Part shown: positions 1 to 64,000 of the stretch, piece by piece
Position numbering within the stretch: the stretch's first letter is position 1
Layout: each line of letters starts with the position of its first letter
Source of the DNA: an uncultured Amylibacter sp.
GTDB taxonomy: Bacteria; Pseudomonadota; Alphaproteobacteria; Rhodobacterales; Rhodobacteraceae
Direction: 5' to 3'
Length of the DNA stretch: 64,000 nucleotides
NCBI GenBank assembly: GCA_959347425.1
Contig: OY365741.1
Location: 310,001-374,000, forward strand
Made by a program: the position numbers and the translations under genes
The notes under the pieces: generated by a model
The model's input: only the letters and a program-made list of their open reading frames with translations
Told to the model about the DNA's origin: nothing
Database searches by the model: none

Positions 1-1
1 G

Positions 2-664
2 CTGATTGTGCCAAGCGGGGCGGGGGTTGGCTCTGCCATCGGGTTTTTGCGCGCACCTGCTAGTTTTGAAGCAACAAGCGGGCTGTATATGCGACTCTCG
101 GCGTTTGACGCGGGGGCGATAAAGACGGCTTTGGCGGAATTGCGGGCAACCGCAGGGGCGTTTGTGCGTGGCTGTGCGCCAAACGCGGATATTGGCTATC
201 ATTACAAGTGTTATATGCGTTATATCGGGCAAGGTTGGGAAATTCCAGTCGCGTTTGACGCAAAATTGGCGGATATGCCTGATGCGGATCGGTTAGAGGT
301 GCTTTTTACCGAAGCCTATAAAAACCTGTTTGCGCGAAAGATTGACGGGTTGGATATTGAAATCGTGCAGTGGTCGCTGAATGCGATGACCGCGCCGAAT
401 GCGGGTGCGGTGCGGGCGGTTTTGCCTATGGCGACGGGTGATGGGGTTGTTTCTGGCGAAACTCGTTTGCTGTTTGACGCGATAGAGGGCGGCTATGCTG
501 AGGCTATGGTGATAGCGCGGGCGGATATAGCCACGGGTGAAATCGTCCGCGGGGCGGCGATTATTTTTGAGACGGATACAACGATTATCCTGCCCAAGGG
601 GGCTGTCGCGATGATGCAACCAGATGGGTCGTTGGATATTCAATTTCTAACGATTAACGATTAA
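2..664 (+). CDS. hyuA: Hydantoinase/oxoprolinase subunit A, C-terminal part (5' end outside window)
   Basis: The reading frame is open from the first bases of the window, so this is the last 220 or so residues of a larger protein; family members are usually about 650-700 residues. Seen: a Gly/Ala-rich stretch (PSGAGVGSAIGFLRAP) followed by a mixed alpha/beta tail, as in the C-terminal domain of HyuA/N-methylhydantoinase A. Known: this family works with a B subunit in ATP-dependent opening of hydantoins, 5-oxoproline or related rings in the cytoplasm. The B subunit follows 29 bases downstream, which supports the call. The substrate cannot be told from sequence. The last residues (TIND) and the stop codon are written by a short ATTAACG tandem array. 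The apparent GTG start at position 8 is only where the window begins. Confidence 0.82.
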   Translation: MIVPSGAGVGSAIGFLRAPASFEATSGLYMRLSAFDAGAIKTALAELRATAGAFVRGCAPNADIGYHYKCYMRYIGQGWEIPVAFDAKLADMPDADRLEVLFTEAYKNLFARKIDGLDIEIVQWSLNAMTAPNAGAVRAVLPMATGDGVVSGETRLLFDAIEGGYAEAMVIARADIATGEIVRGAAIIFETDTTIILPKGAVAMMQPDGSLDIQFLTIND

Positions 665-679
665 TGATTAACGATTAAC
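648..679. repeat. Short ATTAACG-type tandem array between hyuA and hyuB
   Basis: Four units of a 7-10 base AT-rich motif (taacgat / taatgat) span the 3' end of hyuA and its stop codon and end just before the hyuB ribosome binding site (aaaggaaa). The same unit bounds the large intergenic elements near 3.9 and 31.5 kb. Here there is no core, only a single array. Confidence 0.75.
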
Positions 680-693
680 AAAGGAAAATCCAA

Positions 694-2373
694 ATGCCGA
701 CATCCCAAAAAACTCCCCAAAAATCCCCCGCCACCTCCAGCGTATCCCACCAAATCATGTGGAACCGCCTGATTTCCATCGTTGAAGAACAGGCGCAAGC
801 GTTAATCCGCACCGCCTTTTCCACCTCTGTGCGCGAGGCAGGCGACCTATCCGCAGGGGTTTATGCCTGCAACGGCGACATGCTGGCGCAAGCAATCACA
901 GGCACCCCTGGACACGTCAACGCTATGGCCGATGCCGTCGCCCATTTCATCAAACATATCGGCGCGGATAACATTAACGCGGGCGATGTTTATATCACAA
1001 ACGACCCGTGGATGGGCACCGGTCATTTGCACGATATTACCGTCGTAACGCCTTGTTTTCATAACCAAACCTTCGTTGGGTTTTTCGCCTGTACCGCCCA
1101 TATCGTTGATATCGGCGGGCGAGGATTTGGCGCGGACGCGAACTCGGTTTATGAGGAAGGTTTGTATATCCCCATTATGAAACTGGCCGATAAAGGCAAG
1201 ATTGACGCGACCCTGATGCGCATTATTCGTGGCAATGTGCGCGAGCCTGACCAACTGATCGGCGATGTTTATGCCTTGATAACGTGCAACCAAATCGGGG
1301 TGAATCGCCTGACCGATATGATGAATGAATACGCCATCCGCGACCTTACCGCGCTGGCGGATTTTATCCTAACCCACTCGCGCACGGCGACCATCGCCGC
1401 CATTGCCGCCCTGCCCCGTAAATCGGCAACTGGGCAGATGCAAATTGACGGCTATGACAGCCCGATTACGCTGAACCTGCGCTTGGATATAAAGGCGGAT
1501 TGCATCCTTTGCGATTTCACGGGGACTTCCCCGATTGACCGTAAGGGTATTAATGTGCCTCTGGTTTATACCAAAGCCTACGCCTGTTACGCGCTGAAAT
1601 GCGCGATTGCCCCCGATATTCCCAATAACGCCGCCAGCCTTGCGCCGTTTGTTATTACCGCGCCGATTAACACGATAGTCAATGCCGTGCATCCCGCGCC
1701 CGTGGCGTTGCGCCATGTGATTGGGCATTTTATTCCTGACACGGTTTATGAGGCTTTGGATCAGATTTTACCCCGCCGTTTGCCGTCGGCTGGGGCTGGG
1801 ACTCTGTGTAATTTTCAGCTTTCATTGCGCCCTGCTGACCCGAGCGATACCCGCAAACGGGCAGAGATTTTGACCTTTAATTCGGGCGGGTCTGGGGCGC
1901 GTCCGCATCTGGATGGGATGAATACGACCGCGTTTCCCTCTGGCGTGATGACCATGCCAGTGGAGGCTACCGAACAGGCCGCGCCCATAATTATATGGCG
2001 TAAAGAGCTGCGATGCGATAGCGGAGGCGTGGGCGAATTCCGTGGTGGGCTGGGGCAATGGATGAGTGTCGGGGCGGCTGCGGGCTATGAATTTGATTTC
2101 CAAGCGATGTTTGACAGGCTGCATCATCCTGCCTTGGGGCGGGCTGGTGGAGGCGCGGGCGGGGCGACCGTGATTACCCGCAGTGACGGTGTGGTTATGC
2201 GTGGCAAAGGCAAGCAGTTCGTCCCTGCTGGATGCAGTGTTAATATGGGGTTTGCGGGGGGCGGAGGCTATGGCAACCCGCGTTCGCGTTCGCGCGAGTC
2301 TGTGGCGCAGGATGTTTTGGGCGGGTATGTTTCAGAGGAAGCGGCTATTAAGGATTACGGGTTTGAGGGGTGA
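694..2373 (+). CDS. hyuB: Hydantoinase/oxoprolinase subunit B
   Basis: 559 residues, full length for the HyuB/hydantoinase_B family (about 520-590). Seen: N-terminal region with the family pattern around VREAGDLSAGVYACNGDM and ITNDPWMGTGHLHDI (residues about 45-115), and a Gly-rich C-terminus (GGLGQWMSVG, GRAGGGAGGA, GFAGGGGYGNP). Known: B subunits pair with HyuA in ATP-dependent amidohydrolase or carboxylase complexes acting on hydantoins, 5-oxoproline or acetone-like substrates; which one is not shown here. It follows hyuA by 29 bases with an AAAGGAAA ribosome binding site before the ATG, so the two are very likely one operon. The gene ends in ordinary Gly-rich sequence and is followed at once by a 10-base tandem array. 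Confidence 0.88.
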   Translation: MPTSQKTPQKSPATSSVSHQIMWNRLISIVEEQAQALIRTAFSTSVREAGDLSAGVYACNGDMLAQAITGTPGHVNAMADAVAHFIKHIGADNINAGDVYITNDPWMGTGHLHDITVVTPCFHNQTFVGFFACTAHIVDIGGRGFGADANSVYEEGLYIPIMKLADKGKIDATLMRIIRGNVREPDQLIGDVYALITCNQIGVNRLTDMMNEYAIRDLTALADFILTHSRTATIAAIAALPRKSATGQMQIDGYDSPITLNLRLDIKADCILCDFTGTSPIDRKGINVPLVYTKAYACYALKCAIAPDIPNNAASLAPFVITAPINTIVNAVHPAPVALRHVIGHFIPDTVYEALDQILPRRLPSAGAGTLCNFQLSLRPADPSDTRKRAEILTFNSGGSGARPHLDGMNTTAFPSGVMTMPVEATEQAAPIIIWRKELRCDSGGVGEFRGGLGQWMSVGAAAGYEFDFQAMFDRLHHPALGRAGGGAGGATVITRSDGVVMRGKGKQFVPAGCSVNMGFAGGGGYGNPRSRSRESVAQDVLGGYVSEEAAIKDYGFEG

Positions 2374-2375
2374 TT

Positions 2376-2546
2376 TGCCCGTTAATTATTCATTAATTAT
2401 TGTTAATTATTGTTAATTATTGTTAATTATTGTTAATTATTGTTAATTATTGTTAATTATTGTTAATTATTGTTAATTATTGTTAATTATTGTTAATTAT
2501 TGTTTAATCCATCATTAATTATCCGTTAATTATTATGAATAAATAA
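2376..2546. repeat. 10-bp tandem array (TGTTAATTAT) between hyuB and a TauE/SafE gene
   Basis: Ten exact copies of the decamer tgttaattat run from 2401 to 2500, with diverged units on both sides (cattaattat, ccgttaatta). It lies between two convergent genes. A short opposite-sense unit (ataattaac) occurs at its right edge just before the tauE stop codon. Exact identity of the copies implies recent slippage. It looks like an expanded one-sided version of the arrays that bound the larger intergenic elements. Confidence 0.95.
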
Positions 2547-3350
2547 TTAACCGCCCAATAACATGCCCGTCGCCACAATAATCAAAAACCCCGCGAAAAT
2601 CCGTCGCAGAGGCTTTGGATTTAACCGATGCGCCAGCCTCGCCCCCATCGGTGCGGTCATCAAAGTCATTGAAATCACCACGAAAAACGCCACCACATTA
2701 ACATAACCCAGCATAAAGGGCGGTGCGCCCTCCAAAGGCGGACTCGATACCAGAAACGCCAGCACAGAGGGCGCGGCTATAATCACGCCAAACCCCGCCG
2801 CAGTCGCAACCGCACGATGAATCGGCACATTATGCAGGGTCATCAAAGGCACGCCAAAACTGCCCCCGCCAATCCCCATCAGCACGGAAATAAAGCCTAT
2901 CACAGGGCCAAAAACCGCCCGCCCAAACACGGCGGGCATCTGCGCACCCAACCGCCATTCGGGGCGACCAAACGCCATATACAGACCGATAATAATCCCC
3001 AAAATCCCAAACAAAGTCACCAGAAAATCGGACGGACGGCTCACCGCAAAAGCCATGCCCAGAACCGCGCCAAAGGCTATGAACCCGCCCCAGTGACGCA
3101 GAATTTGCCACTCCACCGCGCCCGCTTTATGATGCGTCAAAACCGACCGCAGGGACGTGACAATAATAGTCGCCAGCGAAGTCGCCAGGCAAATCTGGAT
3201 GATATGCGGGTTATCATACCCCAGCCATTTGAAGGAAAAATAAAACGCGGGGACGAGGATAATTCCCCCGCCTACCCCCAGCAACCCCGCCATAAGACCC
3301 GCGAACGCCCCGATAATAAGCAATAAAATCAAGCTGATAAGAATGGTCAT
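2547..3350 (-). CDS. Sulfite exporter TauE/SafE family permease
   Basis: 267 residues starting at the ATG at 3350 (MTILISLILLL). A longer frame reaches 3632 but that extension overlaps the divergent DUF442 gene and is not membrane-like. Seen: about eight hydrophobic segments and the duplicated family signature, GLLGVGGGIILVPAF near residue 20 and MGIGGGSFGVPLM in the second half. Known: TauE/SafE proteins export or import small sulfur compounds or other anions across the inner membrane; the substrate of this member is not known. It is transcribed divergently from a DUF442 protein with a 78-base gap. TauE and DUF442/rhodanese-type proteins occur together in sulfide and thiosulfate handling loci such as the BigR regulon, so a sulfur role is a reasonable inference. 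A second, distant TauE family gene lies at 45548-46309. Confidence 0.88.
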   Translation of the reverse strand: MTILISLILLLIIGAFAGLMAGLLGVGGGIILVPAFYFSFKWLGYDNPHIIQICLATSLATIIVTSLRSVLTHHKAGAVEWQILRHWGGFIAFGAVLGMAFAVSRPSDFLVTLFGILGIIIGLYMAFGRPEWRLGAQMPAVFGRAVFGPVIGFISVLMGIGGGSFGVPLMTLHNVPIHRAVATAAGFGVIIAAPSVLAFLVSSPPLEGAPPFMLGYVNVVAFFVVISMTLMTAPMGARLAHRLNPKPLRRIFAGFLIIVATGMLLGG

Positions 3351-3358
3351 TGTGGCGC

Positions 3359-3386
3359 TTGCCCTTTTTGTGCGGTGTGGTAATAT
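3359..3386 (+). promoter_or_regulatory. Sigma70-type promoter for the DUF442 gene
   Basis: TTGCCC at 3359-3364 and TAATAT at 3381-3386 with 16 bases between, placed 42 bases before the ATG at 3429. It lies in the divergent gap next to the tauE start, so expression of the two may be linked. Prediction by eye. Confidence 0.5.
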
Positions 3387-3428
3387 GGGATGATAGCCCG
3401 TTTTGGGCGCGAATGCAAGGAGCGAGCG

Positions 3429-3866
3429 ATGCAAGCCAAACCGACCCAAATCAAACCTGTTAATGCCGAATTTTCCGTGGCGGGGCAGATTGCGCCCGCC
3501 GATATTGCGGGGATAAAAGCCCAAGGTTTTCAAACGATTATTTGCAATCGCCCGGATGGGGAGACTTGGGGACAACCCGATTTTGACGGGATAGCCACGG
3601 CCGCACGGGCGGCTGGAATGCAAGTCGCTCACCTGCCGATTAGCGGTGGGGTTGGCGGTGCCGATGTCATTGCGTTCAACAATATGTTGCGCGATATGCC
3701 CGCGCCCGTGCTGGCGTATTGTCGCTCTGGTATGCGGTGTATGACGTTGTGGGCTTGCACGCAGGCGCGTGATGGTGTGGCGATTGATGATATTATGACG
3801 CAGGCCGAGGCGGCGGGCTATGACCTTTCGCAGGTGGCGGGGGTTGTTTTAGGTTTTAACGATTAA
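3429..3866 (+). CDS. DUF442 / TIGR01244-type phosphatase-like sulfurtransferase
   Basis: 145 residues. I chose the ATG at 3429 because AAGGAG lies six bases upstream; an in-frame ATG at 3390 would add 13 residues and has no such site. Seen: a compact dual-specificity-phosphatase-like fold with the Cys-loop YCRSGMRC around residue 100 (Cys, then Arg five residues later). Known: this family is found alone or fused to a beta-lactamase-like persulfide dioxygenase (Blh) and is linked to sulfide detoxification; its exact reaction is unsettled. The divergent TauE/SafE permease fits a sulfur role. The last residues (GFND) and the stop lie in an AACGATT tandem array that opens the next intergenic element. 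Confidence 0.8.
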   Translation: MQAKPTQIKPVNAEFSVAGQIAPADIAGIKAQGFQTIICNRPDGETWGQPDFDGIATAARAAGMQVAHLPISGGVGGADVIAFNNMLRDMPAPVLAYCRSGMRCMTLWACTQARDGVAIDDIMTQAEAAGYDLSQVAGVVLGFND

Positions 3867-4192
3867 CGATTAACGATTAACGATGAATGTTTTCCGTCAC
3901 TTCTTGACTGGTCGGCATAACGAAGTTATGACGAAGACCCGCAGGGCTAAATAAATTTAGAGCAAGCCTATCACCAATTCCCAAGTATTCTTTGCAAATA
4001 ATCCAATCTCTCGTCTTGAATATCCTGCTAATAAATCTAGGAAATACTTATAGTCTTGTAACCAAAGGCTTTTGTGTATGGGCTTTTTCGAAGTTTTATT
4101 TTGGTCGGGCAGGTTCAACTGCCCTTATGTAAAAGCTCTATATGCACAAAAGCCCCCATTAATCGTTAATCATTCATCGTTAATCGTTAATA
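3857..4192 (+). repeat. Array-bounded intergenic element, copy A
   Basis: Left array of taacgat units at 3857-3888, right array of the reverse complement (atcgtta) at 4159-4191. Between them: the GACGAAGACCCGC...GGGC module, the AT-rich core 3947-4061 (ctaaataaatttag ... gtcttg), then the tail GGCTTTTGTGTATGGGC ... GCACAAAAGCC. A short extra piece (about 4097-4128, with its own GGGCAG...CTGCCC hairpin) sits in the tail hairpin and is absent from other copies. No gene is seen here. The family is described under copy B. Confidence 0.85.
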
Positions 4193-4321
4193 TTTTTGCC
4201 TAAAAAATAAGCACCCACTCCATCACTGCCCTTTTTTAAGGCATAATCGCACAAACCACTCCCCCCCGACACACCTCCTCTGTAAATCCCGACAAAACCC
4301 GCTAGAACCCGACTAAACGCC

Positions 4322-4386
4322 ATATAAACAAGCCATATAAACAAGCCATATAAACAAGCCATATAAAAAAGCTATATAAACAAAAG
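4322..4386. repeat. 13-bp tandem repeat immediately upstream of amt
   Basis: Five consecutive copies of ATATAAACAAGCC, the first three exact and the last two diverged, end at the ribosome binding site of amt. The TATAAA within every unit resembles a -10 element, so copy number could affect promoter or leader function. That effect is inference. Confidence 0.9.
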
Positions 4387-4397
4387 GAAACCCCACA

Positions 4398-5576
4398 ATG
4401 AACGGCGCAGATACAGTCTGGATTTTTACAGCCACCGCTTTGGTTTTATTTATGACCTTACCAGGAATAGCCCTATTTTACGGAGGATTGGTGCGGTCGC
4501 GTAACGTCTTATCGGTCCTTATGCAGTGCTTTACGCTGACCTGCCTGTTATCCTTGCTTTGGTTCGCACTCGGCTACAGCATAGCCTTTGGCACGCAAAA
4601 CCCCATCTGGGGCGGGCTGGGCAAGGCGTTCCTGCTCGGCGTAACCCCGCAAAGCCTAACCCAAACCATCCCCGAAATCTTGTTTTTCACCTTTCAAATG
4701 ACCTTCGCCATCATCACCCCCGTGCTGATGATCGGCGCGTTTGTGGAACGGGTGCATTTCGGTTTCCTGCTGGTAATATCGAGCCTGTGGTTATTGCTGG
4801 TCTACGCCCCCGTGACCCACTGGATTTGGGGCGGAGGCATGCTATCTGGCGGTGAAAATGCGTTGTTCGCCGAGCCCGTTTTGGACTTTGCGGGCGGGAT
4901 AGTCGTGCATCAAACCGCGGGGTTAAGCGCCTTGCTGATCGCCGCAATGATGGGCGGGCGGCGCAATAAAAACGTGCCACCGCACAACCCCGTATTTGTG
5001 ATGATTGGCGCGTCTATGCTGTGGGTTGGCTGGTTTGGATTTAACGGAGGCTCTGCCTTGGCGGTCAATGAAATAAGCGCGATGGCGATTGCTGTTACCC
5101 ATATCTCGGCGGCCTCTGCTGCGGTTTTCTGGGCTGGGTATGAGTGGTTGAAATACGGCAAAGCCACACTGATTGGCGTGGTCACGGGCGCGATTGCTGG
5201 GCTGGCGAGCATCACCCCTGCCTCTGGTTTCGTCACCCCGATGGAGGCGTTGTTTATCGGCGCGGTCGCGGGGATTGTGTGCCAAGAAATGTGTCGGTTT
5301 ATCAAGGGAATCGCGCGGATTGATGACACGCTGGATGTGTTTGCCGTGCATGGGGTTGGCGGGATTTGGGGAATTATTATGCTGGCGGTTTTGGGCTATG
5401 CCGATTGGACGGCGCAACTGGGCGGGCTGGCGGTTGTTGGCGGGTTTAGCCTGCTGGTGACCTATGTTTTGGTCAAGGTGGTTGGGGTGTTTTTGCCTCT
5501 GCGGGTGAGCGAAGAGGCGGAAGCTCTGGGTTTGGATTTTGCAACCCACGGGGAGCGGGCGTATTCTGGCGATTAG
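4398..5576 (+). CDS. amt: Ammonium transporter Amt
   Basis: 392 residues, normal for the Amt/MEP/Rh family (about 390-430), with 11 predicted membrane helices. Seen: the family N-terminus ALFYGGLVRSRNVLS, the motif DFAGGIVVHQTAGLSAL that carries the ammonium-site Asp and first pore His, and HGVGGIWGII with the second pore His. There is no cleavable signal peptide, and AAAGGAAA lies 7 bases before the ATG. Known: Amt trimers conduct ammonium across the inner membrane and are gated by the PII protein GlnK. No glnK gene is adjacent, which is unusual because glnK usually precedes amtB. The nearby ntrY-ntrX nitrogen-linked two-component genes fit the context. Confidence 0.94.
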   Translation: MNGADTVWIFTATALVLFMTLPGIALFYGGLVRSRNVLSVLMQCFTLTCLLSLLWFALGYSIAFGTQNPIWGGLGKAFLLGVTPQSLTQTIPEILFFTFQMTFAIITPVLMIGAFVERVHFGFLLVISSLWLLLVYAPVTHWIWGGGMLSGGENALFAEPVLDFAGGIVVHQTAGLSALLIAAMMGGRRNKNVPPHNPVFVMIGASMLWVGWFGFNGGSALAVNEISAMAIAVTHISAASAAVFWAGYEWLKYGKATLIGVVTGAIAGLASITPASGFVTPMEALFIGAVAGIVCQEMCRFIKGIARIDDTLDVFAVHGVGGIWGIIMLAVLGYADWTAQLGGLAVVGGFSLLVTYVLVKVVGVFLPLRVSEEAEALGLDFATHGERAYSGD

Positions 5577-5990
5577 TTGTTAGTTATTAGTTATTAGTTA
5601 TTAGTGATGAATGGATTAGCCCTTCGGGTCTGCGTCATAACTTCGTTATGCCACCACGGGGCGCGACCGCACCCTTGAGGGCAAGCCCTCTTCGGGGCGG
5701 TCGCGCCCAAGCCTGTCCTAGTATCTAGGCACAGCCTAAATAAATTTAGAGCAAACCTATCGCCACTTCCCAAGTATTCTAAACAAATAATCCACTCTAA
5801 CGTCTTGTTATTCCAGATAATAATTTTATAGAGACTCTATAGTCTTGAAACCCAAGGGCTTTTGGCATGCCCTCACACCGTGAGGGCTACGCACAAAAGA
5901 CCACGCTGGTCGGCACTCGCGCAAGCGATGACGAAGACCCGCAAGGGCAGACTCACTAATAACTAATAACTAACAACTAATAACTAGCAA
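5572..5990 (+). repeat. Array-bounded intergenic element, copy B (amt-ntrY)
   Basis: A typical full copy. Layers from outside in: left array of TTAGTTATTAG units (5572-5610) that includes the amt stop; AGCCCTTCGGGTCTGCGTCAT; a GC-rich hairpin module (gcgcgaccgcaccc ... ggtcgcgcccaa, 5660-5710); TCTAGGCACAGCC; an AT-rich core (5736-5850); a tail with CTTTTGGCATGCC, a small GC hairpin, and GCACAAAAG; GATGACGAAGACCCGCAAGGGC; right array of CTAATAACTAAC units (5953-5988). The first and last layers are reverse complements, so the element is a nested imperfect palindrome. No protein gene is credible inside it. Confidence 0.88.
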
Positions 5991-5992
5991 CC

Positions 5993-6021
5993 TTGACTCC
6001 CCCCAAAAAACCCGCTACACC
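5993..6021 (+). promoter_or_regulatory. Possible promoter for ntrY
   Basis: TTGACT at 5993-5998, 17 bases, TACACC at 6016-6021. It begins directly after the right array of copy B, 27 bases before the ntrY start. The -10 box is weak. The same TTGACTCCCC string starts the promoter after copy H. Confidence 0.4.
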
Positions 6022-6047
6022 AAGACAAACACAGGGGACACACACCG

Positions 6048-8291
6048 ATGGTTATGCTTGACGCTCTGCGCTTATGGATTACGCCAATAGGCGACACACC
6101 CACCCCCATCTGGAACAGGCGACCCAGCCTCCGCCTGCTTCAAGCAACCGCCCTTATTATATTCGGCGCGGTCCTCATCACACTGACCATCTTTGAACTC
6201 CGCACGGTAGAGGGCGATTTATCAAACCCCACCCTGCAAATCCTATACATCATAAACCTGCTATACAGCGCAACGCTGGTGATATTACTTTTCGCCTCCA
6301 TCCGCAGGATTTTCACCAGACGGCGGGCTTATATCACGGGGTCTAACCTGCATCGTCGCCTCGGCGTGATACTCGCGATTTTGGCGTTTATCCCAACTGT
6401 TATGATTGCCGTATTCTCTAACATAGTCGTTAATTTCAGCCTAGACGGATGGTTTTCCGACCGTATCAGCAATGTCGTCAGCGCGTCCTTGGCGGCGGCG
6501 CAAGCCTACGAATTACAACAACGCAACGATTTGGAGCAAGATATCCAATTCATCGGCTTTACCCTTGATAACCTTAAACGCACTCAGCCGTTATTGGACG
6601 GCGGGGATGTTCGCATAGCCCTTACCAGCGTGCAACAGCAAATCCAACGGGGGTTAAAGGAGGCGTATGTTATTAACGGCGCGGGGGAAATCAAATCACG
6701 CGGAGAAAACAGCTATCTTTTCGGGTTTGAACCGCCCGCCATTCCCGATTTTATCCTTGCTGACCAAGGCACAACCGTGGTTATCCAAGACTGGCAGAAC
6801 AACGAATTCCGCGCGATGGTGCGTTTGTCTAATTTCGCCGACCGCTATCTGTATTTATCGCGGGAGGTTGATGGGCAAATCCTGTCCCTATTGGATGAAA
6901 CCGCGAATACCATTCAATTATACAATCGTTTGGAAGACCAGCGCAGCCAATTCTTTTTCAATTTCACCCTGCTTTATGTGATGTTTTCGCTGATTGTGGT
7001 TTTGTTTGCGATTCGGGCGGGGTTGCTGTTTGCCGATATGCTATCGCGCCCGATAGAGCGATTGGCGGGGGCGGCACAAAGGCTGGGCGATGGCGATTTT
7101 AACGTCCGCGTGCAGGAGGAAAAGAGCATCAGCGAATTCGCCTTACTGGGCAATGTGTTCAATACTATGACCGAGCAACTGGAAGACCAGCACAACAACC
7201 TGCTGGAAATTAACGAGCGGACCGAACGCCAACGTCGCCTATTTGACGAAGTGCTATCAAGCGTCACCGCCGGTATTATCGGCCTATCCGCACAGGGCAA
7301 AATCCGCATTATCAATCAGGCGGCGGTTACATTTTTGGGCATTGACGCAACCCACGATATTGATAAATTCATTGACATAGCCGTGCCAGAATTCGCCAGT
7401 TTGTTTCATCAGTTGCAGAATGGGCAGAAGGGGCAGCAGGAAAAAATCACCCTTACACGGGCCGGGCGGGAAGAGGTTTTATTGGTGCGGATTACCGGGC
7501 GGTATAACGGGTTTGGCGACCTAGAGGGCTATGTTGTGACCTTTGATGATGTGACGAACCTAGTCTCTGCCCAACGGATGGCGGCTTGGGGCGATGTCGC
7601 GCGGCGTATCGCGCACGAGGTGAAAAATCCACTAACCCCGATTCAGTTGGCGGCGCAACGATTGGGGCGCAATTATTCGGCGCATTTGAAGGATGATGAA
7701 AAGGCGGATTTTTTAAAGCATACAGAGATAATAGCCCGTAAGGCGGGCGATTTGGGGCTTATCATCAACGAGTTCTCCAAATTCGCGAGGATGCCAAAGC
7801 CTACCAAACGCCCCTGTGATTTGTGTGCGTTAATCGCCGATGCTGTGGTTTTGGAATCGCCTAGTTTTGAGGGGATAACCATCAATTTCACCAAATCGGT
7901 GGAGGTTATTATGGGGAATTATGATGAAGCCTTGATGTCCCAAGTGGCTATTAATGTGATAAAAAACGCGGGCGAGGCGATTTATGCGTTGCAGGAACAG
8001 CCTGATGTGAAATCGTTCGCTCCGCAGATAAAGGTGGATGTATCGGTGGAGGGGGCGCAGGCGCAAATCATCATAGCGGACAATGGGATTGGTCTGCCTG
8101 ACACCGATAGGATGGGGTTGTTTGAGCCGTATATCACGCGGCGCAAGGAAGGCACGGGCTTGGGGTTATCTATCGTCAAACGGATTGTGGAAGAGCATAG
8201 TGGCACTATTCATCTGGAAGACGCGGAAGTGTTTAAGGGGTGTGCGCATTTCGGGGCGCGGGTGGTTATTTTGTTGCCAATGGGGATTTAG
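6048..8291 (+). CDS. ntrY: Sensor histidine kinase NtrY
   Basis: 747 residues, usual for NtrY. Seen: several N-terminal membrane segments (about residues 30-130) with a periplasmic or extracytoplasmic sensor stretch to about residue 305, a further membrane segment, a HAMP linker (SRPIERLAGAAQRLGDGDF, about 330-370), a PAS-like domain (SSVTAGIIGLSAQGKIRIIN), the HisKA box IAHEVKNPLTPIQLAAQRL with the phosphorylated His near 523, and the ATPase motifs NVIKNAGEAI, DNGIGLP and TGLGLSIVKRI. Known: NtrY phosphorylates NtrX and controls nitrogen, redox and envelope functions in Alphaproteobacteria. ntrX is next but is separated by an intergenic repeat (copy C) and seems to have its own promoter. ntrB and ntrC, often upstream in relatives, are absent; amt takes that place. 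Confidence 0.93.
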   Translation: MVMLDALRLWITPIGDTPTPIWNRRPSLRLLQATALIIFGAVLITLTIFELRTVEGDLSNPTLQILYIINLLYSATLVILLFASIRRIFTRRRAYITGSNLHRRLGVILAILAFIPTVMIAVFSNIVVNFSLDGWFSDRISNVVSASLAAAQAYELQQRNDLEQDIQFIGFTLDNLKRTQPLLDGGDVRIALTSVQQQIQRGLKEAYVINGAGEIKSRGENSYLFGFEPPAIPDFILADQGTTVVIQDWQNNEFRAMVRLSNFADRYLYLSREVDGQILSLLDETANTIQLYNRLEDQRSQFFFNFTLLYVMFSLIVVLFAIRAGLLFADMLSRPIERLAGAAQRLGDGDFNVRVQEEKSISEFALLGNVFNTMTEQLEDQHNNLLEINERTERQRRLFDEVLSSVTAGIIGLSAQGKIRIINQAAVTFLGIDATHDIDKFIDIAVPEFASLFHQLQNGQKGQQEKITLTRAGREEVLLVRITGRYNGFGDLEGYVVTFDDVTNLVSAQRMAAWGDVARRIAHEVKNPLTPIQLAAQRLGRNYSAHLKDDEKADFLKHTEIIARKAGDLGLIINEFSKFARMPKPTKRPCDLCALIADAVVLESPSFEGITINFTKSVEVIMGNYDEALMSQVAINVIKNAGEAIYALQEQPDVKSFAPQIKVDVSVEGAQAQIIIADNGIGLPDTDRMGLFEPYITRRKEGTGLGLSIVKRIVEEHSGTIHLEDAEVFKGCAHFGARVVILLPMGI

Positions 8292-8550
8292 TGATTAGTG
8301 ATTAGTGATTAGTGATGAATTATTGGTTATTAGGGATTGGGGTTCGTTATTAGGAGTTGGGGATAGAGGTTTTTTATTACGCCATTTCTTCGAAATGTCG
8401 CCCGCCCGCCCACCCCTCCTGCGGAGTGCGGGCGGAATTTTATGGCTGGGGTTTAGCCCAGCGTCTTGTATATAGTCCAAATAAATTTATGATAACCTTA
8501 TCGTCTTGTAGCCACCACTAATCACTAATCATTAATCATTAATCACTAAA
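8288..8550 (+). repeat. Array-bounded intergenic element, copy C (shortened, ntrY-ntrX)
   Basis: Left array of TTAGTGA units (8288-8318, including the ntrY stop) and right array of the reverse complement (ATCACTAATCATTA, 8515-8550). The interior keeps the AGAGGTTTTTTATTACGCC...CGCCCGCCCACCCCTCCTGCGGAG module and a fragment of the AT-rich core (ccaaataaatttatgataacc ... gtcttgtagcc, about 8478-8512). The middle of the core and the tail hairpin are missing, as in an internal deletion. No gene is seen. Confidence 0.82.
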
Positions 8551-8556
8551 AACTCC

Positions 8557-8584
8557 TTGCAAATCCAAAAAAAACCGATATAGT
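8557..8584 (+). promoter_or_regulatory. Predicted promoter for ntrX
   Basis: TTGCAA at 8557-8562, a 16-base A-rich spacer, TATAGT at 8579-8584, followed 31 bases later by the ntrX ATG. It begins just after the right array of copy C, so ntrX has a plausible promoter independent of ntrY. Confidence 0.5.
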
Positions 8585-8614
8585 GGCTAAAAAGACACAA
8601 AAATAGGTCACACC

Positions 8615-10123
8615 ATGATAAAATCCACCGAGCTCGCCACAAAAGCCCCAGTAAAACCCTTGGCAAAACTCCCAGCAAAACCCGCCGCAAAACCCATCGG
8701 CGATATCCTCATCATTGATGATGAAAAGGACATCCGCGATATCGTCTCTGCCATCTTAAAAGACGAGCAATACACAACCCGTTTGGCAGTCGACTCCGAA
8801 TCCGCCTTTCACGAAATCAATCAAGACCCGCCCGCCATGCTCATCCTTGACCTCTGGTTAAAGGCGGGGCAGTACGACGGTATTGATATTCTAAAAAAAG
8901 TCCGCAAAGACCACCCCGATATTCCCGTCGTCATTATATCTGGGCATGCCAACGTGGATATCGCCGTTGCCGCCATAAAACAAGGCGCGTTTGATTTTAT
9001 TGAAAAGCCGTTTAACCTTGATGCCCTGCTGGTCGTGGTTGCCCGCGCTATGGAGGTTGCCCGCCTTCGCAAAGAAAACCTAGCCCTCCGCGACAGCCAA
9101 GATATGGATGAAATGATTGGCAGCTCTACCGTTTTCAAAACCTTCACAACCCAGCTAAACAAGGTTGCCAAAGGCAACGCACGGGTTATGATAACTGGCC
9201 CCACGGGCTCTGGCAAAGAGCTCGCCGCGCGGTATATTCATAAGCTATCCGAACGCAAGGATGCCCCCTTTATCATCGTTAATTCCGCCAGTATTGGCAG
9301 CGATAAAATGGAGCAAACCCTGTTTGGAACGGAAGGCGCGGCGGGCAACTCCACAGGTCTGCTGGAACAAGCCCACGGCGGGGTTTTGTTTTTCGATGAA
9401 ATCGCCGATATGCCGATTGAAACGCAATCCAAAATCCTGCGTATGTTATTAGAACCCGAATTTACTCGCGTGGGGGGTAAGGACAAAGTCCGCGTTGATA
9501 TCCGCGTGTTATCCGCCACCAGTAAAAATATCGAACGCGAAATCGCGCAAGGGAAATTCCGTGAAGAATTATACCACCGCCTAAACGTCATTCCCATCCA
9601 TGTGCCTAGTCTGGAACAACGGTGCGACGATATCCCCGAATTGGCTCAGCATTTCATTGATGTTTTGCACCGCCAGCAGGGCTTGCCAAAACGCGATTTA
9701 ACGGAAGCCGCCGCCAATGCTCTGCAGATGCTGTTTTGGCCAGGCAATCTGCGCCAGTTGCGCAATATGATGGAACGGATATTGATTTTAGGCAGCGACA
9801 GCCGCGTGATTGATGAAAAAGACTTGCCGATACATGGCGCGGATCATCAGGATGGCTCGCAAGGCATCAAAGGCAATTACGCGATTTTATCCCTACGCGA
9901 GGCTCGCGAGCTGTTTGAACGCGAATATCTTATCGTGCAAGTCAGTCGCTTTGGTGGTAATATATCCAAAACATCCAACTTTGTTGGGATGGAACGTTCC
10001 GCCCTGCATCGCAAGTTAAAAACCCTAGGCATCATAATGGACAGCACGGACGGTGCGCGGACTGCACGGATTGGTGCTAAAAAAGATGCGAAAAAAGATG
10101 CCCCAAAAAATGCAAAAAAATAA
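8615..10123 (+). CDS. ntrX: Response regulator NtrX
   Basis: 502 residues. Domains: an unusual 27-residue Lys/Ala/Pro-rich N-terminal extension, a receiver domain (about 29-150, phosphorylated Asp near 79 in LILDLW), an AAA+ domain (Walker A GPTGSGKE near 195, Walker B GGVLFFDEIADMP, the Arg-rich LYHRLNVIPIHVPSL), and a C-terminal Fis-type helix-turn-helix. A Lys-rich tail ends the protein. At the place of the GAFTGA loop that contacts sigma54 the sequence reads FGTEGAAGNSTGLLEQ, so that motif is absent. I recall this as general for alphaproteobacterial NtrX, so action without sigma54 is likely. Partner kinase: NtrY upstream. trkA starts 15 bases after the stop and is probably cotranscribed. 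Confidence 0.92.
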   Translation: MIKSTELATKAPVKPLAKLPAKPAAKPIGDILIIDDEKDIRDIVSAILKDEQYTTRLAVDSESAFHEINQDPPAMLILDLWLKAGQYDGIDILKKVRKDHPDIPVVIISGHANVDIAVAAIKQGAFDFIEKPFNLDALLVVVARAMEVARLRKENLALRDSQDMDEMIGSSTVFKTFTTQLNKVAKGNARVMITGPTGSGKELAARYIHKLSERKDAPFIIVNSASIGSDKMEQTLFGTEGAAGNSTGLLEQAHGGVLFFDEIADMPIETQSKILRMLLEPEFTRVGGKDKVRVDIRVLSATSKNIEREIAQGKFREELYHRLNVIPIHVPSLEQRCDDIPELAQHFIDVLHRQQGLPKRDLTEAAANALQMLFWPGNLRQLRNMMERILILGSDSRVIDEKDLPIHGADHQDGSQGIKGNYAILSLREARELFEREYLIVQVSRFGGNISKTSNFVGMERSALHRKLKTLGIIMDSTDGARTARIGAKKDAKKDAPKNAKK

Positions 10124-10138
10124 CACAGGAATGTCACT

Positions 10139-11515
10139 ATGAAAGTCATCGTTTGTGGGGCGGGTCAGGTTGGCTGGCAAATCGCGCGTCATTTGGCGCA
10201 GGGGCGTAATGAGGTCACCGTTGTCGACAATCAACCCGATTTGATTGAGCGTATTATGGAGACTCTGGATGTCACTGGGATTGTTGGCAACGCCTCTTAT
10301 GCCGAGGTTTTGCGCAGTGCGGGGGCGCGCGATGCCGATATGATTATCGCGGCGACCGCCTCTGATGAGGTGAATATGGTCACCTGCCAGATTGCCCATT
10401 CGGTTTTCCAAGTGGAACGCAAAATCGCGCGGTTACGCAGTGAATCGTATTTGGATTTGGTTAATGCCAATATCTATCGCCGCGACCATCTGCCGATTGA
10501 TTTGGTGGTCTCCCCCGAAAAGGAAGTCGCCGCCCAAGCGTTGCGCCAATTAACCAGCCCCGCCACCTTTGATACAGAGCCGTTTTTGAACGGCGAGATT
10601 GAAATGATAGGATTGGTGTTGGAAGAGGATTGCCCGGTATTGAGTAAGCCTTTGAAACAGTTGTCGGAGGTGTTTTCTCGCCTGCGGGCAACTGTTGTGG
10701 GGATACGGCGTGATGATAATTTATTCGTGCCATCCCCGATGGATTCCCTGCTGGCGGGCGATCAAGCCTATATCATAGTGCATGCCGCCGATAAAGCGCG
10801 GTGTTTGGATATATTCGGCAAGAAAAGCAAAGAGCAATCCCGCGTTTTAATCATAGGCGGTGGCAATGTTGGGCTGAACGTGGCGCGGGCGTTGGAGCAA
10901 AGCTCGGCGCGGATTCATTGCAAAATTATAGAGGCAAACCGTGAGTGCGCCGAGAACGCCGCCGACGGGTTGGAACGGACGATTGTGTTGCACGGCGACG
11001 GGATGGATATTGGTATTTTGAACGAGGCGAATATCGATAATTGTGACGCAGTTTTGGCGGTGACGGATGATGATAAAACCAATCTTTTGGTGGGGGCGCG
11101 GGCGAAGATTATGAACTGCCCGTTGGCGGTGTGTTTGGTGAATGACCCCAGCTTGGTGAATTTGATGGAACCCTTGGGGATTGACGCGATTATCAACCCT
11201 CGGGCGACGACGGTTTCGTCTATTTTGCGCCATATTCGCAGTACGAATGTGCAGGCTATTTATTCTATTGGCGATGCGGAGGCGGAGGTGATAGAGGCGA
11301 AGATTCTATCGTCCTCGCCCATAGCGGGCAAGGCTATTCGCGATATTGACTGGCCTGATGGGGTGCTGGTTGGTTTGATAAAACAGGGTGATGTTATTAT
11401 GCGGCCGAGCGGGGATACAAAGGTGCAGGAGGGCGATGTGGTCGTTATTTTTGCGCTGAGTAAAGGGGCGGAAAAGGTCGGGCAGATGGTGCAGGTGGGG
11501 ATTGAGTTTTTTTAG
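10139..11515 (+). CDS. trkA: Trk potassium uptake regulatory subunit TrkA
   Basis: 458 residues, the standard size. Seen: two tandem RCK units, each with an NAD-binding Rossmann motif (VIVCGAGQVGWQIARHLA at the N-terminus; VLIIGGGNVGLNVARALE near residue 235), each followed by a TrkA-C region; the last is at about 370-458. Known: TrkA is a cytoplasmic ring that binds NAD(H)/ATP and gates the TrkH potassium channel. It follows ntrX by 15 bases, as in other Alphaproteobacteria. trkH follows but is separated by a 570-base repeat-filled gap (copy D). Confidence 0.95.
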   Translation: MKVIVCGAGQVGWQIARHLAQGRNEVTVVDNQPDLIERIMETLDVTGIVGNASYAEVLRSAGARDADMIIAATASDEVNMVTCQIAHSVFQVERKIARLRSESYLDLVNANIYRRDHLPIDLVVSPEKEVAAQALRQLTSPATFDTEPFLNGEIEMIGLVLEEDCPVLSKPLKQLSEVFSRLRATVVGIRRDDNLFVPSPMDSLLAGDQAYIIVHAADKARCLDIFGKKSKEQSRVLIIGGGNVGLNVARALEQSSARIHCKIIEANRECAENAADGLERTIVLHGDGMDIGILNEANIDNCDAVLAVTDDDKTNLLVGARAKIMNCPLAVCLVNDPSLVNLMEPLGIDAIINPRATTVSSILRHIRSTNVQAIYSIGDAEAEVIEAKILSSSPIAGKAIRDIDWPDGVLVGLIKQGDVIMRPSGDTKVQEGDVVVIFALSKGAEKVGQMVQVGIEFF

Positions 11516-11517
11516 GG

Positions 11518-12084
11518 GTGAGTGATTAGTTATTAGTTGTTAGTTGTTAGTTATTAGTTCTTAGTTATTAGTTATTAGTTCTTAGTTATTAGTTCTTAGT
11601 TATTAGTTATTAGTTGTTAGTTGTTAAGGGCTAGGTATTGGGAGTTAAGGGCAGAGGTTTTTTGTTGCGCCCTCACTGCGTTCGGTTGCCCACCCGCCCA
11701 CCCCTCCTGCGGAGAGCTGGACGGGGTTTTGTGGCTAAAGCCTGTCTTTGTGTCTAGGCAAAGCCTAAATAAATTTAGAAATTGCCCATCACCAATTCCC
11801 AAGTATTCTTTGCAAATAATCCAATCTATCGTCTTGTTATTCCAAATAGTAAATTTATGACAAGCCCTAACGTCTTGCAACCAAGGGGCTTTTGGCATGC
11901 CCTGCTCACAGAGCAGGGCTACGCACAAAAGACCACGCTGGTCGGCATTCGCGTAAGCGATGACGAAGACCCGAAGGGCTATTCATCGTTAATCATTCAT
12001 CGTTAATCGTTAATCCCTCTCTTTACAATTCATAATTTATCACTAATAACTAACAACTAATAACTAACAACTAACAACTAACAT
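11518..12084 (+). repeat. Array-bounded intergenic element, copy D (trkA-trkH)
   Basis: One of the largest arrays: TTAGTTATTAGTTGTTAG units run from 11518 to about 11625, and the reverse complement (CTAATAACTAACAAC) fills about 12042-12082, preceded by a TTAATCG-type patch (11976-12015). Interior: AGAGGTTTTTTGTTGCGCC...CCTCCTGCGGAG module, the AT-rich core (11765-11880), tail CTTTTGGCATGCCCTGCTC...GAGCAGGGCTACGCACAAAAG hairpin, and GATGACGAAGACCCGAAGGGC. Small frames through it are repeat translations, not genes. A weak TTTACA box lies near 12022. Confidence 0.87.
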
Positions 12085-12085
12085 C

Positions 12086-13606
12086 ATGCGTATATTCAAA
12101 GACCTCCCCCTTTCGCTTTACCTATATTGGGCGGTCGTTGCGCTGATGCTCATCCCGATGACCTTCGCCACGATTGCCGAGGATTGGCTGTTCGCGCGCA
12201 CCTTCTTTTACCACGCCCTAGTCCTTGGCATATGGGGCTGGTTGCTATCCATAGCCGTCGCGGACAGGTTCAAAGGCAATAAATTCGTCCATTACCTCGC
12301 CGATGTGCTGGTCGGGTTCGCCCTATTGCCCGTCCTTATGGCGCTCCCCGTGGATTACCTGCTGCCCCATATTAACTTCTGGCACGCGTATTTTGAGATG
12401 TCCTCATCCTTCACCACCACGGGCGCAACCCTGCTGGGCGAGGGGCAAACAATCCCCGATGTCATCCATCTGTGGCGCGGTTTGATAGCGTGGCTGGGCG
12501 GTCTCTTTATGATTATCATCGCCAGCACCTTGTTTTTCTCCATTAACCTCGGCGGGTTTGAGGTTTATTCCCAAGGCAACAAAGGCCTGCTGATTGCCAG
12601 CGTGTTTCAACGCGGCGATTTGCGCCATCAAATGCGGCGGTTTGCCCGCGTGATTGCCCCTATTTATATCGGCTTGACCCTAGTTTTGGCACTGGCGTTG
12701 ATAATAGCGGGGGATAGACCGTTTGTCGCGTTTATCCACGCGACCTCTGTGCTATCCACCAGTGGGATTTCGCCGATTGGCGGGCTGGAAAACGCCGCCT
12801 CTGGCTGGGTCGGCGAGGCTATGATTTTCGCGTTTCTGCTGTTCGCCCTATCGCGCCATCATCTGTTTTTGTTTGACTCCAAAACCCGCCTGTCCAATAA
12901 ATTTGCCGAGGTCAAAAGCGACCGAGAATTCGCGCTGGCTTGGCTGATAATCTTTGGCGCGACCGCCGTTTTATTCCTGCGCCATTTCTGGGCGGCGTTC
13001 AAATTGGACGAGGCTGGGGACATCAGCCAAGCCCTCACCGCCGTTTGGGGGACGGTTTTTAATGTGCTGTCGTTCTTAACGACCACTGGGTTTCAGAGCC
13101 AATATTGGCGCGCCGCGCAGGATTGGTCTGGTCTGGGGACTACCGTTTTGATTTTGATGATTCTAACGATGATGGGCGGGGGGATTGCCACGACCGCGGG
13201 GGGGATTAAACTCTTGCGGGTTTATGCGTTAATAAAGCATGGGCAACGCGAAATGTATCGCCTGAACTTCCCCCATTCCGTTGGCGGAGCAGGGATGCAA
13301 GCGCGGGCATTACGGCGCGAGGGTGCCTACGCCGCGTGGATTTTCTTTATGCTGTTCTTGGCGTTTTTGGCAGTGGGGATGATGGCGTTTGGATTGACGG
13401 GTTTGGACTTTGAAAACAGCCTGATTTTGGCGGTTTCGGGGCTGTCCAATACCGGGCCTTTAATCGGCACGGTTTATGGCGATTTTATCGGGTATATGCA
13501 ATCAAACGCCGCCGCACGGTGGATATTTTGCGTGCTGATGGTGCTGGGGCGGTTGGAAATTCTGGCGGTTATGGCGGTTTTGAACCCGATGGTGTGGCGG
13601 GGGTAG
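12086..13606 (+). CDS. trkH: Trk potassium uptake system membrane protein TrkH
   Basis: 506 residues, typical (about 480-510). Seen: many hydrophobic helices and the four pore loops with selectivity-filter glycines, recognisable as SSSFTTTGATLL, LSTSGISPIGG, FLTTTGFQSQ and GLSNTGPLIG. Known: TrkH is the potassium-conducting subunit in the inner membrane, controlled by TrkA, which lies upstream. The start is crowded against the right array of copy D (the ATG is the third base after CTAACATC), so no classical ribosome binding site is visible; the arrays may have replaced it. The gene is followed by TTAGTTATTAG units that open a cassette holding an opposite-strand gene. Confidence 0.94.
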   Translation: MRIFKDLPLSLYLYWAVVALMLIPMTFATIAEDWLFARTFFYHALVLGIWGWLLSIAVADRFKGNKFVHYLADVLVGFALLPVLMALPVDYLLPHINFWHAYFEMSSSFTTTGATLLGEGQTIPDVIHLWRGLIAWLGGLFMIIIASTLFFSINLGGFEVYSQGNKGLLIASVFQRGDLRHQMRRFARVIAPIYIGLTLVLALALIIAGDRPFVAFIHATSVLSTSGISPIGGLENAASGWVGEAMIFAFLLFALSRHHLFLFDSKTRLSNKFAEVKSDREFALAWLIIFGATAVLFLRHFWAAFKLDEAGDISQALTAVWGTVFNVLSFLTTTGFQSQYWRAAQDWSGLGTTVLILMILTMMGGGIATTAGGIKLLRVYALIKHGQREMYRLNFPHSVGGAGMQARALRREGAYAAWIFFMLFLAFLAVGMMAFGLTGLDFENSLILAVSGLSNTGPLIGTVYGDFIGYMQSNAAARWIFCVLMVLGRLEILAVMAVLNPMVWRG

Positions 13607-14082
13607 TTATTAGTTATTAGTTGTTAGTTATTAGTTTTTTTGGGTTAGTTTTGTTGTTTTAATAATGCTTGTAATAAGTTTTATCAGCTCTTCACATTCA
13701 TCAAACAAGCTCTGAAATTCTTTTTCAGAAAAATGATTTGTTTCCTTCAATAATTCCAGCCAATACAAAGTTTCATTGGTTTCCTTTTGCGCAATGGCGA
13801 GCTTATGGATAAAATCGGCGGTGCTTTCCGCATGTTGCGCTTCGCGATATAATGCACCAATGGCAGTGCCAGAACGCAAAAGCTGTTTGCTTAAAACATA
13901 TTCACGTTTTTCTATCAGGAATTTATACGCCTTTACAATCCGCACTGCAAAAGCAAAACTTTTATTTTTTAGGGGAGTCTTTTTAGTCATCATAATTCAT
14001 CATGTATTGTTAATAATTAACAATTAATTAAAAATGCTCGAAAAATAACTAATAACTAATAACTAATAACTAACAACTAATA
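13604..14082. repeat. Array-bounded cassette carrying a gene (trkH-hfq)
   Basis: TTAGTTATTAGTTGTTAG units at 13604-13636 and their reverse complement (CTAATAACTAATAACTAAC) at 14045-14082 enclose the four-helix-bundle gene instead of the usual core repeat. The two ends match in type, as in most elements of this family. trkH and hfq, which flank it, are neighbours in related genomes, so this looks like an insertion. Confidence 0.7.
13631..13993 (-). CDS. Four-helix bundle protein (S23 / 23S rRNA intervening-sequence family)
   Basis: 120 residues, usual for the family (about 115-130). Seen: four amphipathic helices with the family pattern FAVRIVKAYKFL, LLRSGTAIGALYREAQHAESTADFIHKLAIAQKETNETLYWLELL. 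Known: such proteins were first found inside intervening sequences of 23S rRNA genes and are also scattered elsewhere; they form pentameric bundles and their function is unknown. It is on the opposite strand to the surrounding trk-hfq genes and lies within inverted tandem arrays, suggesting it arrived as cargo. The start may be at 13993 or the next Met (13990); no clear ribosome binding site is visible. Its base composition looks more AT-rich than trkH. Confidence 0.85.
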   Translation of the reverse strand: MMTKKTPLKNKSFAFAVRIVKAYKFLIEKREYVLSKQLLRSGTAIGALYREAQHAESTADFIHKLAIAQKETNETLYWLELLKETNHFSEKEFQSLFDECEELIKLITSIIKTTKLTQKN

Positions 14083-14089
14083 AAAGCGT

Positions 14090-14117
14090 TTTACAATTCA
14101 ACAAAACATGCTATAAA
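14090..14117 (+). promoter_or_regulatory. Predicted promoter for hfq
   Basis: TTTACA at 14090-14095, 16 bases, TATAAA at 14112-14117, 41 bases before the hfq ATG. It starts just after the right array of the cassette, so hfq-hflX can be expressed separately from trkH. Confidence 0.5.
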
Positions 14118-14158
14118 AAAAATTCCCTATTAAAAACAACAATAAGAAAGGGCAGGCC

Positions 14159-14488
14159 ATGAACAAAGAAAAAACCAACCTGCAAGAGTCTTTTCTAAAC
14201 CATGTGCGCCGTGAAAAGGTCTCCGTCACTATATTTTTAGTCAATGGGGTAAAGCTCCAAGGCGTTATTACGTGGTTTGATAACTTCGCCCTGTTGCTGA
14301 ATTTGAACGGGCAAGCGCAACTGGTCTATAAACACGCGATTTCCACGATTATGCCCGCGCAACCCGTTGTTCTATACGGGAAAGGCGATTCGGATGCGGA
14401 CACTGATGCAAACGCGGACGCGGATAAAACCGCGCCAAAACCCAAACCCCCAACTCCCCCCAGCACACAGGATGCTGATGAAACATAA
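14159..14488 (+). CDS. hfq: RNA chaperone Hfq
   Basis: 109 residues. Residues about 8-72 form the Sm fold with both Hfq signatures ([21 protein letters not shown] and YKHAISTI); the KH pair of the proximal site is kept. Known: Hfq hexamers bind U-rich sRNA ends and A-rich mRNA, aiding pairing; the protein is cytoplasmic. The C-terminus is an unusual tail of about 35 residues, first Asp/Ala-rich ([14 protein letters not shown]) then Pro-rich; most alphaproteobacterial Hfq proteins stop near residue 80. The ribosome binding site is AAAGGGCAGG before ATG. It overlaps hflX by one base (TAATG), so the two are translationally coupled as in many bacteria. Confidence 0.95.
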
Positions 14489-15864
14489 TGCGCGCCTGCG
14501 TCCTTTATCCCTTTATAAAAACGCGCGATAACACCGCCGCGGCCGCCCACAGATTGCAAGAATCAGAGGCCTTGGCGACCGCCTTAAACCTATCCCTGAT
14601 TCACAGCGCAACCGTGCCTATGCGCGGATTTTCCGCAGGATTGCTGTTCGCGCGGGGCAAATTGGACGAATTGGCGGAGATTATCGCCGACAAAGACATC
14701 GGTTTGGTAGTCATTGACGGCGCCCTCACCCCCGTGCAACAGCGCAATTTGGAACGCCGATGGAAGATAAAAGTCATCGACCGAACGGGTTTGATTTTGG
14801 ATATTTTCGCCAAACGCGCGAAGAGCCACGAAGGTGTTTTACAGGTGGAATTGGCGCAATTAACCTATCAAAAGAGCCGATTGGTGCGCAGTTGGACGCA
14901 TCTTGAACGCCAACGCGGAGGCTTGCAATTTGTCGGCGGGGCGGGCGAAAGCCAGATAGAATCTGACCGCAGAGCGTTAGACAACGCCATCGTTCGCATC
15001 AAACGCCGTCTGGATAAAATCGTGAAAACGCGCAATTTGCATCGGGCGGCGCGGCGGTCTGTGCCTTATCCTATTGTCGCGCTGGCGGGGTACACTAATG
15101 CGGGGAAATCCACTGTTTTCAATGCTTTAACTGGGGCTGGGGTGGTCTCAAAAGACATGCTGTTTGCCACCTTGGATCCGACTATGCGGATGGTTCGCCT
15201 GCCCTCTGGTCGTGAGGTTATCGTGTCCGATACGGTTGGGTTTATCTCGGCCCTGCCGACCGAATTGATAGCGGCGTTTCGCTCGACTTTGGAAGAGATT
15301 ACCAGCGCGGATGTCGTGCTGCATATCCACGATAGCGCGAGCGCGCGGATGGAAGAGCAAGCCCGCGATGTACGGCGGATATTGACGCAGTTGGGGGTTA
15401 TGGATGAAGTGGGTGGGGGGTCTGTCGTGGAATCGGTTGTGGATTTTGGCAAGGATTTTGGCAAGGATTTTAACGGAGCTGATGGGGAGTCGGGTGTGGA
15501 GTCTAGTGGCTCTTCCGCCCCGCAGATAGAGGTGTATAATAAGATTGATTTATTGGAGGAGTCCGCCTTTGATACCCTGCAAAATAAGGCCGAACGGCAG
15601 GATAATATGGTGTTGCTTTCGGCGATTGACGGGCGCGGGTTGGATAAATTATGTGCGGCGATTGATGTGGCTCTGCACGATAAAGTCCGTGATAAGCTGG
15701 TGGGCGCGACCCTGCGCCTTGGCTTTGATGAGGGCAAACGCCGTGCGTGGTTGTTTGAGCAAAACGTGATTGTTAAGGAACGGCAGTTAAAGGCGGGCTT
15801 TAAGATTGAAGTGAGCTGGACGGCTGAACAGGCGGTTCGGTTTGAGAGAATGGTTAGTGACTAG
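14488..15864 (+). CDS. hflX: GTPase HflX
   Basis: 458 residues. Seen: the HflX N-terminal domain (ARGKLDELAEII ... LTPVQQRNLERRW ... ERQRGGLQFVGGAGESQIESDRR) and the GTPase domain with G1 GYTNAGKST, G3 DTVGF and G4 NKID. Known: HflX binds the 50S subunit and splits stalled ribosomes, especially in heat stress. Between G3 and G4 there is a Gly/Asp/Ser-rich insert of about 40 residues (GGGSVVESVVDFGKDFGKDF...), not seen in typical HflX; it contains a small duplication (DFGKDFGKDF). The start overlaps the hfq stop. The last residues (MVSD) and the stop coincide with a TTAGTGACTAG array remnant. Confidence 0.93.
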   Translation: MRACVLYPFIKTRDNTAAAAHRLQESEALATALNLSLIHSATVPMRGFSAGLLFARGKLDELAEIIADKDIGLVVIDGALTPVQQRNLERRWKIKVIDRTGLILDIFAKRAKSHEGVLQVELAQLTYQKSRLVRSWTHLERQRGGLQFVGGAGESQIESDRRALDNAIVRIKRRLDKIVKTRNLHRAARRSVPYPIVALAGYTNAGKSTVFNALTGAGVVSKDMLFATLDPTMRMVRLPSGREVIVSDTVGFISALPTELIAAFRSTLEEITSADVVLHIHDSASARMEEQARDVRRILTQLGVMDEVGGGSVVESVVDFGKDFGKDFNGADGESGVESSGSSAPQIEVYNKIDLLEESAFDTLQNKAERQDNMVLLSAIDGRGLDKLCAAIDVALHDKVRDKLVGATLRLGFDEGKRRAWLFEQNVIVKERQLKAGFKIEVSWTAEQAVRFERMVSD

Positions 15865-16755
15865 TGGGCGGGGGCTTTTGTGCATATAGAGCTTTACTTG
15901 CGTAAAGCCCATACACAAAAGCCTTTGGTTACAAGACGATAAGGTTATTCTAAATTTATTTAGGCTTTGCCTAGATATAAAGACAGGCTTTAGTCATAAA
16001 AACCCGTCCGCCCAAGCCTCGCAGAGGGGTGGGCGGGCGGGAAGCCCGAACGAAGGGGCTTGCCCCGAAGTGAGGGCGAAACAAAAAACATTTACCGTTT
16101 ATCATTAAAACCCATTCGTCATGTTTGGCACGGGTCGCGCGAACCCGAAGGGTGTGCGTCATGGTTGTTAGGATACAGGGATTCGCGTCACCAGCGACTC
16201 TAAAATACACTGACCCAGTACAACCGATAAGCTGACGCGCACCCGTGGGGGTGAGGGTGCGCGCGACCGCCCCCCCTGCGGACACGTCCGCTAAAATTAG
16301 GAAACAAGGCGGTCGTTTCCTAGATTATTAGGTCTGCTCTAGAATAATGATTAGCGGATTAGCCCTTCGGGTCTTCGTCATTGCTACGCAATGCCGACCA
16401 GCTCCACGCGAGGGTGGGGTCTTTTGTGCGTAGCCCCCACTTCGTGGGAGCATGCCAAAAGCCCTTTGGTTACAAGACGATAGGGATTGTCATAAATTTA
16501 CTATCTGGAATAACAAGACGTTAGAGTGGATTATTTGCAAAGAATACTTGGGAAGTGGTGATAGGTTTGCTCTAAATCTATTTAGGCTTGGCAAAAGACG
16601 CTCGGACAGGCTTGGGTGCGCCCGCCCCGAAGAGGGCTTTGCCCTCAAGGGTGCGGGTGCGCCCCGTGGTGACATCGCAAAGCGATGGCGAAGACCCGAA
16701 GGGCATCACTAATAACTAATAACTAACAACTAACAACTAACAACTAACAACTAAA
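15853..16755 (-). repeat. Composite array-bounded intergenic element, copy E (hflX-rplI)
   Basis: The longest element, about 890 bases between convergent genes. It reads in reverse orientation. It holds (i) a truncated reverse copy, 15870-16090, with the GGGCTTTTGTGCATATAGAGC...GCCCATACACAAAAGCC hairpin and the GC-rich CCCGCCCA module; (ii) a separate 229-base module at 16121-16349, shared with copy H; (iii) a full reverse copy, about 16355-16700, with its core at 16471-16586. The right array (CTAATAACTAACAAC, 16706-16755) is long and the left array is only a remnant next to the hflX stop. Open frames across it are repeat translations and I do not call genes. Confidence 0.85.
16121..16349 (-). 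repeat. 229-bp module shared with the element at 31683-31917
   Basis: Read on the minus strand it starts with CATTATTCTAGAGCAG and matches 31683-31917 on the plus strand over nearly its whole length with few differences, by eye about nine bases in ten. It contains strong hairpins (GCGCACCCTCACCCCCACGGGTGCGC; CACACCCTTCGGGTTCGCGCG). The longest frames through the two copies diverge after small indels, so selection for a protein is unlikely. Confidence 0.85.
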
Positions 16756-17425
16756 CAGCGTCTTCCGGTGTATCCACCAGATTATCCAGCCCAGCGTCCG
16801 CGTCAGCACCAGCACCAACCTCTTCACCAGCACCATCAATCCCCATACCCATATCATCATCCATAGCAGCCGCCGCCCCCATATCATCAAACAATTCGGC
16901 ATGATCCAGTGCAGCCGCGGCATCCGCCTCGTCCGCCACATCTTGGATAGATTTACCTTTGGCCTGCAATTTCGCCTCTTCCTCCGACCGCGCAACATTC
17001 AATTGCACTTCGCAGGACACCTCTGGATGCAATTCCACGCTAACCACGTGAATCCCTAACGCTTTAATCGGCGACAACAGCTTGATTTGCTTTTTATCCA
17101 AAGAAAACCCAGCCGTCTCAGCCTCCGACGCGATATCGCGCGAGCTAACCGAGCCGTACAACGCCCCCGCATCCGAAGAAGAGCGAATAATCGTAAAAGA
17201 CTGCCCGTCAAGACGTTCCACAATCGATTCCGCCTCGGCTCTGGTTTCCAGATTTTGCGCCTCTAACACCGCTTTGCGTTCGGCAAAAGTGGCACGGTTG
17301 GCATCGTTTGCCCGCAACGCCTTGCCCTGTGGCAAAAGATAATTGCGACCATAGCCTTGTTTGACTTGCACCTCATCCCCCATTTGACCGAGTTTAGAGA
17401 TATATTCCAATAAAATAACTTGCAT
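16751..17425 (-). CDS. rplI: 50S ribosomal protein bL9
   Basis: 224 residues; bL9 is usually about 150, and 190-210 in many Alphaproteobacteria. Seen: the conserved N-terminal RNA-binding domain ([36 protein letters not shown]), the long helix, and the C-terminal domain to about residue 150. Beyond that is an acidic Ala/Asp/Gly/Met-rich tail of about 70 residues. It is the last gene of rpsF-rpsR-rplI, 11 bases after rpsR. Known: L9 binds 23S rRNA near the L1 stalk and helps keep the frame in crowded polysomes. The gene ends in a GCTGTTTAG stop right at the CTAACAAC array of copy E. Confidence 0.95.
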
Positions 17426-17436
17426 AACGGGCTCTC

Positions 17437-17661
17437 CTATTTCACAGCGTAAGGCAAAAGTGCCAAAAAGCGGGCGCGTTTAATCGCGTTCGCCAGCTCG
17501 CGTTGTTTTTTGTTTGACACCATGCTGACACGGGCGGGGACGATTTTGCCACGCTCGGATATGTATCGTTGCAGGAGTTTCACGTCCTTATAATCGATTT
17601 TAGGTGAATCTGGATGTTGGAAAGGGCAGGATTTCTGCCGAAAGAAAATTGGCTTGTTCAT
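17437..17661 (-). CDS. rpsR: 30S ribosomal protein bS18
   Basis: 74 residues, normal length. Seen: the conserved core [49 protein letters not shown]. Known: S18 pairs with S6 on the platform of the 30S subunit. It sits between rpsF (3-base gap) and rplI (11-base gap) in the universal order. The N-terminus keeps two Cys (KSCPFQH is one) of the zinc-binding type only in part, so it is probably the Cys-minus form. Confidence 0.96.
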
Positions 17662-17664
17662 GGG

Positions 17665-18327
17665 TTATGCTCCTGTTTCTGTGGGGTTTTCTGTGGGGGG
17701 TTCGTCTGATGCGGGCGTGTCCTCTGGGGTATCCTTGGCATCATCTTTTTTAGATTTGGGTGTTTTGGGTTTGGGCGTTTTGGGCGCGTCTGGTTTGGGC
17801 GCGTCCATATCGGCTTTATCCATTTTATCGGCAGGCTTATCATCCTGTGAATCACTCTTCTGGGAATCATTCTTCTGCGAATCCCGCGAATCACCCTTAT
17901 CCGAATCACCATCCTTATCCCTGCGCGGTTTGCGCGGCGCGTCATCATCGCCCGCCTCACCCTCGCCCCGCTCACTACGGGCGCGATCGCGGTCTTCGCG
18001 CATCGTTTTGGCTTGCATCATAATGGTTGGACCTTCTGTATGCTCCTCCACTTTGATGGTTAAATTGCGCATCACATCCTCGTGCAAGCGCATCAGACGT
18101 TCCATCTCATGCACCGCGTCAGCAGGCGAATCAGAGCGGAAAAAACAATAATGCCCCTTGCGATTCTTGTTAATTTTATAGGCGAGCGTCTTCAGCCCCC
18201 AATATTCCGTATCAATAATTTTACCGCCATTGTCGGTAAGAATGGTGCGGAAATGCTCCAGCAGAGCCTCCGCTTGCGCGATGGAAATATCCTGCCGCGC
18301 AATAAAAGTGTGTTCATAGAGTGCCAT
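17665..18327 (-). CDS. rpsF: 30S ribosomal protein bS6 with long charged tail
   Basis: 220 residues against the usual 95-150. Residues 1 to about 105 form the S6 ferredoxin-like fold (MALYEHTFIARQDISIAQAE, KLAYKINKNRKGHYCFF family region, EDVMRNLTIKV). The rest is a low-complexity tail rich in Lys, Asp, Ser and Pro with imperfect repeats (KNDSQKSDSQ; PKTPKPKTPK). Known: S6 dimerises with S18 in the 30S platform. First gene of rpsF-rpsR-rplI with a promoter about 110 bases upstream. The tail coding sequence contains direct repeats and was probably expanded by slippage. Tail function is unknown. Confidence 0.94.
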   Translation of the reverse strand: MALYEHTFIARQDISIAQAEALLEHFRTILTDNGGKIIDTEYWGLKTLAYKINKNRKGHYCFFRSDSPADAVHEMERLMRLHEDVMRNLTIKVEEHTEGPTIMMQAKTMREDRDRARSERGEGEAGDDDAPRKPRRDKDGDSDKGDSRDSQKNDSQKSDSQDDKPADKMDKADMDAPKPDAPKTPKPKTPKSKKDDAKDTPEDTPASDEPPTENPTETGA

Positions 18328-18434
18328 GAAAGTGTAATCTTAATCTTTAACGGGCTTCAAAATATGGGTCAATTTATGCTTCCGCGCCCATATACGAGCG
18401 GCCTTGTTTATCTTTATTTAGCGAAAGCCTGTGC

Positions 18435-18462
18435 CTTATAGCTGATTTTTGGGGATACGCAA
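18435..18462 (-). promoter_or_regulatory. Predicted promoter for rpsF-rpsR-rplI
   Basis: On the minus strand TTGCGT (18462-18457), 16 bases, TATAAG (18440-18435). The leader to the rpsF ATG at 18327 would be about 100 bases and contains a CCGC...GCGG hairpin (around 18405-18388), where S6:S18 autoregulation could act. That regulation is known in some bacteria and is only inference here. Confidence 0.45.
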
Positions 18463-18501
18463 GGGGGAAGGGTTAGGTTTTTTGATGGTTTTGTGCTTTT
18501 A

Positions 18502-19134
18502 TTAACGATTCGCCAAGATTTCCTTAATGGCCGCATCCCAAACCGTCGTTTCCTGCGCTCCGCTTATTGCGTGTTCCTCTGCCACCACGAAAAACGGCAC
18601 CCCCTGAATGCCCATTTCCCGTGCCTGATTATCGGCGGCACGCATAGTGTCCTTATCGCTATCGCCCTCCAATAACCGAGAAACAACCGCCTTATCCATC
18701 CCTGCACCACTGGCTATACCGCACAAAACCGAAGGCACGGAAATATCCCGCCCCTGCTGGAAATACGCCTTAAACATACGGTCAACCACGGCGTTTTGGC
18801 AGCCCTCAATCCCGCTCCAATAAATCAAACGATGCGCGTCCAGAGTGTTCGGCGTGCGTTTTATCCCCGCGAAATCCAACGTCAAACCACTGGTTTTTGC
18901 CGCCGCATCTATCTGCGTATAAACCTGCACAGCTTGGGTTTTACCGCCAAACTTACCCTCCAAATACTCGCGCCTATCCATCCCACCTTGCGCCATATCA
19001 GGGTTTAATTGAAACGGATGCCAGTGGATATCAAACCCAAGGCCCGGGTTCAGCGCAAAGGCCGCGTCCAGCCGAACCTTGCCAATATAGCACCACGGGC
19101 AAATCGGATCAGAAAATATATCAAACCGAATCAT
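18502..19134 (-). CDS. DsbA-family oxidoreductase, FrnE type
   Basis: 210 residues, the usual size. Seen: a thioredoxin-like fold with CPWC near residues 13-16 (FSDPICPWCYIGKVRLD), a helical insert, and the C-terminal GVPFFVV with the cis-Pro loop. Known: FrnE-like proteins are cytoplasmic thiol-disulfide oxidoreductases or isomerases related to DsbA and 2-hydroxychromene-2-carboxylate isomerase; substrates are mostly unknown. There is no signal peptide, so a cytoplasmic place is likely. It is a single gene, transcribed toward rpsF; its start is supported by AAAGGAACAC upstream. Its stop is 175 bases before the rpsF start. Confidence 0.85.
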   Translation of the reverse strand: MIRFDIFSDPICPWCYIGKVRLDAAFALNPGLGFDIHWHPFQLNPDMAQGGMDRREYLEGKFGGKTQAVQVYTQIDAAAKTSGLTLDFAGIKRTPNTLDAHRLIYWSGIEGCQNAVVDRMFKAYFQQGRDISVPSVLCGIASGAGMDKAVVSRLLEGDSDKDTMRAADNQAREMGIQGVPFFVVAEEHAISGAQETTVWDAAIKEILANR

Positions 19135-19273
19135 AAGAGTGTTCCTTTTTTATCAAATAAACCGAATCGGTTTAACCGATTCGCAACCGTAAGTCCGCGT
19201 AAGTCCGCCCGAATTCACGCGACCCCATCCCCACATATTCACCGATTTTTATCAATATAGCAAGGCTATCCCT

Positions 19274-19304
19274 AAAAAAAGGACACCCTCACAAGGAGGG
19301 TGTC
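19274..19304 (-). terminator. Rho-independent terminator (minus strand)
   Basis: Perfect 9-bp stem GACACCCTC...GAGGGTGTC with a 5-base loop, followed on the minus strand by CCTTTTTTT. No minus-strand protein gene lies upstream of it, which is the reason to suspect the sRNA above. Read on the plus strand it lacks a T-run. Confidence 0.75.
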
Positions 19305-19350
19305 AAGTTATGAGGCAGGTTTCATACAGGCTGAAACCTATCGAGCAGTA
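19274..19350 (-). ncRNA. Candidate small RNA on the minus strand
   Basis: In the 329-base gap between the FrnE gene and the peptide-binding protein, the minus strand shows a complete small transcription unit: TTGCAT (19384-19379), 16 bases, TATATT (19362-19357), then a first hairpin with an 8-base stem (AGGTTTCA/TGAAACCT, 19339-19317) and a second with a perfect 9-base stem (GACACCCTC/GAGGGTGTC, 19304-19282) followed by CC and seven T. The predicted RNA is about 75-80 bases. There is no open frame. I do not recognise the family. Hfq is encoded in this window, so an Hfq-bound sRNA is plausible but unproven. Confidence 0.5.
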
Positions 19351-19463
19351 ATTACAAATATAGACAAAAAATCATAAAATGCAAAGTAAAATGTTAATTT
19401 GCCCATGTATAAATCGTTAAAACCGTGCTATAAACCTGTTTTTCACAAAGGAATGTTGCCAAC

Positions 19464-21305
19464 ATGACACATCACAAACCAACGGCTACTCGCCATATAT
19501 CGCCTTATTTCATTGGAATTTGCGCGACCGCACTCGCCATTTTCACGCTGACCACCCCCGTTTTCGCGGATAATCATGGAATTTCCCACGGGATATCAAT
19601 GTATGGCAAACCTGCCCTACCCGCGAATTACACCGCCCTGCCCTACGCCAACCCTGACGCACCCAAAGGCGGGCAGATAGTCTTTGGCGAATCGGGCGGG
19701 TTTGATTCGCTGAACCCCTATATTTTAAAGGGGCGTTCCCCTTGGGGAGTCCGCGCCCACATGGTTGAATCCCTGATGGGGCGGAATTGGGATGAACCTT
19801 TTGCGCTATACGGATTGCTCGCCGAATCGATAAAAACCGCGGATGACCGCAGTTGGGTGGAATTCACTCTGCGCCCAGAGGCGCAGTTTTCTGACGGCAG
19901 TCCCGTGACGGTGGACGATGTTTTATGGAGCTTTGAGACGATGGGCGCGATTGGTCATCCACGCTATCAACGCTCTTGGCAGAATGTAGCCAGTGCCACC
20001 CAAACGGACGAACGCACTTTGCGAATCGTCTTTAAAGAACAGGATTTGGAAGCGCCTTTAATCATGGGTTTGCGCCCCGTTTTGAAAAAATCCGATTGGG
20101 ACGGGCGGGCGTTTGATGAAAGCGGGCTTGACCCTTTCACCGCTTCGGGTGCCTATATTTTGGACGAGTTTGAACCCAATAGGTTTATCCAATTCCGCCG
20201 TAATCCGGATTATTGGGGGCGTGATTTGGCGTTCAATCGCGGGCGTAATAATTTTGACACTATTCGTTACGAATACTTTGGCGATGGTGGCGTGGTTTTT
20301 GAGGCTTTTAAGGCAGGCACAACCAGCGTTCATCGCGAATGGAACGGGGCGAAGTGGAATTCTAGCTATGATTTCCCAGCCGTGCAATCGGGGGCGGTGG
20401 TGAAATCTTTAATTCCGCATCAGCGACCGACTGGTATCAATGGGTTTGTTATGAATACCCGCCGTGATATTTTCAAAGACTGGCGGGTGCGTGATGCTAT
20501 GATTCACGCTTTCAACTATGAATTCATCAATCAAACCGTTAATGATAGCGCGATTGCGCGGATTTCCTCGTATTTTTCAAATTCGGTTTTGGGAATGCGG
20601 GAGGGCGCGGCGACTGGTAAAGTGCGTGATTTGCTCACGCCCTTTGATTTGATTGACGGCGCGATGGACGGCTATACCCTGCCCGTATCGGACGGCAATG
20701 TGCGCAATCGTGGGAATTTGCGGATAGCGACGGCTCGGCTGGCAGAGGCTGGCTGGACGATACAGGACGGTGTATTAAAGAACAGCGCGGGCGATGTGTT
20801 TGCCTTTGATATCGTGCTGAGTGCGGGGTCTACCGAAGACGAAGCGATTGCCAATATCTATGCCGATGCGCTGCGCCGTTTGGGGATGGATGCGCGGGTG
20901 ATAACCGTGGATTCGGCGCAGTATAAGGAGCGTGTGACGGTCTATGATTTTGATATGACGAAGTATCGGCGCGGGTTGTCTTTGTCCCCAGGGGTTGAGC
21001 AAAAGGCGTATTGGGGCGGTTCTGGGGTGGTCGAGCCAGGGTCTCGCAATTATATGGGAGTGGATAATGCGGCGATAAATGCGCTGGTGGATGGGTTGGT
21101 TTTGGCCGAATCGCAGGAGGATTTCGTGGCGACGGTGCGCGCCTTGGACAGAGTGCTGATGGCTGGGCGGTATGTTATCCCGATATGGCCAGCCCCTGCC
21201 TTGCAATCGCGGGTGGCGCATAAGCGTGAGCTGCATTATCCTGCCGAGCTGCCGATATACGGTGATTGGATTGGGTTTATGCCCGATGTTTGGTGGGACG
21301 AATAG
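19464..21305 (+). CDS. ABC transporter peptide-binding protein, SBP family 5 (YejA-like)
   Basis: 613 residues. Seen: N-terminal signal peptide (to about residue 36, TTPVFA|DN), then HGISMYGKPALPANYTALPYANPDAPKGG, GGFDSLNPYILKG and YGLLAESIK, which are typical of the YejA/oligopeptide-binding branch of SBP family 5; SDGSPVTVDDVLWSFE is the family signature. Known: such proteins bind peptides in the periplasm and deliver them to an ABC importer; YejA relatives also carry microcin C. The permease and ATPase genes are not nearby: the next gene is an exporter on the other strand. A short AAAGGAATG precedes the start. The gene ends in ordinary sequence, with the stop joined to a TTAGTTGTTAG array. 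Confidence 0.88.
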   Translation: MTHHKPTATRHISPYFIGICATALAIFTLTTPVFADNHGISHGISMYGKPALPANYTALPYANPDAPKGGQIVFGESGGFDSLNPYILKGRSPWGVRAHMVESLMGRNWDEPFALYGLLAESIKTADDRSWVEFTLRPEAQFSDGSPVTVDDVLWSFETMGAIGHPRYQRSWQNVASATQTDERTLRIVFKEQDLEAPLIMGLRPVLKKSDWDGRAFDESGLDPFTASGAYILDEFEPNRFIQFRRNPDYWGRDLAFNRGRNNFDTIRYEYFGDGGVVFEAFKAGTTSVHREWNGAKWNSSYDFPAVQSGAVVKSLIPHQRPTGINGFVMNTRRDIFKDWRVRDAMIHAFNYEFINQTVNDSAIARISSYFSNSVLGMREGAATGKVRDLLTPFDLIDGAMDGYTLPVSDGNVRNRGNLRIATARLAEAGWTIQDGVLKNSAGDVFAFDIVLSAGSTEDEAIANIYADALRRLGMDARVITVDSAQYKERVTVYDFDMTKYRRGLSLSPGVEQKAYWGGSGVVEPGSRNYMGVDNAAINALVDGLVLAESQEDFVATVRALDRVLMAGRYVIPIWPAPALQSRVAHKRELHYPAELPIYGDWIGFMPDVWWDE

Positions 21306-21607
21306 TTGTTAGTTATTAGTTGTTAGTTATTAGTGGGGGCTTTTGTGCATATAGAGCTTTACTTGCGTAAAGCCCATACACAAAAGCCTTTGGTTACAAG
21401 ACGTTAGGGATTCTATAAATTTGTTTAGGCTATACAAAAGACGCTAGGACAGGCTTGGGCGTGCCCGCCCCGAAGAGGGCTTGCCCTCAAGGGTGCGGGC
21501 ACGCCCCGTGGGGGCATCGCAACGCGATGACGCAGACCCGAAGGGCTAAAATAACTAATAACTAATAACTAATAACTAACAACTAACAACTAATAACTAA
21601 TCGTTAA
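21304..21607 (-). repeat. Array-bounded intergenic element, copy F
   Basis: Left TTAGTTGTTAGTTATTAG units (21304-21336) and right CTAATAACTAACAAC units (21549-21607). The interior is in reverse orientation: tail hairpin (GGGCTTTTGTGCATATAGAGC...GCACAAAAGCC type), a core cut to about 36 bases (21395-21430), then the GC-rich hairpin GGCGTGCCCGCCCC...GGGCACGCCCC and GCAGACCCGAAGGGC. The right array overlaps the 3' end of the LysE-type gene and sets its last codons. Confidence 0.85.
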
Positions 21608-22207
21608 CAACAAGGCGGTTGCCAGACAAAACATAAACCCCGCAATCCCCGCATCCAAAATCCGCCAAAACCGTGCCCGCCCCATCATCGGAGCCACCAA
21701 TTTCGCCCCATACCCTAATGTAAAAAAGAAACTAAACGACGCAAACGACGCACAAATCCAAAACGCAAACCGCACCCCTGCCCCGTCAAACTGCGTGGAA
21801 ACCGCGCCGATTAACACCACCGTATCCAAATACACATGCGGGTTTAACCAAGTCACCCCGACCAAAATCGCTAGTATTTTGAAAACAGAGACAGGCGCAC
21901 CCTCCAGCTCATTACGATAATCCGAATAGAGCACCGCCCGCACTCGCATCGCACCATAGCCCACCAGAAACACGATGCCAAACACCGTCATCGCGGACTT
22001 AAACCACGCGACCTCGGCGCTTATCTGTGAAAACCCGTACACCCCGACGCTAATCAAAATCGCATCGGACATCGCGCAAAATAACACACACACCAACACG
22101 TGGCTTTTCGCCAGCCCTTGGCGCAAAACCAACGCATTCTGCGCCCCAATAACAACTATCAATGATAGGGCAGTGAAATAGCCCGTAATCCCCGCGTAAA
22201 TCATCAC
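21590..22207 (-). CDS. LysE/ArgO family amino acid exporter
   Basis: 205 residues, the standard size. Seen: six hydrophobic segments and the ArgO/LysE pattern (SLIVVIGAQNALVLRQGL near residue 17; GVTWLNPHVYLDTVVLIG near residue 118). Known: this branch exports basic amino acids such as arginine or lysine across the inner membrane. Either of two adjacent Met codons may be the start. It follows the DUF502 gene with no gap (stop TAA two bases before the ATG), so the two are one operon. The final residues (TISY) and the stop are encoded by the array of copy F; related proteins would end a few residues before or differently, so the tail seems replaced. Confidence 0.87.
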   Translation of the reverse strand: MMIYAGITGYFTALSLIVVIGAQNALVLRQGLAKSHVLVCVLFCAMSDAILISVGVYGFSQISAEVAWFKSAMTVFGIVFLVGYGAMRVRAVLYSDYRNELEGAPVSVFKILAILVGVTWLNPHVYLDTVVLIGAVSTQFDGAGVRFAFWICASFASFSFFFTLGYGAKLVAPMMGRARFWRILDAGIAGFMFCLATALLLTISY

Positions 22208-23056
22208 TTATCGCTTGGTCGCAGTCCTGCGAGCCGCAGGTTTTATAGCGGTGCTTACCGCGCCTTGCGTTGGCACGACCAGCCCCGCAGAAATCACCAA
22301 TTTAGCGGCGGATTCCACGTCCATATCCAACAGGACTATGTCCTTTTTCGGCACGAACAGCAAAAAGCCAGAGGTCGGATTGGGCGTAGTCGGCAGGAAC
22401 ACCGAACACATCTTTTTATGCCCTGCTTTGCCCAGAATCTCGCCCTTTGTATCGGTCACGACAAAGCCAACCGCCCATATCCCTTTGCGCGGATATTGGA
22501 TAATGCAAGCGTGTTCAAATTTAGAGCTGGACGGGCTGGTAATCGTCTCTACAATCTGTTTTGTGCCACTGTAAATGGAACGGACAATGGGGACTCGCGC
22601 CACCAGAGCCTCTCCCAACCGCAGGATTTGCCGACCGAAAAACCCCTTTACCACCGCGCCGATAAAGGCGGTGAAGACCAGAAAGACTATGATACCGAAA
22701 CCGCGCAGATTGACATCAAAATAAACTTGCGGATTATAGCGATTGGGAATCAGTGGCAAAATACGGTCATCAAAAAACCCAGCGACCGCCCAGATGAGGT
22801 AAATAGTCATAACGACAGGCAGAACGACTACTAATCCCGTAAGGAAATTGGTGCGGAATTTGCTGAATATGGACGGAGGTTTTGGCGGGAGGAATATGGG
22901 AGGGGGTTTGGTTGCCTTTACGCGAGGCTTTGCCCCCGTTTTTGCCCCCGTTTTCACATCCGTCTTTACATCGGATTTTACATCGCTCTTTCCTGCGGTC
23001 TTTACGGCAGGTTTTGCCCCTGCCCCCCCAGATAATTTTGATTTTTGATTCGCCAT
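22208..23056 (-). CDS. DUF502 family membrane protein
   Basis: 282 residues from the ATG at 23056, which has AGGAA at a better distance than the ATG six bases earlier. Family members are about 200-230 residues; the excess is an N-terminal Lys/Thr/Val repeat ([21 protein letters not shown]) and a Pro-rich patch ([14 protein letters not shown]). Seen after that: two membrane helices ([34 protein letters not shown]), then the family motif [16 protein letters not shown] and [15 protein letters not shown]. Known: DUF502 proteins are inner-membrane proteins of unknown function. Neighbours: an amino acid exporter downstream, rpsB-tsf divergently upstream. Confidence 0.88.
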
Positions 23057-23184
23057 ACCCATTTCCTATCGTATTTACACGCAATTTACATGCGACTCTA
23101 CCGCCTTATCGCGAGTTTATCGCATTATTCGCAGTTATTTCCCACTATTTTCCTTTTATTTCCTTTTATATCGTATTTTTGCAC

Positions 23185-23212
23185 TTGCCAAGTGGTAAAA
23201 TTACTTTTATAC
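23185..23212 (+). promoter_or_regulatory. Predicted promoter for rpsB-tsf
   Basis: TTGCCA at 23185-23190, 16 bases, TTATAC at 23207-23212. The leader to the rpsB ATG would be about 120 bases. Confidence 0.45.
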
Positions 23213-23255
23213 GCCCCCTGTCTGGTAAAAATCAGATGAATAACAGGCAGAAGCG

Positions 23256-23284
23256 CGAATATGGGACAAACAGCCCATATTCCA
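23256..23284 (+). promoter_or_regulatory. Hairpin in the rpsB leader
   Basis: GAATATGGG...CCCATATTC, a 9-bp stem with a 9-base loop, lies in the predicted leader of rpsB. Ribosomal protein S2 represses its own mRNA through leader structures in several bacteria; whether this hairpin does so is inference. It does not have a T-run and is not a terminator. Confidence 0.4.
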
Positions 23285-23340
23285 CCGGTTGGGTTGTACC
23301 CTTATACTTCTGCTCAGGTAAAACCGGAAAGGAAAACACT

Positions 23341-24570
23341 ATGGCTCTGCCAGATTTCACCCTGCGCCAATTACTGGAAGCAGGCGTTCACTTTGGACAC
23401 CAAACTCACCGATGGAACCCGCATATGGGACCCTATATTTATGGGGCGCGTAACGGCATTCACATCTTGGATTTAACGCAAACCGTCCCGTTGTTGGAGC
23501 AAGCGTTAATCGCTATCCACCAAACCGTATCGAAAAACGGTCGTGTGCTGTTTGTCGGCACAAAACGGCAGGCTAGCGACGCGATAGCCGAGGCTGCTGA
23601 GCGGTGCGCCCAATACTATATTAACCAAAGATGGCTTGGCGGAACGCTGACGAACTGGAAGGTTGTCTGCAATTCCATCGATCGTTTGAAGATGATTGAT
23701 GAAAAACTGGCGGGTGAGACTGAGGGTTTTACGAAAAAAGAACGTTTGGGGATGGAGCGGGATCAACGCAAACTGCAAGCCTCGCTCGGCGGGATTCGCG
23801 AAATGGGGCGGTTGCCTGATATTTTGTTTGTGATTGACACGAATAAAGATGCTCTGTCGATAGCGGAGGCTAATAAATTAGGCATCCCCGTGATTGCCGT
23901 GATTGACAGCAATTCCAGCCCCACAGGGATAGATTATCCTATACCGGGCAATGACGATGCGACTCGCGCGATTACGTTTTACTGCGATTTGATGGCAAGG
24001 GCGGCCTTGGATGGGGTCAGCGAGCATATGCAATCTGTTGGTATAGATATGGGGGCAAGCGAAGCTGCACCTGTGGAAGAATTGCCAGAGGTGGAAGAAG
24101 CCGAGCAAGAGGTGGATGATAAAAAAGCCGGGCCGGTTGTTGAGAAGAAAGGCACGAAGAAGCTGGACGCGGCAACGAAAGCGCAAGCCGTACAGGCGGG
24201 CAAACAGGCGGTTGCGAAACCTGCCGATAAGTCAGCGAAGGCGGGGAAGTCTGCTGATAAACCAGCCGATAAGCCAGCCAAAAAACCAGCAAAGGCTAAA
24301 CCTGTAAAAGCTGAACCAGCGAAAGCCAAGCCAGCCAAAGCCGCACCTGCAAAGGATGCAAAAGCAAAAGATGCACCTAAAAAGGATGCGCCAGCAAAGG
24401 CAAAAGCTACCCCCGCAAAGGCTAAAAAAGAGGACGCGCCTAAAAAGCCCGCCCCTAAAGCCACCCCTAAAAAGGCCGATACGGCGGAGAAAAAGGCTAC
24501 TGCCCCTAAAAAGGCGGCACCTAAAAAACCAGCCACTAAACCAGCCACTAAACCGACAAAAGGAGACTAA
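23341..24570 (+). CDS. rpsB: 30S ribosomal protein uS2 with histone H1-like tail
   Basis: 409 residues from the ATG at 23341 ([29 protein letters not shown], with AAAGGAAA just upstream). Open frame continues back to 22882 but that stretch is noncoding. Residues 1 to about 235 are normal S2. The remaining 170 residues are first Glu-rich ([16 protein letters not shown]), then a Lys/Ala/Pro-rich repeat tail ([27 protein letters not shown] and many variants) that resembles histone H1 or bacterial H1-like proteins. S2 in other bacteria is about 230-330. Known: S2 joins the 30S subunit late, at the platform. The tsf ribosome binding site (AAAGGAG) lies inside the last codons. Tail function is unknown; see findings. 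Confidence 0.95.
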
Positions 24571-24573
24571 ATC

Positions 24574-25452
24574 ATGGCTATCACAGCAGCACAGGTAAAA
24601 GAACTGCGCGACACTTCGGGCGCGGGCATGATGGACGCGAAAAAGGCGTTAACCGAAACAAACGGCGATATGGAGGCGGCGGTTGATTGGCTACGGACAA
24701 AAGGCCTTGCCACTGCCGCGAAAAAATCAGGACGCACAACGTCCGAGGGTTTGGTCGGTGTGCATATAAACGCCCCCCATGCCGTGGTGGTTGAGGTCAA
24801 TGCCGAAACCGATTTCGTGGCGAAAAACGCGGATTTCCAAGGTTTGGTTACGGGTATCGTAAAGGCGGCCGTGGATGTGGATGATTTGGCGCAACTGATG
24901 GACGCGCCGTTAAACGGCGGGTCGGTGACGGACGCTGTGACTTCCGCGATTGCGACTATCGGTGAAAATATGTCGGTACGGCGGATGGCGCGAGTTTCGG
25001 GCGAACGGCTGGGCGCGTATATTCACACGGCGGCGGCCGAAGGGCTGGGGCGGATTGGCGTGATTGTCGCGATAAATGGCGGTAATGATGGCTTTGCCAA
25101 GCAGGTTGCGATGCATATCGCGGCGACTAATCCGCAGTCTTTGGATGAGAGTGATTTGGACGCTGACGTGATTGCTCGTGAAAAGGAAGTGCTGAGCCAG
25201 CAAGCACGGGAATCAGGCAAGCCAGAGGCTGTGATTGAAAAGATGATCGTCGGGCGGATGAAAAAGTTTTATGCTGATGTGACGTTGGTTAATCAGGCGT
25301 TTGTTATCAATCCAGACCAGAGTGTCGGGGAAGCGGCCGCGGAATGTGGTGCCGAGATCACTGGGTTTGTGCGGTTTGAAGTGGGTGATGGGATTGAAAA
25401 ACGTGAAGAGAACTTTATGGAAGAAGTGGCGAAGACTATGAAGGGCGGATAG
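24574..25452 (+). CDS. tsf: Elongation factor Ts
   Basis: 292 residues, usual for EF-Ts (280-310). Seen: the N-terminal UBA-like domain with [31 protein letters not shown], the core [27 protein letters not shown], and the C-terminal module [27 protein letters not shown]. Known: EF-Ts exchanges GDP for GTP on EF-Tu in the cytoplasm. It follows rpsB by three bases, the conserved rpsB-tsf pair. The next gene is convergent and 570 bases away across copy G; the stop codon joins the array (GGATAGTTATTAG). Confidence 0.96.
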
Positions 25453-26034
25453 TTATTAGTTATTAGTGATTAGTGATTAGTGATTAGTTGTTAGTTATTA
25501 GTTATTAGTGATTAGTGATTAGTGATTAGTTGTTAGTTATTAGTTATTAGTGATTAGTGATTAGTGATTTTTTGCCACTTCTTGACTGGTCGGCATTTCG
25601 AAGAAATGACGAAGACCCGCAAGGGCTAAATAATTGCGAATGATTGGTTATTAGAAGTTAAGAGCAGAGGTTTTTTGTTGCGCCCTCACTTCGTTCGGTT
25701 GCCCACCCGCCCACCCCTCCTGCGGAGAGCTGGACGGGTGATTTTTGGCTAAAGCCTGTCGTTGTATCTAGGCACAGCCTAAATAAATTTAGAACAGACC
25801 TATCACCAATTCCCAAGTATTCTTTGCAAATAATCCACTCTCTCGTCTTGTTATTCCAGATAGTAAATTTATAGAGACATTATCTTCTTGTAACCAAAGG
25901 CTTTTGTGTATGGGCTTTTGCGAAGGCAAAAGCTCTATATGCACAAAAGCCACCACTAATAACTAACAACTAATCACTAACCACTAACCACTAATCACTA
26001 ATCACTACCCCCTAATCACTAATCACTAATCACT
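25451..26034 (+). repeat. Array-bounded intergenic element, copy G (tsf-mtnP)
   Basis: A long left array (25451-25568) with a higher-order pattern: two TTAGTTATTAG units followed by three TTAGTGA units, repeated about three times. The right array (25955-26034) holds the reverse complements in the same two types. Interior: GACGAAGACCCGCAAGGGC, AGAGGTTTTTTGTTGCGCC...CCTCCTGCGGAGAGC, the core (25779-25890), tail GGCTTTTGTGTATGGGCTTTTGCGAAGGCAAAAGC...GCACAAAAGCC. The right array writes the C-terminus of mtnP. Confidence 0.88.
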
Positions 26035-26919
26035 AAACAAAACCCGCCCCGCAACCGCATCCAGCTTTGCCACCACCGCCTCATCGCGAGCCTCTGGTGC
26101 GGTGATAATCGCATACTCCAACGCGCGATCACACCCGCATTCGCAAACCCCACGCGCACCACCCAATTCATCAGGCAACCCCGCCACCAGTTTTTTCCCA
26201 GCCGCCACATTGCCCATTAAAACCGCGATAATCTTAGTAATATCCACCTCGCCATGGTCGGGATGCCAGCTATCATAATCCGTCACCATAGCCATTGACG
26301 CATAGCACATTTCTGCCTCCCGCGCCAAAGCCGCCTCTGGCATGTTCGTCATGCCAATCACATCGGCACCCCAAACCTCACGATACATCCTGCTCTCTGC
26401 CAGGGTAGAAAATTGCGGCCCCTCCATTGCCAAATAAACCCCGCCATTATGCACGCGAATTCCCGCCGCACCAGCCGCGGCAAAACACGCCGAGCCCAAC
26501 CGCGCACAGGTAGGATGCGCCATGCTGACATGCACCACACACCCTGCGCCAAAGAAACTCTTCTCACGCGCAACAGTGCGGTCAATATACTGATTTACCA
26601 CAACAAAATCACCGGGCGCGTATTCATCACGCAGCGAGCCACAGGCCGACAAGGACACCACATCCGTCACCCCCGCTCGTTTCAAAACATCGATATTCGC
26701 GCGATAGTTTATCGCCGAGGGGCTATGCACATGCCCACGTCCATGACGGGGCAGAAACACCAGCTTTATACCACCCAGCCAACCGACCATAATATCGTCC
26801 GAGGGCGCACCAAACGGGCTGTTCATCGCCAACCATTCCACCTGTTCCAACCCGTCCATATCGTACAAGCCACTGCCCCCGATAATACCGATAACTGGTT
26901 TTTTCTCTTTATCCGTCAT
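26026..26919 (-). CDS. mtnP: S-methyl-5'-thioadenosine phosphorylase
   Basis: 297 residues, usual for MTAP. Seen: GIIGGSGLYDMDGLEQ at the N-terminus, LPRHGRGH (phosphate site), HSPSAINYRANIDVLKRAGV, SLRDEYAPGDFVVVNQYIDRT, EGPQFSTLAESRMYR, VIGMTNMPEAALAREAEMCYASMAMVTDYDSWH. Known: the enzyme splits methylthioadenosine from polyamine synthesis into adenine and methylthioribose-1-phosphate in the cytoplasm. No other methionine salvage genes lie here. The last residues (FSD) and the stop fall in a TTTAGTGATTAG array of copy G. The gene is divergent from murI with a 123-base gap. Confidence 0.93.
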   Translation of the reverse strand: MTDKEKKPVIGIIGGSGLYDMDGLEQVEWLAMNSPFGAPSDDIMVGWLGGIKLVFLPRHGRGHVHSPSAINYRANIDVLKRAGVTDVVSLSACGSLRDEYAPGDFVVVNQYIDRTVAREKSFFGAGCVVHVSMAHPTCARLGSACFAAAGAAGIRVHNGGVYLAMEGPQFSTLAESRMYREVWGADVIGMTNMPEAALAREAEMCYASMAMVTDYDSWHPDHGEVDITKIIAVLMGNVAAGKKLVAGLPDELGGARGVCECGCDRALEYAIITAPEARDEAVVAKLDAVAGRVLFSD

Positions 26920-27042
26920 AATAACTCCCTTTTTTATAGGGCAGATTGATACTGCCCTTTCACTGCCCTTTTCACTTGCCTTTTAGCATAAGGCGGGGTA
27001 AAGTCAAATCCAAACAAACCCACACACAAAAGGACAACCACA

Positions 27043-27864
27043 ATGCCCATCGGTGTTTTTGATTCGGGTCTGGGTGGATTAACCATTTACCGCAGCCTCG
27101 CCCGCGCTCTGCCTAACTATGATTTCTGCTACCTTGGGGATAACGCTTGCGCCCCTTATGGCTTGCGAGATAATGACGATATAACGCGACTGACGCAGGC
27201 GGGCATGGAACGTCTCTGGCAAGCAGGGTGTGATTTGATTATCCTTGCGTGCAATACCGCCAGCGCGGTTGCCCTGCATGATTTGCAAACCGCAGGTCTG
27301 CCGAAAGGCAAACGGGTTTTAGGCGTATTCGTGCCGATGATAGAGGCAATAACCGCCCGCCCTTGGGGTGATAAATCCGCCCCCCGCCACGGTGATTTAC
27401 GCCAAGTCGCCCTGTTCGCCACCCCCGCAACCGTTGCCAGCCGCGCGTTTCAACGCGAATTATCCTTCCGCGCCTTGGGCGTTGATGTGGAGGCACAGCC
27501 TTGCGATGGATTGGTGGAAGCGATAGAAGCCCATGACATGCCCCTTGCAGGCGATTTGGTTCGCGCCCATATAACCGCTTTACAAAAGCGGATGCCTATG
27601 CCACAAGTGGCTGTGCTTGGATGCACGCATTATCCTCTGGTTCGCGAGATCTTTGAGGATGTGTTGGGTGCGAATGTGCAGGTTTATTCGCAGGAACAGT
27701 TATGTGCGCAGAGCTTGATTGACTATTTAAACCGCCACCCCGAATTCGTGGAAAACACGGAGGGCGGGGGCAAAACGACATTTTTAACCACGGGGGATGC
27801 GGGCAAAGTATCCCAAGGGGCAAGCCAGTTTTTGGATAGACCCGTGGTTTTTATACAGGCGTGA
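27043..27864 (+). CDS. murI: Glutamate racemase
   Basis: 273 residues, usual size. Seen: [11 protein letters not shown] with the catalytic Asp7, [11 protein letters not shown], the first catalytic Cys near 70 (ILACNTASA) and the second near 194 (VLGCTHYPL). Known: it makes D-glutamate for peptidoglycan from L-glutamate in the cytoplasm. AAAGGACAACCACA precedes the start; a TTGCCT...TAAAGT pair 17 bases apart (about 26977-27005) may be its promoter. The small lipoprotein gene downstream begins 13 bases after its stop. Confidence 0.93.
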
Positions 27865-27877
27865 AAGGGGTTTCGTG

Positions 27878-28720
27878 GTGAATAAGATTGTTTTGACTAG
27901 CACGATTTTGATGAGCTTGCCTGCCTGTGGCAACGGGGCTTCCCTATTAAAGCGGGGCGGTGATAATACCGCTTGCCCGAATCCCGATAGAGTCTGCTAT
28001 ACCGATTGGGTGGATGGTTTTGCTAACACGCCCGATAGCGACCGCAAAAATGAATTTCTGCAAGGGACAGAGGACGGGCTGGATAATGGCGATATTACGG
28101 AGGCTATCAATACCATCACAATCCCTGCCGTAACTATTCGTGGTATTCAAATAACGCCTCCAATGAGTATGGAAACCAAAACGCCCGTTATTATCGAATC
28201 CCTAACCTTTTTCTCTGCCACGCATGACGGGGTGGATTTAGACGGCGACCCTACGGACGGTGTCGCTTATTTTTATGGAAGCCCTGTGGCGGACGAACAC
28301 TATTACTACGCGGGGGTTTTATCTGGCACAAATCTGGGCGCACCTGTTAGTCAAGACTTGCCCGTGGCAAATTGGCAAGGACAGATTGGGTGGAGCGCAC
28401 CTGTGCGCAATAATAACACTTTACCGACAGAGCCTATGGACTTTACCCTTAACATTAATTTTGCCGATAGCACGATTAACGGGCAGGTTGATCTTGCCAA
28501 TAGCCTCGCGTTTGTTGTAAATGGCAGTTTCACCCCACGCGGACTCATAACAGGAACAACCTCTTACGATAACAACGGCAATGACAACGACGGAACGCTA
28601 CGCGGTTTGATTGGCGAACAGGGCGCGGTTGCCGCGTTTATCAGCGATGAAAACGCAAACACGGGATATTCTGGCGGGTTTGTCGTTTGCGCCCAAATCC
28701 CATGCCTAACGGATGAATAA
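27878..28720 (+). CDS. Small lipoprotein, single-domain relative of the 1722-residue lipoprotein
   Basis: 280 residues from the GTG at 27878, chosen because GAAAGGGG lies 7 bases upstream and it leaves a short lipoprotein signal ([17 protein letters not shown], lipid Cys at 17); a longer frame from 27797 overlaps murI. Seen: [24 protein letters not shown] near the middle, the [15 protein letters not shown] strand, and near the end [20 protein letters not shown] and GYSGGFVV. The same landmarks occur six times in the large lipoprotein at 38329-43497, so they are one family. The Gly-rich end (GLIG..GAV.AF...GGF) recalls the beta-barrel lobes of transferrin-binding-protein-like lipoproteins; that fold is inference. 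Likely outer-membrane or surface located. It is joined to argC by an 11-base gap, but no functional link is obvious. Confidence 0.75.
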
Positions 28721-28731
28721 AGGAACACACT

Positions 28732-29766
28732 ATGACAAAGACACATAAAATCGCTATCCTCGGCGCGTCTGGCTATACGGGGGCAGAGCTGGTTCGCATC
28801 ATCGCAACCCATCCGTTTATGCAGATTACGGCGTTAAGTGCAGAGCGCAAGGCGGGGCAAGCTATGTCCGCCGTGTTCCCCCATTTGCGCCATTTACCCC
28901 TGCCTGACTTGGTGAAAATCGACCAGATTGACTTCACCGATATTGATATTTGTTTTTGCGCCCTGCCCCATAAAACCAGCCAGAAAGTCATCGCGTCCCT
29001 GCCCAATACCCTTAAAATAGTGGATTTATCGGCGGATTTTCGCCTGAGGAATGTGGGCGACTACGCCCATTGGTACGGCCAGCCCCACTGCGCCCCCGAT
29101 TTGCAGAAAACGGCGGTTTATGGGTTGACCGAATTCTACCGCGATGCGATTAAAACCGCGCGATTGGTCGCCTGTACGGGGTGCAATGCCGCCACGGGGC
29201 AGTTTGCCTTGCGTCCGTTAATCGCCGCGGGGATTATTGATTTGGACTCCATCATTATTGATTTGAAAACAGGGGTGAGCGGGGCTGGTCGCGGCGCGGC
29301 AGAGCACCTTTTACATGCCGAATTGTCCGAAGGAGCGCATTCTTACGCGGTCGGTGGGACTCACCGTCATTTGGCGGAGTTTGACCAAGAGTTTTCCGCC
29401 ATAGCAGGGCGGGAGGTTCGTGTGCAATTCTGCCCGACTCTGTTGCCCGCGAATCGCGGAATTATCGCCAATGTTTGGGTGCGCGGGGATGCGCGGGCGG
29501 TTTATGATTGCCTTGCAAAGGCGTATATTAACGAGCCGTTTTTGGTGATGTTGCCCTTTGGGGACGCGCCCAGTACGCGCCATGTGCGGGGGTCTAACTA
29601 CTGCCACATAGGGGTTTGCGGGGATAGAGCCGACGGGCGGGCAACCGTGATGGTCGCACTGGATAATTTAACGAAAGGCTCTTCGGGGCAGGCCGTGCAG
29701 AACGCGAATTTAATGCTTGGTTTGGATGAAACCACGGGGCTGGATTTCGCGCCCGTATTTCCGTGA
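28732..29766 (+). CDS. argC: N-acetyl-gamma-glutamyl-phosphate reductase
   Basis: 344 residues, the usual type 1 size. Seen: NADP-binding [10 protein letters not shown] at residues 11-20, the dimer and active-site region [12 protein letters not shown] with the catalytic Cys near 151, GVSGAGRGA, and [11 protein letters not shown] with the catalytic His. Known: third step of arginine synthesis, reduction of N-acetylglutamyl phosphate to the semialdehyde in the cytoplasm. The usual active-site string GCYPT is GCNAAT here, a mild departure. ccmE follows by 14 bases; no other arg gene is in view. AAAGGAACAC gives the ribosome binding site. Confidence 0.94.
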
Positions 29767-29780
29767 TTTTTGGCGTATAA

Positions 29781-30227
29781 ATGTCTGTTGGATTGAAAAA
29801 ACGCCGCCGCGTGCAGATGGTTTTAATCGGCTTTGCCATGATTATTATGTCGGCTGGTTTGATTATTTATGCCTTGGGCGAGGATAGTATTTCGTATTTT
29901 CGCAGTCCCACGCAGGTGCAGGACTCCTCGCCCAAAGACGGTGTGGTATTTCGTTTGGGCGGGCTGGTTTTGACGGGTAGCTTGCGCCAAAACGGCGACA
30001 ATCATGCCTTTACCATTACCGATTCAAACGCGGATATTTCCGTTATTTATCAAGGACTTCTGCCCGATATATTCCGCGAGGGGCAAGGGGTGATAGCCCT
30101 TGGGCGTATGCAAGACAACCAGTTTATCGCGCAAGAAATCCTTGCCAAACACGATGAAACTTACATGCCGAAAGAGGTGATAGACGCACTGAAAGCTCAA
30201 GGGGTTTATCAGCCCCCCAATAAATAA
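29781..30227 (+). CDS. ccmE: Cytochrome c maturation chaperone CcmE
   Basis: 148 residues, typical. Seen: a positive N-terminus (KKRRRVQ), one membrane helix (about residues 12-32), then a periplasmic OB-fold domain ending with the haem site HDETYMP, His near 124 and Tyr near 128. Known: CcmE binds haem covalently through the His and hands it to the CcmFH ligase in System I cytochrome c biogenesis. The other ccm genes are not in the window. It follows argC by 14 bases. Confidence 0.93.
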   Translation: MSVGLKKRRRVQMVLIGFAMIIMSAGLIIYALGEDSISYFRSPTQVQDSSPKDGVVFRLGGLVLTGSLRQNGDNHAFTITDSNADISVIYQGLLPDIFREGQGVIALGRMQDNQFIAQEILAKHDETYMPKEVIDALKAQGVYQPPNK

Positions 30228-30321
30228 AACACCCCCACAGAAAACACCACCGAACGCCCCATATTCATTTTATTAGAGGTTTGCCCACAGTATCGCCCCC
30301 TTTGAAACAAAGGGAAAAGCC

Positions 30322-30951
30322 ATGCCAAAACCTCACAAACCCCAAACAATCGACAAAATCGCCCGCGATATTCTGCGCCGAGAAGGCGGCTATGTCAATG
30401 ACCCAGATGATTTGGGCGGGGCGACAAAATACGGAGTAACCCTTGAAACTATGCGCCGTTTGGGGCTGGATGTCAATCAGGACGGGCAGGTGACGCAGGC
30501 GGATGTGAAATTACTGACCCGCAAACAGGCGGTGCAAATTTTCAAAGACCATTATTTTTATCGCCCGCGATTAGACCGCCTGCCCGCGCCGTTGCAACCC
30601 GCCGTCTTTGATATGCAGGTGAATTCGGGCAGTAACGCCATTAAAATCCTGCAAAACCTGCTGAATGACGCGCAGTTTGATTTGATAGTGGATGGGATTT
30701 TGGGGGCGCATAGCCTGTCTGCTGCCGCTCGGTTTTGCGCCCGTGCGCCCGATTACGCGGTGGATGCTTACGGGATAGCTCGGCGGAATTATTACTATGC
30801 TTTGGGCGATCGGCGGGCGGCCTCGCGTAAATATATCGTCAATCGCCGTGGTGGGAAAGGCGGCTGGATTCGCCGTGCCGAGGATTTTATCAGCAGGCCG
30901 TTTCATCTGTCCCTGCGCGACCATCGTGAGAGGACCGCACAATGGGATTAA
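30322..30951 (+). CDS. Phage-type N-acetylmuramidase (GH108), holin-associated endolysin
   Basis: 209 residues. Seen: residues about 12-105 carry the GH108 signature with the catalytic Glu near 21 (LRREGGYVNDPDDLGGATKYGVT); the C-terminal half holds a peptidoglycan-binding module of the PG_binding_3 type (LIVDGILGAHSLSAA). There is no signal peptide, so export depends on the holin. The holin gene overlaps its end by 10 bases. Known: Rhodobacter capsulatus and relatives release gene transfer agent particles using an endolysin-holin pair of this make-up, kept apart from the structural cluster. No capsid, tail or terminase genes are present here. Start supported by AAAGGGAAAAGCC. Confidence 0.87.
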   Translation: MPKPHKPQTIDKIARDILRREGGYVNDPDDLGGATKYGVTLETMRRLGLDVNQDGQVTQADVKLLTRKQAVQIFKDHYFYRPRLDRLPAPLQPAVFDMQVNSGSNAIKILQNLLNDAQFDLIVDGILGAHSLSAAARFCARAPDYAVDAYGIARRNYYYALGDRRAASRKYIVNRRGGKGGWIRRAEDFISRPFHLSLRDHRERTAQWD

Positions 30952-31463
30952 TCGCGACATTATTCGGGTTGGCAAAACCTCTGGGGCATATAGGCAAGGC
31001 TATTATAGGGCATAAGGCCGCCAAATCGGCACACGCCCACGCGCGGACTATGGGTGCGTTACAGCAATATGGGGCGGAATTTCAATCAGTAAGAGGCGGC
31101 TGGTTTGATAATTTTGTCAACGGATTAAACCGCCTGCCCCGCCCGTTTCTGGCGTTCGGCACGATGGGATTATTCGTTTATGCGATGGTTGATCCTGCTG
31201 GATTTGCCGCGCGAATGGCGGGCTTGGCGTTAGTGCCAGAGCCGTTGTGGTGGTTATTCGGCGCGGTTGTGTCGTTCTATTTCGGGGCGCGGGAGCTGCA
31301 TCATTTACGCGTGAAAAAGGGAGTTTTTGGCGGGGGTGGGAACGGCTTGGGGGGAGTTGCGCCGCGCAGCTCGCAGGATGGAAAGGATACGGTGTTTAAC
31401 GGAAAAACGCGGGCGGTTGGAGGGAATGCCGCGTTGGATGCATGGCATGATTCTAACGATTAA
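30942..31463 (+). CDS. Holin family protein (three-TM type)
   Basis: 173 residues. Seen: an amphipathic N-terminal region (about 1-65), then hydrophobic segments at about 68-84, 86-98 and 101-117, then a Lys/Gly-rich tail. Matches the HOLIN 3-TM family found next to GH108 muramidases in Rhodobacterales. Known: holins oligomerise in the inner membrane at a set time and let the endolysin reach the wall. It overlaps the endolysin gene by 10 bases, so translation is coupled. The last residues (DSND) and the stop are made by an AACGATT array, so the C-terminal end may be altered. Confidence 0.85.
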   Translation: MGLIATLFGLAKPLGHIGKAIIGHKAAKSAHAHARTMGALQQYGAEFQSVRGGWFDNFVNGLNRLPRPFLAFGTMGLFVYAMVDPAGFAARMAGLALVPEPLWWLFGAVVSFYFGARELHHLRVKKGVFGGGGNGLGGVAPRSSQDGKDTVFNGKTRAVGGNAALDAWHDSND

Positions 31464-32048
31464 CGATTAACGATTAACGATTAATTTTTAGCCCTTCGGG
31501 TCTTCGCCATCGCTTTGCGATGTCACCACGGGGTGCGCCCGCACCCTTGAGGCTAAAGCCTCTTCGGGGCGGGCGCACCCAAGCTTGTTATTTTAGGAAA
31601 GACCTTGCCAAACATAACCCATGCCCTTCTAAAAGCTGGTCGGCATTGCGTAGCAATGACGAAGACCCGCAAGGGCATTCAGCATTATTCTAGAGCAGTT
31701 CTATAATTCTAGGAAACGACCGCCCTGTTTCCTAATTTTAGCGGGCGTACCCGCAGGGGGGGCGGTCGCGCGCACCCTCACCCCCACGGGTGCGCGTCAG
31801 CTTATCGGTTGTACTGGGTCAGTGTATTTTAGAGTCGCTGGTGACGCAAATTCCTTTATACCTAACAACCAAGACGCACACCCTTCGGGTTCGCGCGACC
31901 CACGTGCCACCATGACCATCAGTTATTTTATTTACAACAGACTCGCCAAGCATAACCAAAGGCTTTTGTGTATGGGCTTTTTCGCAAGAAAAAGCTCTAT
32001 ATGCACAAAAGCCCCCACTAATCGTTAATCACTAATCGTTAATCGTTA
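31457..32048 (+). repeat. Composite array-bounded intergenic element, copy H
   Basis: Left array of AACGATT units (31457-31483) and right array of AATCGTTAATCACT units (32012-32048). Interior: GCCCTTCGGGTCTTCGCC and a GC-rich hairpin (GGTGCGCCCGCACCC...GGGCGGGCGCACCC, about 31530-31582), GCATTGCGTAGCAATGACGAAGACCCGCAAGGGC, the 235-base module 31683-31917, then the tail GGCTTTTGTGTATGGGC...GCACAAAAGCC at about 31959-32011. The AT-rich core itself is absent. No gene is called. Confidence 0.85.
31683..31917 (+). repeat. 235-bp module shared with 16121-16349
   Basis: Plus-strand match to the reverse complement of 16121-16349, starting CATTATTCTAGAGCAG and passing through CAGCTTATCGGTTGTACTGG and TTTTAGAGTCGCTGGTGACG. 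The hairpin GCGCACCC...GGGTGCGC is kept. Small indels shift reading frames between the two copies, arguing for a DNA or RNA role rather than a protein. Confidence 0.85.
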
Positions 32049-32051
32049 AAC

Positions 32052-32080
32052 TTGACTCCCCAACAACTCCCCCCTATACT
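32052..32080 (+). promoter_or_regulatory. Strong predicted promoter before the small membrane protein and truA
   Basis: TTGACT at 32052-32057, 17 bases, TATACT at 32075-32080, immediately after the right array of copy H. Transcription would begin near 32087, which supports the start at 32115 rather than at the TTG at 32052. Confidence 0.6.
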
Positions 32081-32114
32081 CCCCGCCATACCAACCCTTA
32101 CGAAAGCCCGCCCG

Positions 32115-32345
32115 ATGTTTAACCGCCCCCATATAGACAAAACTTTCCTTATCAAATGGGGCGCGTCCATCGCCCAAATCGGCGGCTATGCGCTGACGGG
32201 ATTCGGCATCACGCCGTATAACATTTATCTGTTTATTATCGGGCTGATTGGCTGGTTTATCGTTGGGCTTTTGTGGAATGATAAGGCGATTATCCTGATT
32301 CACCTGATAGCGTTTGGCGCACTGATTGCTGGCTCTGTGTCCTAA
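32115..32345 (+). CDS. Small inner-membrane protein upstream of truA
   Basis: 76 residues from the ATG at 32115 ([18 protein letters not shown]). Seen: two or three hydrophobic helices (about 13-31, 33-49, 57-75) and little else. The stop is one base before the truA ATG, so the two are cotranscribed. I recall similar small membrane proteins next to truA in Rhodobacterales, of unknown function, but cannot check. It could set up a membrane role unrelated to truA. The longer frame from 32052 would begin within the promoter. Confidence 0.7.
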
Positions 32346-32346
32346 A

Positions 32347-33114
32347 ATGGCGCGTTATGCTTTGAAAATAGAATACCATGGGGCTCGGTTTTTCGGCTGG
32401 CAGAGGCAGAAAACCCATCCCTCCGTGCAACAAACCGTCGAGGAAGCCTTGGCTAAAATAGAACCCGCCCCCGTGATAATAGAAGGCGCGGGGCGCACCG
32501 ACACAGGCGTGCATGCCTTGGGGCAGGTCGCCCATTGCGATTTGCAAAAGGACTGGACGAGCGCGAAATTATGCGCCGCCATGAACTATCATTTACGCCC
32601 ATATCGCGTTGTTATCAAGGCCGCCGCGCGGGTAGCGGACGACTTCCACGCACGGTTCAGCGCGATTGAACGGCGGTATATGTTTCGCCTGCTGACCGCG
32701 CGGATGCCCAGCGTGTTTGATGCGGGATTGGTTTGGCAAATACCGCATGCTCTGGACGCAGAAGCGATGCAATTGGGGGCGAATCACCTGCTTGGGTCGC
32801 ACGATTTTACCACGTTTCGCTCTGCCATGTGCCAAGCGGGCAGTGCGGTGAAAACGCTGGATAAGCTGGATATTTCGGTTATGCCGAGGGCGGAGGGCGC
32901 GGTGGAATATCGGTTTGACGTGCGGGCGCGGAGCTTTCTGCATCATCAAGTGCGCAGTTTTGTTGGGACTTTGGCGCGGGTTGGCGAAGGTGCGTGGTCG
33001 CCTGACCGCGTGAAAACGGCGTTGGAAGCCTGCGACCGCGCCCAATGCGGACCTGTTTGCCCGCCCCAAGGGTTGTATCTGGCAGAGGTTTGTTATGGGG
33101 AAGAGGTTTTTTAG
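32347..33114 (+). CDS. truA: tRNA pseudouridine(38-40) synthase TruA
   Basis: 255 residues from the ATG at 32347 ([21 protein letters not shown]). Seen: the catalytic Asp near 52 in [18 protein letters not shown], the RNA-contact stretch [15 protein letters not shown] and [13 protein letters not shown]. Known: TruA changes uridines 38, 39 and 40 in the anticodon arm of many tRNAs. It starts one base after the small membrane protein stop. Its stop (TTTTTAG) is followed by a short AACGATT array. Confidence 0.94.
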
Positions 33115-33155
33115 CGATTAACGATTAATGATTAACGATTCACCACTAATAACTA
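33113..33155. repeat. Mini array pair between truA and dacC
   Basis: GATTAACGATTAATG units followed directly by CACTAATAACTA in the opposite sense. It resembles a core-less element: left-type and right-type arrays meeting with no interior, as expected after loss of the middle. The two halves are not of the same type. Confidence 0.6.
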
Positions 33156-33185
33156 TTTACAATCCCCTCCATTTTACGCTATCCT
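33156..33185 (+). promoter_or_regulatory. Predicted promoter for dacC-tmk
   Basis: TTTACA at 33156-33161, 18 bases, TATCCT at 33180-33185, 44 bases before the dacC start. Modest match. Confidence 0.4.
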
Positions 33186-33229
33186 AGCAAAATTAACCAC
33201 AAACCCACCACAAACCCAAACATACCAAA

Positions 33230-34408
33230 ATGACCCTGCCACACCCCCTCCCCCCCATCATCGCATTCTGCCTGTTAGTCTTAACCGCAACCATAACCAC
33301 GACCACCGCCTCCGCCCAACCCTTTGAAACACAAGCAAAATTCGCGCTTATCATCGACCAAACCCACAACACCGTCCTGTTTGAAAAGGACGCGGACACA
33401 CCCTTCCCCCCCGCCTCCATGTCCAAACTGATGACACTAAACATGCTGTTCGAAGCCCTGCGCGACGGCCGCGTCACGCTCGACACGGAATTCACCGTAT
33501 CCGAACGCGCCCACGCCATCGGTGGCTCGACCATGTTTCTGCGCCACACCGAACGGGTTGCCATAAAAAACCTAATCCCCGGCATTATCGTGCAATCGGG
33601 CAACGACGCTTGCATCACCGTGGCAGAGGGCTTGGCGGGGTCCGAGGACGCTTTCGCCCGCCAGATGACCGCCCGCGCAGCCGAGCTTGGCATGACGCAA
33701 TCGGTTTTCACCAATTCCACGGGCTGGCCTGCCCCAAACCACCGCATGAGTGCGCGGGATTTGGCCTTCATAGCCCAACGTTTGATGACAGAATTCCCCG
33801 AATTCTACCCGTATTTTGCGCAAACCGAATTCACTTGGGACAATATCACACAGGCGAATCGCAACCCTCTTTTATCGCTAGGCATCGGCGCGGATGGGTT
33901 GAAAACGGGCTATACGGAGGAGTCGGGATACAGTTTGACAGGTGCGGCTAAGGCGGGCAATCGGCGGATTGTGTTTGTCGTATCGGGGATGGAATCGAAA
34001 GCCGAGCGCGCCCGCGAATCCGAACGAGTCGCCAGTTGGGCTGTGCAGAATTTCCGTGAAAAGCAAATCCTTGCTGGCGGGGAGGTTCTTGGCACGGCGG
34101 ATGTTTGGCTGGGGGCGGTTGATTCCGTGGGGCTTTATACGCGCGATGCGATTACCGTTCTTCTGCCCGTGGCAGGGGGCAAATCTTTACAGGCAGAGGT
34201 GCAATTTACTAACCCAATCCCCGCACCGATTGAAAAAGATGCGCCCGTAGGGACGCTGATTGTGTCGGCTTACGGTGGGGAGCGCAGCTATCCTTTATAC
34301 GCGCAAACGGCGGTGGAGCAGTCTGGCACGATACGCGCGACTTGGCAGAAACTGCGGATTCTTGGGGCGCGGATGTTGGGGCAGGATTTGTATTCGGTCG
34401 GGGAATAG
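33230..34408 (+). CDS. dacC: D-alanyl-D-alanine carboxypeptidase (PBP5/6 type)
   Basis: 392 residues. Seen: signal peptide (residues 1-29, TASAQ), the SxxK motif near 63-66 (PASMSKL), the SGN motif (IVQSGNDA), and KTG (GLKTGYTEESGY), in the right order for the serine peptidase S11 family, then the C-terminal beta domain. Known: it trims the terminal D-Ala from pentapeptides in the periplasm and limits cross-linking. The end of the protein should be amphipathic and anchors it to the membrane. tmk follows by 5 bases. The gene name is by family only; the dacA/C/D choice is arbitrary. Confidence 0.9.
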   Translation: MTLPHPLPPIIAFCLLVLTATITTTTASAQPFETQAKFALIIDQTHNTVLFEKDADTPFPPASMSKLMTLNMLFEALRDGRVTLDTEFTVSERAHAIGGSTMFLRHTERVAIKNLIPGIIVQSGNDACITVAEGLAGSEDAFARQMTARAAELGMTQSVFTNSTGWPAPNHRMSARDLAFIAQRLMTEFPEFYPYFAQTEFTWDNITQANRNPLLSLGIGADGLKTGYTEESGYSLTGAAKAGNRRIVFVVSGMESKAERARESERVASWAVQNFREKQILAGGEVLGTADVWLGAVDSVGLYTRDAITVLLPVAGGKSLQAEVQFTNPIPAPIEKDAPVGTLIVSAYGGERSYPLYAQTAVEQSGTIRATWQKLRILGARMLGQDLYSVGE

Positions 34409-34413
34409 CGGTT

Positions 34414-35031
34414 ATGTTTATCACTTTTGAGGGTATTGACGGGTCGGGCAAAACCACGCAGGCAAAGCTGTTGGCAGAGCGGTTACGCGCCGACGGGCGG
34501 TCGGTTGTTTTAACGCGAGAGCCTGGGGGCAGCACGGGGGCGGAGGCTATTCGTGGATTGCTGGTCAAGGGTGACAAGGATAAATGGTCGGCGGAGACCG
34601 AGATTTTGCTCTTCACCGCCGCACGGCGCGACCATTTGGAAAAGACCGTTCGCCCCGCCGTGGCGGCTGGGCAGATTGTGATTTGCGACCGTTTTGCCGA
34701 TAGCACGCGGGTGTATCAGGGCAGTGTTCGTGCCGCGAAACGCGCGTTGGTGGATGACCTGCATAGCCTTATTATTAAGGACGAACCCGATGTGACATTC
34801 GTTATTGATATGGACGCGGGTGTGGCTGCTGGACGGGCGGCGAGCCGCGATGACAGCGAAGGACGGTTTGAAAGTTTCGGGGTGGAGTTTCAGCAAAAGC
34901 TCCGTGCGGGGTTTTTGGCACTGGCGGGCGAACCTGCGCATCGCGGGCGGTGCTATGTTATCAACGGGGATCAAGAGCCAGAGGCGGTTTTGGCGGAGGT
35001 TTTGGCAGTTTTAAATAATGGTGAATTGTGA
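34414..35031 (+). CDS. tmk: Thymidylate kinase
   Basis: 205 residues from the ATG at 34414 (MFITFEGIDGSGKTTQ); a frame from 34342 lies inside dacC and is rejected. Seen: P-loop GIDGSGKT, TREPGGSTGAEAIR, DRFADSTRVYQG, and the lid region around AAGRAASRDDSEGRFES. Known: it phosphorylates dTMP to dTDP in the cytoplasm. It is the first of the usual tmk-holB-tatD run, here parted from holB by element I. The last residues (NNGEL) and the stop are part of a GGTGAATTG array, so this C-terminus is written by the repeat. Confidence 0.93.
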   Translation: MFITFEGIDGSGKTTQAKLLAERLRADGRSVVLTREPGGSTGAEAIRGLLVKGDKDKWSAETEILLFTAARRDHLEKTVRPAVAAGQIVICDRFADSTRVYQGSVRAAKRALVDDLHSLIIKDEPDVTFVIDMDAGVAAGRAASRDDSEGRFESFGVEFQQKLRAGFLALAGEPAHRGRCYVINGDQEPEAVLAEVLAVLNNGEL

Positions 35032-35430
35032 ATGATGAATGGTGAATTATTGGTTATTCTGGATTAGAGGTTAGGTATTGGAAGTAAGAGCAGAGGTTTT
35101 TTGTTACGCCATTTCTTCGAAATGTCGCCCGCCCGCCCACCCCAGCCTGTCCGAGCGTCTAGGCACAGCCTAAATAAATTTAGAGCAAACCCATCGCCAA
35201 TTCCCAAGTATTCTTTGCAAATAATCCAATCTATATTCTTGTTATTCCAGATAGTAAATTTATAGAAAACCTATCGTCTTGTAACCAAAGGGCTTTTGGC
35301 ATGCTCCCACGAAGTGGGGGCTACGCACAAAAGACCATGCTGGTCGGCACTCGCGTAAGCGATGACGAAGACCCGAAGGGCATTATTCACAATTCACAAT
35401 TCACAATTCATAATTCACCATTCATCATTA
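35019..35430 (+). repeat. Array-bounded intergenic element, copy I (tmk-holB)
   Basis: Here the arrays are of a different type: left GGTGAATTGTGAATGATGAA (35019-35052) and right CACAATTCACAATTCATAATTCACC (35383-35430), again reverse complements. Interior: AGAGGTTTTTTGTTACGCC..., GC-rich CGCCCGCCCGCCCACCCC, the AT-rich core (35170-35283), tail GGCTTTTGGCATGCTCCCACGAAGTGGGGGCTACGCACAAAAG, GATGACGAAGACCCGAAGGGC. The core is the same as in the copies bounded by TTAGTTA arrays. Confidence 0.88.
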
Positions 35431-35435
35431 AAACC

Positions 35436-35463
35436 TTGACAATCCGCCAGCAATACCTAATAA
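35436..35463 (+). promoter_or_regulatory. Predicted promoter for holB-tatD
   Basis: TTGACA at 35436-35441, 16 bases, TAATAA at 35458-35463, following the right array of copy I and 38 bases before the holB ATG. Confidence 0.5.
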
Positions 35464-35500
35464 TAACTAAACACTTAACCCCCAACACATAACACCCACC

Positions 35501-36607
35501 ATGAGCGACCCAGAAACCCTGCCCGAATCCGATTGCGTTGCTAACGCCCCGCACCCTCGGTTCAGCGAAACCATGTTCGGCCAACACACCGCGCAGGCCG
35601 ATTTCCTATCGGCGTTTCGCCAAACGCGCCTGCACCACGCTTGGCTGCTGGGGGGCGCACGGGGTATAGGCAAGGCGACCCTAGCGTGGCATATCGCGCG
35701 GTTCATGCTGGCGCAGCAAACCGCCAATCCGCCCAATGACACCCTTATTCTACCGCCCGACCACCCGATTAATCCGCGTATCCACACCCTTGCTGACCCG
35801 CGTTTATTCCTGCTTCGCCGCGCTTATGATACCAAAAAAGCCACATTCCAAAGCCGAATCAGCATTGATGACATCCGCAAATTGACGCACTTTTTCTCAC
35901 TATCCACACCCGATGGCGGGTGGCGGGTGGCGGTGATTGACACACCAGACGAACTCAGCCCGAACGGCGCGAACGCCCTGCTAAAGATATTGGAAGAACC
36001 GCCCGAACGCAGTTTATTCCTGCTTATCAGCCATAAACCCGCGTTTTTATTGCCAACCATTCGCTCGCGTTGTTGCGTTTTGCGCTGTGCGCCTTTGCCC
36101 GATGAAACCGTGCAAACCGCCCTAAAACAGATGAACGCACCCCTGCCAGACTCCGAATCGGAAAGGCGGGCGTTGCACTTGCTGGCCAAAGGCTCGCTGG
36201 GTGAAGCGTGGCGGTTGTTAAACGGCGATGGTATCGCGTTGTATCGGCAAATCGTGGGGCTGATGGGCAAGGGATCGCCGATTCCCCGTGCGGCTCTGCT
36301 GGATTTTGTCGGGATGGCGACCGAACGAGGCAACACGGAAAAAACCGCTATGACGCATCATTTGCTGCATACCTTCGTGTCGCGAGTATCGCATTTTGGC
36401 GTGGATAACGCGGGGTTTTCACCGATTACAGAGCAGGAACGGACGTTATTTGCCCAGCTTTGCCCGAATTTGGCACGGGCGCAAGTTTGGGCACAAGCTC
36501 TGCAGGATATTATCGCGTTGCAAACGCAGGCGGAGATGATAAACCTTGATCCCCATTCCATTATGCTGGATACGTTTTTGCATCTGGATAAAACCATTCA
36601 AAACTGA
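35501..36607 (+). CDS. holB: DNA polymerase III delta' subunit
   Basis: 368 residues, usual for alphaproteobacterial HolB. Seen: FGQHTAQADFLSAFRQTRLHHAWLLGGARGIGKATLA with a clamp-loader P-loop, ISIDDIRKLTHFFSLS, NGANALLKILEEPPERSLFLLISH and the SRC motif (TIRSRCCVL). Known: delta' is part of the clamp loader that opens the beta ring. tatD follows by 12 bases. In many Alphaproteobacteria metG lies between holB and tatD; it is absent here. The ATG follows CACCC without a clear ribosome binding site. Confidence 0.92.
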   Translation: MSDPETLPESDCVANAPHPRFSETMFGQHTAQADFLSAFRQTRLHHAWLLGGARGIGKATLAWHIARFMLAQQTANPPNDTLILPPDHPINPRIHTLADPRLFLLRRAYDTKKATFQSRISIDDIRKLTHFFSLSTPDGGWRVAVIDTPDELSPNGANALLKILEEPPERSLFLLISHKPAFLLPTIRSRCCVLRCAPLPDETVQTALKQMNAPLPDSESERRALHLLAKGSLGEAWRLLNGDGIALYRQIVGLMGKGSPIPRAALLDFVGMATERGNTEKTAMTHHLLHTFVSRVSHFGVDNAGFSPITEQERTLFAQLCPNLARAQVWAQALQDIIALQTQAEMINLDPHSIMLDTFLHLDKTIQN

Positions 36608-36619
36608 TATAACCGCCCT

Positions 36620-37405
36620 ATGACCGACACCATCGTTGATAGCCATTGCCACCTTGATTTCCCCGTTTTTGCCGACCAGCAGGACGCGGTTATTGAACGC
36701 GCCCACGCGGGCGGGGTTGCCACTATGGTCAGTATTTGCACGCGATTGCGCAACGAACCGCAGGTACGCGCGATTGCCGAAGCCCATCCCCGCGTGTTTT
36801 ATGCCGTGGGCAACCACCCGCTGAATTGTGGCGAGGAAACGCTGGCGACTACCGAGGATTTAATCAAAATCGCCGAGCACCCCAAAATGATAGGTATTGG
36901 CGAGACTGGGCTGGATTATCATTACACCACGGACACTATGACCGCGCAAAAACAATCCTTCATCGCCCATATTGCGGCGGCGCAACAAACCAATCTGCCC
37001 CTGATAATCCACGCTCGCGCTGCCGATGCGGATATTGCGGATATATTAAAAACCGAGCATAAAAACGCCCCGTTCCCCTGTGTCATGCACTGTTTTTCAT
37101 CATCAAAAGAATTGGCGCACACGGCACTGGACTTGGGGTTTTATCTGTCCATGTCTGGTATTGCCACCTTTAAAAACAGCCAAGATTTGCGGGATATTTT
37201 TGCCAATAGCCCTCTGGATAAAATTCTGGTGGAAACGGATAGCCCCTATCTTGCCCCCGTGCCACATAGGGGTGGCACGAACGAGCCCGCTTTGTGCGTC
37301 CATACCGCCGCCGTTGGGGCGGATATTTTTGAAATGACTTACGATGATTTTGCCCGTACAACCACGGATAATTTTTATCGTTTGTTTAGCAAGGCGTGGC
37401 GATGA
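36620..37405 (+). CDS. tatD: TatD family metal-dependent hydrolase
   Basis: 261 residues, standard. Seen: metal ligands His9 and His11 (DSHCHLD), GIGETGLDYHY, LIIHARAADADI, CVMHCFSS, and the final Asp in VETDSPYLAP. Known: TatD enzymes are cytoplasmic nucleases/hydrolases with a TIM barrel; 3'-5' DNase and D-aminoacyl-tRNA deacylase activities have been reported. It overlaps the next gene by four bases (ATGA), in the conserved pair with a metallo-beta-lactamase-fold protein. Confidence 0.91.
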   Translation: MTDTIVDSHCHLDFPVFADQQDAVIERAHAGGVATMVSICTRLRNEPQVRAIAEAHPRVFYAVGNHPLNCGEETLATTEDLIKIAEHPKMIGIGETGLDYHYTTDTMTAQKQSFIAHIAAAQQTNLPLIIHARAADADIADILKTEHKNAPFPCVMHCFSSSKELAHTALDLGFYLSMSGIATFKNSQDLRDIFANSPLDKILVETDSPYLAPVPHRGGTNEPALCVHTAAVGADIFEMTYDDFARTTTDNFYRLFSKAWR

Positions 37406-38208
37406 AAACCAACCTAAAATTAACTATTTTGGGGTGCGGGTCTTCTGGTGGAGTCCCCCGTTTGGGCAATAAATGGGGTGCGTGCGACCCGCTAAACCCG
37501 AAAAACACGCGACTGCGGTGTTCGCTTTTGATACAACTTATCGGCGCGAAAGGCACGACGACCGCGCTGATAGACACGGGGCCTGATATGCGCCAGCAAC
37601 TGCTCCGCGCGGATATAGGGCATCTGGACGGGGTGATTTTCACCCACGACCACGCCGACCATACCCATGGGCTGGACGATTTGCGGATGATTTTTCTAAA
37701 CCGAGGCGCGCCCTTGGATGTTTGGGCGAACAGGGCGACTGCCGATAGCCTGCGGGCGCGGTTTGACTATGTTTTCGCCACGCCAAAGGGCAGCAGCTAT
37801 CCGCCGATTTTAACGATGCATGTGTGCGAATACGGGCGCGATTTTGTGATACGCGGGGCGGGCGGGGATATCGTGGTGCGCGTGGCAGAGGTGCAACACG
37901 GCCGCATGATGGTGCTGGCTGTGCGGATTGGCGGGATGCTGTACGCGCCCGATATATCGGGGATTCCTGATGGGTCGCGGTGGGCGTTTGAAGGGCTGGA
38001 TTATTTGATTATTGATGCGTTGCGATATGCTCCGCATCCGTCACACGCGCATTTAGAGCAGACTTTGCAATGGATAGCGGAGTTCGCGCCAAGGCGGGCG
38101 GTGCTGACGAATATGCATAGCGATATGGATTATGAGGTTCTGCGTGGGGAGGTGCCAGATGGCGTGGTGCCTGCGTTTGATTTTATGTCGCTTTTGGTTA
38201 GTAATTAG
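37402..38208 (+). CDS. MBL-fold metallo-hydrolase (PhnP-like)
   Basis: 268 residues from the ATG at 37402, which overlaps the tatD stop (ATGA). Seen: LTILGCGSSGGVPRLG at the N-terminus and the metal motif THDHADHTHGLDD, with ligands near His82, His84, Asp86, His87. Known: the PhnP/RNase Z-like branch contains phosphodiesterases; this housekeeping neighbour of tatD has no agreed substrate. The end (LLVSN, TAG) touches a TTAGTAATTAG repeat remnant. Confidence 0.88.
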   Translation: MKTNLKLTILGCGSSGGVPRLGNKWGACDPLNPKNTRLRCSLLIQLIGAKGTTTALIDTGPDMRQQLLRADIGHLDGVIFTHDHADHTHGLDDLRMIFLNRGAPLDVWANRATADSLRARFDYVFATPKGSSYPPILTMHVCEYGRDFVIRGAGGDIVVRVAEVQHGRMMVLAVRIGGMLYAPDISGIPDGSRWAFEGLDYLIIDALRYAPHPSHAHLEQTLQWIAEFAPRRAVLTNMHSDMDYEVLRGEVPDGVVPAFDFMSLLVSN

Positions 38209-38328
38209 TTTTTTAGTGCTTTTTGGGCTTGATTTTGTCGTAAATTGTGTTTATTGTAAAAAAATCACTAGGGCGGTTGCATCTGCCCGACCAAAAAAGA
38301 CAAACAAAACGTGCAAAGGGACACGCTC

Positions 38329-41300
38329 ATGCCATATATCAAACTTTTAACCGCCCCCCTCATCATCATTGCTGGGCTTGCTTTATTAACCGCTTGCGGG
38401 GGTGTTGCTGTTAATAACACCACCAATAACAACAATATCATCAACGTTGACCCGTGCGTGGCGAATCCGTTTGCCGCGGGTTGCACCACCACAGCTGCAC
38501 AGCAGCTGGCGTTTTGCCGTGATGCCAACCAAACCACGGATAGCAAAGAAGACGATTGCGCCCCGACGGTGCGTCTCGTTTGTACTGCTGATGCCTTTGA
38601 TGACCTTTGCACCGCCCGGACCCAAGAGCAAGCGGAGGCTTTTTGTGGCGACCCCACCAAAACAACCACTACCAAAGCCGCCGATTGCGAAGATACGATA
38701 ACGACCGCTTGCATGAATATCCGCCATACGCTCTGCGATGGCATTCAGAAATATATAGACCTGCGCGCGCAGGAGGATAGTGAATGCTTGATGCGTACTG
38801 GTTCGCAAGCGGCTTGTGATGAGGAAATACGGGTAGATACATGCGATGCAGACGAGTTTGCCACGGGGTGCGTGGAGCAAAAATACGTTACCGCACGCAG
38901 GACGGCTTGCACGAACGACAACCTCGCCACGCGGTGCATGGCGACTGTTACGCTGGTTTGCGGGACGAATGGCGAGCCTTTGGATACGATTTGCGTCGGT
39001 ATTGCCGCCTATTACCCCGCGCAAAAATTGGCTTGTGCCACGGGGGAGGATGCCCGAGGCGAGCCCGCTTGCGCACCCACGATTATGCGGATTTGTGCGG
39101 CGAATGGTACTCCTTTTGATACGTTCTGCACGGGCTTGCCAGATACGGATGATAACCGCCAAACGGCTTGCGAATCGGGTGATAAAACACGCTCAGAATG
39201 CGTATCCACGATTGCGCGAGTTTGCGCGGCGGATGGTACTCCTTTTGCTGATCTCTGCACGGGGACTCCAAACATAACAGCTACGCGAGCCACCTATTGT
39301 GAGACGAACGGAGATGTGGCAGCATGCCCGAATCCAAACTATGGCAAGTGGGTGGCTAGCTTTGCAGGAAAAACAGGGGCGGAAGCACTGGCAACTACGC
39401 CCGCTAATCTAAATGGGCGTGTTGACGTCGGATTTTTGTCGGGCTTGACCACAACCACGCCAGTCATAACGGGACTTAGTAACAGTCTTTATAGCCCCTT
39501 AACCTTTGCCGAGTTCAATGGGGGCGATGGACGCGGTGGTTCCGTGTACTGGCTCAGTACTTGGACAGGAAACGACCTCACCAACTTTCATGCAGGAATT
39601 CTTACAACAACGGATGTGGGCGCACCTTTGGATAATGCCGCGCAAAGCGGGTCATGGGTGGGGCGGTTTCAGGCGTGGAATACCGCTGTTAGCGGCCGAG
39701 TTGATGTAGACTTCATCCTTACGGTTGATTTTACCGCGGAAACGATTCATGCCTTTCTTGAAAATGTCGTTGCTGGTGAATTTGGAGTAGAGGTGGATTT
39801 TGAAATAGATGGGGGTTTTGACCCAGAGACTGGCGTGATAGATGGCACTATTGAGTATGGTCGGGATGATGGTCTGGCTAGTAATGATGATGATAATGTT
39901 GGGTCTAACCGTGCGTTAGAGGAGGGTGACCGTAGCTACCTCAAGGGGACTTTGACTGGTTTAATCGGGCAGCACGGGGCGACTGGCGCGTTTTTTGCCC
40001 GAGCGGGTAATGTCTACATGACGGGCGCGTTTATCGCCGTGCCGGAAAGCGTTATTGTGAATCACGCCGATTGGGCGGAGGGTTTGGGAGTGCCAGAAAC
40101 TGCAGCTACGTCTAGAATTACCGAGACGATAACCGACCACGCCAGAAACACCATTATTACCTTTACAACGCCACCCTCCCTATTGGGAGATAAGGTTATG
40201 GCAACATTTGATGGTCAACGGTTCAGCCAGACTCTGCTCGGTGGGTTTTATACGGATATTACTACTAGTACTAATTCGGTTGGGCTTTTGCCTCGCACCA
40301 ATATGGGCAGTCCATTGGGCGATACATTTAGCGGGGGTGATATGACCGCCACTTGGAACGGGATGATATCAGGGGATAATGTGGGCAACACAGATTTCTT
40401 GTTAGAGATTAATTTGACCAATGATAGCGTAGAGGCGTTTTATCAAACTGATGACCTCAGCCAGTATTATCATTTCAAAGGCAATTATTCTGCCACTGGT
40501 CTGCTAACAGGTACGGTTAATTATGGCACATTCAGCACGCTTGCCAGTGATGGCGTGTCACCAGTGGCAACGTCCGCGCGCGCCGATAATGGGATTTTTA
40601 GGGGAATAATCGGGCAGTTCGGCGCGACGGCGGTTTTTGTCAGTGGTACGGGGGTTGATTCTTCCACTGGTCAACCAACAGGTGGTGGCACAGGGGACTT
40701 TGCTGGCGGGTTTGCTGTCACTCCAACGGCGCAGCTCAACCCGAATGCAAACTTTAGAGATTGGGTGCGTGATTTTGGGCGGTCTCCCCCGCCCACAGAG
40801 CTTGACGCAACAAACCGCAAAAACGAATTCTTGGCAGGTGAGACAGCGAAGCTGACTACAACGGGGGCGACCAGCGTAGAAAGCGATGCAATAAGTTCTT
40901 TGACGCGTGCCTCTGCCAGATTTAACGACTTGCCACTGCTCCAATCTGGACAGGCGGAAGATGGTGTTGCGTTCTTTTATGATACTATTGTAACTATGGG
41001 TGAGGCTGATACCTATAATTATTACGCGGGGATTCTATCTGGCACAGATTTGGGTGCGCCGATAGAAGGTGTCGCCGCGACAACCGCCCAATGGGAGGGG
41101 CAGTTTAGGGCATTCCGTGATAATAGCGGCATAGAGGAGGATAATGTAGATTTTGTATTGGATATTACCTTTGCTGGAAAAACAGGTTCAATAGAGTCGT
41201 ATGTTGTGATTGATGCAGATGAAGGTGCCTATTATCACGTGGATGGTGAGTATAATGCCCAAGGGGTAATCTCTGGCTCGGTTGATTTTGGGGAATTCAG

Positions 41301-43497
41301 GGGTGTTGGGACAGCGACAATAACACCAGATGATGAGAATTCAGAGGGAATTCTTACAGGGCTGATTGGCGAACAAGGCGCGGTTGGCGCGTTCATTGGT
41401 GGCACTGGTACAAAAGAGGCTCTGGCAGATTTGGCGAGTGGTAAAATTGCCTATGTCGGCGGGTTTGTTGCCGCGCCCTTTATTGACCTAGAGGATACGA
41501 CATCCACTATGGTTGAGTTTAATGATTGGCGGCGTGGTTTTGGTCGGTATATCCCGCCCATGACAATCGCAGATGCAACCGTAAGCATGGACACTTTGTC
41601 CGCCTTTTTAACTACTGCCAGTGGGGGACTTGATAACACGGGATTGACAAAACAGGCAAGCAATGCAGGTGGCACATCCGATGTTGTTACCTTAACGCGC
41701 GCGGGTTCTAATGTGGATGGTTTTACTTATGTTAGTGGCTTTAACACCACTCTTGATTCACAGCTGGGTTTTGTCGGTATTCTGCCAACCACAAATCTGG
41801 GTGCGCATATCCCTATTAGTGCTACAACGGCAAAGTGGGCGGGGAAATATTACAATAGCGGTAATGGTGGTGTTACCTCTTCACCTATTACCTTCGCTAT
41901 TGATTTCAGCGCGGCGCGAACCATTGATGGAACGGGTACTGGCACAACCGCCCCTGTTTTTGACCTTACGTTTGATGCAAGGGGCTTTATCAGTGGTACT
42001 GTCGAATCTGCTGGTCAAGTTACGAATGGGCTTAGCACTGAAGTAGATGCGACTAAGGTCTTTTCTGGAACGGCGCGGGGGTTGATTGGGCAACAGGGAC
42101 TGGTCGGCGGGTTCATAAGCCCAACTGGACATCACGGCGGGTTTGTCGCCGATAATCCCGCGTTTGACGATACACCTGCGATTGCGAGTTATCTTGATTG
42201 GGTGGATGTCACCACGCCCGCTGCCACACGCGCCTTCCCACTCGCCAACGAATTTGTAACGGGTGCTGATACTACGGGTGCAACCAGCGTTGATTTTATT
42301 AACTTTAGCAATGCCATCAGTGTAGATACCACTTTCGGTGGGGATGTTAACCCAGGAAATATCAACGATGGTTTTCAAATTTTTTCAAATGCAGATGGTG
42401 TGGGTGATCCCACGAATTTCTACGCGGGGATTTTGACAACAACTAATTTGGGTGCGCCTATAGCGGAAGTCGCTGGTGCCGTTTGGCAAGGGCACCTCTA
42501 TGCCGCACGTGTTGAGGGTGCAGGTGGCTATGAACAAGCCCAATTTGTGCTGGATTTTGATTTTGCCATGAAGACAATTTCTGCCGAAGCCATTCCCGCA
42601 AAGCATGAGAGTGGTGTGGCACTTGCCGATGGCGTTGCCGCTTACGGTTTCACTGCGGTATGGGATGACCGCGGGGTGTTTCAAGGCACGATAGCCCGCA
42701 CCGTTGCCTCCGTGGATAGCGATGGGACTTTAACAGGGATTATCGGGGCAGCGGGCGCGGTCGGCGTGTTTGTCAGCGATGCGGCCGCGCCCGTGGGTTA
42801 TGCTGGCGGGTTTGTTGCCAACCCAGATGCCCGTTGGATTGTGCAATACGACGATTGGGTGGGTAGTTTTGACCCAGCCCTGCCCGCGACAATCGCTTTA
42901 TCAGGGGCAAGCACAGGTGTTTTCGGTGGCTTTTTAAATCTTGCCTCTGGCGAGACAACGATTGCTCCAGGGGACTTGACGTTAATGACAATGACAGCGA
43001 GAGGGGCGGAGGATGCCATGCCCGCCGTCTCCAAAAGTCTTCCCCGCGCTAGTGATGCGATGGATGGTGTTGTTTATATTAGCGGCTGGAACGGTAATAA
43101 TAATCAAACCTTTGTCGGGCTTCTGCCAACCACAAATCTGGGTGCGCCTTTCGTTATTAGTGATGAATCGGCAGAGTGGGCGGGGACTTATTACGATAAC
43201 ATAATCGGGGCTGATACCGCCATCACTTTTGATATTAATTTTAGCACGCGTTCCATTGGCGTAAAGGCGGGTAGTATTACTACCGCCTCCGCGCCCACTC
43301 TTGCCCTTGGATTTAACAACGCGGGTGTTATCACTGGCACGGTGACGAAAAACAGCATGGAGGCAACAGCCCGTGGTTTGATTGGGGCAGAGGGACTGGT
43401 CGGGGGTTTCGTAGATACTACTACAAGAACAGGCACACTCTTCCTCTTCCACGGCGGGTTTGTCGCGGATAACGCCAATAACGCGGTCGCGAACTAG
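38329..43497 (+). CDS. Giant lipoprotein: Cys-rich N-terminal repeats plus six Gly-rich barrel-like domains
   Basis: 1722 residues from the ATG at 38329 (AAAGGG 8 bases upstream; a GTG at 38311 is less likely). Seen: lipoprotein signal with lipid Cys23 (LALLTACGG); residues about 40-335 have a Cys-rich repeat (pattern TI.RVCAADGTPF..LCTG), then six domains of about 215-240 residues. Each has G(I/L)L..TNLGAP...W.G near its middle and G(L/I)IG..GAVG.F...GGFVA.. at its end. Domain ends fall near 40050, 40740, 41480, 42165, 42835 and 43480. The single-domain lipoprotein at 27878-28720 belongs to the same family. The Gly-rich ends recall transferrin-binding-like beta barrels, a guess. Location is likely the outer membrane or cell surface, function unknown. 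Domains differ, so duplication is not recent. Confidence 0.8.
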   Translation: MPYIKLLTAPLIIIAGLALLTACGGVAVNNTTNNNNIINVDPCVANPFAAGCTTTAAQQLAFCRDANQTTDSKEDDCAPTVRLVCTADAFDDLCTARTQEQAEAFCGDPTKTTTTKAADCEDTITTACMNIRHTLCDGIQKYIDLRAQEDSECLMRTGSQAACDEEIRVDTCDADEFATGCVEQKYVTARRTACTNDNLATRCMATVTLVCGTNGEPLDTICVGIAAYYPAQKLACATGEDARGEPACAPTIMRICAANGTPFDTFCTGLPDTDDNRQTACESGDKTRSECVSTIARVCAADGTPFADLCTGTPNITATRATYCETNGDVAACPNPNYGKWVASFAGKTGAEALATTPANLNGRVDVGFLSGLTTTTPVITGLSNSLYSPLTFAEFNGGDGRGGSVYWLSTWTGNDLTNFHAGILTTTDVGAPLDNAAQSGSWVGRFQAWNTAVSGRVDVDFILTVDFTAETIHAFLENVVAGEFGVEVDFEIDGGFDPETGVIDGTIEYGRDDGLASNDDDNVGSNRALEEGDRSYLKGTLTGLIGQHGATGAFFARAGNVYMTGAFIAVPESVIVNHADWAEGLGVPETAATSRITETITDHARNTIITFTTPPSLLGDKVMATFDGQRFSQTLLGGFYTDITTSTNSVGLLPRTNMGSPLGDTFSGGDMTATWNGMISGDNVGNTDFLLEINLTNDSVEAFYQTDDLSQYYHFKGNYSATGLLTGTVNYGTFSTLASDGVSPVATSARADNGIFRGIIGQFGATAVFVSGTGVDSSTGQPTGGGTGDFAGGFAVTPTAQLNPNANFRDWVRDFGRSPPPTELDATNRKNEFLAGETAKLTTTGATSVESDAISSLTRASARFNDLPLLQSGQAEDGVAFFYDTIVTMGEADTYNYYAGILSGTDLGAPIEGVAATTAQWEGQFRAFRDNSGIEEDNVDFVLDITFAGKTGSIESYVVIDADEGAYYHVDGEYNAQGVISGSVDFGEFRGVGTATITPDDENSEGILTGLIGEQGAVGAFIGGTGTKEALADLASGKIAYVGGFVAAPFIDLEDTTSTMVEFNDWRRGFGRYIPPMTIADATVSMDTLSAFLTTASGGLDNTGLTKQASNAGGTSDVVTLTRAGSNVDGFTYVSGFNTTLDSQLGFVGILPTTNLGAHIPISATTAKWAGKYYNSGNGGVTSSPITFAIDFSAARTIDGTGTGTTAPVFDLTFDARGFISGTVESAGQVTNGLSTEVDATKVFSGTARGLIGQQGLVGGFISPTGHHGGFVADNPAFDDTPAIASYLDWVDVTTPAATRAFPLANEFVTGADTTGATSVDFINFSNAISVDTTFGGDVNPGNINDGFQIFSNADGVGDPTNFYAGILTTTNLGAPIAEVAGAVWQGHLYAARVEGAGGYEQAQFVLDFDFAMKTISAEAIPAKHESGVALADGVAAYGFTAVWDDRGVFQGTIARTVASVDSDGTLTGIIGAAGAVGVFVSDAAAPVGYAGGFVANPDARWIVQYDDWVGSFDPALPATIALSGASTGVFGGFLNLASGETTIAPGDLTLMTMTARGAEDAMPAVSKSLPRASDAMDGVVYISGWNGNNNQTFVGLLPTTNLGAPFVISDESAEWAGTYYDNIIGADTAITFDINFSTRSIGVKAGSITTASAPTLALGFNNAGVITGTVTKNSMEATARGLIGAEGLVGGFVDTTTRTGTLFLFHGGFVADNANNAVAN

Positions 43498-43499
43498 GG

Positions 43500-43536
43500 C
43501 GGGTTAATCACTAATCACTACCCCCTAATCACTCAC
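43500..43536. repeat. Short TTAATCACT array between the giant lipoprotein gene and tyrA
   Basis: TTAATCACTAATCACTACCCCCTAATCACT units fill the 35 bases between two convergent genes, a right-type array only. The same ACTACCCCCTAATCAC string occurs in the right array of copy G. Confidence 0.65.
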
Positions 43537-44441
43537 TTATCGCGCCCAAAATTCGCCCCATCAATATCCTGCCCCGCCTCTATAATCGCACGGCGAATAT
43601 CCCGCGTCCGCGTAAAATACGCGTGCAAATGGTCGCCATCGCCACTGCGAATCGCGCGTTGCAAATCAAACAACTCCTCGCTAAACCGTCCCAGAATCTC
43701 CAATGTCGCCTCCCTATTATTCAAAAACACATCCCGCCACATAGTCGCATCGGACGCGGCTATACGGGTGAAATCGCGAAACCCCGCGGCCGAATAATTT
43801 ATCACCTCTTGGTCGGTAACGCGGCGCATATCATCGGCTACCCCAACCATCGTATAGGCTATTAAATGCGGCGCATGCGAGGTCACCGCCAGCACCAAAT
43901 CGTGGTGTTCAGGGGTCATAGTTTCCACATTACTGCCCAAACCCTGCCAAAATTCGGTAAATCGCGTCAGACAATCCACAGGCACCCCCGAATCGGGCGT
44001 GAAAATACACCATCGGCCGCGAAACAGCCCGTCAAACCCCGCTCGCGGACCAGATTTTTCCGTCCCCGCCAAGGGATGCGCGGGGATAAAATGCACACCA
44101 GCAGGGATATGCGGGGAAACCGCCGCAATCACGGCTTGTTTTACCGACCCAACATCGCTGATAGTCGCGCCCTTGCGAAGATGCGGTGATATACGCGCCG
44201 TTAAATCCGCCATCGCGCCAACAGGGGCGCATAAAATCACCAAATCCGCGTCTTTCACCGCGTCCTCTGCCCTATCACAAACATCGCAGAGGTGCAATTC
44301 GTCCGCCACCGCCCGCGTTTCTGCACTGGGGGCAAAGCCCGCGATTTGCCCCGCCAGCCCGCGTTTTCGCATCGCCAAGCATAGGGAAGAGCCAATCAAC
44401 CCAAGCCCCAAAATCGCGGCCTTTTCATACAAATGTGTCAT
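43533..44441 (-). CDS. tyrA: Prephenate/arogenate dehydrogenase family protein
   Basis: 302 residues from the ATG at 44441 (MTHLYEKAAILGLGLIGSSL), which overlaps the hisC stop by four bases; a frame from 44525 is inside hisC and rejected. Seen: NAD(P)-binding GLGLIGS, GSVKQAVI, HPLAGTEKSGP with the catalytic His, and VTSHAPHLIAY. Known: oxidative decarboxylation of prephenate (or arogenate) toward tyrosine in the cytoplasm. HisC-type aminotransferases can act on aromatic substrates, and the hisC-tyrA pair is conserved in Alphaproteobacteria. Last gene of the sec-hisC-tyrA run. Confidence 0.9.
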   Translation of the reverse strand: MTHLYEKAAILGLGLIGSSLCLAMRKRGLAGQIAGFAPSAETRAVADELHLCDVCDRAEDAVKDADLVILCAPVGAMADLTARISPHLRKGATISDVGSVKQAVIAAVSPHIPAGVHFIPAHPLAGTEKSGPRAGFDGLFRGRWCIFTPDSGVPVDCLTRFTEFWQGLGSNVETMTPEHHDLVLAVTSHAPHLIAYTMVGVADDMRRVTDQEVINYSAAGFRDFTRIAASDATMWRDVFLNNREATLEILGRFSEELFDLQRAIRSGDGDHLHAYFTRTRDIRRAIIEAGQDIDGANFGRDK

Positions 44442-45526
44442 TGGTTTTCCTTTGCCATAAAGCCTTTTACCGCCACCATCAGCCGAGCCGATTGCGCCCC
44501 CGTGCCAACCGTCATCCGCAAACAATCCGCCAAATCATAGGCGGCAACATGGCGCACTATAATACCGTTTTGTTTCAAATAGTCATCGGCTCGGGTTGCC
44601 TGCCCCGCATCATCAAACCGCACCAGAATAAAGTTCGCGGTCGATTCATCCACCTGCAACCCAAGCGTGTGGCATTCCCGCGTCATCCAGTCCCGCAATT
44701 TTTCATTTTCTGCAAGGCAATAGTCCCTATGTTCCGTGTCATTCAACGCCGCCACCCCCGCCGATAAAGCCGCCGAATTGACATTAAACGGACCGCGCAA
44801 TCGCGATAAAACCTCTATAATTTCACGCGAAGCAACCCCCCAGCCGAGCCTTAACGAAGCCAGCCCGTACAGTTTGGAAAACGTCCGCAACATCACCACA
44901 TTATCGCGGGTTTGTGCCAGATTTTGCCCGCCATCATAACCGCGAACAAACTCTGCATACGCGCCGTCTATCACCAGAATCGCGCCTTGCGGAATCCCGT
45001 CTGCCAGCCGTTCCATAGCCTCTGTATCAATCATCGTTCCCGTTGGATTGTTGGGGTTTGCGATGAAAACCAGCTTTGTTTTATCGGTGCAAGCCGCGAG
45101 CAGTGCCTCCACATCCGTGGTACGGTTTTGCTCGGCTGCCGAAACAGGCGTAGCCCCCACGGACAACGCCGCCAAGCGGTACATTAAAAACCCATGGTGG
45201 CTGAATAAAACCTCATCCCCCAGCCCCGCAAAAGCCGCACACAACAGCCCTATTAATTCATCCGAGCCGTTGCCACAAATCAAATTCCCCGCATCCACCC
45301 CGTAATGCCCCGATAACGCAGTTTTCAAACCGCTATGGTCAGACGAAGGGTACGCCGCCAGCGCACCCGCCACGGACAAAAACGCCTCCCGCGCCATCGG
45401 CGAACAGCCATGCGGATTCTCGTTAGAGCTGAGTTTAATGACGTTATCTTTGCCGTCAATTCGGCTCTCCCCGCCGATATAAATCTCAATATCCATAATT
45501 CCGGGTTTGGGCGTGATTTTATTCAT
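44438..45526 (-). CDS. hisC: Histidinol-phosphate aminotransferase
   Basis: 362 residues, usual for the family. Seen: KLSSNENPHGCSP at the N-terminus, GNGSDELIGLL, NPNNPTGTMID, the Lys that binds PLP in LRTFSKLYGLASLRLGWG. Known: a PLP enzyme of histidine synthesis that, when next to tyrA, may also transaminate aromatic precursors. Start supported by AAAAGGACGACAAG. The 22-base gap to the upstream TauE gene suggests one operon. Confidence 0.92.
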   Translation of the reverse strand: MNKITPKPGIMDIEIYIGGESRIDGKDNVIKLSSNENPHGCSPMAREAFLSVAGALAAYPSSDHSGLKTALSGHYGVDAGNLICGNGSDELIGLLCAAFAGLGDEVLFSHHGFLMYRLAALSVGATPVSAAEQNRTTDVEALLAACTDKTKLVFIANPNNPTGTMIDTEAMERLADGIPQGAILVIDGAYAEFVRGYDGGQNLAQTRDNVVMLRTFSKLYGLASLRLGWGVASREIIEVLSRLRGPFNVNSAALSAGVAALNDTEHRDYCLAENEKLRDWMTRECHTLGLQVDESTANFILVRFDDAGQATRADDYLKQNGIIVRHVAAYDLADCLRMTVGTGAQSARLMVAVKGFMAKENQ

Positions 45527-45547
45527 CTTGTCGTCCTTTTACACAGA

Positions 45548-46309
45548 TTAGCCTGTTGACAGCAAATCCGCAAGCGACAAAAACGCACTTAACCCAATCA
45601 AAACATAGGCGACATTGCGATAGATTTTCTCTTTCTCTGGATTGAAAATCCACGTGCCAAGCATACCGCCCAAAGTGTAAGGCACCGCCAAAAGCAGCCC
45701 GATAACCATAGGAGTCAAAACCAGTTGCCCTTGGAAATAAAACGCGGGGAACAGCAGGATATCTATGCTGAATAAATACACCATAGCCGTGCCACGAATC
45801 GCCTTCACTGGCGCGGTGCTCGCCATATAAGTCAGGATAATCGGGGGGCCGGGCAACCCCGCGACTCCGCCCATAAATCCACCCGCAGCACCCACGCCAA
45901 AGATTGAACCCATGCCCAATCGCCCGCGATACCGCCAACCGCTTAACAACACGGCAAGCATCAAAAACGACAGCCCGCAAACCAGCCAACGGAACACATC
46001 AGCATCCATCCTTGTCAATAAATAAACGCCAAAGGGCAAGGTTATCGCCGCGCCGACAAACAACAGCACCATGTCGCGTTTAAACCCATCGCGAATCGCG
46101 CGGGGCAACAAAACCACTGGTCCGAACATATCAAAAACCGTCATCATCAGGATTGGCCAAATATGATAATCCACGACAATCAACGCCAAAGGAATGAATA
46201 TCAGCGCAGTGCCAAAGCCCGAAAACCCCCGCACACACCCCGCGATAAAGGCGGCGATAATCAGCCACCACAGCCCGTCATACATAATTGCAGAATAAAG
46301 CAGTTCCAT
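45548..46309 (-). CDS. TauE/SafE family permease (second copy, diverged)
   Basis: 253 residues, eight or so membrane helices. Seen: the first repeat motif CVRGFSGFGTALIFIPLA and the second GGFMGGVAGLPGPPIIL. This is only distantly like the copy at 2547-3350. Known: export or uptake of small anions, often sulfur compounds; the substrate is not shown. Translation is coupled to secF (TAATG overlap), and hisC follows, so it seems to be in the sec operon in this organism. Confidence 0.88.
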   Translation of the reverse strand: MELLYSAIMYDGLWWLIIAAFIAGCVRGFSGFGTALIFIPLALIVVDYHIWPILMMTVFDMFGPVVLLPRAIRDGFKRDMVLLFVGAAITLPFGVYLLTRMDADVFRWLVCGLSFLMLAVLLSGWRYRGRLGMGSIFGVGAAGGFMGGVAGLPGPPIILTYMASTAPVKAIRGTAMVYLFSIDILLFPAFYFQGQLVLTPMVIGLLLAVPYTLGGMLGTWIFNPEKEKIYRNVAYVLIGLSAFLSLADLLSTG

Positions 46310-47274
46310 TACGCGTCAATCTTGGAAAACCGCGTGCCAGCGGATTGGCTTTTCTTTGACCAATCGCGTTTGACACCGAAACGCAACAGCATGCCAGAGG
46401 CTATGAAAACGGACGAATACGTCCCCACAATCACCCCCCAAATCATCGCAAAGACAAACCCGTGAATGACATCCCCGCCCAATACAAACAGGCTAATCAG
46501 CGCGATAAGGGTGGTTGCAGAAGTCATAACGGTACGCGACAAAGTCTCATTTATCGACAGGTTCAAAACCTCTTTCAAATTGCGGGTGCGGTATTTGCGC
46601 AGGTTCTCACGCACTCTATCAAACACCACCACGGTATCGTTTAGGGAATACCCGACAATCGTCAGCAAAGCCGCGATAATCGCCAAATCAAACTTGATTT
46701 GCAGGGCGGAAAACACGCCTATGGTCAGCAAAACATCATGCACCAAGGCGACAACTGCGCCCACCGAAAACTGCCATTCAAAGCGCAACCAGATATAAAA
46801 CAAAACCGCGGATATGGATAATAACACGGCTATAAAGGCGGTTCGCACCAATTCGCCAGAGACTTTTGGCCCAACACTATCAATCTGAGGGAAGGTCATT
46901 TCGGGGTCAATCGTAAATAACGCGGTTTTCACCTTATTCACCAATTCGCCCGAAATCGTGCCAGCCTGTTCCTGCTGTTCAATGCGGATTTGCGTGACAT
47001 TTTGGGTTGGGCGGCGTGGGTCATTGACTTGCGTTATGGATATATCGCCCAAGCCCAGAGGCGATAACACGTCCCTATACCCCGATAAATCAACCGCCAA
47101 TTCGCTGTCCGTGCGGATGGTTGTGCCACCGCGAAAATCAATGCCATAGTTCAATCCAACCAGTAAAAACAGGGCGATTGACACGATGACTCCTGTCACG
47201 GAAACCCCCACAGCGATGGGCAATAGCCGAAAGAAATCTATATCTGTGATTTGTGGTATTAATCTTAAACGCAT
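46309..47274 (-). CDS. secF: Protein translocase subunit SecF
   Basis: 321 residues, usual. Seen: an N-terminal membrane helix, LNYGIDFRGGTTI, a periplasmic domain, then five membrane segments with SLNDTVVVFDRVREN. Known: with SecD it drives late, proton-dependent steps of export through SecYEG. It follows secD by 10 bases; its stop overlaps the start of the TauE family gene. Confidence 0.96.
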   Translation of the reverse strand: MRLRLIPQITDIDFFRLLPIAVGVSVTGVIVSIALFLLVGLNYGIDFRGGTTIRTDSELAVDLSGYRDVLSPLGLGDISITQVNDPRRPTQNVTQIRIEQQEQAGTISGELVNKVKTALFTIDPEMTFPQIDSVGPKVSGELVRTAFIAVLLSISAVLFYIWLRFEWQFSVGAVVALVHDVLLTIGVFSALQIKFDLAIIAALLTIVGYSLNDTVVVFDRVRENLRKYRTRNLKEVLNLSINETLSRTVMTSATTLIALISLFVLGGDVIHGFVFAMIWGVIVGTYSSVFIASGMLLRFGVKRDWSKKSQSAGTRFSKIDA

Positions 47275-47284
47275 GGTGTATCCT

Positions 47285-48967
47285 TTACAATTCCATAGTT
47301 TGCGGGCGGCGGCGTTCCAGCCAAATCAGCGCGAACATCCTTGTTACCCAAATCGCGGTAAAGACCGAGGTCAAAATCCCCAATCCCAGCGTAATAGCGA
47401 ACCCACGCACGGGGCCAGAGCCTATGACAAACAAAATAAGCGCGGCAATAAAGGTGGTGATATTCGCATCTATAATCGCGCTGAACGCGCGTTCATAACC
47501 CAGCGACACGGCTCGATAGGGGTTTTTCGCGGTTTTCAATTCCTCGCGTATTCTTTCAAACACCAGCACATTCGCGTCAACCGCCATCCCGATTGTAAGA
47601 ACAATCCCAGCAATACCGGGCAGGGTTAGGGTCGCGCCAACGGCGGATAATAGCCCAAATATCATCGCAACATTTATCAGCAACGCCAAATTTGCGAACA
47701 GCCCAAACAGCCCATAAGACAACGCCATGAAAACCAGCACCGCAGCAAAGGCGACAATACACGCCAGTTTGCCCGCGTCAATACTATCCTGCCCCAATTC
47801 TGGGCCAATCGTGCGTTCTTCCTCGTATGAAATAGGCGCGGGCAACGCCCCTGCCCTTAACTGAATGGATAATTCTTTGGTCTGTTGCAGGCTGAAACTG
47901 CCCGTGATAATACCCGAACCGCCGGGGATATAGCTCTGAATAGTCGGCGCGGAAAGCACCTCCCCATCCAGCACAATGGCAAACGGACTACCGATATTAT
48001 TCGCGGTATATTCGCCAAATATCCGCGCACCCGTGACATTCAGGGTAAAGCCAACCGCAGGTCGCCCATATTCATCAAATTGCGAGGTTGCATTGCGCAG
48101 GTGATCGCCCGTGATAATCGGCGTGCGTTCCAAAATATACCATCCGCCTTCCTGTGCGGGCAACAGAATTTGCCGAGCTTGCAACCGTGCGTTTGAACTG
48201 GCGGCGCGACTGACCACATCATAAAATTCCAGCTTTGCGGTTTTGCCGATTAAATCTTTTAACGCTTCTGCCGAGCCAATCCCCGGAACTTGGATTAAAA
48301 TTCGGTTTTCCCCTTGCCGTTGGATTGTTGGCTCGCGAGTCCCCGCTTCATCCACCCGGCGGCGGATAATTTCCAAAGATTGCTCCATCGTGCGCCTATC
48401 CGTGGCGGATTTTTCCGAATCCGATAGGGTTACGACTATCACATCACCACGGGTTTCAGCCTCAATATCCGTGCTGCCAATATCGGTTAAGCTCTGCACA
48501 GGGGTGGCAATACCGCGTACGATTCGCAAGGCATCATCAATCCCTTCAATCTTTGCAATACGGATATGAAGCTGGTCATCGGGCGCGTCCAAACGGCGAA
48601 TTCCACCGAAAGTATCGCGTTGTTCCGCCAAAGCATTGCGCAACTCTGGCCAATAATTATCCATACGGGATTTGTAGACGGCGCGGGTATCCACCTCTGC
48701 CAACAAATGCGCCCCACCGCGCAAATCCAGCCCCAAATTAACCAGCGAAGACGGCAAAAACGAAGGCCAAGCATCGGCTCGCTCTTGCAGAACCTTGGGC
48801 GCAAGGTTCGCCACAGACGCATCGCCAAACGATTCGCCATCCAGAACGGCACGGGCATCGTTGGATTGCTCCACCCGCGTGTAAAACGCGTTTGGCATAG
48901 CCAGAATCAGCCCGAAAACACAAACCAGAATAATCGTGATTTTCTTTGGTAGGGAAAAGTTTTCCAT
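47285..48967 (-). CDS. secD: Protein translocase subunit SecD
   Basis: 560 residues, usual for alphaproteobacterial SecD. Seen: N-terminal helix, GLDLRGGAHLLAEVD, the large periplasmic P1 domain, P4 (VDEAGTREPTIQRQGENRILIQVPG), and the six-helix end with GMAVDANVLVFERIREE. Known: partner of SecF in the inner membrane, proton-driven. It starts directly after the yajC stop. Confidence 0.96.
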   Translation of the reverse strand: MENFSLPKKITIILVCVFGLILAMPNAFYTRVEQSNDARAVLDGESFGDASVANLAPKVLQERADAWPSFLPSSLVNLGLDLRGGAHLLAEVDTRAVYKSRMDNYWPELRNALAEQRDTFGGIRRLDAPDDQLHIRIAKIEGIDDALRIVRGIATPVQSLTDIGSTDIEAETRGDVIVVTLSDSEKSATDRRTMEQSLEIIRRRVDEAGTREPTIQRQGENRILIQVPGIGSAEALKDLIGKTAKLEFYDVVSRAASSNARLQARQILLPAQEGGWYILERTPIITGDHLRNATSQFDEYGRPAVGFTLNVTGARIFGEYTANNIGSPFAIVLDGEVLSAPTIQSYIPGGSGIITGSFSLQQTKELSIQLRAGALPAPISYEEERTIGPELGQDSIDAGKLACIVAFAAVLVFMALSYGLFGLFANLALLINVAMIFGLLSAVGATLTLPGIAGIVLTIGMAVDANVLVFERIREELKTAKNPYRAVSLGYERAFSAIIDANITTFIAALILFVIGSGPVRGFAITLGLGILTSVFTAIWVTRMFALIWLERRRPQTMEL

Positions 48968-49348
48968 TTACTTTTTGTTTTTAGAGCCTTTGGGGCGACC
49001 TCTGCGTTTGGGAGAGTCTGCGTTTGCCATGGGTTTCGCGGCGGGTTGTGCCATAGGTTTTGCCATAGGTGCGGGGCTTGCGCCATCGGTAGACATCACG
49101 CTTTGGATAGTCGATTGTACCACGCGAACGACCACGCCTGATGCGATTTCCACATCCACTTTGCCGTCATCCAGTACCTTGGTGACCTTGCCGTACACCC
49201 CGCCTTGGGTGACGACTTTGTCGCCCTTGCGCAGTGCCGCGACCATAGCGCGGTGTTTTTTCATTTTTTGTTGTTGAGGGCGTATCATTAAAAAATACAT
49301 GATGCCGAAGATTAAAATCAGGGGCAGAAAGCTTTGGATTGAGTCCAT
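48968..49348 (-). CDS. yajC: Preprotein translocase subunit YajC with AT-hook-like tail
   Basis: 126 residues from the ATG at 49348 (MDSIQSFLPLILIFGIMYFLMIRPQQQKMKKH). A longer frame to 49501 is not supported. Seen: one membrane helix and the cytoplasmic YajC domain (ALRKGDKVVTQGGVYGKVTKVLDDGKVDVEIASGVVVRVV). The last 40 residues are a Pro/Ala/Met repeat (PMAKPMAQPAAKPMA) and then SPKRRGRPKGSKNKK, which fits the AT-hook pattern (GRP flanked by basic residues). Known: YajC binds SecDF in the inner membrane; the hook is unusual for it. Start follows AAAAGGAACAAAACA. Next to secD with no gap. Confidence 0.93.
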   Translation of the reverse strand: MDSIQSFLPLILIFGIMYFLMIRPQQQKMKKHRAMVAALRKGDKVVTQGGVYGKVTKVLDDGKVDVEIASGVVVRVVQSTIQSVMSTDGASPAPMAKPMAQPAAKPMANADSPKRRGRPKGSKNKK

Positions 49349-49422
49349 TGTTTTGTTCCTTTTTATTAGGTTGGGTGTTTGAATTTGTGCTTTTATACAA
49401 GGCAAATACAATTTACAAGGGG

Positions 49423-49451
49423 GATTTAGCGGGTTTATGAATAAAAAGCAA
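49423..49451 (-). promoter_or_regulatory. Predicted promoter for yajC-secD-secF
   Basis: Minus strand TTGCTT (49451-49446), 17 bases, TAAATC (49428-49423). The segment resembles that at 49736-49764 over about 28 bases (GCTAAAT, CCGC, TTTTT, GCTTG in the same spacing). Confidence 0.5.
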
Positions 49452-49472
49452 GGGGTTTTGTTAATGTGGGTT

Positions 49473-49697
49473 TTATTTTTTATTAAGTTTGAATATATCA
49501 CTTTCTATTGAGTTTAAGTGTAATGTTTGTTTTTCTAATTCTTCTCGAATTTTTTCTAACTCTTCAATTTGATTTTTTGATGAGTCTGTCATCATAATAT
49601 TACGTGATACCTGTTGAATCGTACCTAATCTAGATACTGCTATTCCTAATTGTATAATCACAATGCCTAAAAGACCTAAAAGAATGTATAGAACCAT
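49473..49697 (-). CDS. Small membrane protein with a coiled coil
   Basis: 74 residues from the ATG at 49697 (MVLYILLGLLGIVIIQLGIAVSRLG), with AAGGAAAAACAAA upstream. Seen: one membrane helix (about 2-20), then a charged helical stretch (NQIEELEKIREELEKQTLHLNSIESDIFKL) with heptad spacing. No family is recognised. It is AT-rich compared with most neighbours. It may be cotranscribed with yajC downstream, which also has its own promoter. Confidence 0.65.
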   Translation of the reverse strand: MVLYILLGLLGIVIIQLGIAVSRLGTIQQVSRNIMMTDSSKNQIEELEKIREELEKQTLHLNSIESDIFKLNKK

Positions 49698-49735
49698 TTT
49701 GTTTTTCCTTATTTTTATTTTTAGAGTGCCAACAG

Positions 49736-49764
49736 AATTTAGCGGGTGTATCCGTAAAAAGCAA
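49736..49764 (-). promoter_or_regulatory. Predicted promoter for the small membrane protein
   Basis: Minus strand TTGCTT (49764-49759), 17 bases, TAAATT (49741-49736), 39 bases before the ATG. Near copy of the yajC promoter segment. Confidence 0.5.
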
Positions 49765-49835
49765 GTCATTTTACAAATACGGGGTTTATTTATTTTTAGG
49801 ATATGATATAAGCGGGGGAAATAAGGGGGTGCATT

Positions 49836-51137
49836 ATGCATGATATAAAATTTATTCGTGAAAATCCAGAAAAGTTTGATGCGGGGATGGTGAATCGCGG
49901 TGGCGAACCTTTTGCAGATATTCTTTTGAAAGAACATGAGGACAGGCGGGTAGCACTAACGGAATTGCAAGAATTCCAAAGTGCAATCAACCTAGCCTCT
50001 AAAAAAGCTGGCGAAGCCAGAGCCAGAGGTGATACAAAAGAATTTGAACGGCTTAGTGCTATTAAAAAAGAAAAGAAGCCAACGCTGGACGCGGCAGAAG
50101 AACTAGCCAGACAAAAAGAGGAAAGCTGGTTAAACATATTAATGCAAATACCAAATTTACCTATGGATGGTGTTCCAATCGGTAAAGATGAAGAGGATAA
50201 TAAAGAACTGCATCGCTGGGGAACAATGCCAAGTTTTGATTATACCCCCCAAGAACATTTTAATATCCCATCTGTTCGCATAGGCATGGATTTTGAAACG
50301 GCGGGCAACATCAGTGGCTCTCGGTTTGTTTTATTATCGGGTGCCGTGGCACGAGTCCATCGGGCTTTGGCACAATTCATGTTAGACCTCCATATTAACG
50401 AACATGGCTTGACCGAAATCAACACCCCTGTTATTGTGAATTCCGCGTCAATGTTTGGCACAGGACAACTGCCAAAGTTTGAGGATGATTGCTATGAACT
50501 GGCAAACGACCAGTGGCTTATTCCAACATCCGAAGTCTCGCTTACTAATATAGTCGCAGGTAAGATTCTAGATATAAAGCAACTGCCCATGCGCTATTGC
50601 GCCCATTCTTTGTGTTTCCGTAAAGAGGCGGGGTCGGCTGGTCGCGATACAACGGGCATGCTCCGCCAACACCAGTTTGAAAAGGTGGAAATGGTATCAA
50701 TCACTACCCCCGAAGACAGCTACGAGGAACTCCACCGCATGACTAAATGTGCGGAAACTGTTTTAGAACGTCTTGAACTCCCTTACCGCACCGTCGTCCT
50801 CTGCACGGGCGACATGGGGTTTTCAGCCCAACGCACCCATGATATAGAGGTTTGGTTGCCGGGTCAAGGTCGCTATCGCGAAATCAGTTCCGTCTCTGTC
50901 TGTGGCGATTTCCAAGCCCGCCGTATGAACGCCCGTTTCCGCGAAAAAGACGGGGATAAACCGCAATTTGTCCATACACTAAACGGCTCTGGCGTGGCGG
51001 TTGGACGTTGCCTGATTGCTGTGCTGGAAAACGGACAACAAAAAGACGGCTCGGTCAAATTGCCAAAAGCTCTGCACCCCTATCTGGGCGGTAAGGACAC
51101 GATAAACCCCGATGGTATATTGGAAAAAGCGACCTAA
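49836..51137 (+). CDS. serS: Seryl-tRNA synthetase
   Basis: 433 residues, standard. Seen: N-terminal coiled-coil arm (about 1-110), motif 2 with [27 protein letters not shown], and motif 3 with [18 protein letters not shown]. Known: charges tRNA-Ser and tRNA-Sec. The first 300 or so bases look more AT-rich than the rest. It is divergent from the small membrane protein (138-base gap) and begins the run serS-surE-pcm-nlpD-like. AAGGGGG precedes the start at 5-6 bases. Confidence 0.96.
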
Positions 51138-51141
51138 CCCT

Positions 51142-51927
51142 ATGCGCATTTTAATCACAAACGACGATGGAATAGACGCGGCAGGCCTGCGCGTCATGCA
51201 CGATATCGCCGCGCAATTCACCGATACGGGGAACATAACGACTATCGCGCCCGCAACCGACCAATCGGGCGTAGGGCATTGTATTTCCTATAAAAAATCC
51301 GTGAAAATCACCCGCCCCGCACCAAACCGCATCATAGCCCACGGCACCCCAGCCGATTGCGTCATCATCGGGCTGTTAGAAATGCAACCCGATTTAATCT
51401 TATCGGGCGTGAATGCGGGCAATAACGCGGCGCAAAATGTTTTGTATTCTGGCACGGTTGGCGCGGCGATTGAGGGATGTGCGAATGGCGTGAATTCCAT
51501 TGCTCTGTCGCAGTTTTATGGCGATAGGATTGACCCGAACGATATGTTCAGCGCGGCGCGGGGGGCGGGCGTGGCCACCGTGCAGAGCATACTGGATTTC
51601 AAATGTTGGGCGGACACTGGTGCTAACGGGGCGCAACCTCTGTTTTACAATGTGAATTTCCCACCCGTGCCTTATGCGGATATAATCGGGACTCGAATCA
51701 CCACGCAAGGCACACGCCCAAACCCTCCGTTTCTGGCAGAGCGGGACGGCGATTCGGTTCGCATTATCGGCACGCCTCAGCATAGCCCCACGGCGCAGGG
51801 CAGTGATGTTTATGAAAACCTAAACGGCTATATTTCCATAACGCCTTGCCTTATGGATTTAACCGCACGGGGGTGTTTGGACGGGTTGCGGGCAAAACTG
51901 GACGCGAAATTGGATAAAACAAAATGA
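51142..51927 (+). CDS. surE: 5'-nucleotidase SurE
   Basis: 261 residues from the ATG at 51142 (MRILITNDDGIDAAGL); the upstream frame is the serS end. Seen: the metal-binding Asp pair (NDDG), LSGVNAGNNAAQNVLYSGTVGAAIEG, and the family core. Known: SurE is a metal-dependent phosphatase acting on nucleoside monophosphates, important in stationary phase. It overlaps pcm by four bases, the conserved surE-pcm pair. Confidence 0.95.
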   Translation: MRILITNDDGIDAAGLRVMHDIAAQFTDTGNITTIAPATDQSGVGHCISYKKSVKITRPAPNRIIAHGTPADCVIIGLLEMQPDLILSGVNAGNNAAQNVLYSGTVGAAIEGCANGVNSIALSQFYGDRIDPNDMFSAARGAGVATVQSILDFKCWADTGANGAQPLFYNVNFPPVPYADIIGTRITTQGTRPNPPFLAERDGDSVRIIGTPQHSPTAQGSDVYENLNGYISITPCLMDLTARGCLDGLRAKLDAKLDKTK

Positions 51928-52577
51928 CCAAACACACGCCCAAATCCGGCTATTTGGATATGCTCCGCACCGCAGGAGTCACCGATTCACGCGTCTTACA
52001 AGCATTGCAAAACATCCCACGCACCGCCTTTATCGCCGATAAATTCCAAGCCTATTGCTTTGACGATACCGCCCTGCCGATAGCGTGCGGGCAAACCTTA
52101 TCCCAACCCTCCATCGTCGGCATAATGACCCAAGCCTTGGATGTCGGACCCCGCGATAAAGTGCTGGAAATCGGCACGGGGTCGGGGTTTCAAACGGCTA
52201 TTTTAAGTCAGCTTTGCCGACGGGTTTATTCGCTTGACCGCCATTTGGATTTGGTTAATACCGCCGCCGTGCGCATTCAACTGCTGGGGATTGTCAATAC
52301 GACACTCACCCTTGGCGATGGCGGATTGGGCTTGCCTAAACAAGCGCCGTTTGATAGAATCATCCTAACGGCGGCGGCAGAGGATGCACCCGCGCCGTTA
52401 TTGGCGCAGTTAAAAACCGATGGAATTATGGTTCTGCCCGTGGGGCAAGCGGAACGGATGCAAAACTTGATAAAGATAACGAAAACTGCTAAACGGCTGG
52501 TTTATGAGGATTTGGACGAAGTGCGATTCGTTCCCCTTATTGAAGGCGTGGCAGAAATGGCGACTGGGTCGCAGTAA
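51924..52577 (+). CDS. pcm: Protein-L-isoaspartate O-methyltransferase
   Basis: 217 residues, standard. Seen: FIADKFQAYCFDDTALPIACGQTLSQPSIVGIMTQAL near residue 35-70 and the SAM-binding VLEIGTGSGFQTAIL. Known: it methylates isoaspartyl residues and starts their repair. Start is coupled to the surE stop (ATGA). A short gap of 9 bases leads to the LysM-M23 lipoprotein. Confidence 0.95.
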   Translation: MTKHTPKSGYLDMLRTAGVTDSRVLQALQNIPRTAFIADKFQAYCFDDTALPIACGQTLSQPSIVGIMTQALDVGPRDKVLEIGTGSGFQTAILSQLCRRVYSLDRHLDLVNTAAVRIQLLGIVNTTLTLGDGGLGLPKQAPFDRIILTAAAEDAPAPLLAQLKTDGIMVLPVGQAERMQNLIKITKTAKRLVYEDLDEVRFVPLIEGVAEMATGSQ

Positions 52578-52586
52578 GGAGTGGTT

Positions 52587-53381
52587 ATGAGATTCTTGGT
52601 GATAATGTGCGCGGTTGGGGTTGCCTTGGCTGGGTGTAGCGATGTGGAAACGTTGGATGATTTGGGGCGGAAGCTGGATCCGTTGCCCGAACTGGATAGC
52701 TATGAATCAACCGTTGCCGTGGTGGATGAGGGTGATGAGATTACCCAAACGACTCTGGATGATAATTCTGCTGGTGGTGAGGTCGCGGGCGCGGGTGGCA
52801 CGCGCTATCATATCGTGCGTGATGGCGAGACGGCGGAGTCTATCGCGGGGTTATACAGCGTGTCAGAGACGGAATTATCCAGTTGGAACGGGCTGGATTC
52901 GGAAAATACCGTGCAAACGGGGCAGCAATTGTTAATCCCGTTTTCAGAAGAGGCGGTTGTGGCTGTTGCCGATGAAACCGTTGCCGATGAAGCGGTTGCG
53001 GAGGATAAACCCGCAAGCCCCCCCGCCAAGCAATCCAAATTCCTACGCCCCGTGGATGGGCCGATTAAAGAGCCCTATTCGGACGATCCAAACGGCAACG
53101 AGGGGATTGATTTTTCTACCGTTCAGGGGACTCCTGTCCGAGCGGCGGACGATGGAGTGGTTGCTTTGACCTCCGCTTCTGTCAATGATACGACTATTAT
53201 TTTGGTGCGCCATGATGATGAGTTTTATACGGTTTATTCCAATGTAAATGCCCCGCAAGTCGCCAAGGGCGATACGGTTCGGCGAGGTGAAACGATTGGG
53301 CAAGTCGCCAGTGATTTTGTCCATTTTGAGGTGCGCAAAGGGATTGATGCGGTGGATCCAACACCTTATATTAGTGATTAG
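52587..53381 (+). CDS. LysM and LytM (M23-like) lipoprotein, NlpD/EnvC-like
   Basis: 264 residues from the ATG at 52587, with TAAGGAG at a 5-base distance; two residues are added if the GTG at 52581 is used. Seen: lipoprotein signal with lipid Cys near 17 (GVALAGC), a LysM domain (YHIVRDGETAESIAGLYSVSE...LLIPF, about 70-115), a Glu/Val/Ala-rich link, and a C-terminal LytM domain (about 150-264). The first metal-site His-x3-Asp is NEGID here, while HFEVR remains, so like E. coli NlpD it is probably not catalytic and activates amidases instead. The surE-pcm-nlpD order is well known. The end YISD and stop lie in a TTAGTGATTAG array. Confidence 0.85.
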   Translation: MRFLVIMCAVGVALAGCSDVETLDDLGRKLDPLPELDSYESTVAVVDEGDEITQTTLDDNSAGGEVAGAGGTRYHIVRDGETAESIAGLYSVSETELSSWNGLDSENTVQTGQQLLIPFSEEAVVAVADETVADEAVAEDKPASPPAKQSKFLRPVDGPIKEPYSDDPNGNEGIDFSTVQGTPVRAADDGVVALTSASVNDTTIILVRHDDEFYTVYSNVNAPQVAKGDTVRRGETIGQVASDFVHFEVRKGIDAVDPTPYISD

Positions 53382-53802
53382 TTGTTAGTTATTAGTTATT
53401 AGTTATTAGTTATTGGTTGTTAGGAATTGGGGGTTGGTTATGAGAGGTTAAGAGCGGAGGTTTTTTGTTGGACATTTCTTCGAAATGTCGCCCACCCGCC
53501 CGCCCTAGCCTGTCCTAGTATCTAGGCAAAGCCTAAATAAATTTAGAAAAAACCCATCACCAATTCCCAAGTATTCTTTGCAAATAATCCAATCTATCGT
53601 CTTGTTATTCCAGATAGCAAATTTATAGAGAATCTATAGTCTTGAAACCCAAGGGCTTTTGGCATGCCTCCACGAAGTGGGGGCTACGCACAAAAGACCA
53701 TGCTGGTCGGCATTCGCGTAGCGATGACGAAGACCCGAAGGGCTAAAGGGCTAAAGCCACTAACAACTAATAACTAACAACTAACAACTAATAACTAATA
53801 AT
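53372..53802 (+). repeat. Array-bounded intergenic element, copy J (nlpD-like-glcB)
   Basis: Left TTAGTTATTAG units (53372-53420) and right CTAACAACTAATAAC units (53757-53802), matched in type. Interior: AGCGGAGGTTTTTTGTTGGACATTTCTTCG..., GTCTAGG-type module, the core (53532-53645), tail GGCTTTTGGCATGCCTCCACGAAGTGGGGGCTACGCACAAAAG, GATGACGAAGACCCGAAGGGC. The right array encodes the last residues of malate synthase G. Confidence 0.88.
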
Positions 53803-55922
53803 CGCCGACTATGCAAAATCGGCTCGGTATAACCGCTAGGCTGTTCCGCCCCCTTAAACACCAAATCACACGCCGACTGAAACGCTATCCGCACGCAATC
53901 GGGCGACATCGGCACATAGCCCGCTTCCCCCTCATTCTGCCTATCCACAACCTCCGCCATTCGGCGCATAATATCCATCACCTCTGGCGCGGAAATCACA
54001 TCATGCATCAGCCAATTCGCGATATGCTGGCTGCTTATCCGACAGGTCGCCCTATCCTCCATCAACCCAACATCGTTGATATCTGGCACCTTGGAACAGC
54101 CTATCCCCGCGTCAATCCACCGCACCACATAGCCCAAAATCCCCTGCGCATTGTTTTCCACCTCCGCCGCTATTTCATCGGCAGTCCAGTTCGGCACGGA
54201 CACCACGGAAGGCGACAGCAACGCATCCACCCCTCCGCGTCGCCCAGCCCCAGCCAACCCCGCCTGCACCGCAAAAACATCGGTACGGTGATAGTGCGTA
54301 GCGTGCAAAACCGCCGCCACAGGGCTTGGCACCCACGCGCAATTCGCCCCCATCTGCGGCGGCACGATTTGCTTTTCCAGCATCGCGCACATCATATCAG
54401 GCATAGGCCACATGCCCTTGCCAATCTGCGCCTTGCCCGATAATCCGCACGCCAACCCTATATCCACATTCTGGTTTTCATAGGCCTGTATCCACGGTTG
54501 CGCCTTTATCTGCGCCTTCGGTAAAAACGCCCCCGCGTGCATGGAGGTATGGATTTCATCCCCCGTTCTATCCAGAAAACCCGTGTTAATAAAGGCTACA
54601 CGGTGACGCGCGGCACGAATACATTCCTTTAGATTAACGGAAGTCCGCCGTTCCTCGTCCATTATGCCCATTTTAATAGTGTATTTAGGCAAGCCCAGCA
54701 CGGTTTCCACCGCACCGAATAAATCATTGGTAAAGGCGACTTCCTCTGCCCCGTGCATTTTGGGTTTCACGATATAAATAGAGCTTTTCGAATTACGCCC
54801 AGCGTGGCGCAAATCGTGCAAGGCAAGCGTGGTGGTGAAAAGCGCGTCCATAATGCCTTCGCCAATTTCATCGCCCTGCCCGTCCAAAATCGCAGGCGTA
54901 GTCATAAGATGCCCAACATTACGCACCAGCATTAACGCCCGCCCTTTCAGGGATATGTTGCCCATGGGGGTGGTGAATTCTCGGTCATCTGCCAGCGCAC
55001 GGGTTATCGATTTGCCGTTCTTTTGGAATTCGATTTTTAAATCGCCACGCATTAACCCAAGCCAATTTGAGTATGCGGCGGTTTTATCATTGGCATCAAC
55101 GGCGGCCACGGAATCCTCAAAATCCACGATGGTAGAAATCGCAGATTCCATGATAATATCGGACATGTTGGCGGAGTCGGTCTTGCCAATGATGGTGGTT
55201 TTATCAAAGATAAGAATGACATGCAGGTCGTGGTTTTTTAACAATACCGAGTCGGGGGAGTCGGGGTTGCCCGTGTAGCCTATGAAAGAGTCCTTGTTTT
55301 TCAACGGGTTGCCGTCTATTTCCAAGGTGTTGTCTTTGATTTTATATTGGGTCGCGGTCGCGTGGGTTTTATTTTGCGGTGTGTTTTGCAGGGGAAATGT
55401 TTCATCCAAAAACCTCCGCCCCCAAGCGATAACCTGTGCGCCCCGCCCCGCATCATAGCCGCCTTTCGGCGGTACGCTGCCCATCGCATCCGTGCCATAA
55501 AGCGCGTCATAAAGCGAGCCCCAACGGGCGTTCGCCGCATTCAGCACAAACCGAGCGTTCGTCACGGGCACCACCAATTGCGGTCCGCAAATCGTGGCAA
55601 TTTCGGGGTCTATGCCGCTGGTTTCAATGGTAAAATCCGCGCCCTCGTCTTGCAAATAGCCAATGTCACGCAGGAAGGTTTTATAGGCGACAGGGTCGGT
55701 AATGTTGCCTCGGTTCTGGTCATGCCAAGCGTTTATTTTCTGTTGCAGGTCTTCGCGAACTTGCAAAAGAGCGCGGTTGCGGGGGGTGAAATCGGCTACG
55801 ATTTGCGCCAAGCCTGCCCAGAATGTATCGGGCGTTATGTTTAGCGGGGCGAGCCCTTTTGTTTCCATAAAATCGGCTAAGCGGGTGTTTATTTGCAAGC
55901 CAGCGCGGGTGGTGAATGTCAT
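53781..55922 (-). CDS. glcB: Malate synthase G
   Basis: 713 residues, standard for the G form (about 720). Seen: [30 protein letters not shown] region, [17 protein letters not shown], and [21 protein letters not shown]; the end shows [10 protein letters not shown]. Known: condenses glyoxylate and acetyl-CoA to malate for growth on C2 compounds. No isocitrate lyase is in this window. The last six residues (LLVISC) and the stop come from the ATTAGTTATTAGTTGTTAG array of copy J, replacing the usual charged tail after the conserved HxRR. Confidence 0.95.
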
Positions 55923-56012
55923 CGGGTATCCTTTATTTATGTAGCGTTTATCGGGGATAATAGCAGGGGGGAGTGGGAGGAGTCAAGGGTTTTAACGATT
56001 AACTATTAACAC

Positions 56013-57518
56013 CTAAATCCCCAATTTCCCCGCCAAAAGCTCATTAACCGCCTTTGGGTTAGCCTTGCCACCACTGGCCGCCATGACTTGCCCGACAAAC
56101 CAACCCGCCAGCTTGGGGTTTTCCTTACATTTAGCCACTTGGGCAGGATTATCGGCAATCACACGGTCAATCAGCAATTCAATCTCACCCGTATCACTCA
56201 CCTGCGCCAACCCACGCGATTCGATTATATCGGCGGGCTCCCCGCCCTCGTTCCACAAAACATCAAACACTGTTTTTGCAGCACTACCACTGATTGTCCC
56301 ATCCGCTATTAAATCCAGCACCGCCCCCAGTTGAGCCGCCGATACGGGGCTGTCGGCTATCCCCAATTCGGCCTTGTTTAACCGCCCAAACAGCTCATTT
56401 ATCACCCAATTCGCCGCCTGTTTGCCGTCGCGCCCGCTTGCCAAAACTTCAAAATAATCCGCATCCGCCACATCCGCCGACAACACCGCCGCATCATAAT
56501 CAGTAACACCATAATCCGCGATAAACCGCGCCTTCTTCGCATCTGGCAATTCGGGCAGAGTCGCACGGATTCCCTCCACCCACTCTTGCGATATTTCCAA
56601 AGGCAGCAAATCAGGGTCTGGGAAATAACGGTAATCGTGTGCCTCTTCTTTTGAGCGCATAGACCGCGTTTCCCCCTTATCAGGGTCATACAGACGGGTT
56701 TCTTGGGTGATGGTACCCCCATCCTCCAAAACCGCGATTTGACGGCGAGATTCGTATTCAATCGCCTGCTGGATAAACCGCATGGAGTTCATGTTTTTTA
56801 ACTCACACCGCGTTCCCAAATGCGCGAAATCATCATTTTCACGGAATTTTTCATAGGCCCCCACCGGGCAAACCGACACATTCACATCGGCGCGCATATT
56901 GCCGTTTTGCATATTGCCGTCGCAAGTGCCTAAATAACGCAGGATTTGGCGCATTTTCACCAGATAAGCCGCCGCCTCGGCCCCGCCACGGATATCGGGG
57001 CGCGATACGATTTCCATCAAAGCCACCCCCGTGCGGTTCAAATCCACGAACGAGTGCGCGGGATCCATATCATGCACGGATTTGCCCGCGTCTTGTTCCA
57101 GATGAATCCGTTCCACTCGGACGATTCGCGTGCCTGTGTCCATATCCACGCGGACTTCGCCCTCGCCCACTAGCGGGTGGTAAAGCTGGCTGATTTGATA
57201 GCCTTGGGGCAAATCGGGGTAGAAATAATTCTTGCGATCAAAGGCGGAATATAGGTTTATTTCGGCGTTAAGCCCAAGCCCTGTGCGTACGGTTTGCTCT
57301 ACGCAGAACTGGTTAATCACGGGCAGCATGCCGGGCATCGCCGAGTCTATGAAGGAGACATTGGAATTGGGCTCCGCCCCGAATTGGGTGGAGGCGGATG
57401 AGAATAATTTGGCGTTCGATTTGACTTGGGCGTGGATTTCCATGCCGATAACGATTTCCCAGTCGGATTTCGCGCCAGAGATTATTTTAACAGGGGGAGG
57501 AGGAGGAAGGTTAGGCAT
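56013..57518 (-). CDS. gatB: Aspartyl/glutamyl-tRNA amidotransferase subunit B
   Basis: 501 residues, standard. Seen: [103 protein letters not shown] and the C-terminal YqeY-like end. Known: with GatA and GatC it amidates Glu-tRNA-Gln and Asp-tRNA-Asn. gatA and gatC are not next to it here. The stop is followed by TGTTAATAGTTAATCG, a short array remnant. It lies 90 bases upstream of glcB on the same strand. Confidence 0.95.
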
Positions 57519-57584
57519 GGTGTTTTGGGGGTTGTCGGTGTTATTGAGCGTGGGTTATGGATTATTAGGCGGGGATTGTCAACG

Positions 57585-57737
57585 ATGAATTGTGAATTAT
57601 AAATTGTGAATTGTGAATTGGGTTTTGTGGCAAATTTATTTCCTAAAATAACGAACTCCAATTATTTTAAATAACGGATAACAAGAATAACCAATAATTC
57701 ATCATTCACCATTCACCATTCACCATTCGCAATTCAT
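57585..57737 (+). repeat. Second, smaller array-bounded element (gatB-dddL-like)
   Basis: Left array GATGAATTGTGAATTATAAATTG (57585-57619) and right array AATTCATCATTCACCATTCACC (57697-57737) are reverse complements. The 78-base core (TTTGTGGC...TTTCCTAAAATAAC...AATAACCAATAATTCA) is unlike the larger family but is found again at 59184-59297. The right array extends over the 3' end of the dddL-like gene. Confidence 0.82.
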
Positions 57738-58386
57738 ACCCATCCAAACGAATATCCCCGTTCCACCGCCATAACGCCACAAACGGCGCACCGAAGGTAC
57801 GGGTAGAATGCGGCACCATAGACTCATGAAAAATCATATCCCCCGCGTGGTGGTCGGTGGTCGTATCCTGCCAGCCTCTGCCCCACCGCGCCATTCCGCT
57901 TATCATAATAAACGTCTCCTCCGCAGGATGAGTGCGGGTGGAATAATGAACCCCCGCATCCTGCATAAACACCCCCGCCCGCAGATTTGGATTGAAAAAC
58001 ATCCCGTCTGGACCGACCAGCTCTACAGTCGCCATCTGGGCGGCCGTATCCGCGTCAATCAGCGCGTCATCCAGCCCGAAATAATACCAATCTAGTTGAG
58101 TCATTACCGTGCGTAAATGGGGCATAATCGCCAAAGATGGGGTCGCACCCGATTTTTCTGATGATTTTTCCGACAAACGCACCATCTCGGCAATTTTATC
58201 GGTGCTTGGGCGGGTGCTATCGGTGCGAATCGCTGATTGCGCACTCGGACTCGCACTCGCACACGCCTCCCGCAGAGCCATCGCGGCGGCATCCCCGCCC
58301 GCTCGCCCTTCGCCCGCGTATAAATCCGCCATCGCCCCCAACAGAGCCTGCAAATTCCCGCAATTATCTTTTTGGGCTTGCGTCAT
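57706..58386 (-). CDS. dddL: Probable dimethylsulfoniopropionate lyase, DddL-like cupin
   Basis: 226 residues, the usual DddL size. Seen: an N-terminal helical region, then a cupin with HYSTRTHPAEETFIMISGMARW (His147, His153, Glu156/157) and GDMIFHESMVPHSTRT (His193), and the aromatic end FVALWRWNGDIRLDGYEL. These fit the DMSP_lyase family, which cleaves DMSP into DMS and acrylate with a bound metal. Another member of that cupin family is possible, so the substrate needs a test. Neighbours do not show DMSP uptake or acrylate genes. The Ser-rich stretch at about 42-82 is odd. The final residues (MVNGEW) and the stop lie in the GGTGAAT array. Confidence 0.62.
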   Translation of the reverse strand: MTQAQKDNCGNLQALLGAMADLYAGEGRAGGDAAAMALREACASASPSAQSAIRTDSTRPSTDKIAEMVRLSEKSSEKSGATPSLAIMPHLRTVMTQLDWYYFGLDDALIDADTAAQMATVELVGPDGMFFNPNLRAGVFMQDAGVHYSTRTHPAEETFIMISGMARWGRGWQDTTTDHHAGDMIFHESMVPHSTRTFGAPFVALWRWNGDIRLDGYELRMVNGEW

Positions 58387-58493
58387 TTTGTAAAAACCTT
58401 TATGGATGGGCGCAATAATAGATGCGTCCTTTAGTTGAGCATTTACCCAATCCTTTAATCCAATAACCCCACAAAATCAAGGCATATATCACG

Positions 58494-59147
58494 ATGAGTG
58501 ACTTTATTCTTATTCGCCACGGACAGGCGCAATCTGGTGCGAAAAACGAAAAAGATTACGACAGCTTGAGCGCGCTTGGCTATCAGCAAGCCGCGTGGTT
58601 GGGTGCGTATTTGAAAGACCATTACCCCTGTGATTACGTGGTTTCGGGCGATTTAACCCGCCAGTTAGAAACGGTTAAAACCTGTGAATTTCCTGCCGAG
58701 AATAAGATTGACAAGGGCTTGAACGAGCTGGATTATTTCGGGCTATCGCGCAGTTTGGAGGCGAAATTTGGCATAGCCCATCCCACCGATGTGGCGACTT
58801 TTCGCCATCAAATCCCCCAGCTCTTCACCCATTGGCAAAACGGCGATTTGGGCGCGGATTTGGAGGGTTATGATGATTTTTCCGCCCGCACGCGTGGGGT
58901 TTTGAACGGGTTTAGCGGGCTGGGCGACGCGCCGATTATTCTGGTGACCTCGGCTGGTGTGATAGCCCATTTGTGCGCCTTGGCTCTGCGGTTGGATAAC
59001 CACGCACAGGCGCGGATTTATGAGAGGGTGTTGCACACGTCCCTTACGCAAATCGCCATAGAGGATGGGGACTTTCACCTATTACAATTCGGCGCAACCC
59101 CGCATTTGGACAGTGCCGATAGGCGGTATGCGAAGACTAATATCTAA
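58494..59147 (+). CDS. Histidine phosphatase family protein
   Basis: 217 residues. Seen: the RHG motif near residue 8 (LIRHGQAQSG), YDSLSALGYQQAAWLGAYL, the SGDLTRQLET motif and a second His in VTSAGVIAHLC. Known: the family includes phosphoglycerate mutases and many phosphatases; this member has no specific signature. It is alone on its strand between divergent dddL-like and livK. The divergent gap to dddL is 107 bases. Confidence 0.85.
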   Translation: MSDFILIRHGQAQSGAKNEKDYDSLSALGYQQAAWLGAYLKDHYPCDYVVSGDLTRQLETVKTCEFPAENKIDKGLNELDYFGLSRSLEAKFGIAHPTDVATFRHQIPQLFTHWQNGDLGADLEGYDDFSARTRGVLNGFSGLGDAPIILVTSAGVIAHLCALALRLDNHAQARIYERVLHTSLTQIAIEDGDFHLLQFGATPHLDSADRRYAKTNI

Positions 59148-59149
59148 AA

Positions 59150-59329
59150 GAAATTGTGAATTGTGAATGATGAATGGTGAATTGGGTTTGTGGCGAACTT
59201 CTTTCCTAAAATAACTAACACCTAGTTATTAAATAACCAAAAATAACTCACCATAGTTATTTTAGATAATGGATAATTAGAACAACCAATAATTCACCAT
59301 TCACAATTAATAATTCACAATTCATAATT
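59150..59329 (+). repeat. Second, smaller array-bounded element, copy 2 (phosphatase-livK)
   Basis: Left AATTGTGAATGATGAATGGTG (59150-59184) and right CACCATTCACAATTAATAATTCAC (59290-59329) are reverse complements. The core shares TTTCCTAAAATAAC and GAACAACCAATAATTCA with 57620-57698, plus about 30 extra bases including CCTAGTTATTAAATAACCAA. No gene is seen. The livK promoter follows directly. Confidence 0.82.
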
Positions 59330-59334
59330 TCCTC

Positions 59335-59363
59335 TTGACAAATCCCCCGATATTTACTTTATA
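59335..59363 (+). promoter_or_regulatory. Strong predicted promoter for livK
   Basis: TTGACA at 59335-59340, 17 bases, TTTATA at 59358-59363, giving transcription near 59370 and a 70-base leader before livK. Best promoter match in the window. Confidence 0.65.
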
Positions 59364-59440
59364 CTCCACCGCACATGATATTTGCCCGCAGGTTGAAACA
59401 AAAACACCCCACGGCAACACACAATAAAGGAGAAAAACAC

Positions 59441-60625
59441 ATGTACAAACTATTAACCACAACCATTCTTTCGGCATCGCTGGCCAGTACAGCCTTGGCG
59501 CAAGACGTAAAACTAGGCGTATTCTTGGGCTTCACAGGCCCATTGGAATCGCTGGTCGCAGAAATGGGACCCGCCGCCGAATTAGCAATCAAAGAAGTAT
59601 CCGATTCGGGCAAACTGATGGGCGGTAAATCCGTTTCATCCGTGCGCGGCGATACGACTTGCATCGATTCTGGCGCGGCCGTATCCACTATGGAACGGCT
59701 GGTCACGTCCGATAAAGTCGACGGAGTCGTCGGCGGGGATTGCTCTGGTGTTACCACGGCAGCCCTTACCAGCGTTGCCTTGCCAAACGGCATGGTGATG
59801 ATTTCACCATCCGCAACCAGCCCTGCTCTATCCACGATAGAAGACAACGGGTTGTTCTTTCGCACAGCCCCGTCTGACGCTCGTCAAGGCGTTGTTATGA
59901 CCAGTGTCATCATGGATCGCGGGATTAACACCGTTGCCCTGACCTATACAAACAACGACTATGGCAAGGGTTTGGCCGATGCTTTCCAAACTGCTTTTGA
60001 AGCAGCGGGCGGCACAGTCACCATTTCCACACCGCATGAAGACGGTAAGGCGGATTACTCGGCAGAGGTTGGCGCATTAGCCGCCGCTGGTGGGGACGTT
60101 CTGGTTGTCGCGGGCTATCTTGATCAAGGGGGCAAGGGGATTATCTCTGCTTCTTTGGACACGGGCGCGTTTGATACCTTTGTTTTGCCAGACGGCATGG
60201 TCGGGGCTTCATTGCCAGAGTCTATTGGTTCTGATTTAAACGGGTCTTTCGGGCAAGCCCCTGGCACGGATAGTGCGGGCGCAGGCAAGCTGGTTGACAT
60301 GGTCAAAGGCACGGGGATTGATGCGACATCACCTTTTGCTGCTGAATCCTATGACGCGGCTGCGTTGATTCTGCTGGCTATGCAGGCGGCGAATTCCACC
60401 GACCCCCAAGTCTATAAGGACATGGTACTATCTGTTGCGAACGCACCAGGTACGCCAATCCTGCCAGGCGAGCTGGGCAAAGCCTTGGATATCTTGGCAA
60501 GCGGAGGCGAAATCGATTATGTCGGCGCGTCCAATGTCGAGCTGATTGGCCCGGGCGAATCGGCTGGCAACTATCGCGAGATTGAAATCAAAGATGGCAA
60601 AGTGTCCACCGTTGGCTATCGCTAA
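59441..60625 (+). CDS. livK: Branched-chain amino acid (or related) ABC transporter substrate-binding protein
   Basis: 394 residues from the ATG at 59441 (AAAGGAG 10 bases upstream; a frame from 59375 lacks a signal peptide). Seen: signal peptide (to about Ala20, ALAQ|DV), KLGVFLGFTGPLESL, a periplasmic-binding fold of two lobes, GGDCSGVTTAALTSVALPNGMVMISPSATSP, TYTNNDYGKGL, and DYVGASNVELIGPGESAG. Known: HAAT-family proteins bring branched-chain or other amino acids to the LivHMGF complex. It leads the cluster and a terminator follows it, as expected for making more binding protein than pump. Confidence 0.9.
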   Translation: MYKLLTTTILSASLASTALAQDVKLGVFLGFTGPLESLVAEMGPAAELAIKEVSDSGKLMGGKSVSSVRGDTTCIDSGAAVSTMERLVTSDKVDGVVGGDCSGVTTAALTSVALPNGMVMISPSATSPALSTIEDNGLFFRTAPSDARQGVVMTSVIMDRGINTVALTYTNNDYGKGLADAFQTAFEAAGGTVTISTPHEDGKADYSAEVGALAAAGGDVLVVAGYLDQGGKGIISASLDTGAFDTFVLPDGMVGASLPESIGSDLNGSFGQAPGTDSAGAGKLVDMVKGTGIDATSPFAAESYDAAALILLAMQAANSTDPQVYKDMVLSVANAPGTPILPGELGKALDILASGGEIDYVGASNVELIGPGESAGNYREIEIKDGKVSTVGYR

Positions 60626-60637
60626 ATACCACTGAAA

Positions 60638-60668
60638 ACTGCCCGCCATTGCGCGGGCAGTTTTTTAT
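60638..60668 (+). terminator. Rho-independent terminator after livK
   Basis: CTGCCCGC, loop CATTG, then CGCGGGCAG-type stem followed by TTTTTTATTTT. It sits 13 bases after the livK stop and before livG, so it probably acts as a partial terminator within the cluster. Confidence 0.8.
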
Positions 60669-60733
60669 TTTACACTGATTCGCATGATTTTCGCGATTTT
60701 TCCAATTTCCCCCAAAAATTCCCAAAAATTCTC

Positions 60734-61510
60734 ATGATACGTATTGAAAACATTTCCAAAGAGTTTGATGGCTTCTACGCCTTAAACAACGCTTCGCTGG
60801 ATATTGAGCGTGGGTCAATCACGGGACTCATCGGCCCCAACGGCGCGGGCAAAACCACTCTGTTTAATGTCATTGCGGGGGTGTATAGCCCCAGCAACGG
60901 GCAGGTTTTCCTTGATGATACCGATATTACGGGCGTACCCCCGCACGAGTTATTCCACAAGGGCGTATTGCGCACCTTTCAAATCGCCCACGAATTCGCC
61001 ACCATGACCGTGCGTGAAAACCTGATGATGGTGCCGCCGAAACAATCAGGCGAATCCATCTGGAACGCTTGGTTTAATCGCGGCTCTATCGCCAACGAGG
61101 ACGCGGTTTTATGGGACAAAGCCAATGATGTCTTGGCGTTTTTGCAAATTGACCACTTGGCGGATGAGCTGGCGGGCAATTTATCTGGCGGGCAGAAAAA
61201 ACTGCTGGAACTGGGGCGCACCATGATGGTGGATGCCAAAATAGTATTTCTGGATGAAGTCGGCGCGGGTGTTAATCGTACTTTATTACAGACCATAGGC
61301 GATGCTATTTTGCGTCTTAACAAAGAACGCGGCTATACTTTTTGTATGATTGAACACGATATGAAATTTATCGGTCGTCTGTGTGACCCTGTTATTTGTA
61401 TGGCGGAGGGCTCGGTGCTGGCGCAAGGCACGATTGATGAAATCAAAGCCAATGAAAATGTGATAGAGGCGTATTTGGGGCATGGACTCAAGAATACGAA
61501 GATAACATGA
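60734..61510 (+). CDS. livG: Branched-chain amino acid ABC transporter ATPase LivG
   Basis: 258 residues, standard. Seen: Walker A GPNGAGKTT near residue 36, signature LSGGQKKLLELGRTMM, Walker B KIVFLDEVGAGVN (Glu present; the canonical LDEP is LDEV here), and the LivG C-terminal end. Known: one of two ATPase subunits of the HAAT importer, on the cytoplasmic side. It overlaps livF by four bases (ATGA). Confidence 0.93.
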   Translation: MIRIENISKEFDGFYALNNASLDIERGSITGLIGPNGAGKTTLFNVIAGVYSPSNGQVFLDDTDITGVPPHELFHKGVLRTFQIAHEFATMTVRENLMMVPPKQSGESIWNAWFNRGSIANEDAVLWDKANDVLAFLQIDHLADELAGNLSGGQKKLLELGRTMMVDAKIVFLDEVGAGVNRTLLQTIGDAILRLNKERGYTFCMIEHDMKFIGRLCDPVICMAEGSVLAQGTIDEIKANENVIEAYLGHGLKNTKIT

Positions 61511-62226
61511 CACAAACGCACCCATTTTTAATCGGCAAAAATATGCGCGGCGGCTATGGCAAGGGCGCGGATATTTTGAACGATTGCACTATCAGCGTGG
61601 ATATCGGGCAGATTGCCGTGATAGTCGGTCCGAACGGCGCGGGCAAATCCACCGCTATGAAGGCGATGTTTGGCATGCTAGACCTCCGAGCGGGGCAGGT
61701 TTTACTGGATAATGTGGATATTACCCATCTTGCTCCGCAGGCGCGGGTGACGCAGGGGATGGCGTTTGTTCCGCAAACGAATAACATTTTTACCTCCATG
61801 AGTGTCCATGAAAACCTTGAAATGGGGGCGTTCCTACGCCGTGAGGGGATTGATGAAACCATCGCGCAGATTTACGATTTATTCCCTATTCTGGCGGATA
61901 AACGCGCCCAAAAAGCCGGCGAGCTATCGGGCGGGCAAAGACAACAGGTTGCCGTCGCACGGGCGTTAATGACAAAGCCTCGGCTGCTGATGCTGGACGA
62001 ACCCACGGCGGGAGTCTCACCGATAGTCATGGACGAATTGTTTGACCGTATTATAGAAATCGCGCGGACGGGGATTTCCATTCTTATGGTCGAGCAAAAC
62101 GCCCGCCAAGCCCTGAATATCGCCGATGTCGGCTATGTTCTGGTGCAGGGTGAAAACCGCCGTACTGATAGCGGGCAAGCGTTATTAAACAATCCCGAAG
62201 TGCGCAAAAGTTTCCTAGGAGGATAA
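61507..62226 (+). CDS. livF: Branched-chain amino acid ABC transporter ATPase LivF
   Basis: 239 residues, standard. Seen: Walker A GPNGAGKST, signature LSGGQRQQVAVARALM, Walker B LLMLDEPTAGVSP, and the short LivF C-terminus. Known: second ATPase of the HAAT importer, pairing with LivG. Starts within the livG stop; livH follows after three bases. Confidence 0.94.
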   Translation: MTQTHPFLIGKNMRGGYGKGADILNDCTISVDIGQIAVIVGPNGAGKSTAMKAMFGMLDLRAGQVLLDNVDITHLAPQARVTQGMAFVPQTNNIFTSMSVHENLEMGAFLRREGIDETIAQIYDLFPILADKRAQKAGELSGGQRQQVAVARALMTKPRLLMLDEPTAGVSPIVMDELFDRIIEIARTGISILMVEQNARQALNIADVGYVLVQGENRRTDSGQALLNNPEVRKSFLGG

Positions 62227-62229
62227 ACG

Positions 62230-63252
62230 ATGGACTACCTAATCGATATTATTAATGCCATTGTTTTATTGGCGAATTTCATCTTTGTGCCTGGGCTTAC
62301 CTATGGCAGTCAGCTCGCGCTCGGTGCGCTGGGGGTAACGCTGGTTTATGGGATTTTGCGGTTTTCCAATTTCGCACACGGGGATACGATGGCGTTTGGC
62401 ACGATGCTGGTTGTTATGATAACGTGGGGGTTTAACGCCGCGGGGGTGAGTTTTGGCGCGTTGCCTGTGGCTCTGCTGGCGTTGCCGTTTGGGATTTTGG
62501 GCTGTATAGCCTATGTTTTAGCGACCGACCGCATGGTCTATCGGTTTTATCGCCAACAGAAATCCAACCCTGTGATTTATGTGATAGTCTCTGTGGGTGT
62601 GATGTTTATCACAAACGGGATTGTGCGGTTTATTATCGGGCCTGATAATCAAAACTTTGTTAATGGCGAGCGATTCATCATCCGCGCAAGGGATTTTAAG
62701 ACGGCAACAGGGCTGAGCGAAGGGTTTGCGTTAAAAATGACGCAGGGCTTGACCGTTGTTATAGCCATTCTGGTTGTCGCCCTTTTGTTTTGGTTCTTAA
62801 ACCGCACACGCACAGGCAAATCCATGCGGGCGTTTTCGGATAACGAAGACCTTGCCCTGCTATCGGGTATCAATCCCGACCGAGTCGTCATGATATGCTG
62901 GATTTTGGTCGGAGTATTGGCAACGGTTGCTGGCACGCTCTACGGGCTGGATAAAAGTTTCAAACCCTTTACCTATTTCCAACTGCTATTGCCGATATTC
63001 GCCGCCGCCATATTGGGCGGTTTGGGCAACCCTTTGGGCGCGATAGCGGGCGGGTATATCATCGCCTTTTCCGAAATCATCGTAACCTATCCGTATAAAA
63101 AATTCGTGTTTTACATAAGCGGGCAGAGCTATAATCCCGAATCTTTATTGCAACTTTTGGGAACGAACTATAAATTCTCGGTCAGTTTTGTGATATTGAT
63201 ATTGGTGCTGTTAATCCGCCCAACTGGGATATTCAAAGGAAAGTCTGTATGA
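62230..63252 (+). CDS. livH: Branched-chain amino acid ABC transporter permease LivH
   Basis: 340 residues. Seen: about eight hydrophobic segments, FVPGLTYGSQLALGALGVTLVYGILRFSNFAHGD, RTRTGKSMRAFSDNEDLALLSGINPDRV (EAA-like loop), and AAILGGLGNPLGAIAGGYIIAFSE. Known: one of two inner-membrane subunits of the HAAT importer. GGAGGATAAACG precedes the ATG. livM overlaps its stop by four bases. Confidence 0.94.
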   Translation: MDYLIDIINAIVLLANFIFVPGLTYGSQLALGALGVTLVYGILRFSNFAHGDTMAFGTMLVVMITWGFNAAGVSFGALPVALLALPFGILGCIAYVLATDRMVYRFYRQQKSNPVIYVIVSVGVMFITNGIVRFIIGPDNQNFVNGERFIIRARDFKTATGLSEGFALKMTQGLTVVIAILVVALLFWFLNRTRTGKSMRAFSDNEDLALLSGINPDRVVMICWILVGVLATVAGTLYGLDKSFKPFTYFQLLLPIFAAAILGGLGNPLGAIAGGYIIAFSEIIVTYPYKKFVFYISGQSYNPESLLQLLGTNYKFSVSFVILILVLLIRPTGIFKGKSV

Positions 63253-64000
63253 TGCATATTTCAAACCTAACCCAAACCCGCGCCCCGCTTTATTTTGCCA
63301 TTATGGCGGTTATGTTTATTATCGTGGGACAAATGCAAAGCTGGAATTTGTCGCTGGCGATTTTGAACCTGTGCTTGATTTCGGCTATTATGAGCCTTGG
63401 TATCAATATCCAATGGGGCTATGCTGGGCTGTTTAATGTGGGGATTATGGGGTTTGCCGCGCTGGGCGGTTTGGCTGCGGTGATTATTTCTGCACCCCCC
63501 GTGCCAGAGGCTTGGGATGCTGGCGGAGCGGGTGTTTTGCTATCGGCGGTGATAGCAGGGATTACCAGTATTGCCGCGATTGCCGCGTATAAATTGATGC
63601 CCGCCTCACGGGCGCGAATGGCCGCGATTATCGCGATTTGCCTGATAGGGTTTTTGTCTTCGCGGGGGATGTATATCACCGCCACGGCAGCGATTGAGAA
63701 GGTAGAACCCGCCCGTACGGGCTTTCTGGGCGGGCTAGGCTTGCCTATCGTGCTGGCATGGCCTGTGGGTGGGGCTTTGGCGGGGGCGATAGCGTGGGTG
63801 ATTGGCAAAACCGCCCTGGGCTTGCGTTCCGATTACCTTGCCATTGCCACGCTTGGGATTTCCGAAATCATCGTGGCAGTTATGAAAAACGAGGATTGGA
63901 TGACTCGCGGTGTGAAAAACGTCAATGGTCTGCCCCGCCCCGTGCCTTATGAGATTGATTTACAGCAAGCCCAATGGTTCCTTGATTGGGCGGCGTGGTT
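63249..64000 (+). CDS. livM: Branched-chain amino acid ABC transporter permease LivM (3' end outside window)
   Basis: Open from the ATG at 63249, which overlaps the livH stop (ATGA), through the last base of the window; about 250 codons are seen and the protein continues. Seen: MMHISNLTQTRAPLYFAIMAV, repeated hydrophobic helices, INIQWGYAGLFNVGIMGFAALGG, and GLRSDYLAIATLGISEIIVAVMKNE, both typical of LivM. Known: second membrane subunit of the HAAT importer. Two adjacent Met codons start it; the first makes the overlap. Confidence 0.92.
   Translation, partial: MMHISNLTQTRAPLYFAIMAVMFIIVGQMQSWNLSLAILNLCLISAIMSLGINIQWGYAGLFNVGIMGFAALGGLAAVIISAPPVPEAWDAGGAGVLLSAVIAGITSIAAIAAYKLMPASRARMAAIIAICLIGFLSSRGMYITATAAIEKVEPARTGFLGGLGLPIVLAWPVGGALAGAIAWVIGKTALGLRSDYLAIATLGISEIIVAVMKNEDWMTRGVKNVNGLPRPVPYEIDLQQAQWFLDWAAW

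Follow-up and report, generated by a model that had tools for sequence, protein, structure and literature searches.

Intergenic elements bounded by inverted heptamer arrays in an Amylibacter genome are probable relatives of intervening-sequence insertions

The window analysed here is a 64,000-nucleotide stretch of DNA from an uncultured Amylibacter sp. (contig OY365741.1, positions 310,001 to 374,000). Ten of its gaps (E1 to E10, Table 1) contain structured mosaics with shared modules, as the first-pass annotation had described, and inspection of the sequence identified period-7 arrays in all ten. Three further sites with the same boundary were found beyond these ten, namely E11, which carries a gene inside, E12 and E13. 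The elements are situated between protein genes and not in rRNA, and the arrays mostly start at the stop codon of the preceding gene. No rRNA genes were found in the window at Rfam gathering thresholds. A search of the whole window with the curated Rfam models gave 0 matches at gathering threshold, and relaxing the search to E <= 1 over positions 3800-60000 returned a single weak sub-threshold match to Histone3 (E 0.23).

Table 1. Positions and composition of the arm-bounded elements and selected cargo within the window.
Feature	Position	Strand	Description
E1	3856..4191	+	arms TTAACGA / TTAATCG arrays; cargo: M hairpin, core, tail
E2	5572..5990	+	arms ATTAGTT / ACTAATA arrays; GC-rich hairpin, core, tail, two M hairpins; RNA fold z -11.7
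E3	8288..8550	+	NtrY-like kinase gene / ntrX gap; arms TTAGTGA / CACTAAT; short core
E4	11518..12084	+	trkA / trkH gap; arms AGTTATT / ACTAACA units; inner ATCGTTA array
E5	15853..16755	.	convergent gap; two bodies in inverse orientation; left arm weak, right arm an ACTAACA array
E6	21303..21607	-	convergent gap; inverted core and tail; arms TAGTTAT / AATAACT
E7	25450..26036	+	convergent gap; longest arms (17 and 12 units); own partner ranks first
E8	31454..32049	+	arms TAACGAT / TAATCGT; GC-rich module common to E5; tail; no core seen
E9	35017..35430	+	arms AATGGTG / ATTCACA; core, tail, M hairpin; RNA fold z -5.7
E10	53369..53802	+	convergent gap; arms TATTAGT / ACTAACA; core, tail, M hairpin; RNA fold z -7.4
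E11	13604..14083	-	bears gene; trkH / hfq gap; arms TAGTTAT / AATAACT
IVP / four-helix-bundle gene, cargo of E11	13631..13993	-	120 aa; PF05635, TIGR02436
E12	57586..57737	.	second cargo type, short, non-coding; arms TGAATTG / ATTCACC
E13	59152..59331	.	second cargo type, short, non-coding; arms AATTGTG / AATTCAC
M hairpin (example)	25586..25626	+	CAT-stem-loop-stem-ATG, then GACGAAGACCCG; 12 window copies

The mosaics had been proposed to be bounded by inverted arrays, and a period scan confirmed this with a period of 7 bases. The window contains 31 period-7 arrays with a score of at least 9, versus 0-2 per shuffle in 20 dinucleotide shuffles. Inverted pairs of period-7 arrays number 12 in the window and 0 in the 20 shuffles, and the window scan gave 0 inverted pairs at each of the periods 5, 6, 8, 9, 10 and 11. 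E5 (15853), with its weak left arm, was not picked up by the pair scan. The arm units vary between sites and agree within a site, as seen by inspection and in a permutation test over the 13 sites, where the match of an arm to its own partner averaged 28.8 versus 17.0 when permuted (p 4e-5, 100,000 permutations). The left and right arms of E5 show no match in this test. When partners were ranked site by site, the own partner was only within the top three at 8 of the 13 sites, because similar units are common to many sites.

The non-coding cargo is modular. D4, a long shared block of 160 nt, is present in six same-strand copies with 73-100% identity to the D4 reference. The GACGAAGACCCG hairpin (M hairpin) and the CTTTTGGCATG...CACAAAAG tail occur in 12 and five window copies respectively under strict patterns, and a second tail type, CTTTTGTGTATGGG...CTATATGCACAAAAG, was recognised by eye in E1, E5, E6, E7 and E8. 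The AT-rich core that was thought to be shared by all ten gaps holds only in part, since by eye it is missing from E8 and reduced to a short form in E3 and E6. Whole-element RNA folds of three of the 13 elements (E2, E9 and E10) consist of one long closing arm stem with hairpins inside. The stems of the M hairpin exhibit compensatory changes, counted over six distinct forms from eight of the 12 copies, with the four copies that have a longer, bulged stem omitted. The strong folds and compensatory stems favour the earlier suggestion of a structured RNA; the outer arms do not, since a selected sense-RNA stem should contain more G-U than A-C mismatches and the arms show no such surplus (8 G-U versus 11 A-C for the window arms read on the + strand). 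A hairpin pattern gave three single matches to genome contigs of unrelated organisms, about one being expected by chance by estimate, and 0 matches to viral contigs. The element DNA gave one 29-base match against 390 Rhodobacterales genomes, and the mosaic cargo had no match in plasmids. Judged from these searches, the mosaic cargo looks lineage-specific within the collections covered (genome contigs, viral contigs, the 390 Rhodobacterales genomes and plasmids).

Close relatives of the window organism are represented among ENA contigs, with GatB proteins 99% and 94% identical. Three window gaps are comparable with the orthologous gaps of Rhodobacterales relatives. The gap holding E3 is 323 bp, versus an overlap or at most 27 bp in 10 of 10 relatives; the trkA-trkH gap of E4 is 570 bp, versus at most about 52 bp in 8 of 8; and the trkH-hfq gap of E11 is 552 bp, versus 104-165 bp in 8 of 8. 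The relatives lack the insert in all three gaps, which together with the cargo common to several sites supports the proposal that the elements are non-autonomous and have spread through the intergenic spaces. The reported lack of transposase-like genes was borne out by a scan of 42 distinct window ORFs, none of which matched transposase, integrase or reverse transcriptase families.

The gene within E11 encodes a protein that matches the Pfam family PF05635 '23S rRNA IVP' (E 5.7e-27) and NCBIfam TIGR02436 (E 4.3e-30), and its nearest solved structure is 2rld (E 2.8e-34). The surroundings of E11 contain trkH and hfq as neighbours, with no reverse transcriptase and no template/variable repeat recognised. 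It is this gene-bearing element, with its same boundary, that ties the window elements to IVP-type insertions. An IVP relic inside the non-coding elements was ruled out, as E11 alone scores and the other 12 do not, so it is solely the arms that connect the mosaics to IVP elements.

The flanks of PF05635 genes were also analysed in other bacteria. From 82 loci read, three weak matches (L019-L021) and two loci with too little flank were dropped, and removal of 15 near-duplicates reduced the remaining 77 to 62 non-redundant loci; weak fragments, contig-edge matches and a second copy on one stretch had been excluded from the 62 newly taken loci. Fifty of the 62 have 7 as their best flank period and six have 14, compared with 17 and 12 of 189 control ORFs, the flanks being 160 bases for PF05635 loci and 200 bases for controls, a difference that favours the controls. 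A period-7 score of at least 10 is reached on either flank at 46/62 loci versus 8/189 controls, and on both flanks at 17/62 versus 0/189. Sixteen of the 62 loci reach it on neither flank, the misplaced locus L050 was scored as a miss, and the three weak matches, two of them above the cut-off, have no arms. The inverse score of a locus's own flank pair averages 16.6 versus 7.9 for mismatched pairs (best of 20,000 permutations 9.4) and exceeds the 99th percentile of mismatched pairs at 28/62 loci versus 3/189 controls. In other Pseudomonadota, inverted period-7 arrays with locus-specific units are strongly enriched beside PF05635 genes over controls.

Plasmid copies from five phyla beyond Pseudomonadota, sampled as 11 of 25 PF05635 records, exhibit a best period of 7 in 11/11 and an inverse score of at least 14 in 9/11. 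IVP genes flanked by heptamers are found in Cyanobacteria and Bacteroidetes, and the one phage copy sampled of two records has no heptamer arms. On three plasmids the IVP gene lies between cas2 and cas1, hsdS and hsdR, or drmD and mmeI, with heptamer arrays adjoining. Amid such genes the IVP gene may have been carried along without taking part in defence, which calls for caution in assigning function to plasmid IVP genes by guilt-by-association with defence neighbours.

Two IVP loci (L018 and L079) lie within 23S rRNA and carry heptamer arms. The E. coli 23S, read by eye, is without arms at the insertion site of L079, on which this comparison rests, the alignment gap of L018 having fallen within the IVP gene. 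Heptamer hairpins without an IVP gene are frequent in some genomes, and 18 of 20 IVP-less GGCAGTA loci have an inverted partner; the gene context of these loci was left unused, open-start ORFs in GC-rich DNA being unreliable. A stem selected as RNA on the IVP sense strand was also considered and has evidence against it, as A-C mismatches exceed G-U by 34 to 15 across the 34 loci with an inverse score of at least 14. By locus, the excess is of A-C in 13 and of G-U in four, with 17 ties.

The coding form is variably present at one junction of one genus outside the window organism, where this presence/absence record was made. Among the 30 best-matching of 61 genomes, 14 carry the IVP element, 14 are empty with no heptamers at all, one (L186) has heptamer arrays without the gene and one has a remnant. 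At least six changes are forced on the tree. The element is placed after a stop codon and before the ribosome-binding site that follows, and inspection of this junction by eye revealed no target-site duplication. The lack of heptamers in the 14 empty genomes, and in E. coli 23S rRNA where L079 has its insertion, indicates that arms and element are gained or lost together.

The window gaps are probably insertions of an intervening-sequence-like class of elements, with the mosaics as its non-coding members. The arms, their inverse pairing, the locus-specific units, insertion relative to relatives at three window gaps and, for a single site in one genus, the variable presence of the coding form are established. 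The constant part of such an element would be two inward-facing 7-base arrays that are mutual reverse complements and form one long stem. The cargo between them would be interchangeable, either the IVP gene (PF05635, as in E11) or a structured non-coding mosaic such as has multiplied in the window, and in other genomes a third state would hold almost none, leaving a bare heptamer hairpin. The elements are placed at gene ends. Slippage and strand-switching in the hairpin, with one arm copied onto the other, could quite plausibly keep the heptamer locus-specific. It is suggested only tentatively, from the anatomy of 23S rRNA, that RNase III may cut the stem in the transcript, so that hosts tolerate the element between cistrons. 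The mosaics might, with some doubt, be non-autonomous relatives spread by the same route, the IVP protein (an Avd relative) perhaps handling nucleic acid.

The hairpins might instead be an ordinary gene-end feature grown by slippage, such as a terminator or a stabiliser of the mRNA 3' end, with IVP genes and mosaics inserting into pre-existing loops. The commonness of IVP-less heptamer hairpins in some genomes fits this, as do window stop codons that lie inside arrays, the lack of an inverted pair in the window's three clear divergent gaps, and the L186 arrays without a gene at the one-genus junction. This explanation is unlikely given the 14 empty genomes without heptamers and the E. coli 23S without any at the L079 site; moreover, elements interrupt closely spaced gene pairs, trkA-trkH for example, and a terminator there would stop transcription short of the downstream gene.

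It is very unlikely that the elements are classical MITEs of an insertion sequence whose transposase is encoded elsewhere in the genome. They are dispersed and non-coding, with inverted ends and cargo common to several sites, but their terminal repeats differ by site, whereas a transposase requires conserved ends, and the gene found within the same boundary is IVP and not a transposase. Neutral satellites, with slippage and hairpin strand-switching alone building inverted arrays at AT-rich gene ends and neither element nor function involved, are highly improbable. Such an origin would suit the A-C over G-U excess, which gives no hint of RNA selection, and the parts of PMC4679880 drawn on here relate a survey in which heptanucleotides outnumber the other long simple repeats in most genomes. 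It leaves unexplained the tie to one protein family, the presence/absence of the whole unit including the gene, and the cargo common to several window sites.

For the intervening-sequence-like class, the shared ends indicate a widespread and little-noticed kind of insertion element, whose anatomy was found in all six phyla sampled. One anatomy joins intergenic heptamer repeats, orphan four-helix-bundle genes and rRNA intervening sequences, which are handled separately in the literature consulted. It is conceivable, though far from assured, that orphan IVP genes throughout bacteria belong, as the coding form, to a single class of mobile element whose inverted heptamer ends renew themselves, and that non-coding derivatives such as the window mosaics explain a substantial share of the heptamer arrays and hairpins found where bacterial genes end. 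Movement of this class would involve no conventional transposase; it would be linked to a hairpin or to RNA and would lead into the gap that separates a stop codon from the next ribosome-binding site. The role of the IVP protein, the movement of intervening sequences and the abundance of 7-base repeats become testable questions.

MITEs are short and non-coding, with inverted ends conserved between copies and a target-site duplication. The window elements are likewise short and non-coding with inverted ends, but these ends are not conserved between copies. In REP/BIME and REPIN-RAYT systems the REP sequence is conserved across copies and the RAYT transposase gene is flanked by repeats. The window elements resemble them in being palindromic, dispersed and at gene ends, with a repeat-flanked gene plus many non-coding copies; they differ in that the arms vary by locus, the boundary gene is IVP, and no RAYT/transposase is among the 42 ORFs scanned. 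PF05635 is described in part of PMC10053308 as resembling Avd, the accessory protein of diversity-generating retroelements, by sequence and structure; unlike these retroelements, E11, between trkH and hfq, adjoins no reverse transcriptase.

TAACTGA heptamers are intergenic in Beggiatoaceae, Cyanobacteria and Bacteroidetes and are reported to form direct repeats near start codons, with 169 direct sets and one indirect (PMC4679880, in part). The Beggiatoaceae case, in which direct arrays predominate almost completely, shows that a heptamer array need not mark an element of the present kind. The window arrays are also tandem heptamers and intergenic, but occur in inverted pairs, mostly from the preceding stop codon, whereas the TAACTGA repeats are direct and upstream of start codons. 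The abstract and sections 3 and 10 of PMC4679880 draw no link between these repeats and an IVP gene. The 428-nt intervening sequence of Coxiella 23S rRNA, as portrayed in a portion of PMC4990558, encodes an S23p / IVP ORF and has complementary ends in a long terminal stem and tandem GACAGAT units, and the same portion gives RNase III as the enzyme that excises rRNA intervening sequences from the RNA. The window elements differ in lying between protein genes, in their locus-specific arm units and in their mostly non-coding mosaic cargo, and their excision by RNase III would follow by analogy. They share with the 23S intervening sequences described there the same protein family, a long stem of complementary ends, tandem heptamers and small size.

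The window is part of an alphaproteobacterial chromosome, with genes including ntrX, trkA, trkH, hfq, hflX and those for a ribosomal protein and EF-Ts, and the histidine kinase adjoining ntrX is presumably NtrY. The best named relative of the window's GatB is that of Amylibacter (Rhodobacterales, 79% identity); among the matches listed, only two proteins lie much nearer, both on ENA contigs (99 and 94% identity). The first-pass annotation described ten intergenic gaps (E1–E10) as bounded by inverted tandem arrays, and inspection of the full sequence bears this out: in each gap, structured material (the cargo) is enclosed by two arms, on the left an array of a 7-base unit and on the right an array of its reverse complement. 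The unit varies among gaps (TTAACGA, TTAGTTA, TTAGTGA, AATTGTG) and the arms within one gap tend to match, with a mean own score of 28.8 versus 17.0 when permuted (p 4e-5, 13 sites), E5 being the exception. A pair scan of the window for period 7 yielded 12 inverted array pairs; scans for periods 5, 6 and 8–11 gave none, nor were any inverted period-7 pairs found in 20 dinucleotide shuffles of the window. TRF reported a left array at 11 sites that have a plus-strand gene upstream; in nine of them the array contains the stop codon of that gene, and in two (E4, E13) the stop precedes the array by 5–6 bases. The stop codon of the facing gene is inside the right array at all four convergent gaps (E5, E6, E7, E10), and none of the 12 inverted pairs falls in the three clear divergent gaps (19135–19463, 26920–27042 and 58387–58493).

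Additional sites with the same boundary (E11–E13) and other features of the window
Feature	Position	Observation
E11	13604–14083	Contains a 120-aa gene, minus strand, with PF05635 and TIGR02436 matches
E12	57586–57737	Second, short cargo, common to E13
E13	59152–59331	Second, short cargo, common to E12
Single short heptamer arrays	631–679, 33111–33147, 43505–43533, 55992–56010	At other gene ends; no inverted partner in the pair scan
Element-like stretch of period 10	2381–2534	Convergent gap; 10-base unit GTTAATTATT, 15 copies, then a short inverse stretch
13-base repeat GCCATATAAACAA	4319–4383	Five copies, immediately upstream of ammonium transporter gene
Lysozyme-like gene (GH108, peptidoglycan-binding) with GTA_holin_3TM gene	30322–31463	Adjacent to each other, directly before E8; perhaps gene-transfer-agent lysis genes
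1728-codon open frame	38311–43497	Internal diverged repeats, families D12, D16, D18, D20
Gene with DMSP lyase domain (PF16867)	57706–58386	Fits a marine host

Comparison of three of the window gaps with ten Rhodobacterales genomes shows the elements there to be insertions relative to these relatives. The kinase–ntrX gap is 323 bp in the window versus an overlap or at most 27 bp in all ten relatives. The trkA–trkH gap is 570 bp versus at most ~52 bp (8/8 relatives) and the trkH–hfq gap is 552 bp versus 104–165 bp (8/8), both counts leaving out L104, in which the cluster is split, and L108, in which the genes are on the other strand.

The cargo includes a small repeated hairpin (M hairpin) present in 12 copies in the window. 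Across its six distinct forms (8 copies), 96% of cells pair and covariation is 0.474, whereas shuffling gives 0.157 and sliding no more than 0.156, which is moderate evidence of compensatory pairing from few sequences. RNA folds of three whole elements gave z-scores of -7.4, -5.7 and -11.7. By eye, ATTATTGGTTATT adjoins an arm in E3, E9 and, with one change, E10, and both E12 and E13 carry an altered copy in the opposite orientation; because it recurs in both, the two cargo families of the window look connected. No Rfam match was found for the window cargo, no copies of it were found elsewhere in the genome, viral, Rhodobacterales and plasmid collections searched, and no relic of the gene carried by E11 was found in the window's non-coding elements.

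The product of that gene matches PF05635 ('23S_rRNA_IVP', E 5.7e-27; hereafter IVP) as well as TIGR02436 ('four helix bundle protein'), and 2rld is the sole solved structure located by sequence. A PF05635 search provided matches in 15 of 289 alphaproteobacterial genomes and 61 of 398 genomes across the phylum. From 82 loci inspected, removal of 3 weak, 2 short-flanked and 15 near-duplicate loci left 62, with 189 ORFs from the same stretches as controls. The best tandem period of the flanks is 7 at 50 and 14 at 6 of the 62 IVP loci, versus 17 and 12 of the 189 controls. A period-7 score of at least 10 is exhibited on either flank by 46/62 IVP loci versus 8/189 controls, and on both flanks by 17/62 versus 0/189. 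The inverse score, which matches the upstream flank to the reverse complement of the downstream flank, is 16.6 for own and 7.9 for mismatched IVP pairs, the best of 20,000 permutations being 9.4; the own pair exceeds the 99th percentile of mismatched pairs at 28/62 IVP loci versus 3/189 controls. The association of PF05635 with period-7 flanks holds strongly beyond the window at these 62 loci, but a perfect arm pair was measured in fewer than half of them. Plasmid IVP copies from five further phyla have a best period of 7 in 11/11 and an inverse score of at least 14 in 9/11, and no heptamer arms were found at the one phage copy examined. The copies within 23S rRNA in L018 and L079 also have arms; E. 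coli 23S rRNA has none at the site corresponding to L079. An IVP gene is also flanked by cas2 and cas1 on an Anabaena plasmid, by hsdS and hsdR in Monoglobus and by drmD and mmeI in Planktothrix, and a legend about CRISPR-associated domains mentions 23S rRNA IVP (PMC10910872).

Arrays also occur apart from the gene and are taken here as non-coding members of the same kind of element. The array GGCAGTAGGCAGTAGGCA is present in 8 of 12 IVP-bearing genomes, with up to 44 matches in a single genome, and its reversed control pattern in 0/12. When the threshold was relaxed, an inverted partner was detected no more than 300 bases away at 18 of 20 such loci picked away from known IVP matches, and by inspection these IVP-less loci are mostly bare hairpins with short loops. 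In 54 other stretches (466 kb), inverted pairs with and without an IVP number 12 and 5 at period 7 and 4 and 1 at period 8, with none at periods 5, 6, 9, 10 or 11.

Presence varies within one genus at the junction of L028. A probe from the end of the upstream gene matched all 61 genomes, the best 30 of which were inspected. In 14 of the 30, the probe lies 468–598 bases from a motif that marks the beginning of the next gene, and heptamer arms and IVP gene ends are visible in the parts inspected; in another 14 the distance is only 43–56 bases, which include a native stop and a ribosome-binding site but lack heptamers. In L186 there are heptamer arrays alone, of a different unit and complementary except at about one base in seven, and L193 is a remnant missing the left arm and most of the IVP gene. 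On the upstream-flank tree, IVP presence requires 9 changes, at least 6 of them forced by well-supported branches; shuffled labels require 10.2 on average, with 150 of 500 shuffles as low as 9. Because the count is near the shuffled expectation, presence is about as patchy as chance, which indicates repeated gain, loss or allele exchange, any of the three.

Seven genomes (L015, L033, L036, L039, L047, L048, L085) carry an IVP element at one junction, which we take from its encoded sequence to be nuoC–nuoD. Their heptamers differ (GTGAGTA, GGCAGTA, GGCGAAT and GCGAATA types) and the two arms of each look similar on inspection. The two arms of an element appear to change together; alternatively, these elements may be independent insertions at one site. 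At the junction shared by L055, L058, L061 and L037 the arm unit is of 8 bases rather than 7, TACTGCCC or TACTCCCC, varying by species yet common to both arms. Arm mismatches on the IVP sense strand comprise 34 A–C versus 15 G–U, with A–C in excess at 13 loci, G–U at 4 and ties at 17, a pattern that argues against the sense RNA being under selection.

The stem is the constant part of the element. RNase III excision is reported for 23S rRNA intervening sequences (PMC4990558); were the stem of an element lying between cistrons cut likewise, neither protein need be harmed, which would allow insertions to persist between a stop codon and a ribosome-binding site. By simple ORF calls, the IVP gene runs in the direction of both neighbours at 46 of 61 loci and opposite to both at 5, the others being divergent (4), convergent (3) or far (3). 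This bias fits dependence on host transcripts or entry through RNA; the E11 gene is an exception, running against both neighbours.

In the open PubMed Central listings and passages inspected, no statement was found of PF05635 genes being generally bounded by inverted heptamer arrays or of their non-coding relatives. On a bold reading, the elements would use a new mobility route. The family is encoded in ORF-bearing 23S rRNA intervening sequences (PMC4990558) and is similar to Avd, a protein of diversity-generating retroelements (PMC10053308), and heptamers are reported for the intervening sequence of Coxiella and for Beggiatoaceae and others (PMC4679880). The elements are filed here among the intervening sequences, in this case outside rRNA.
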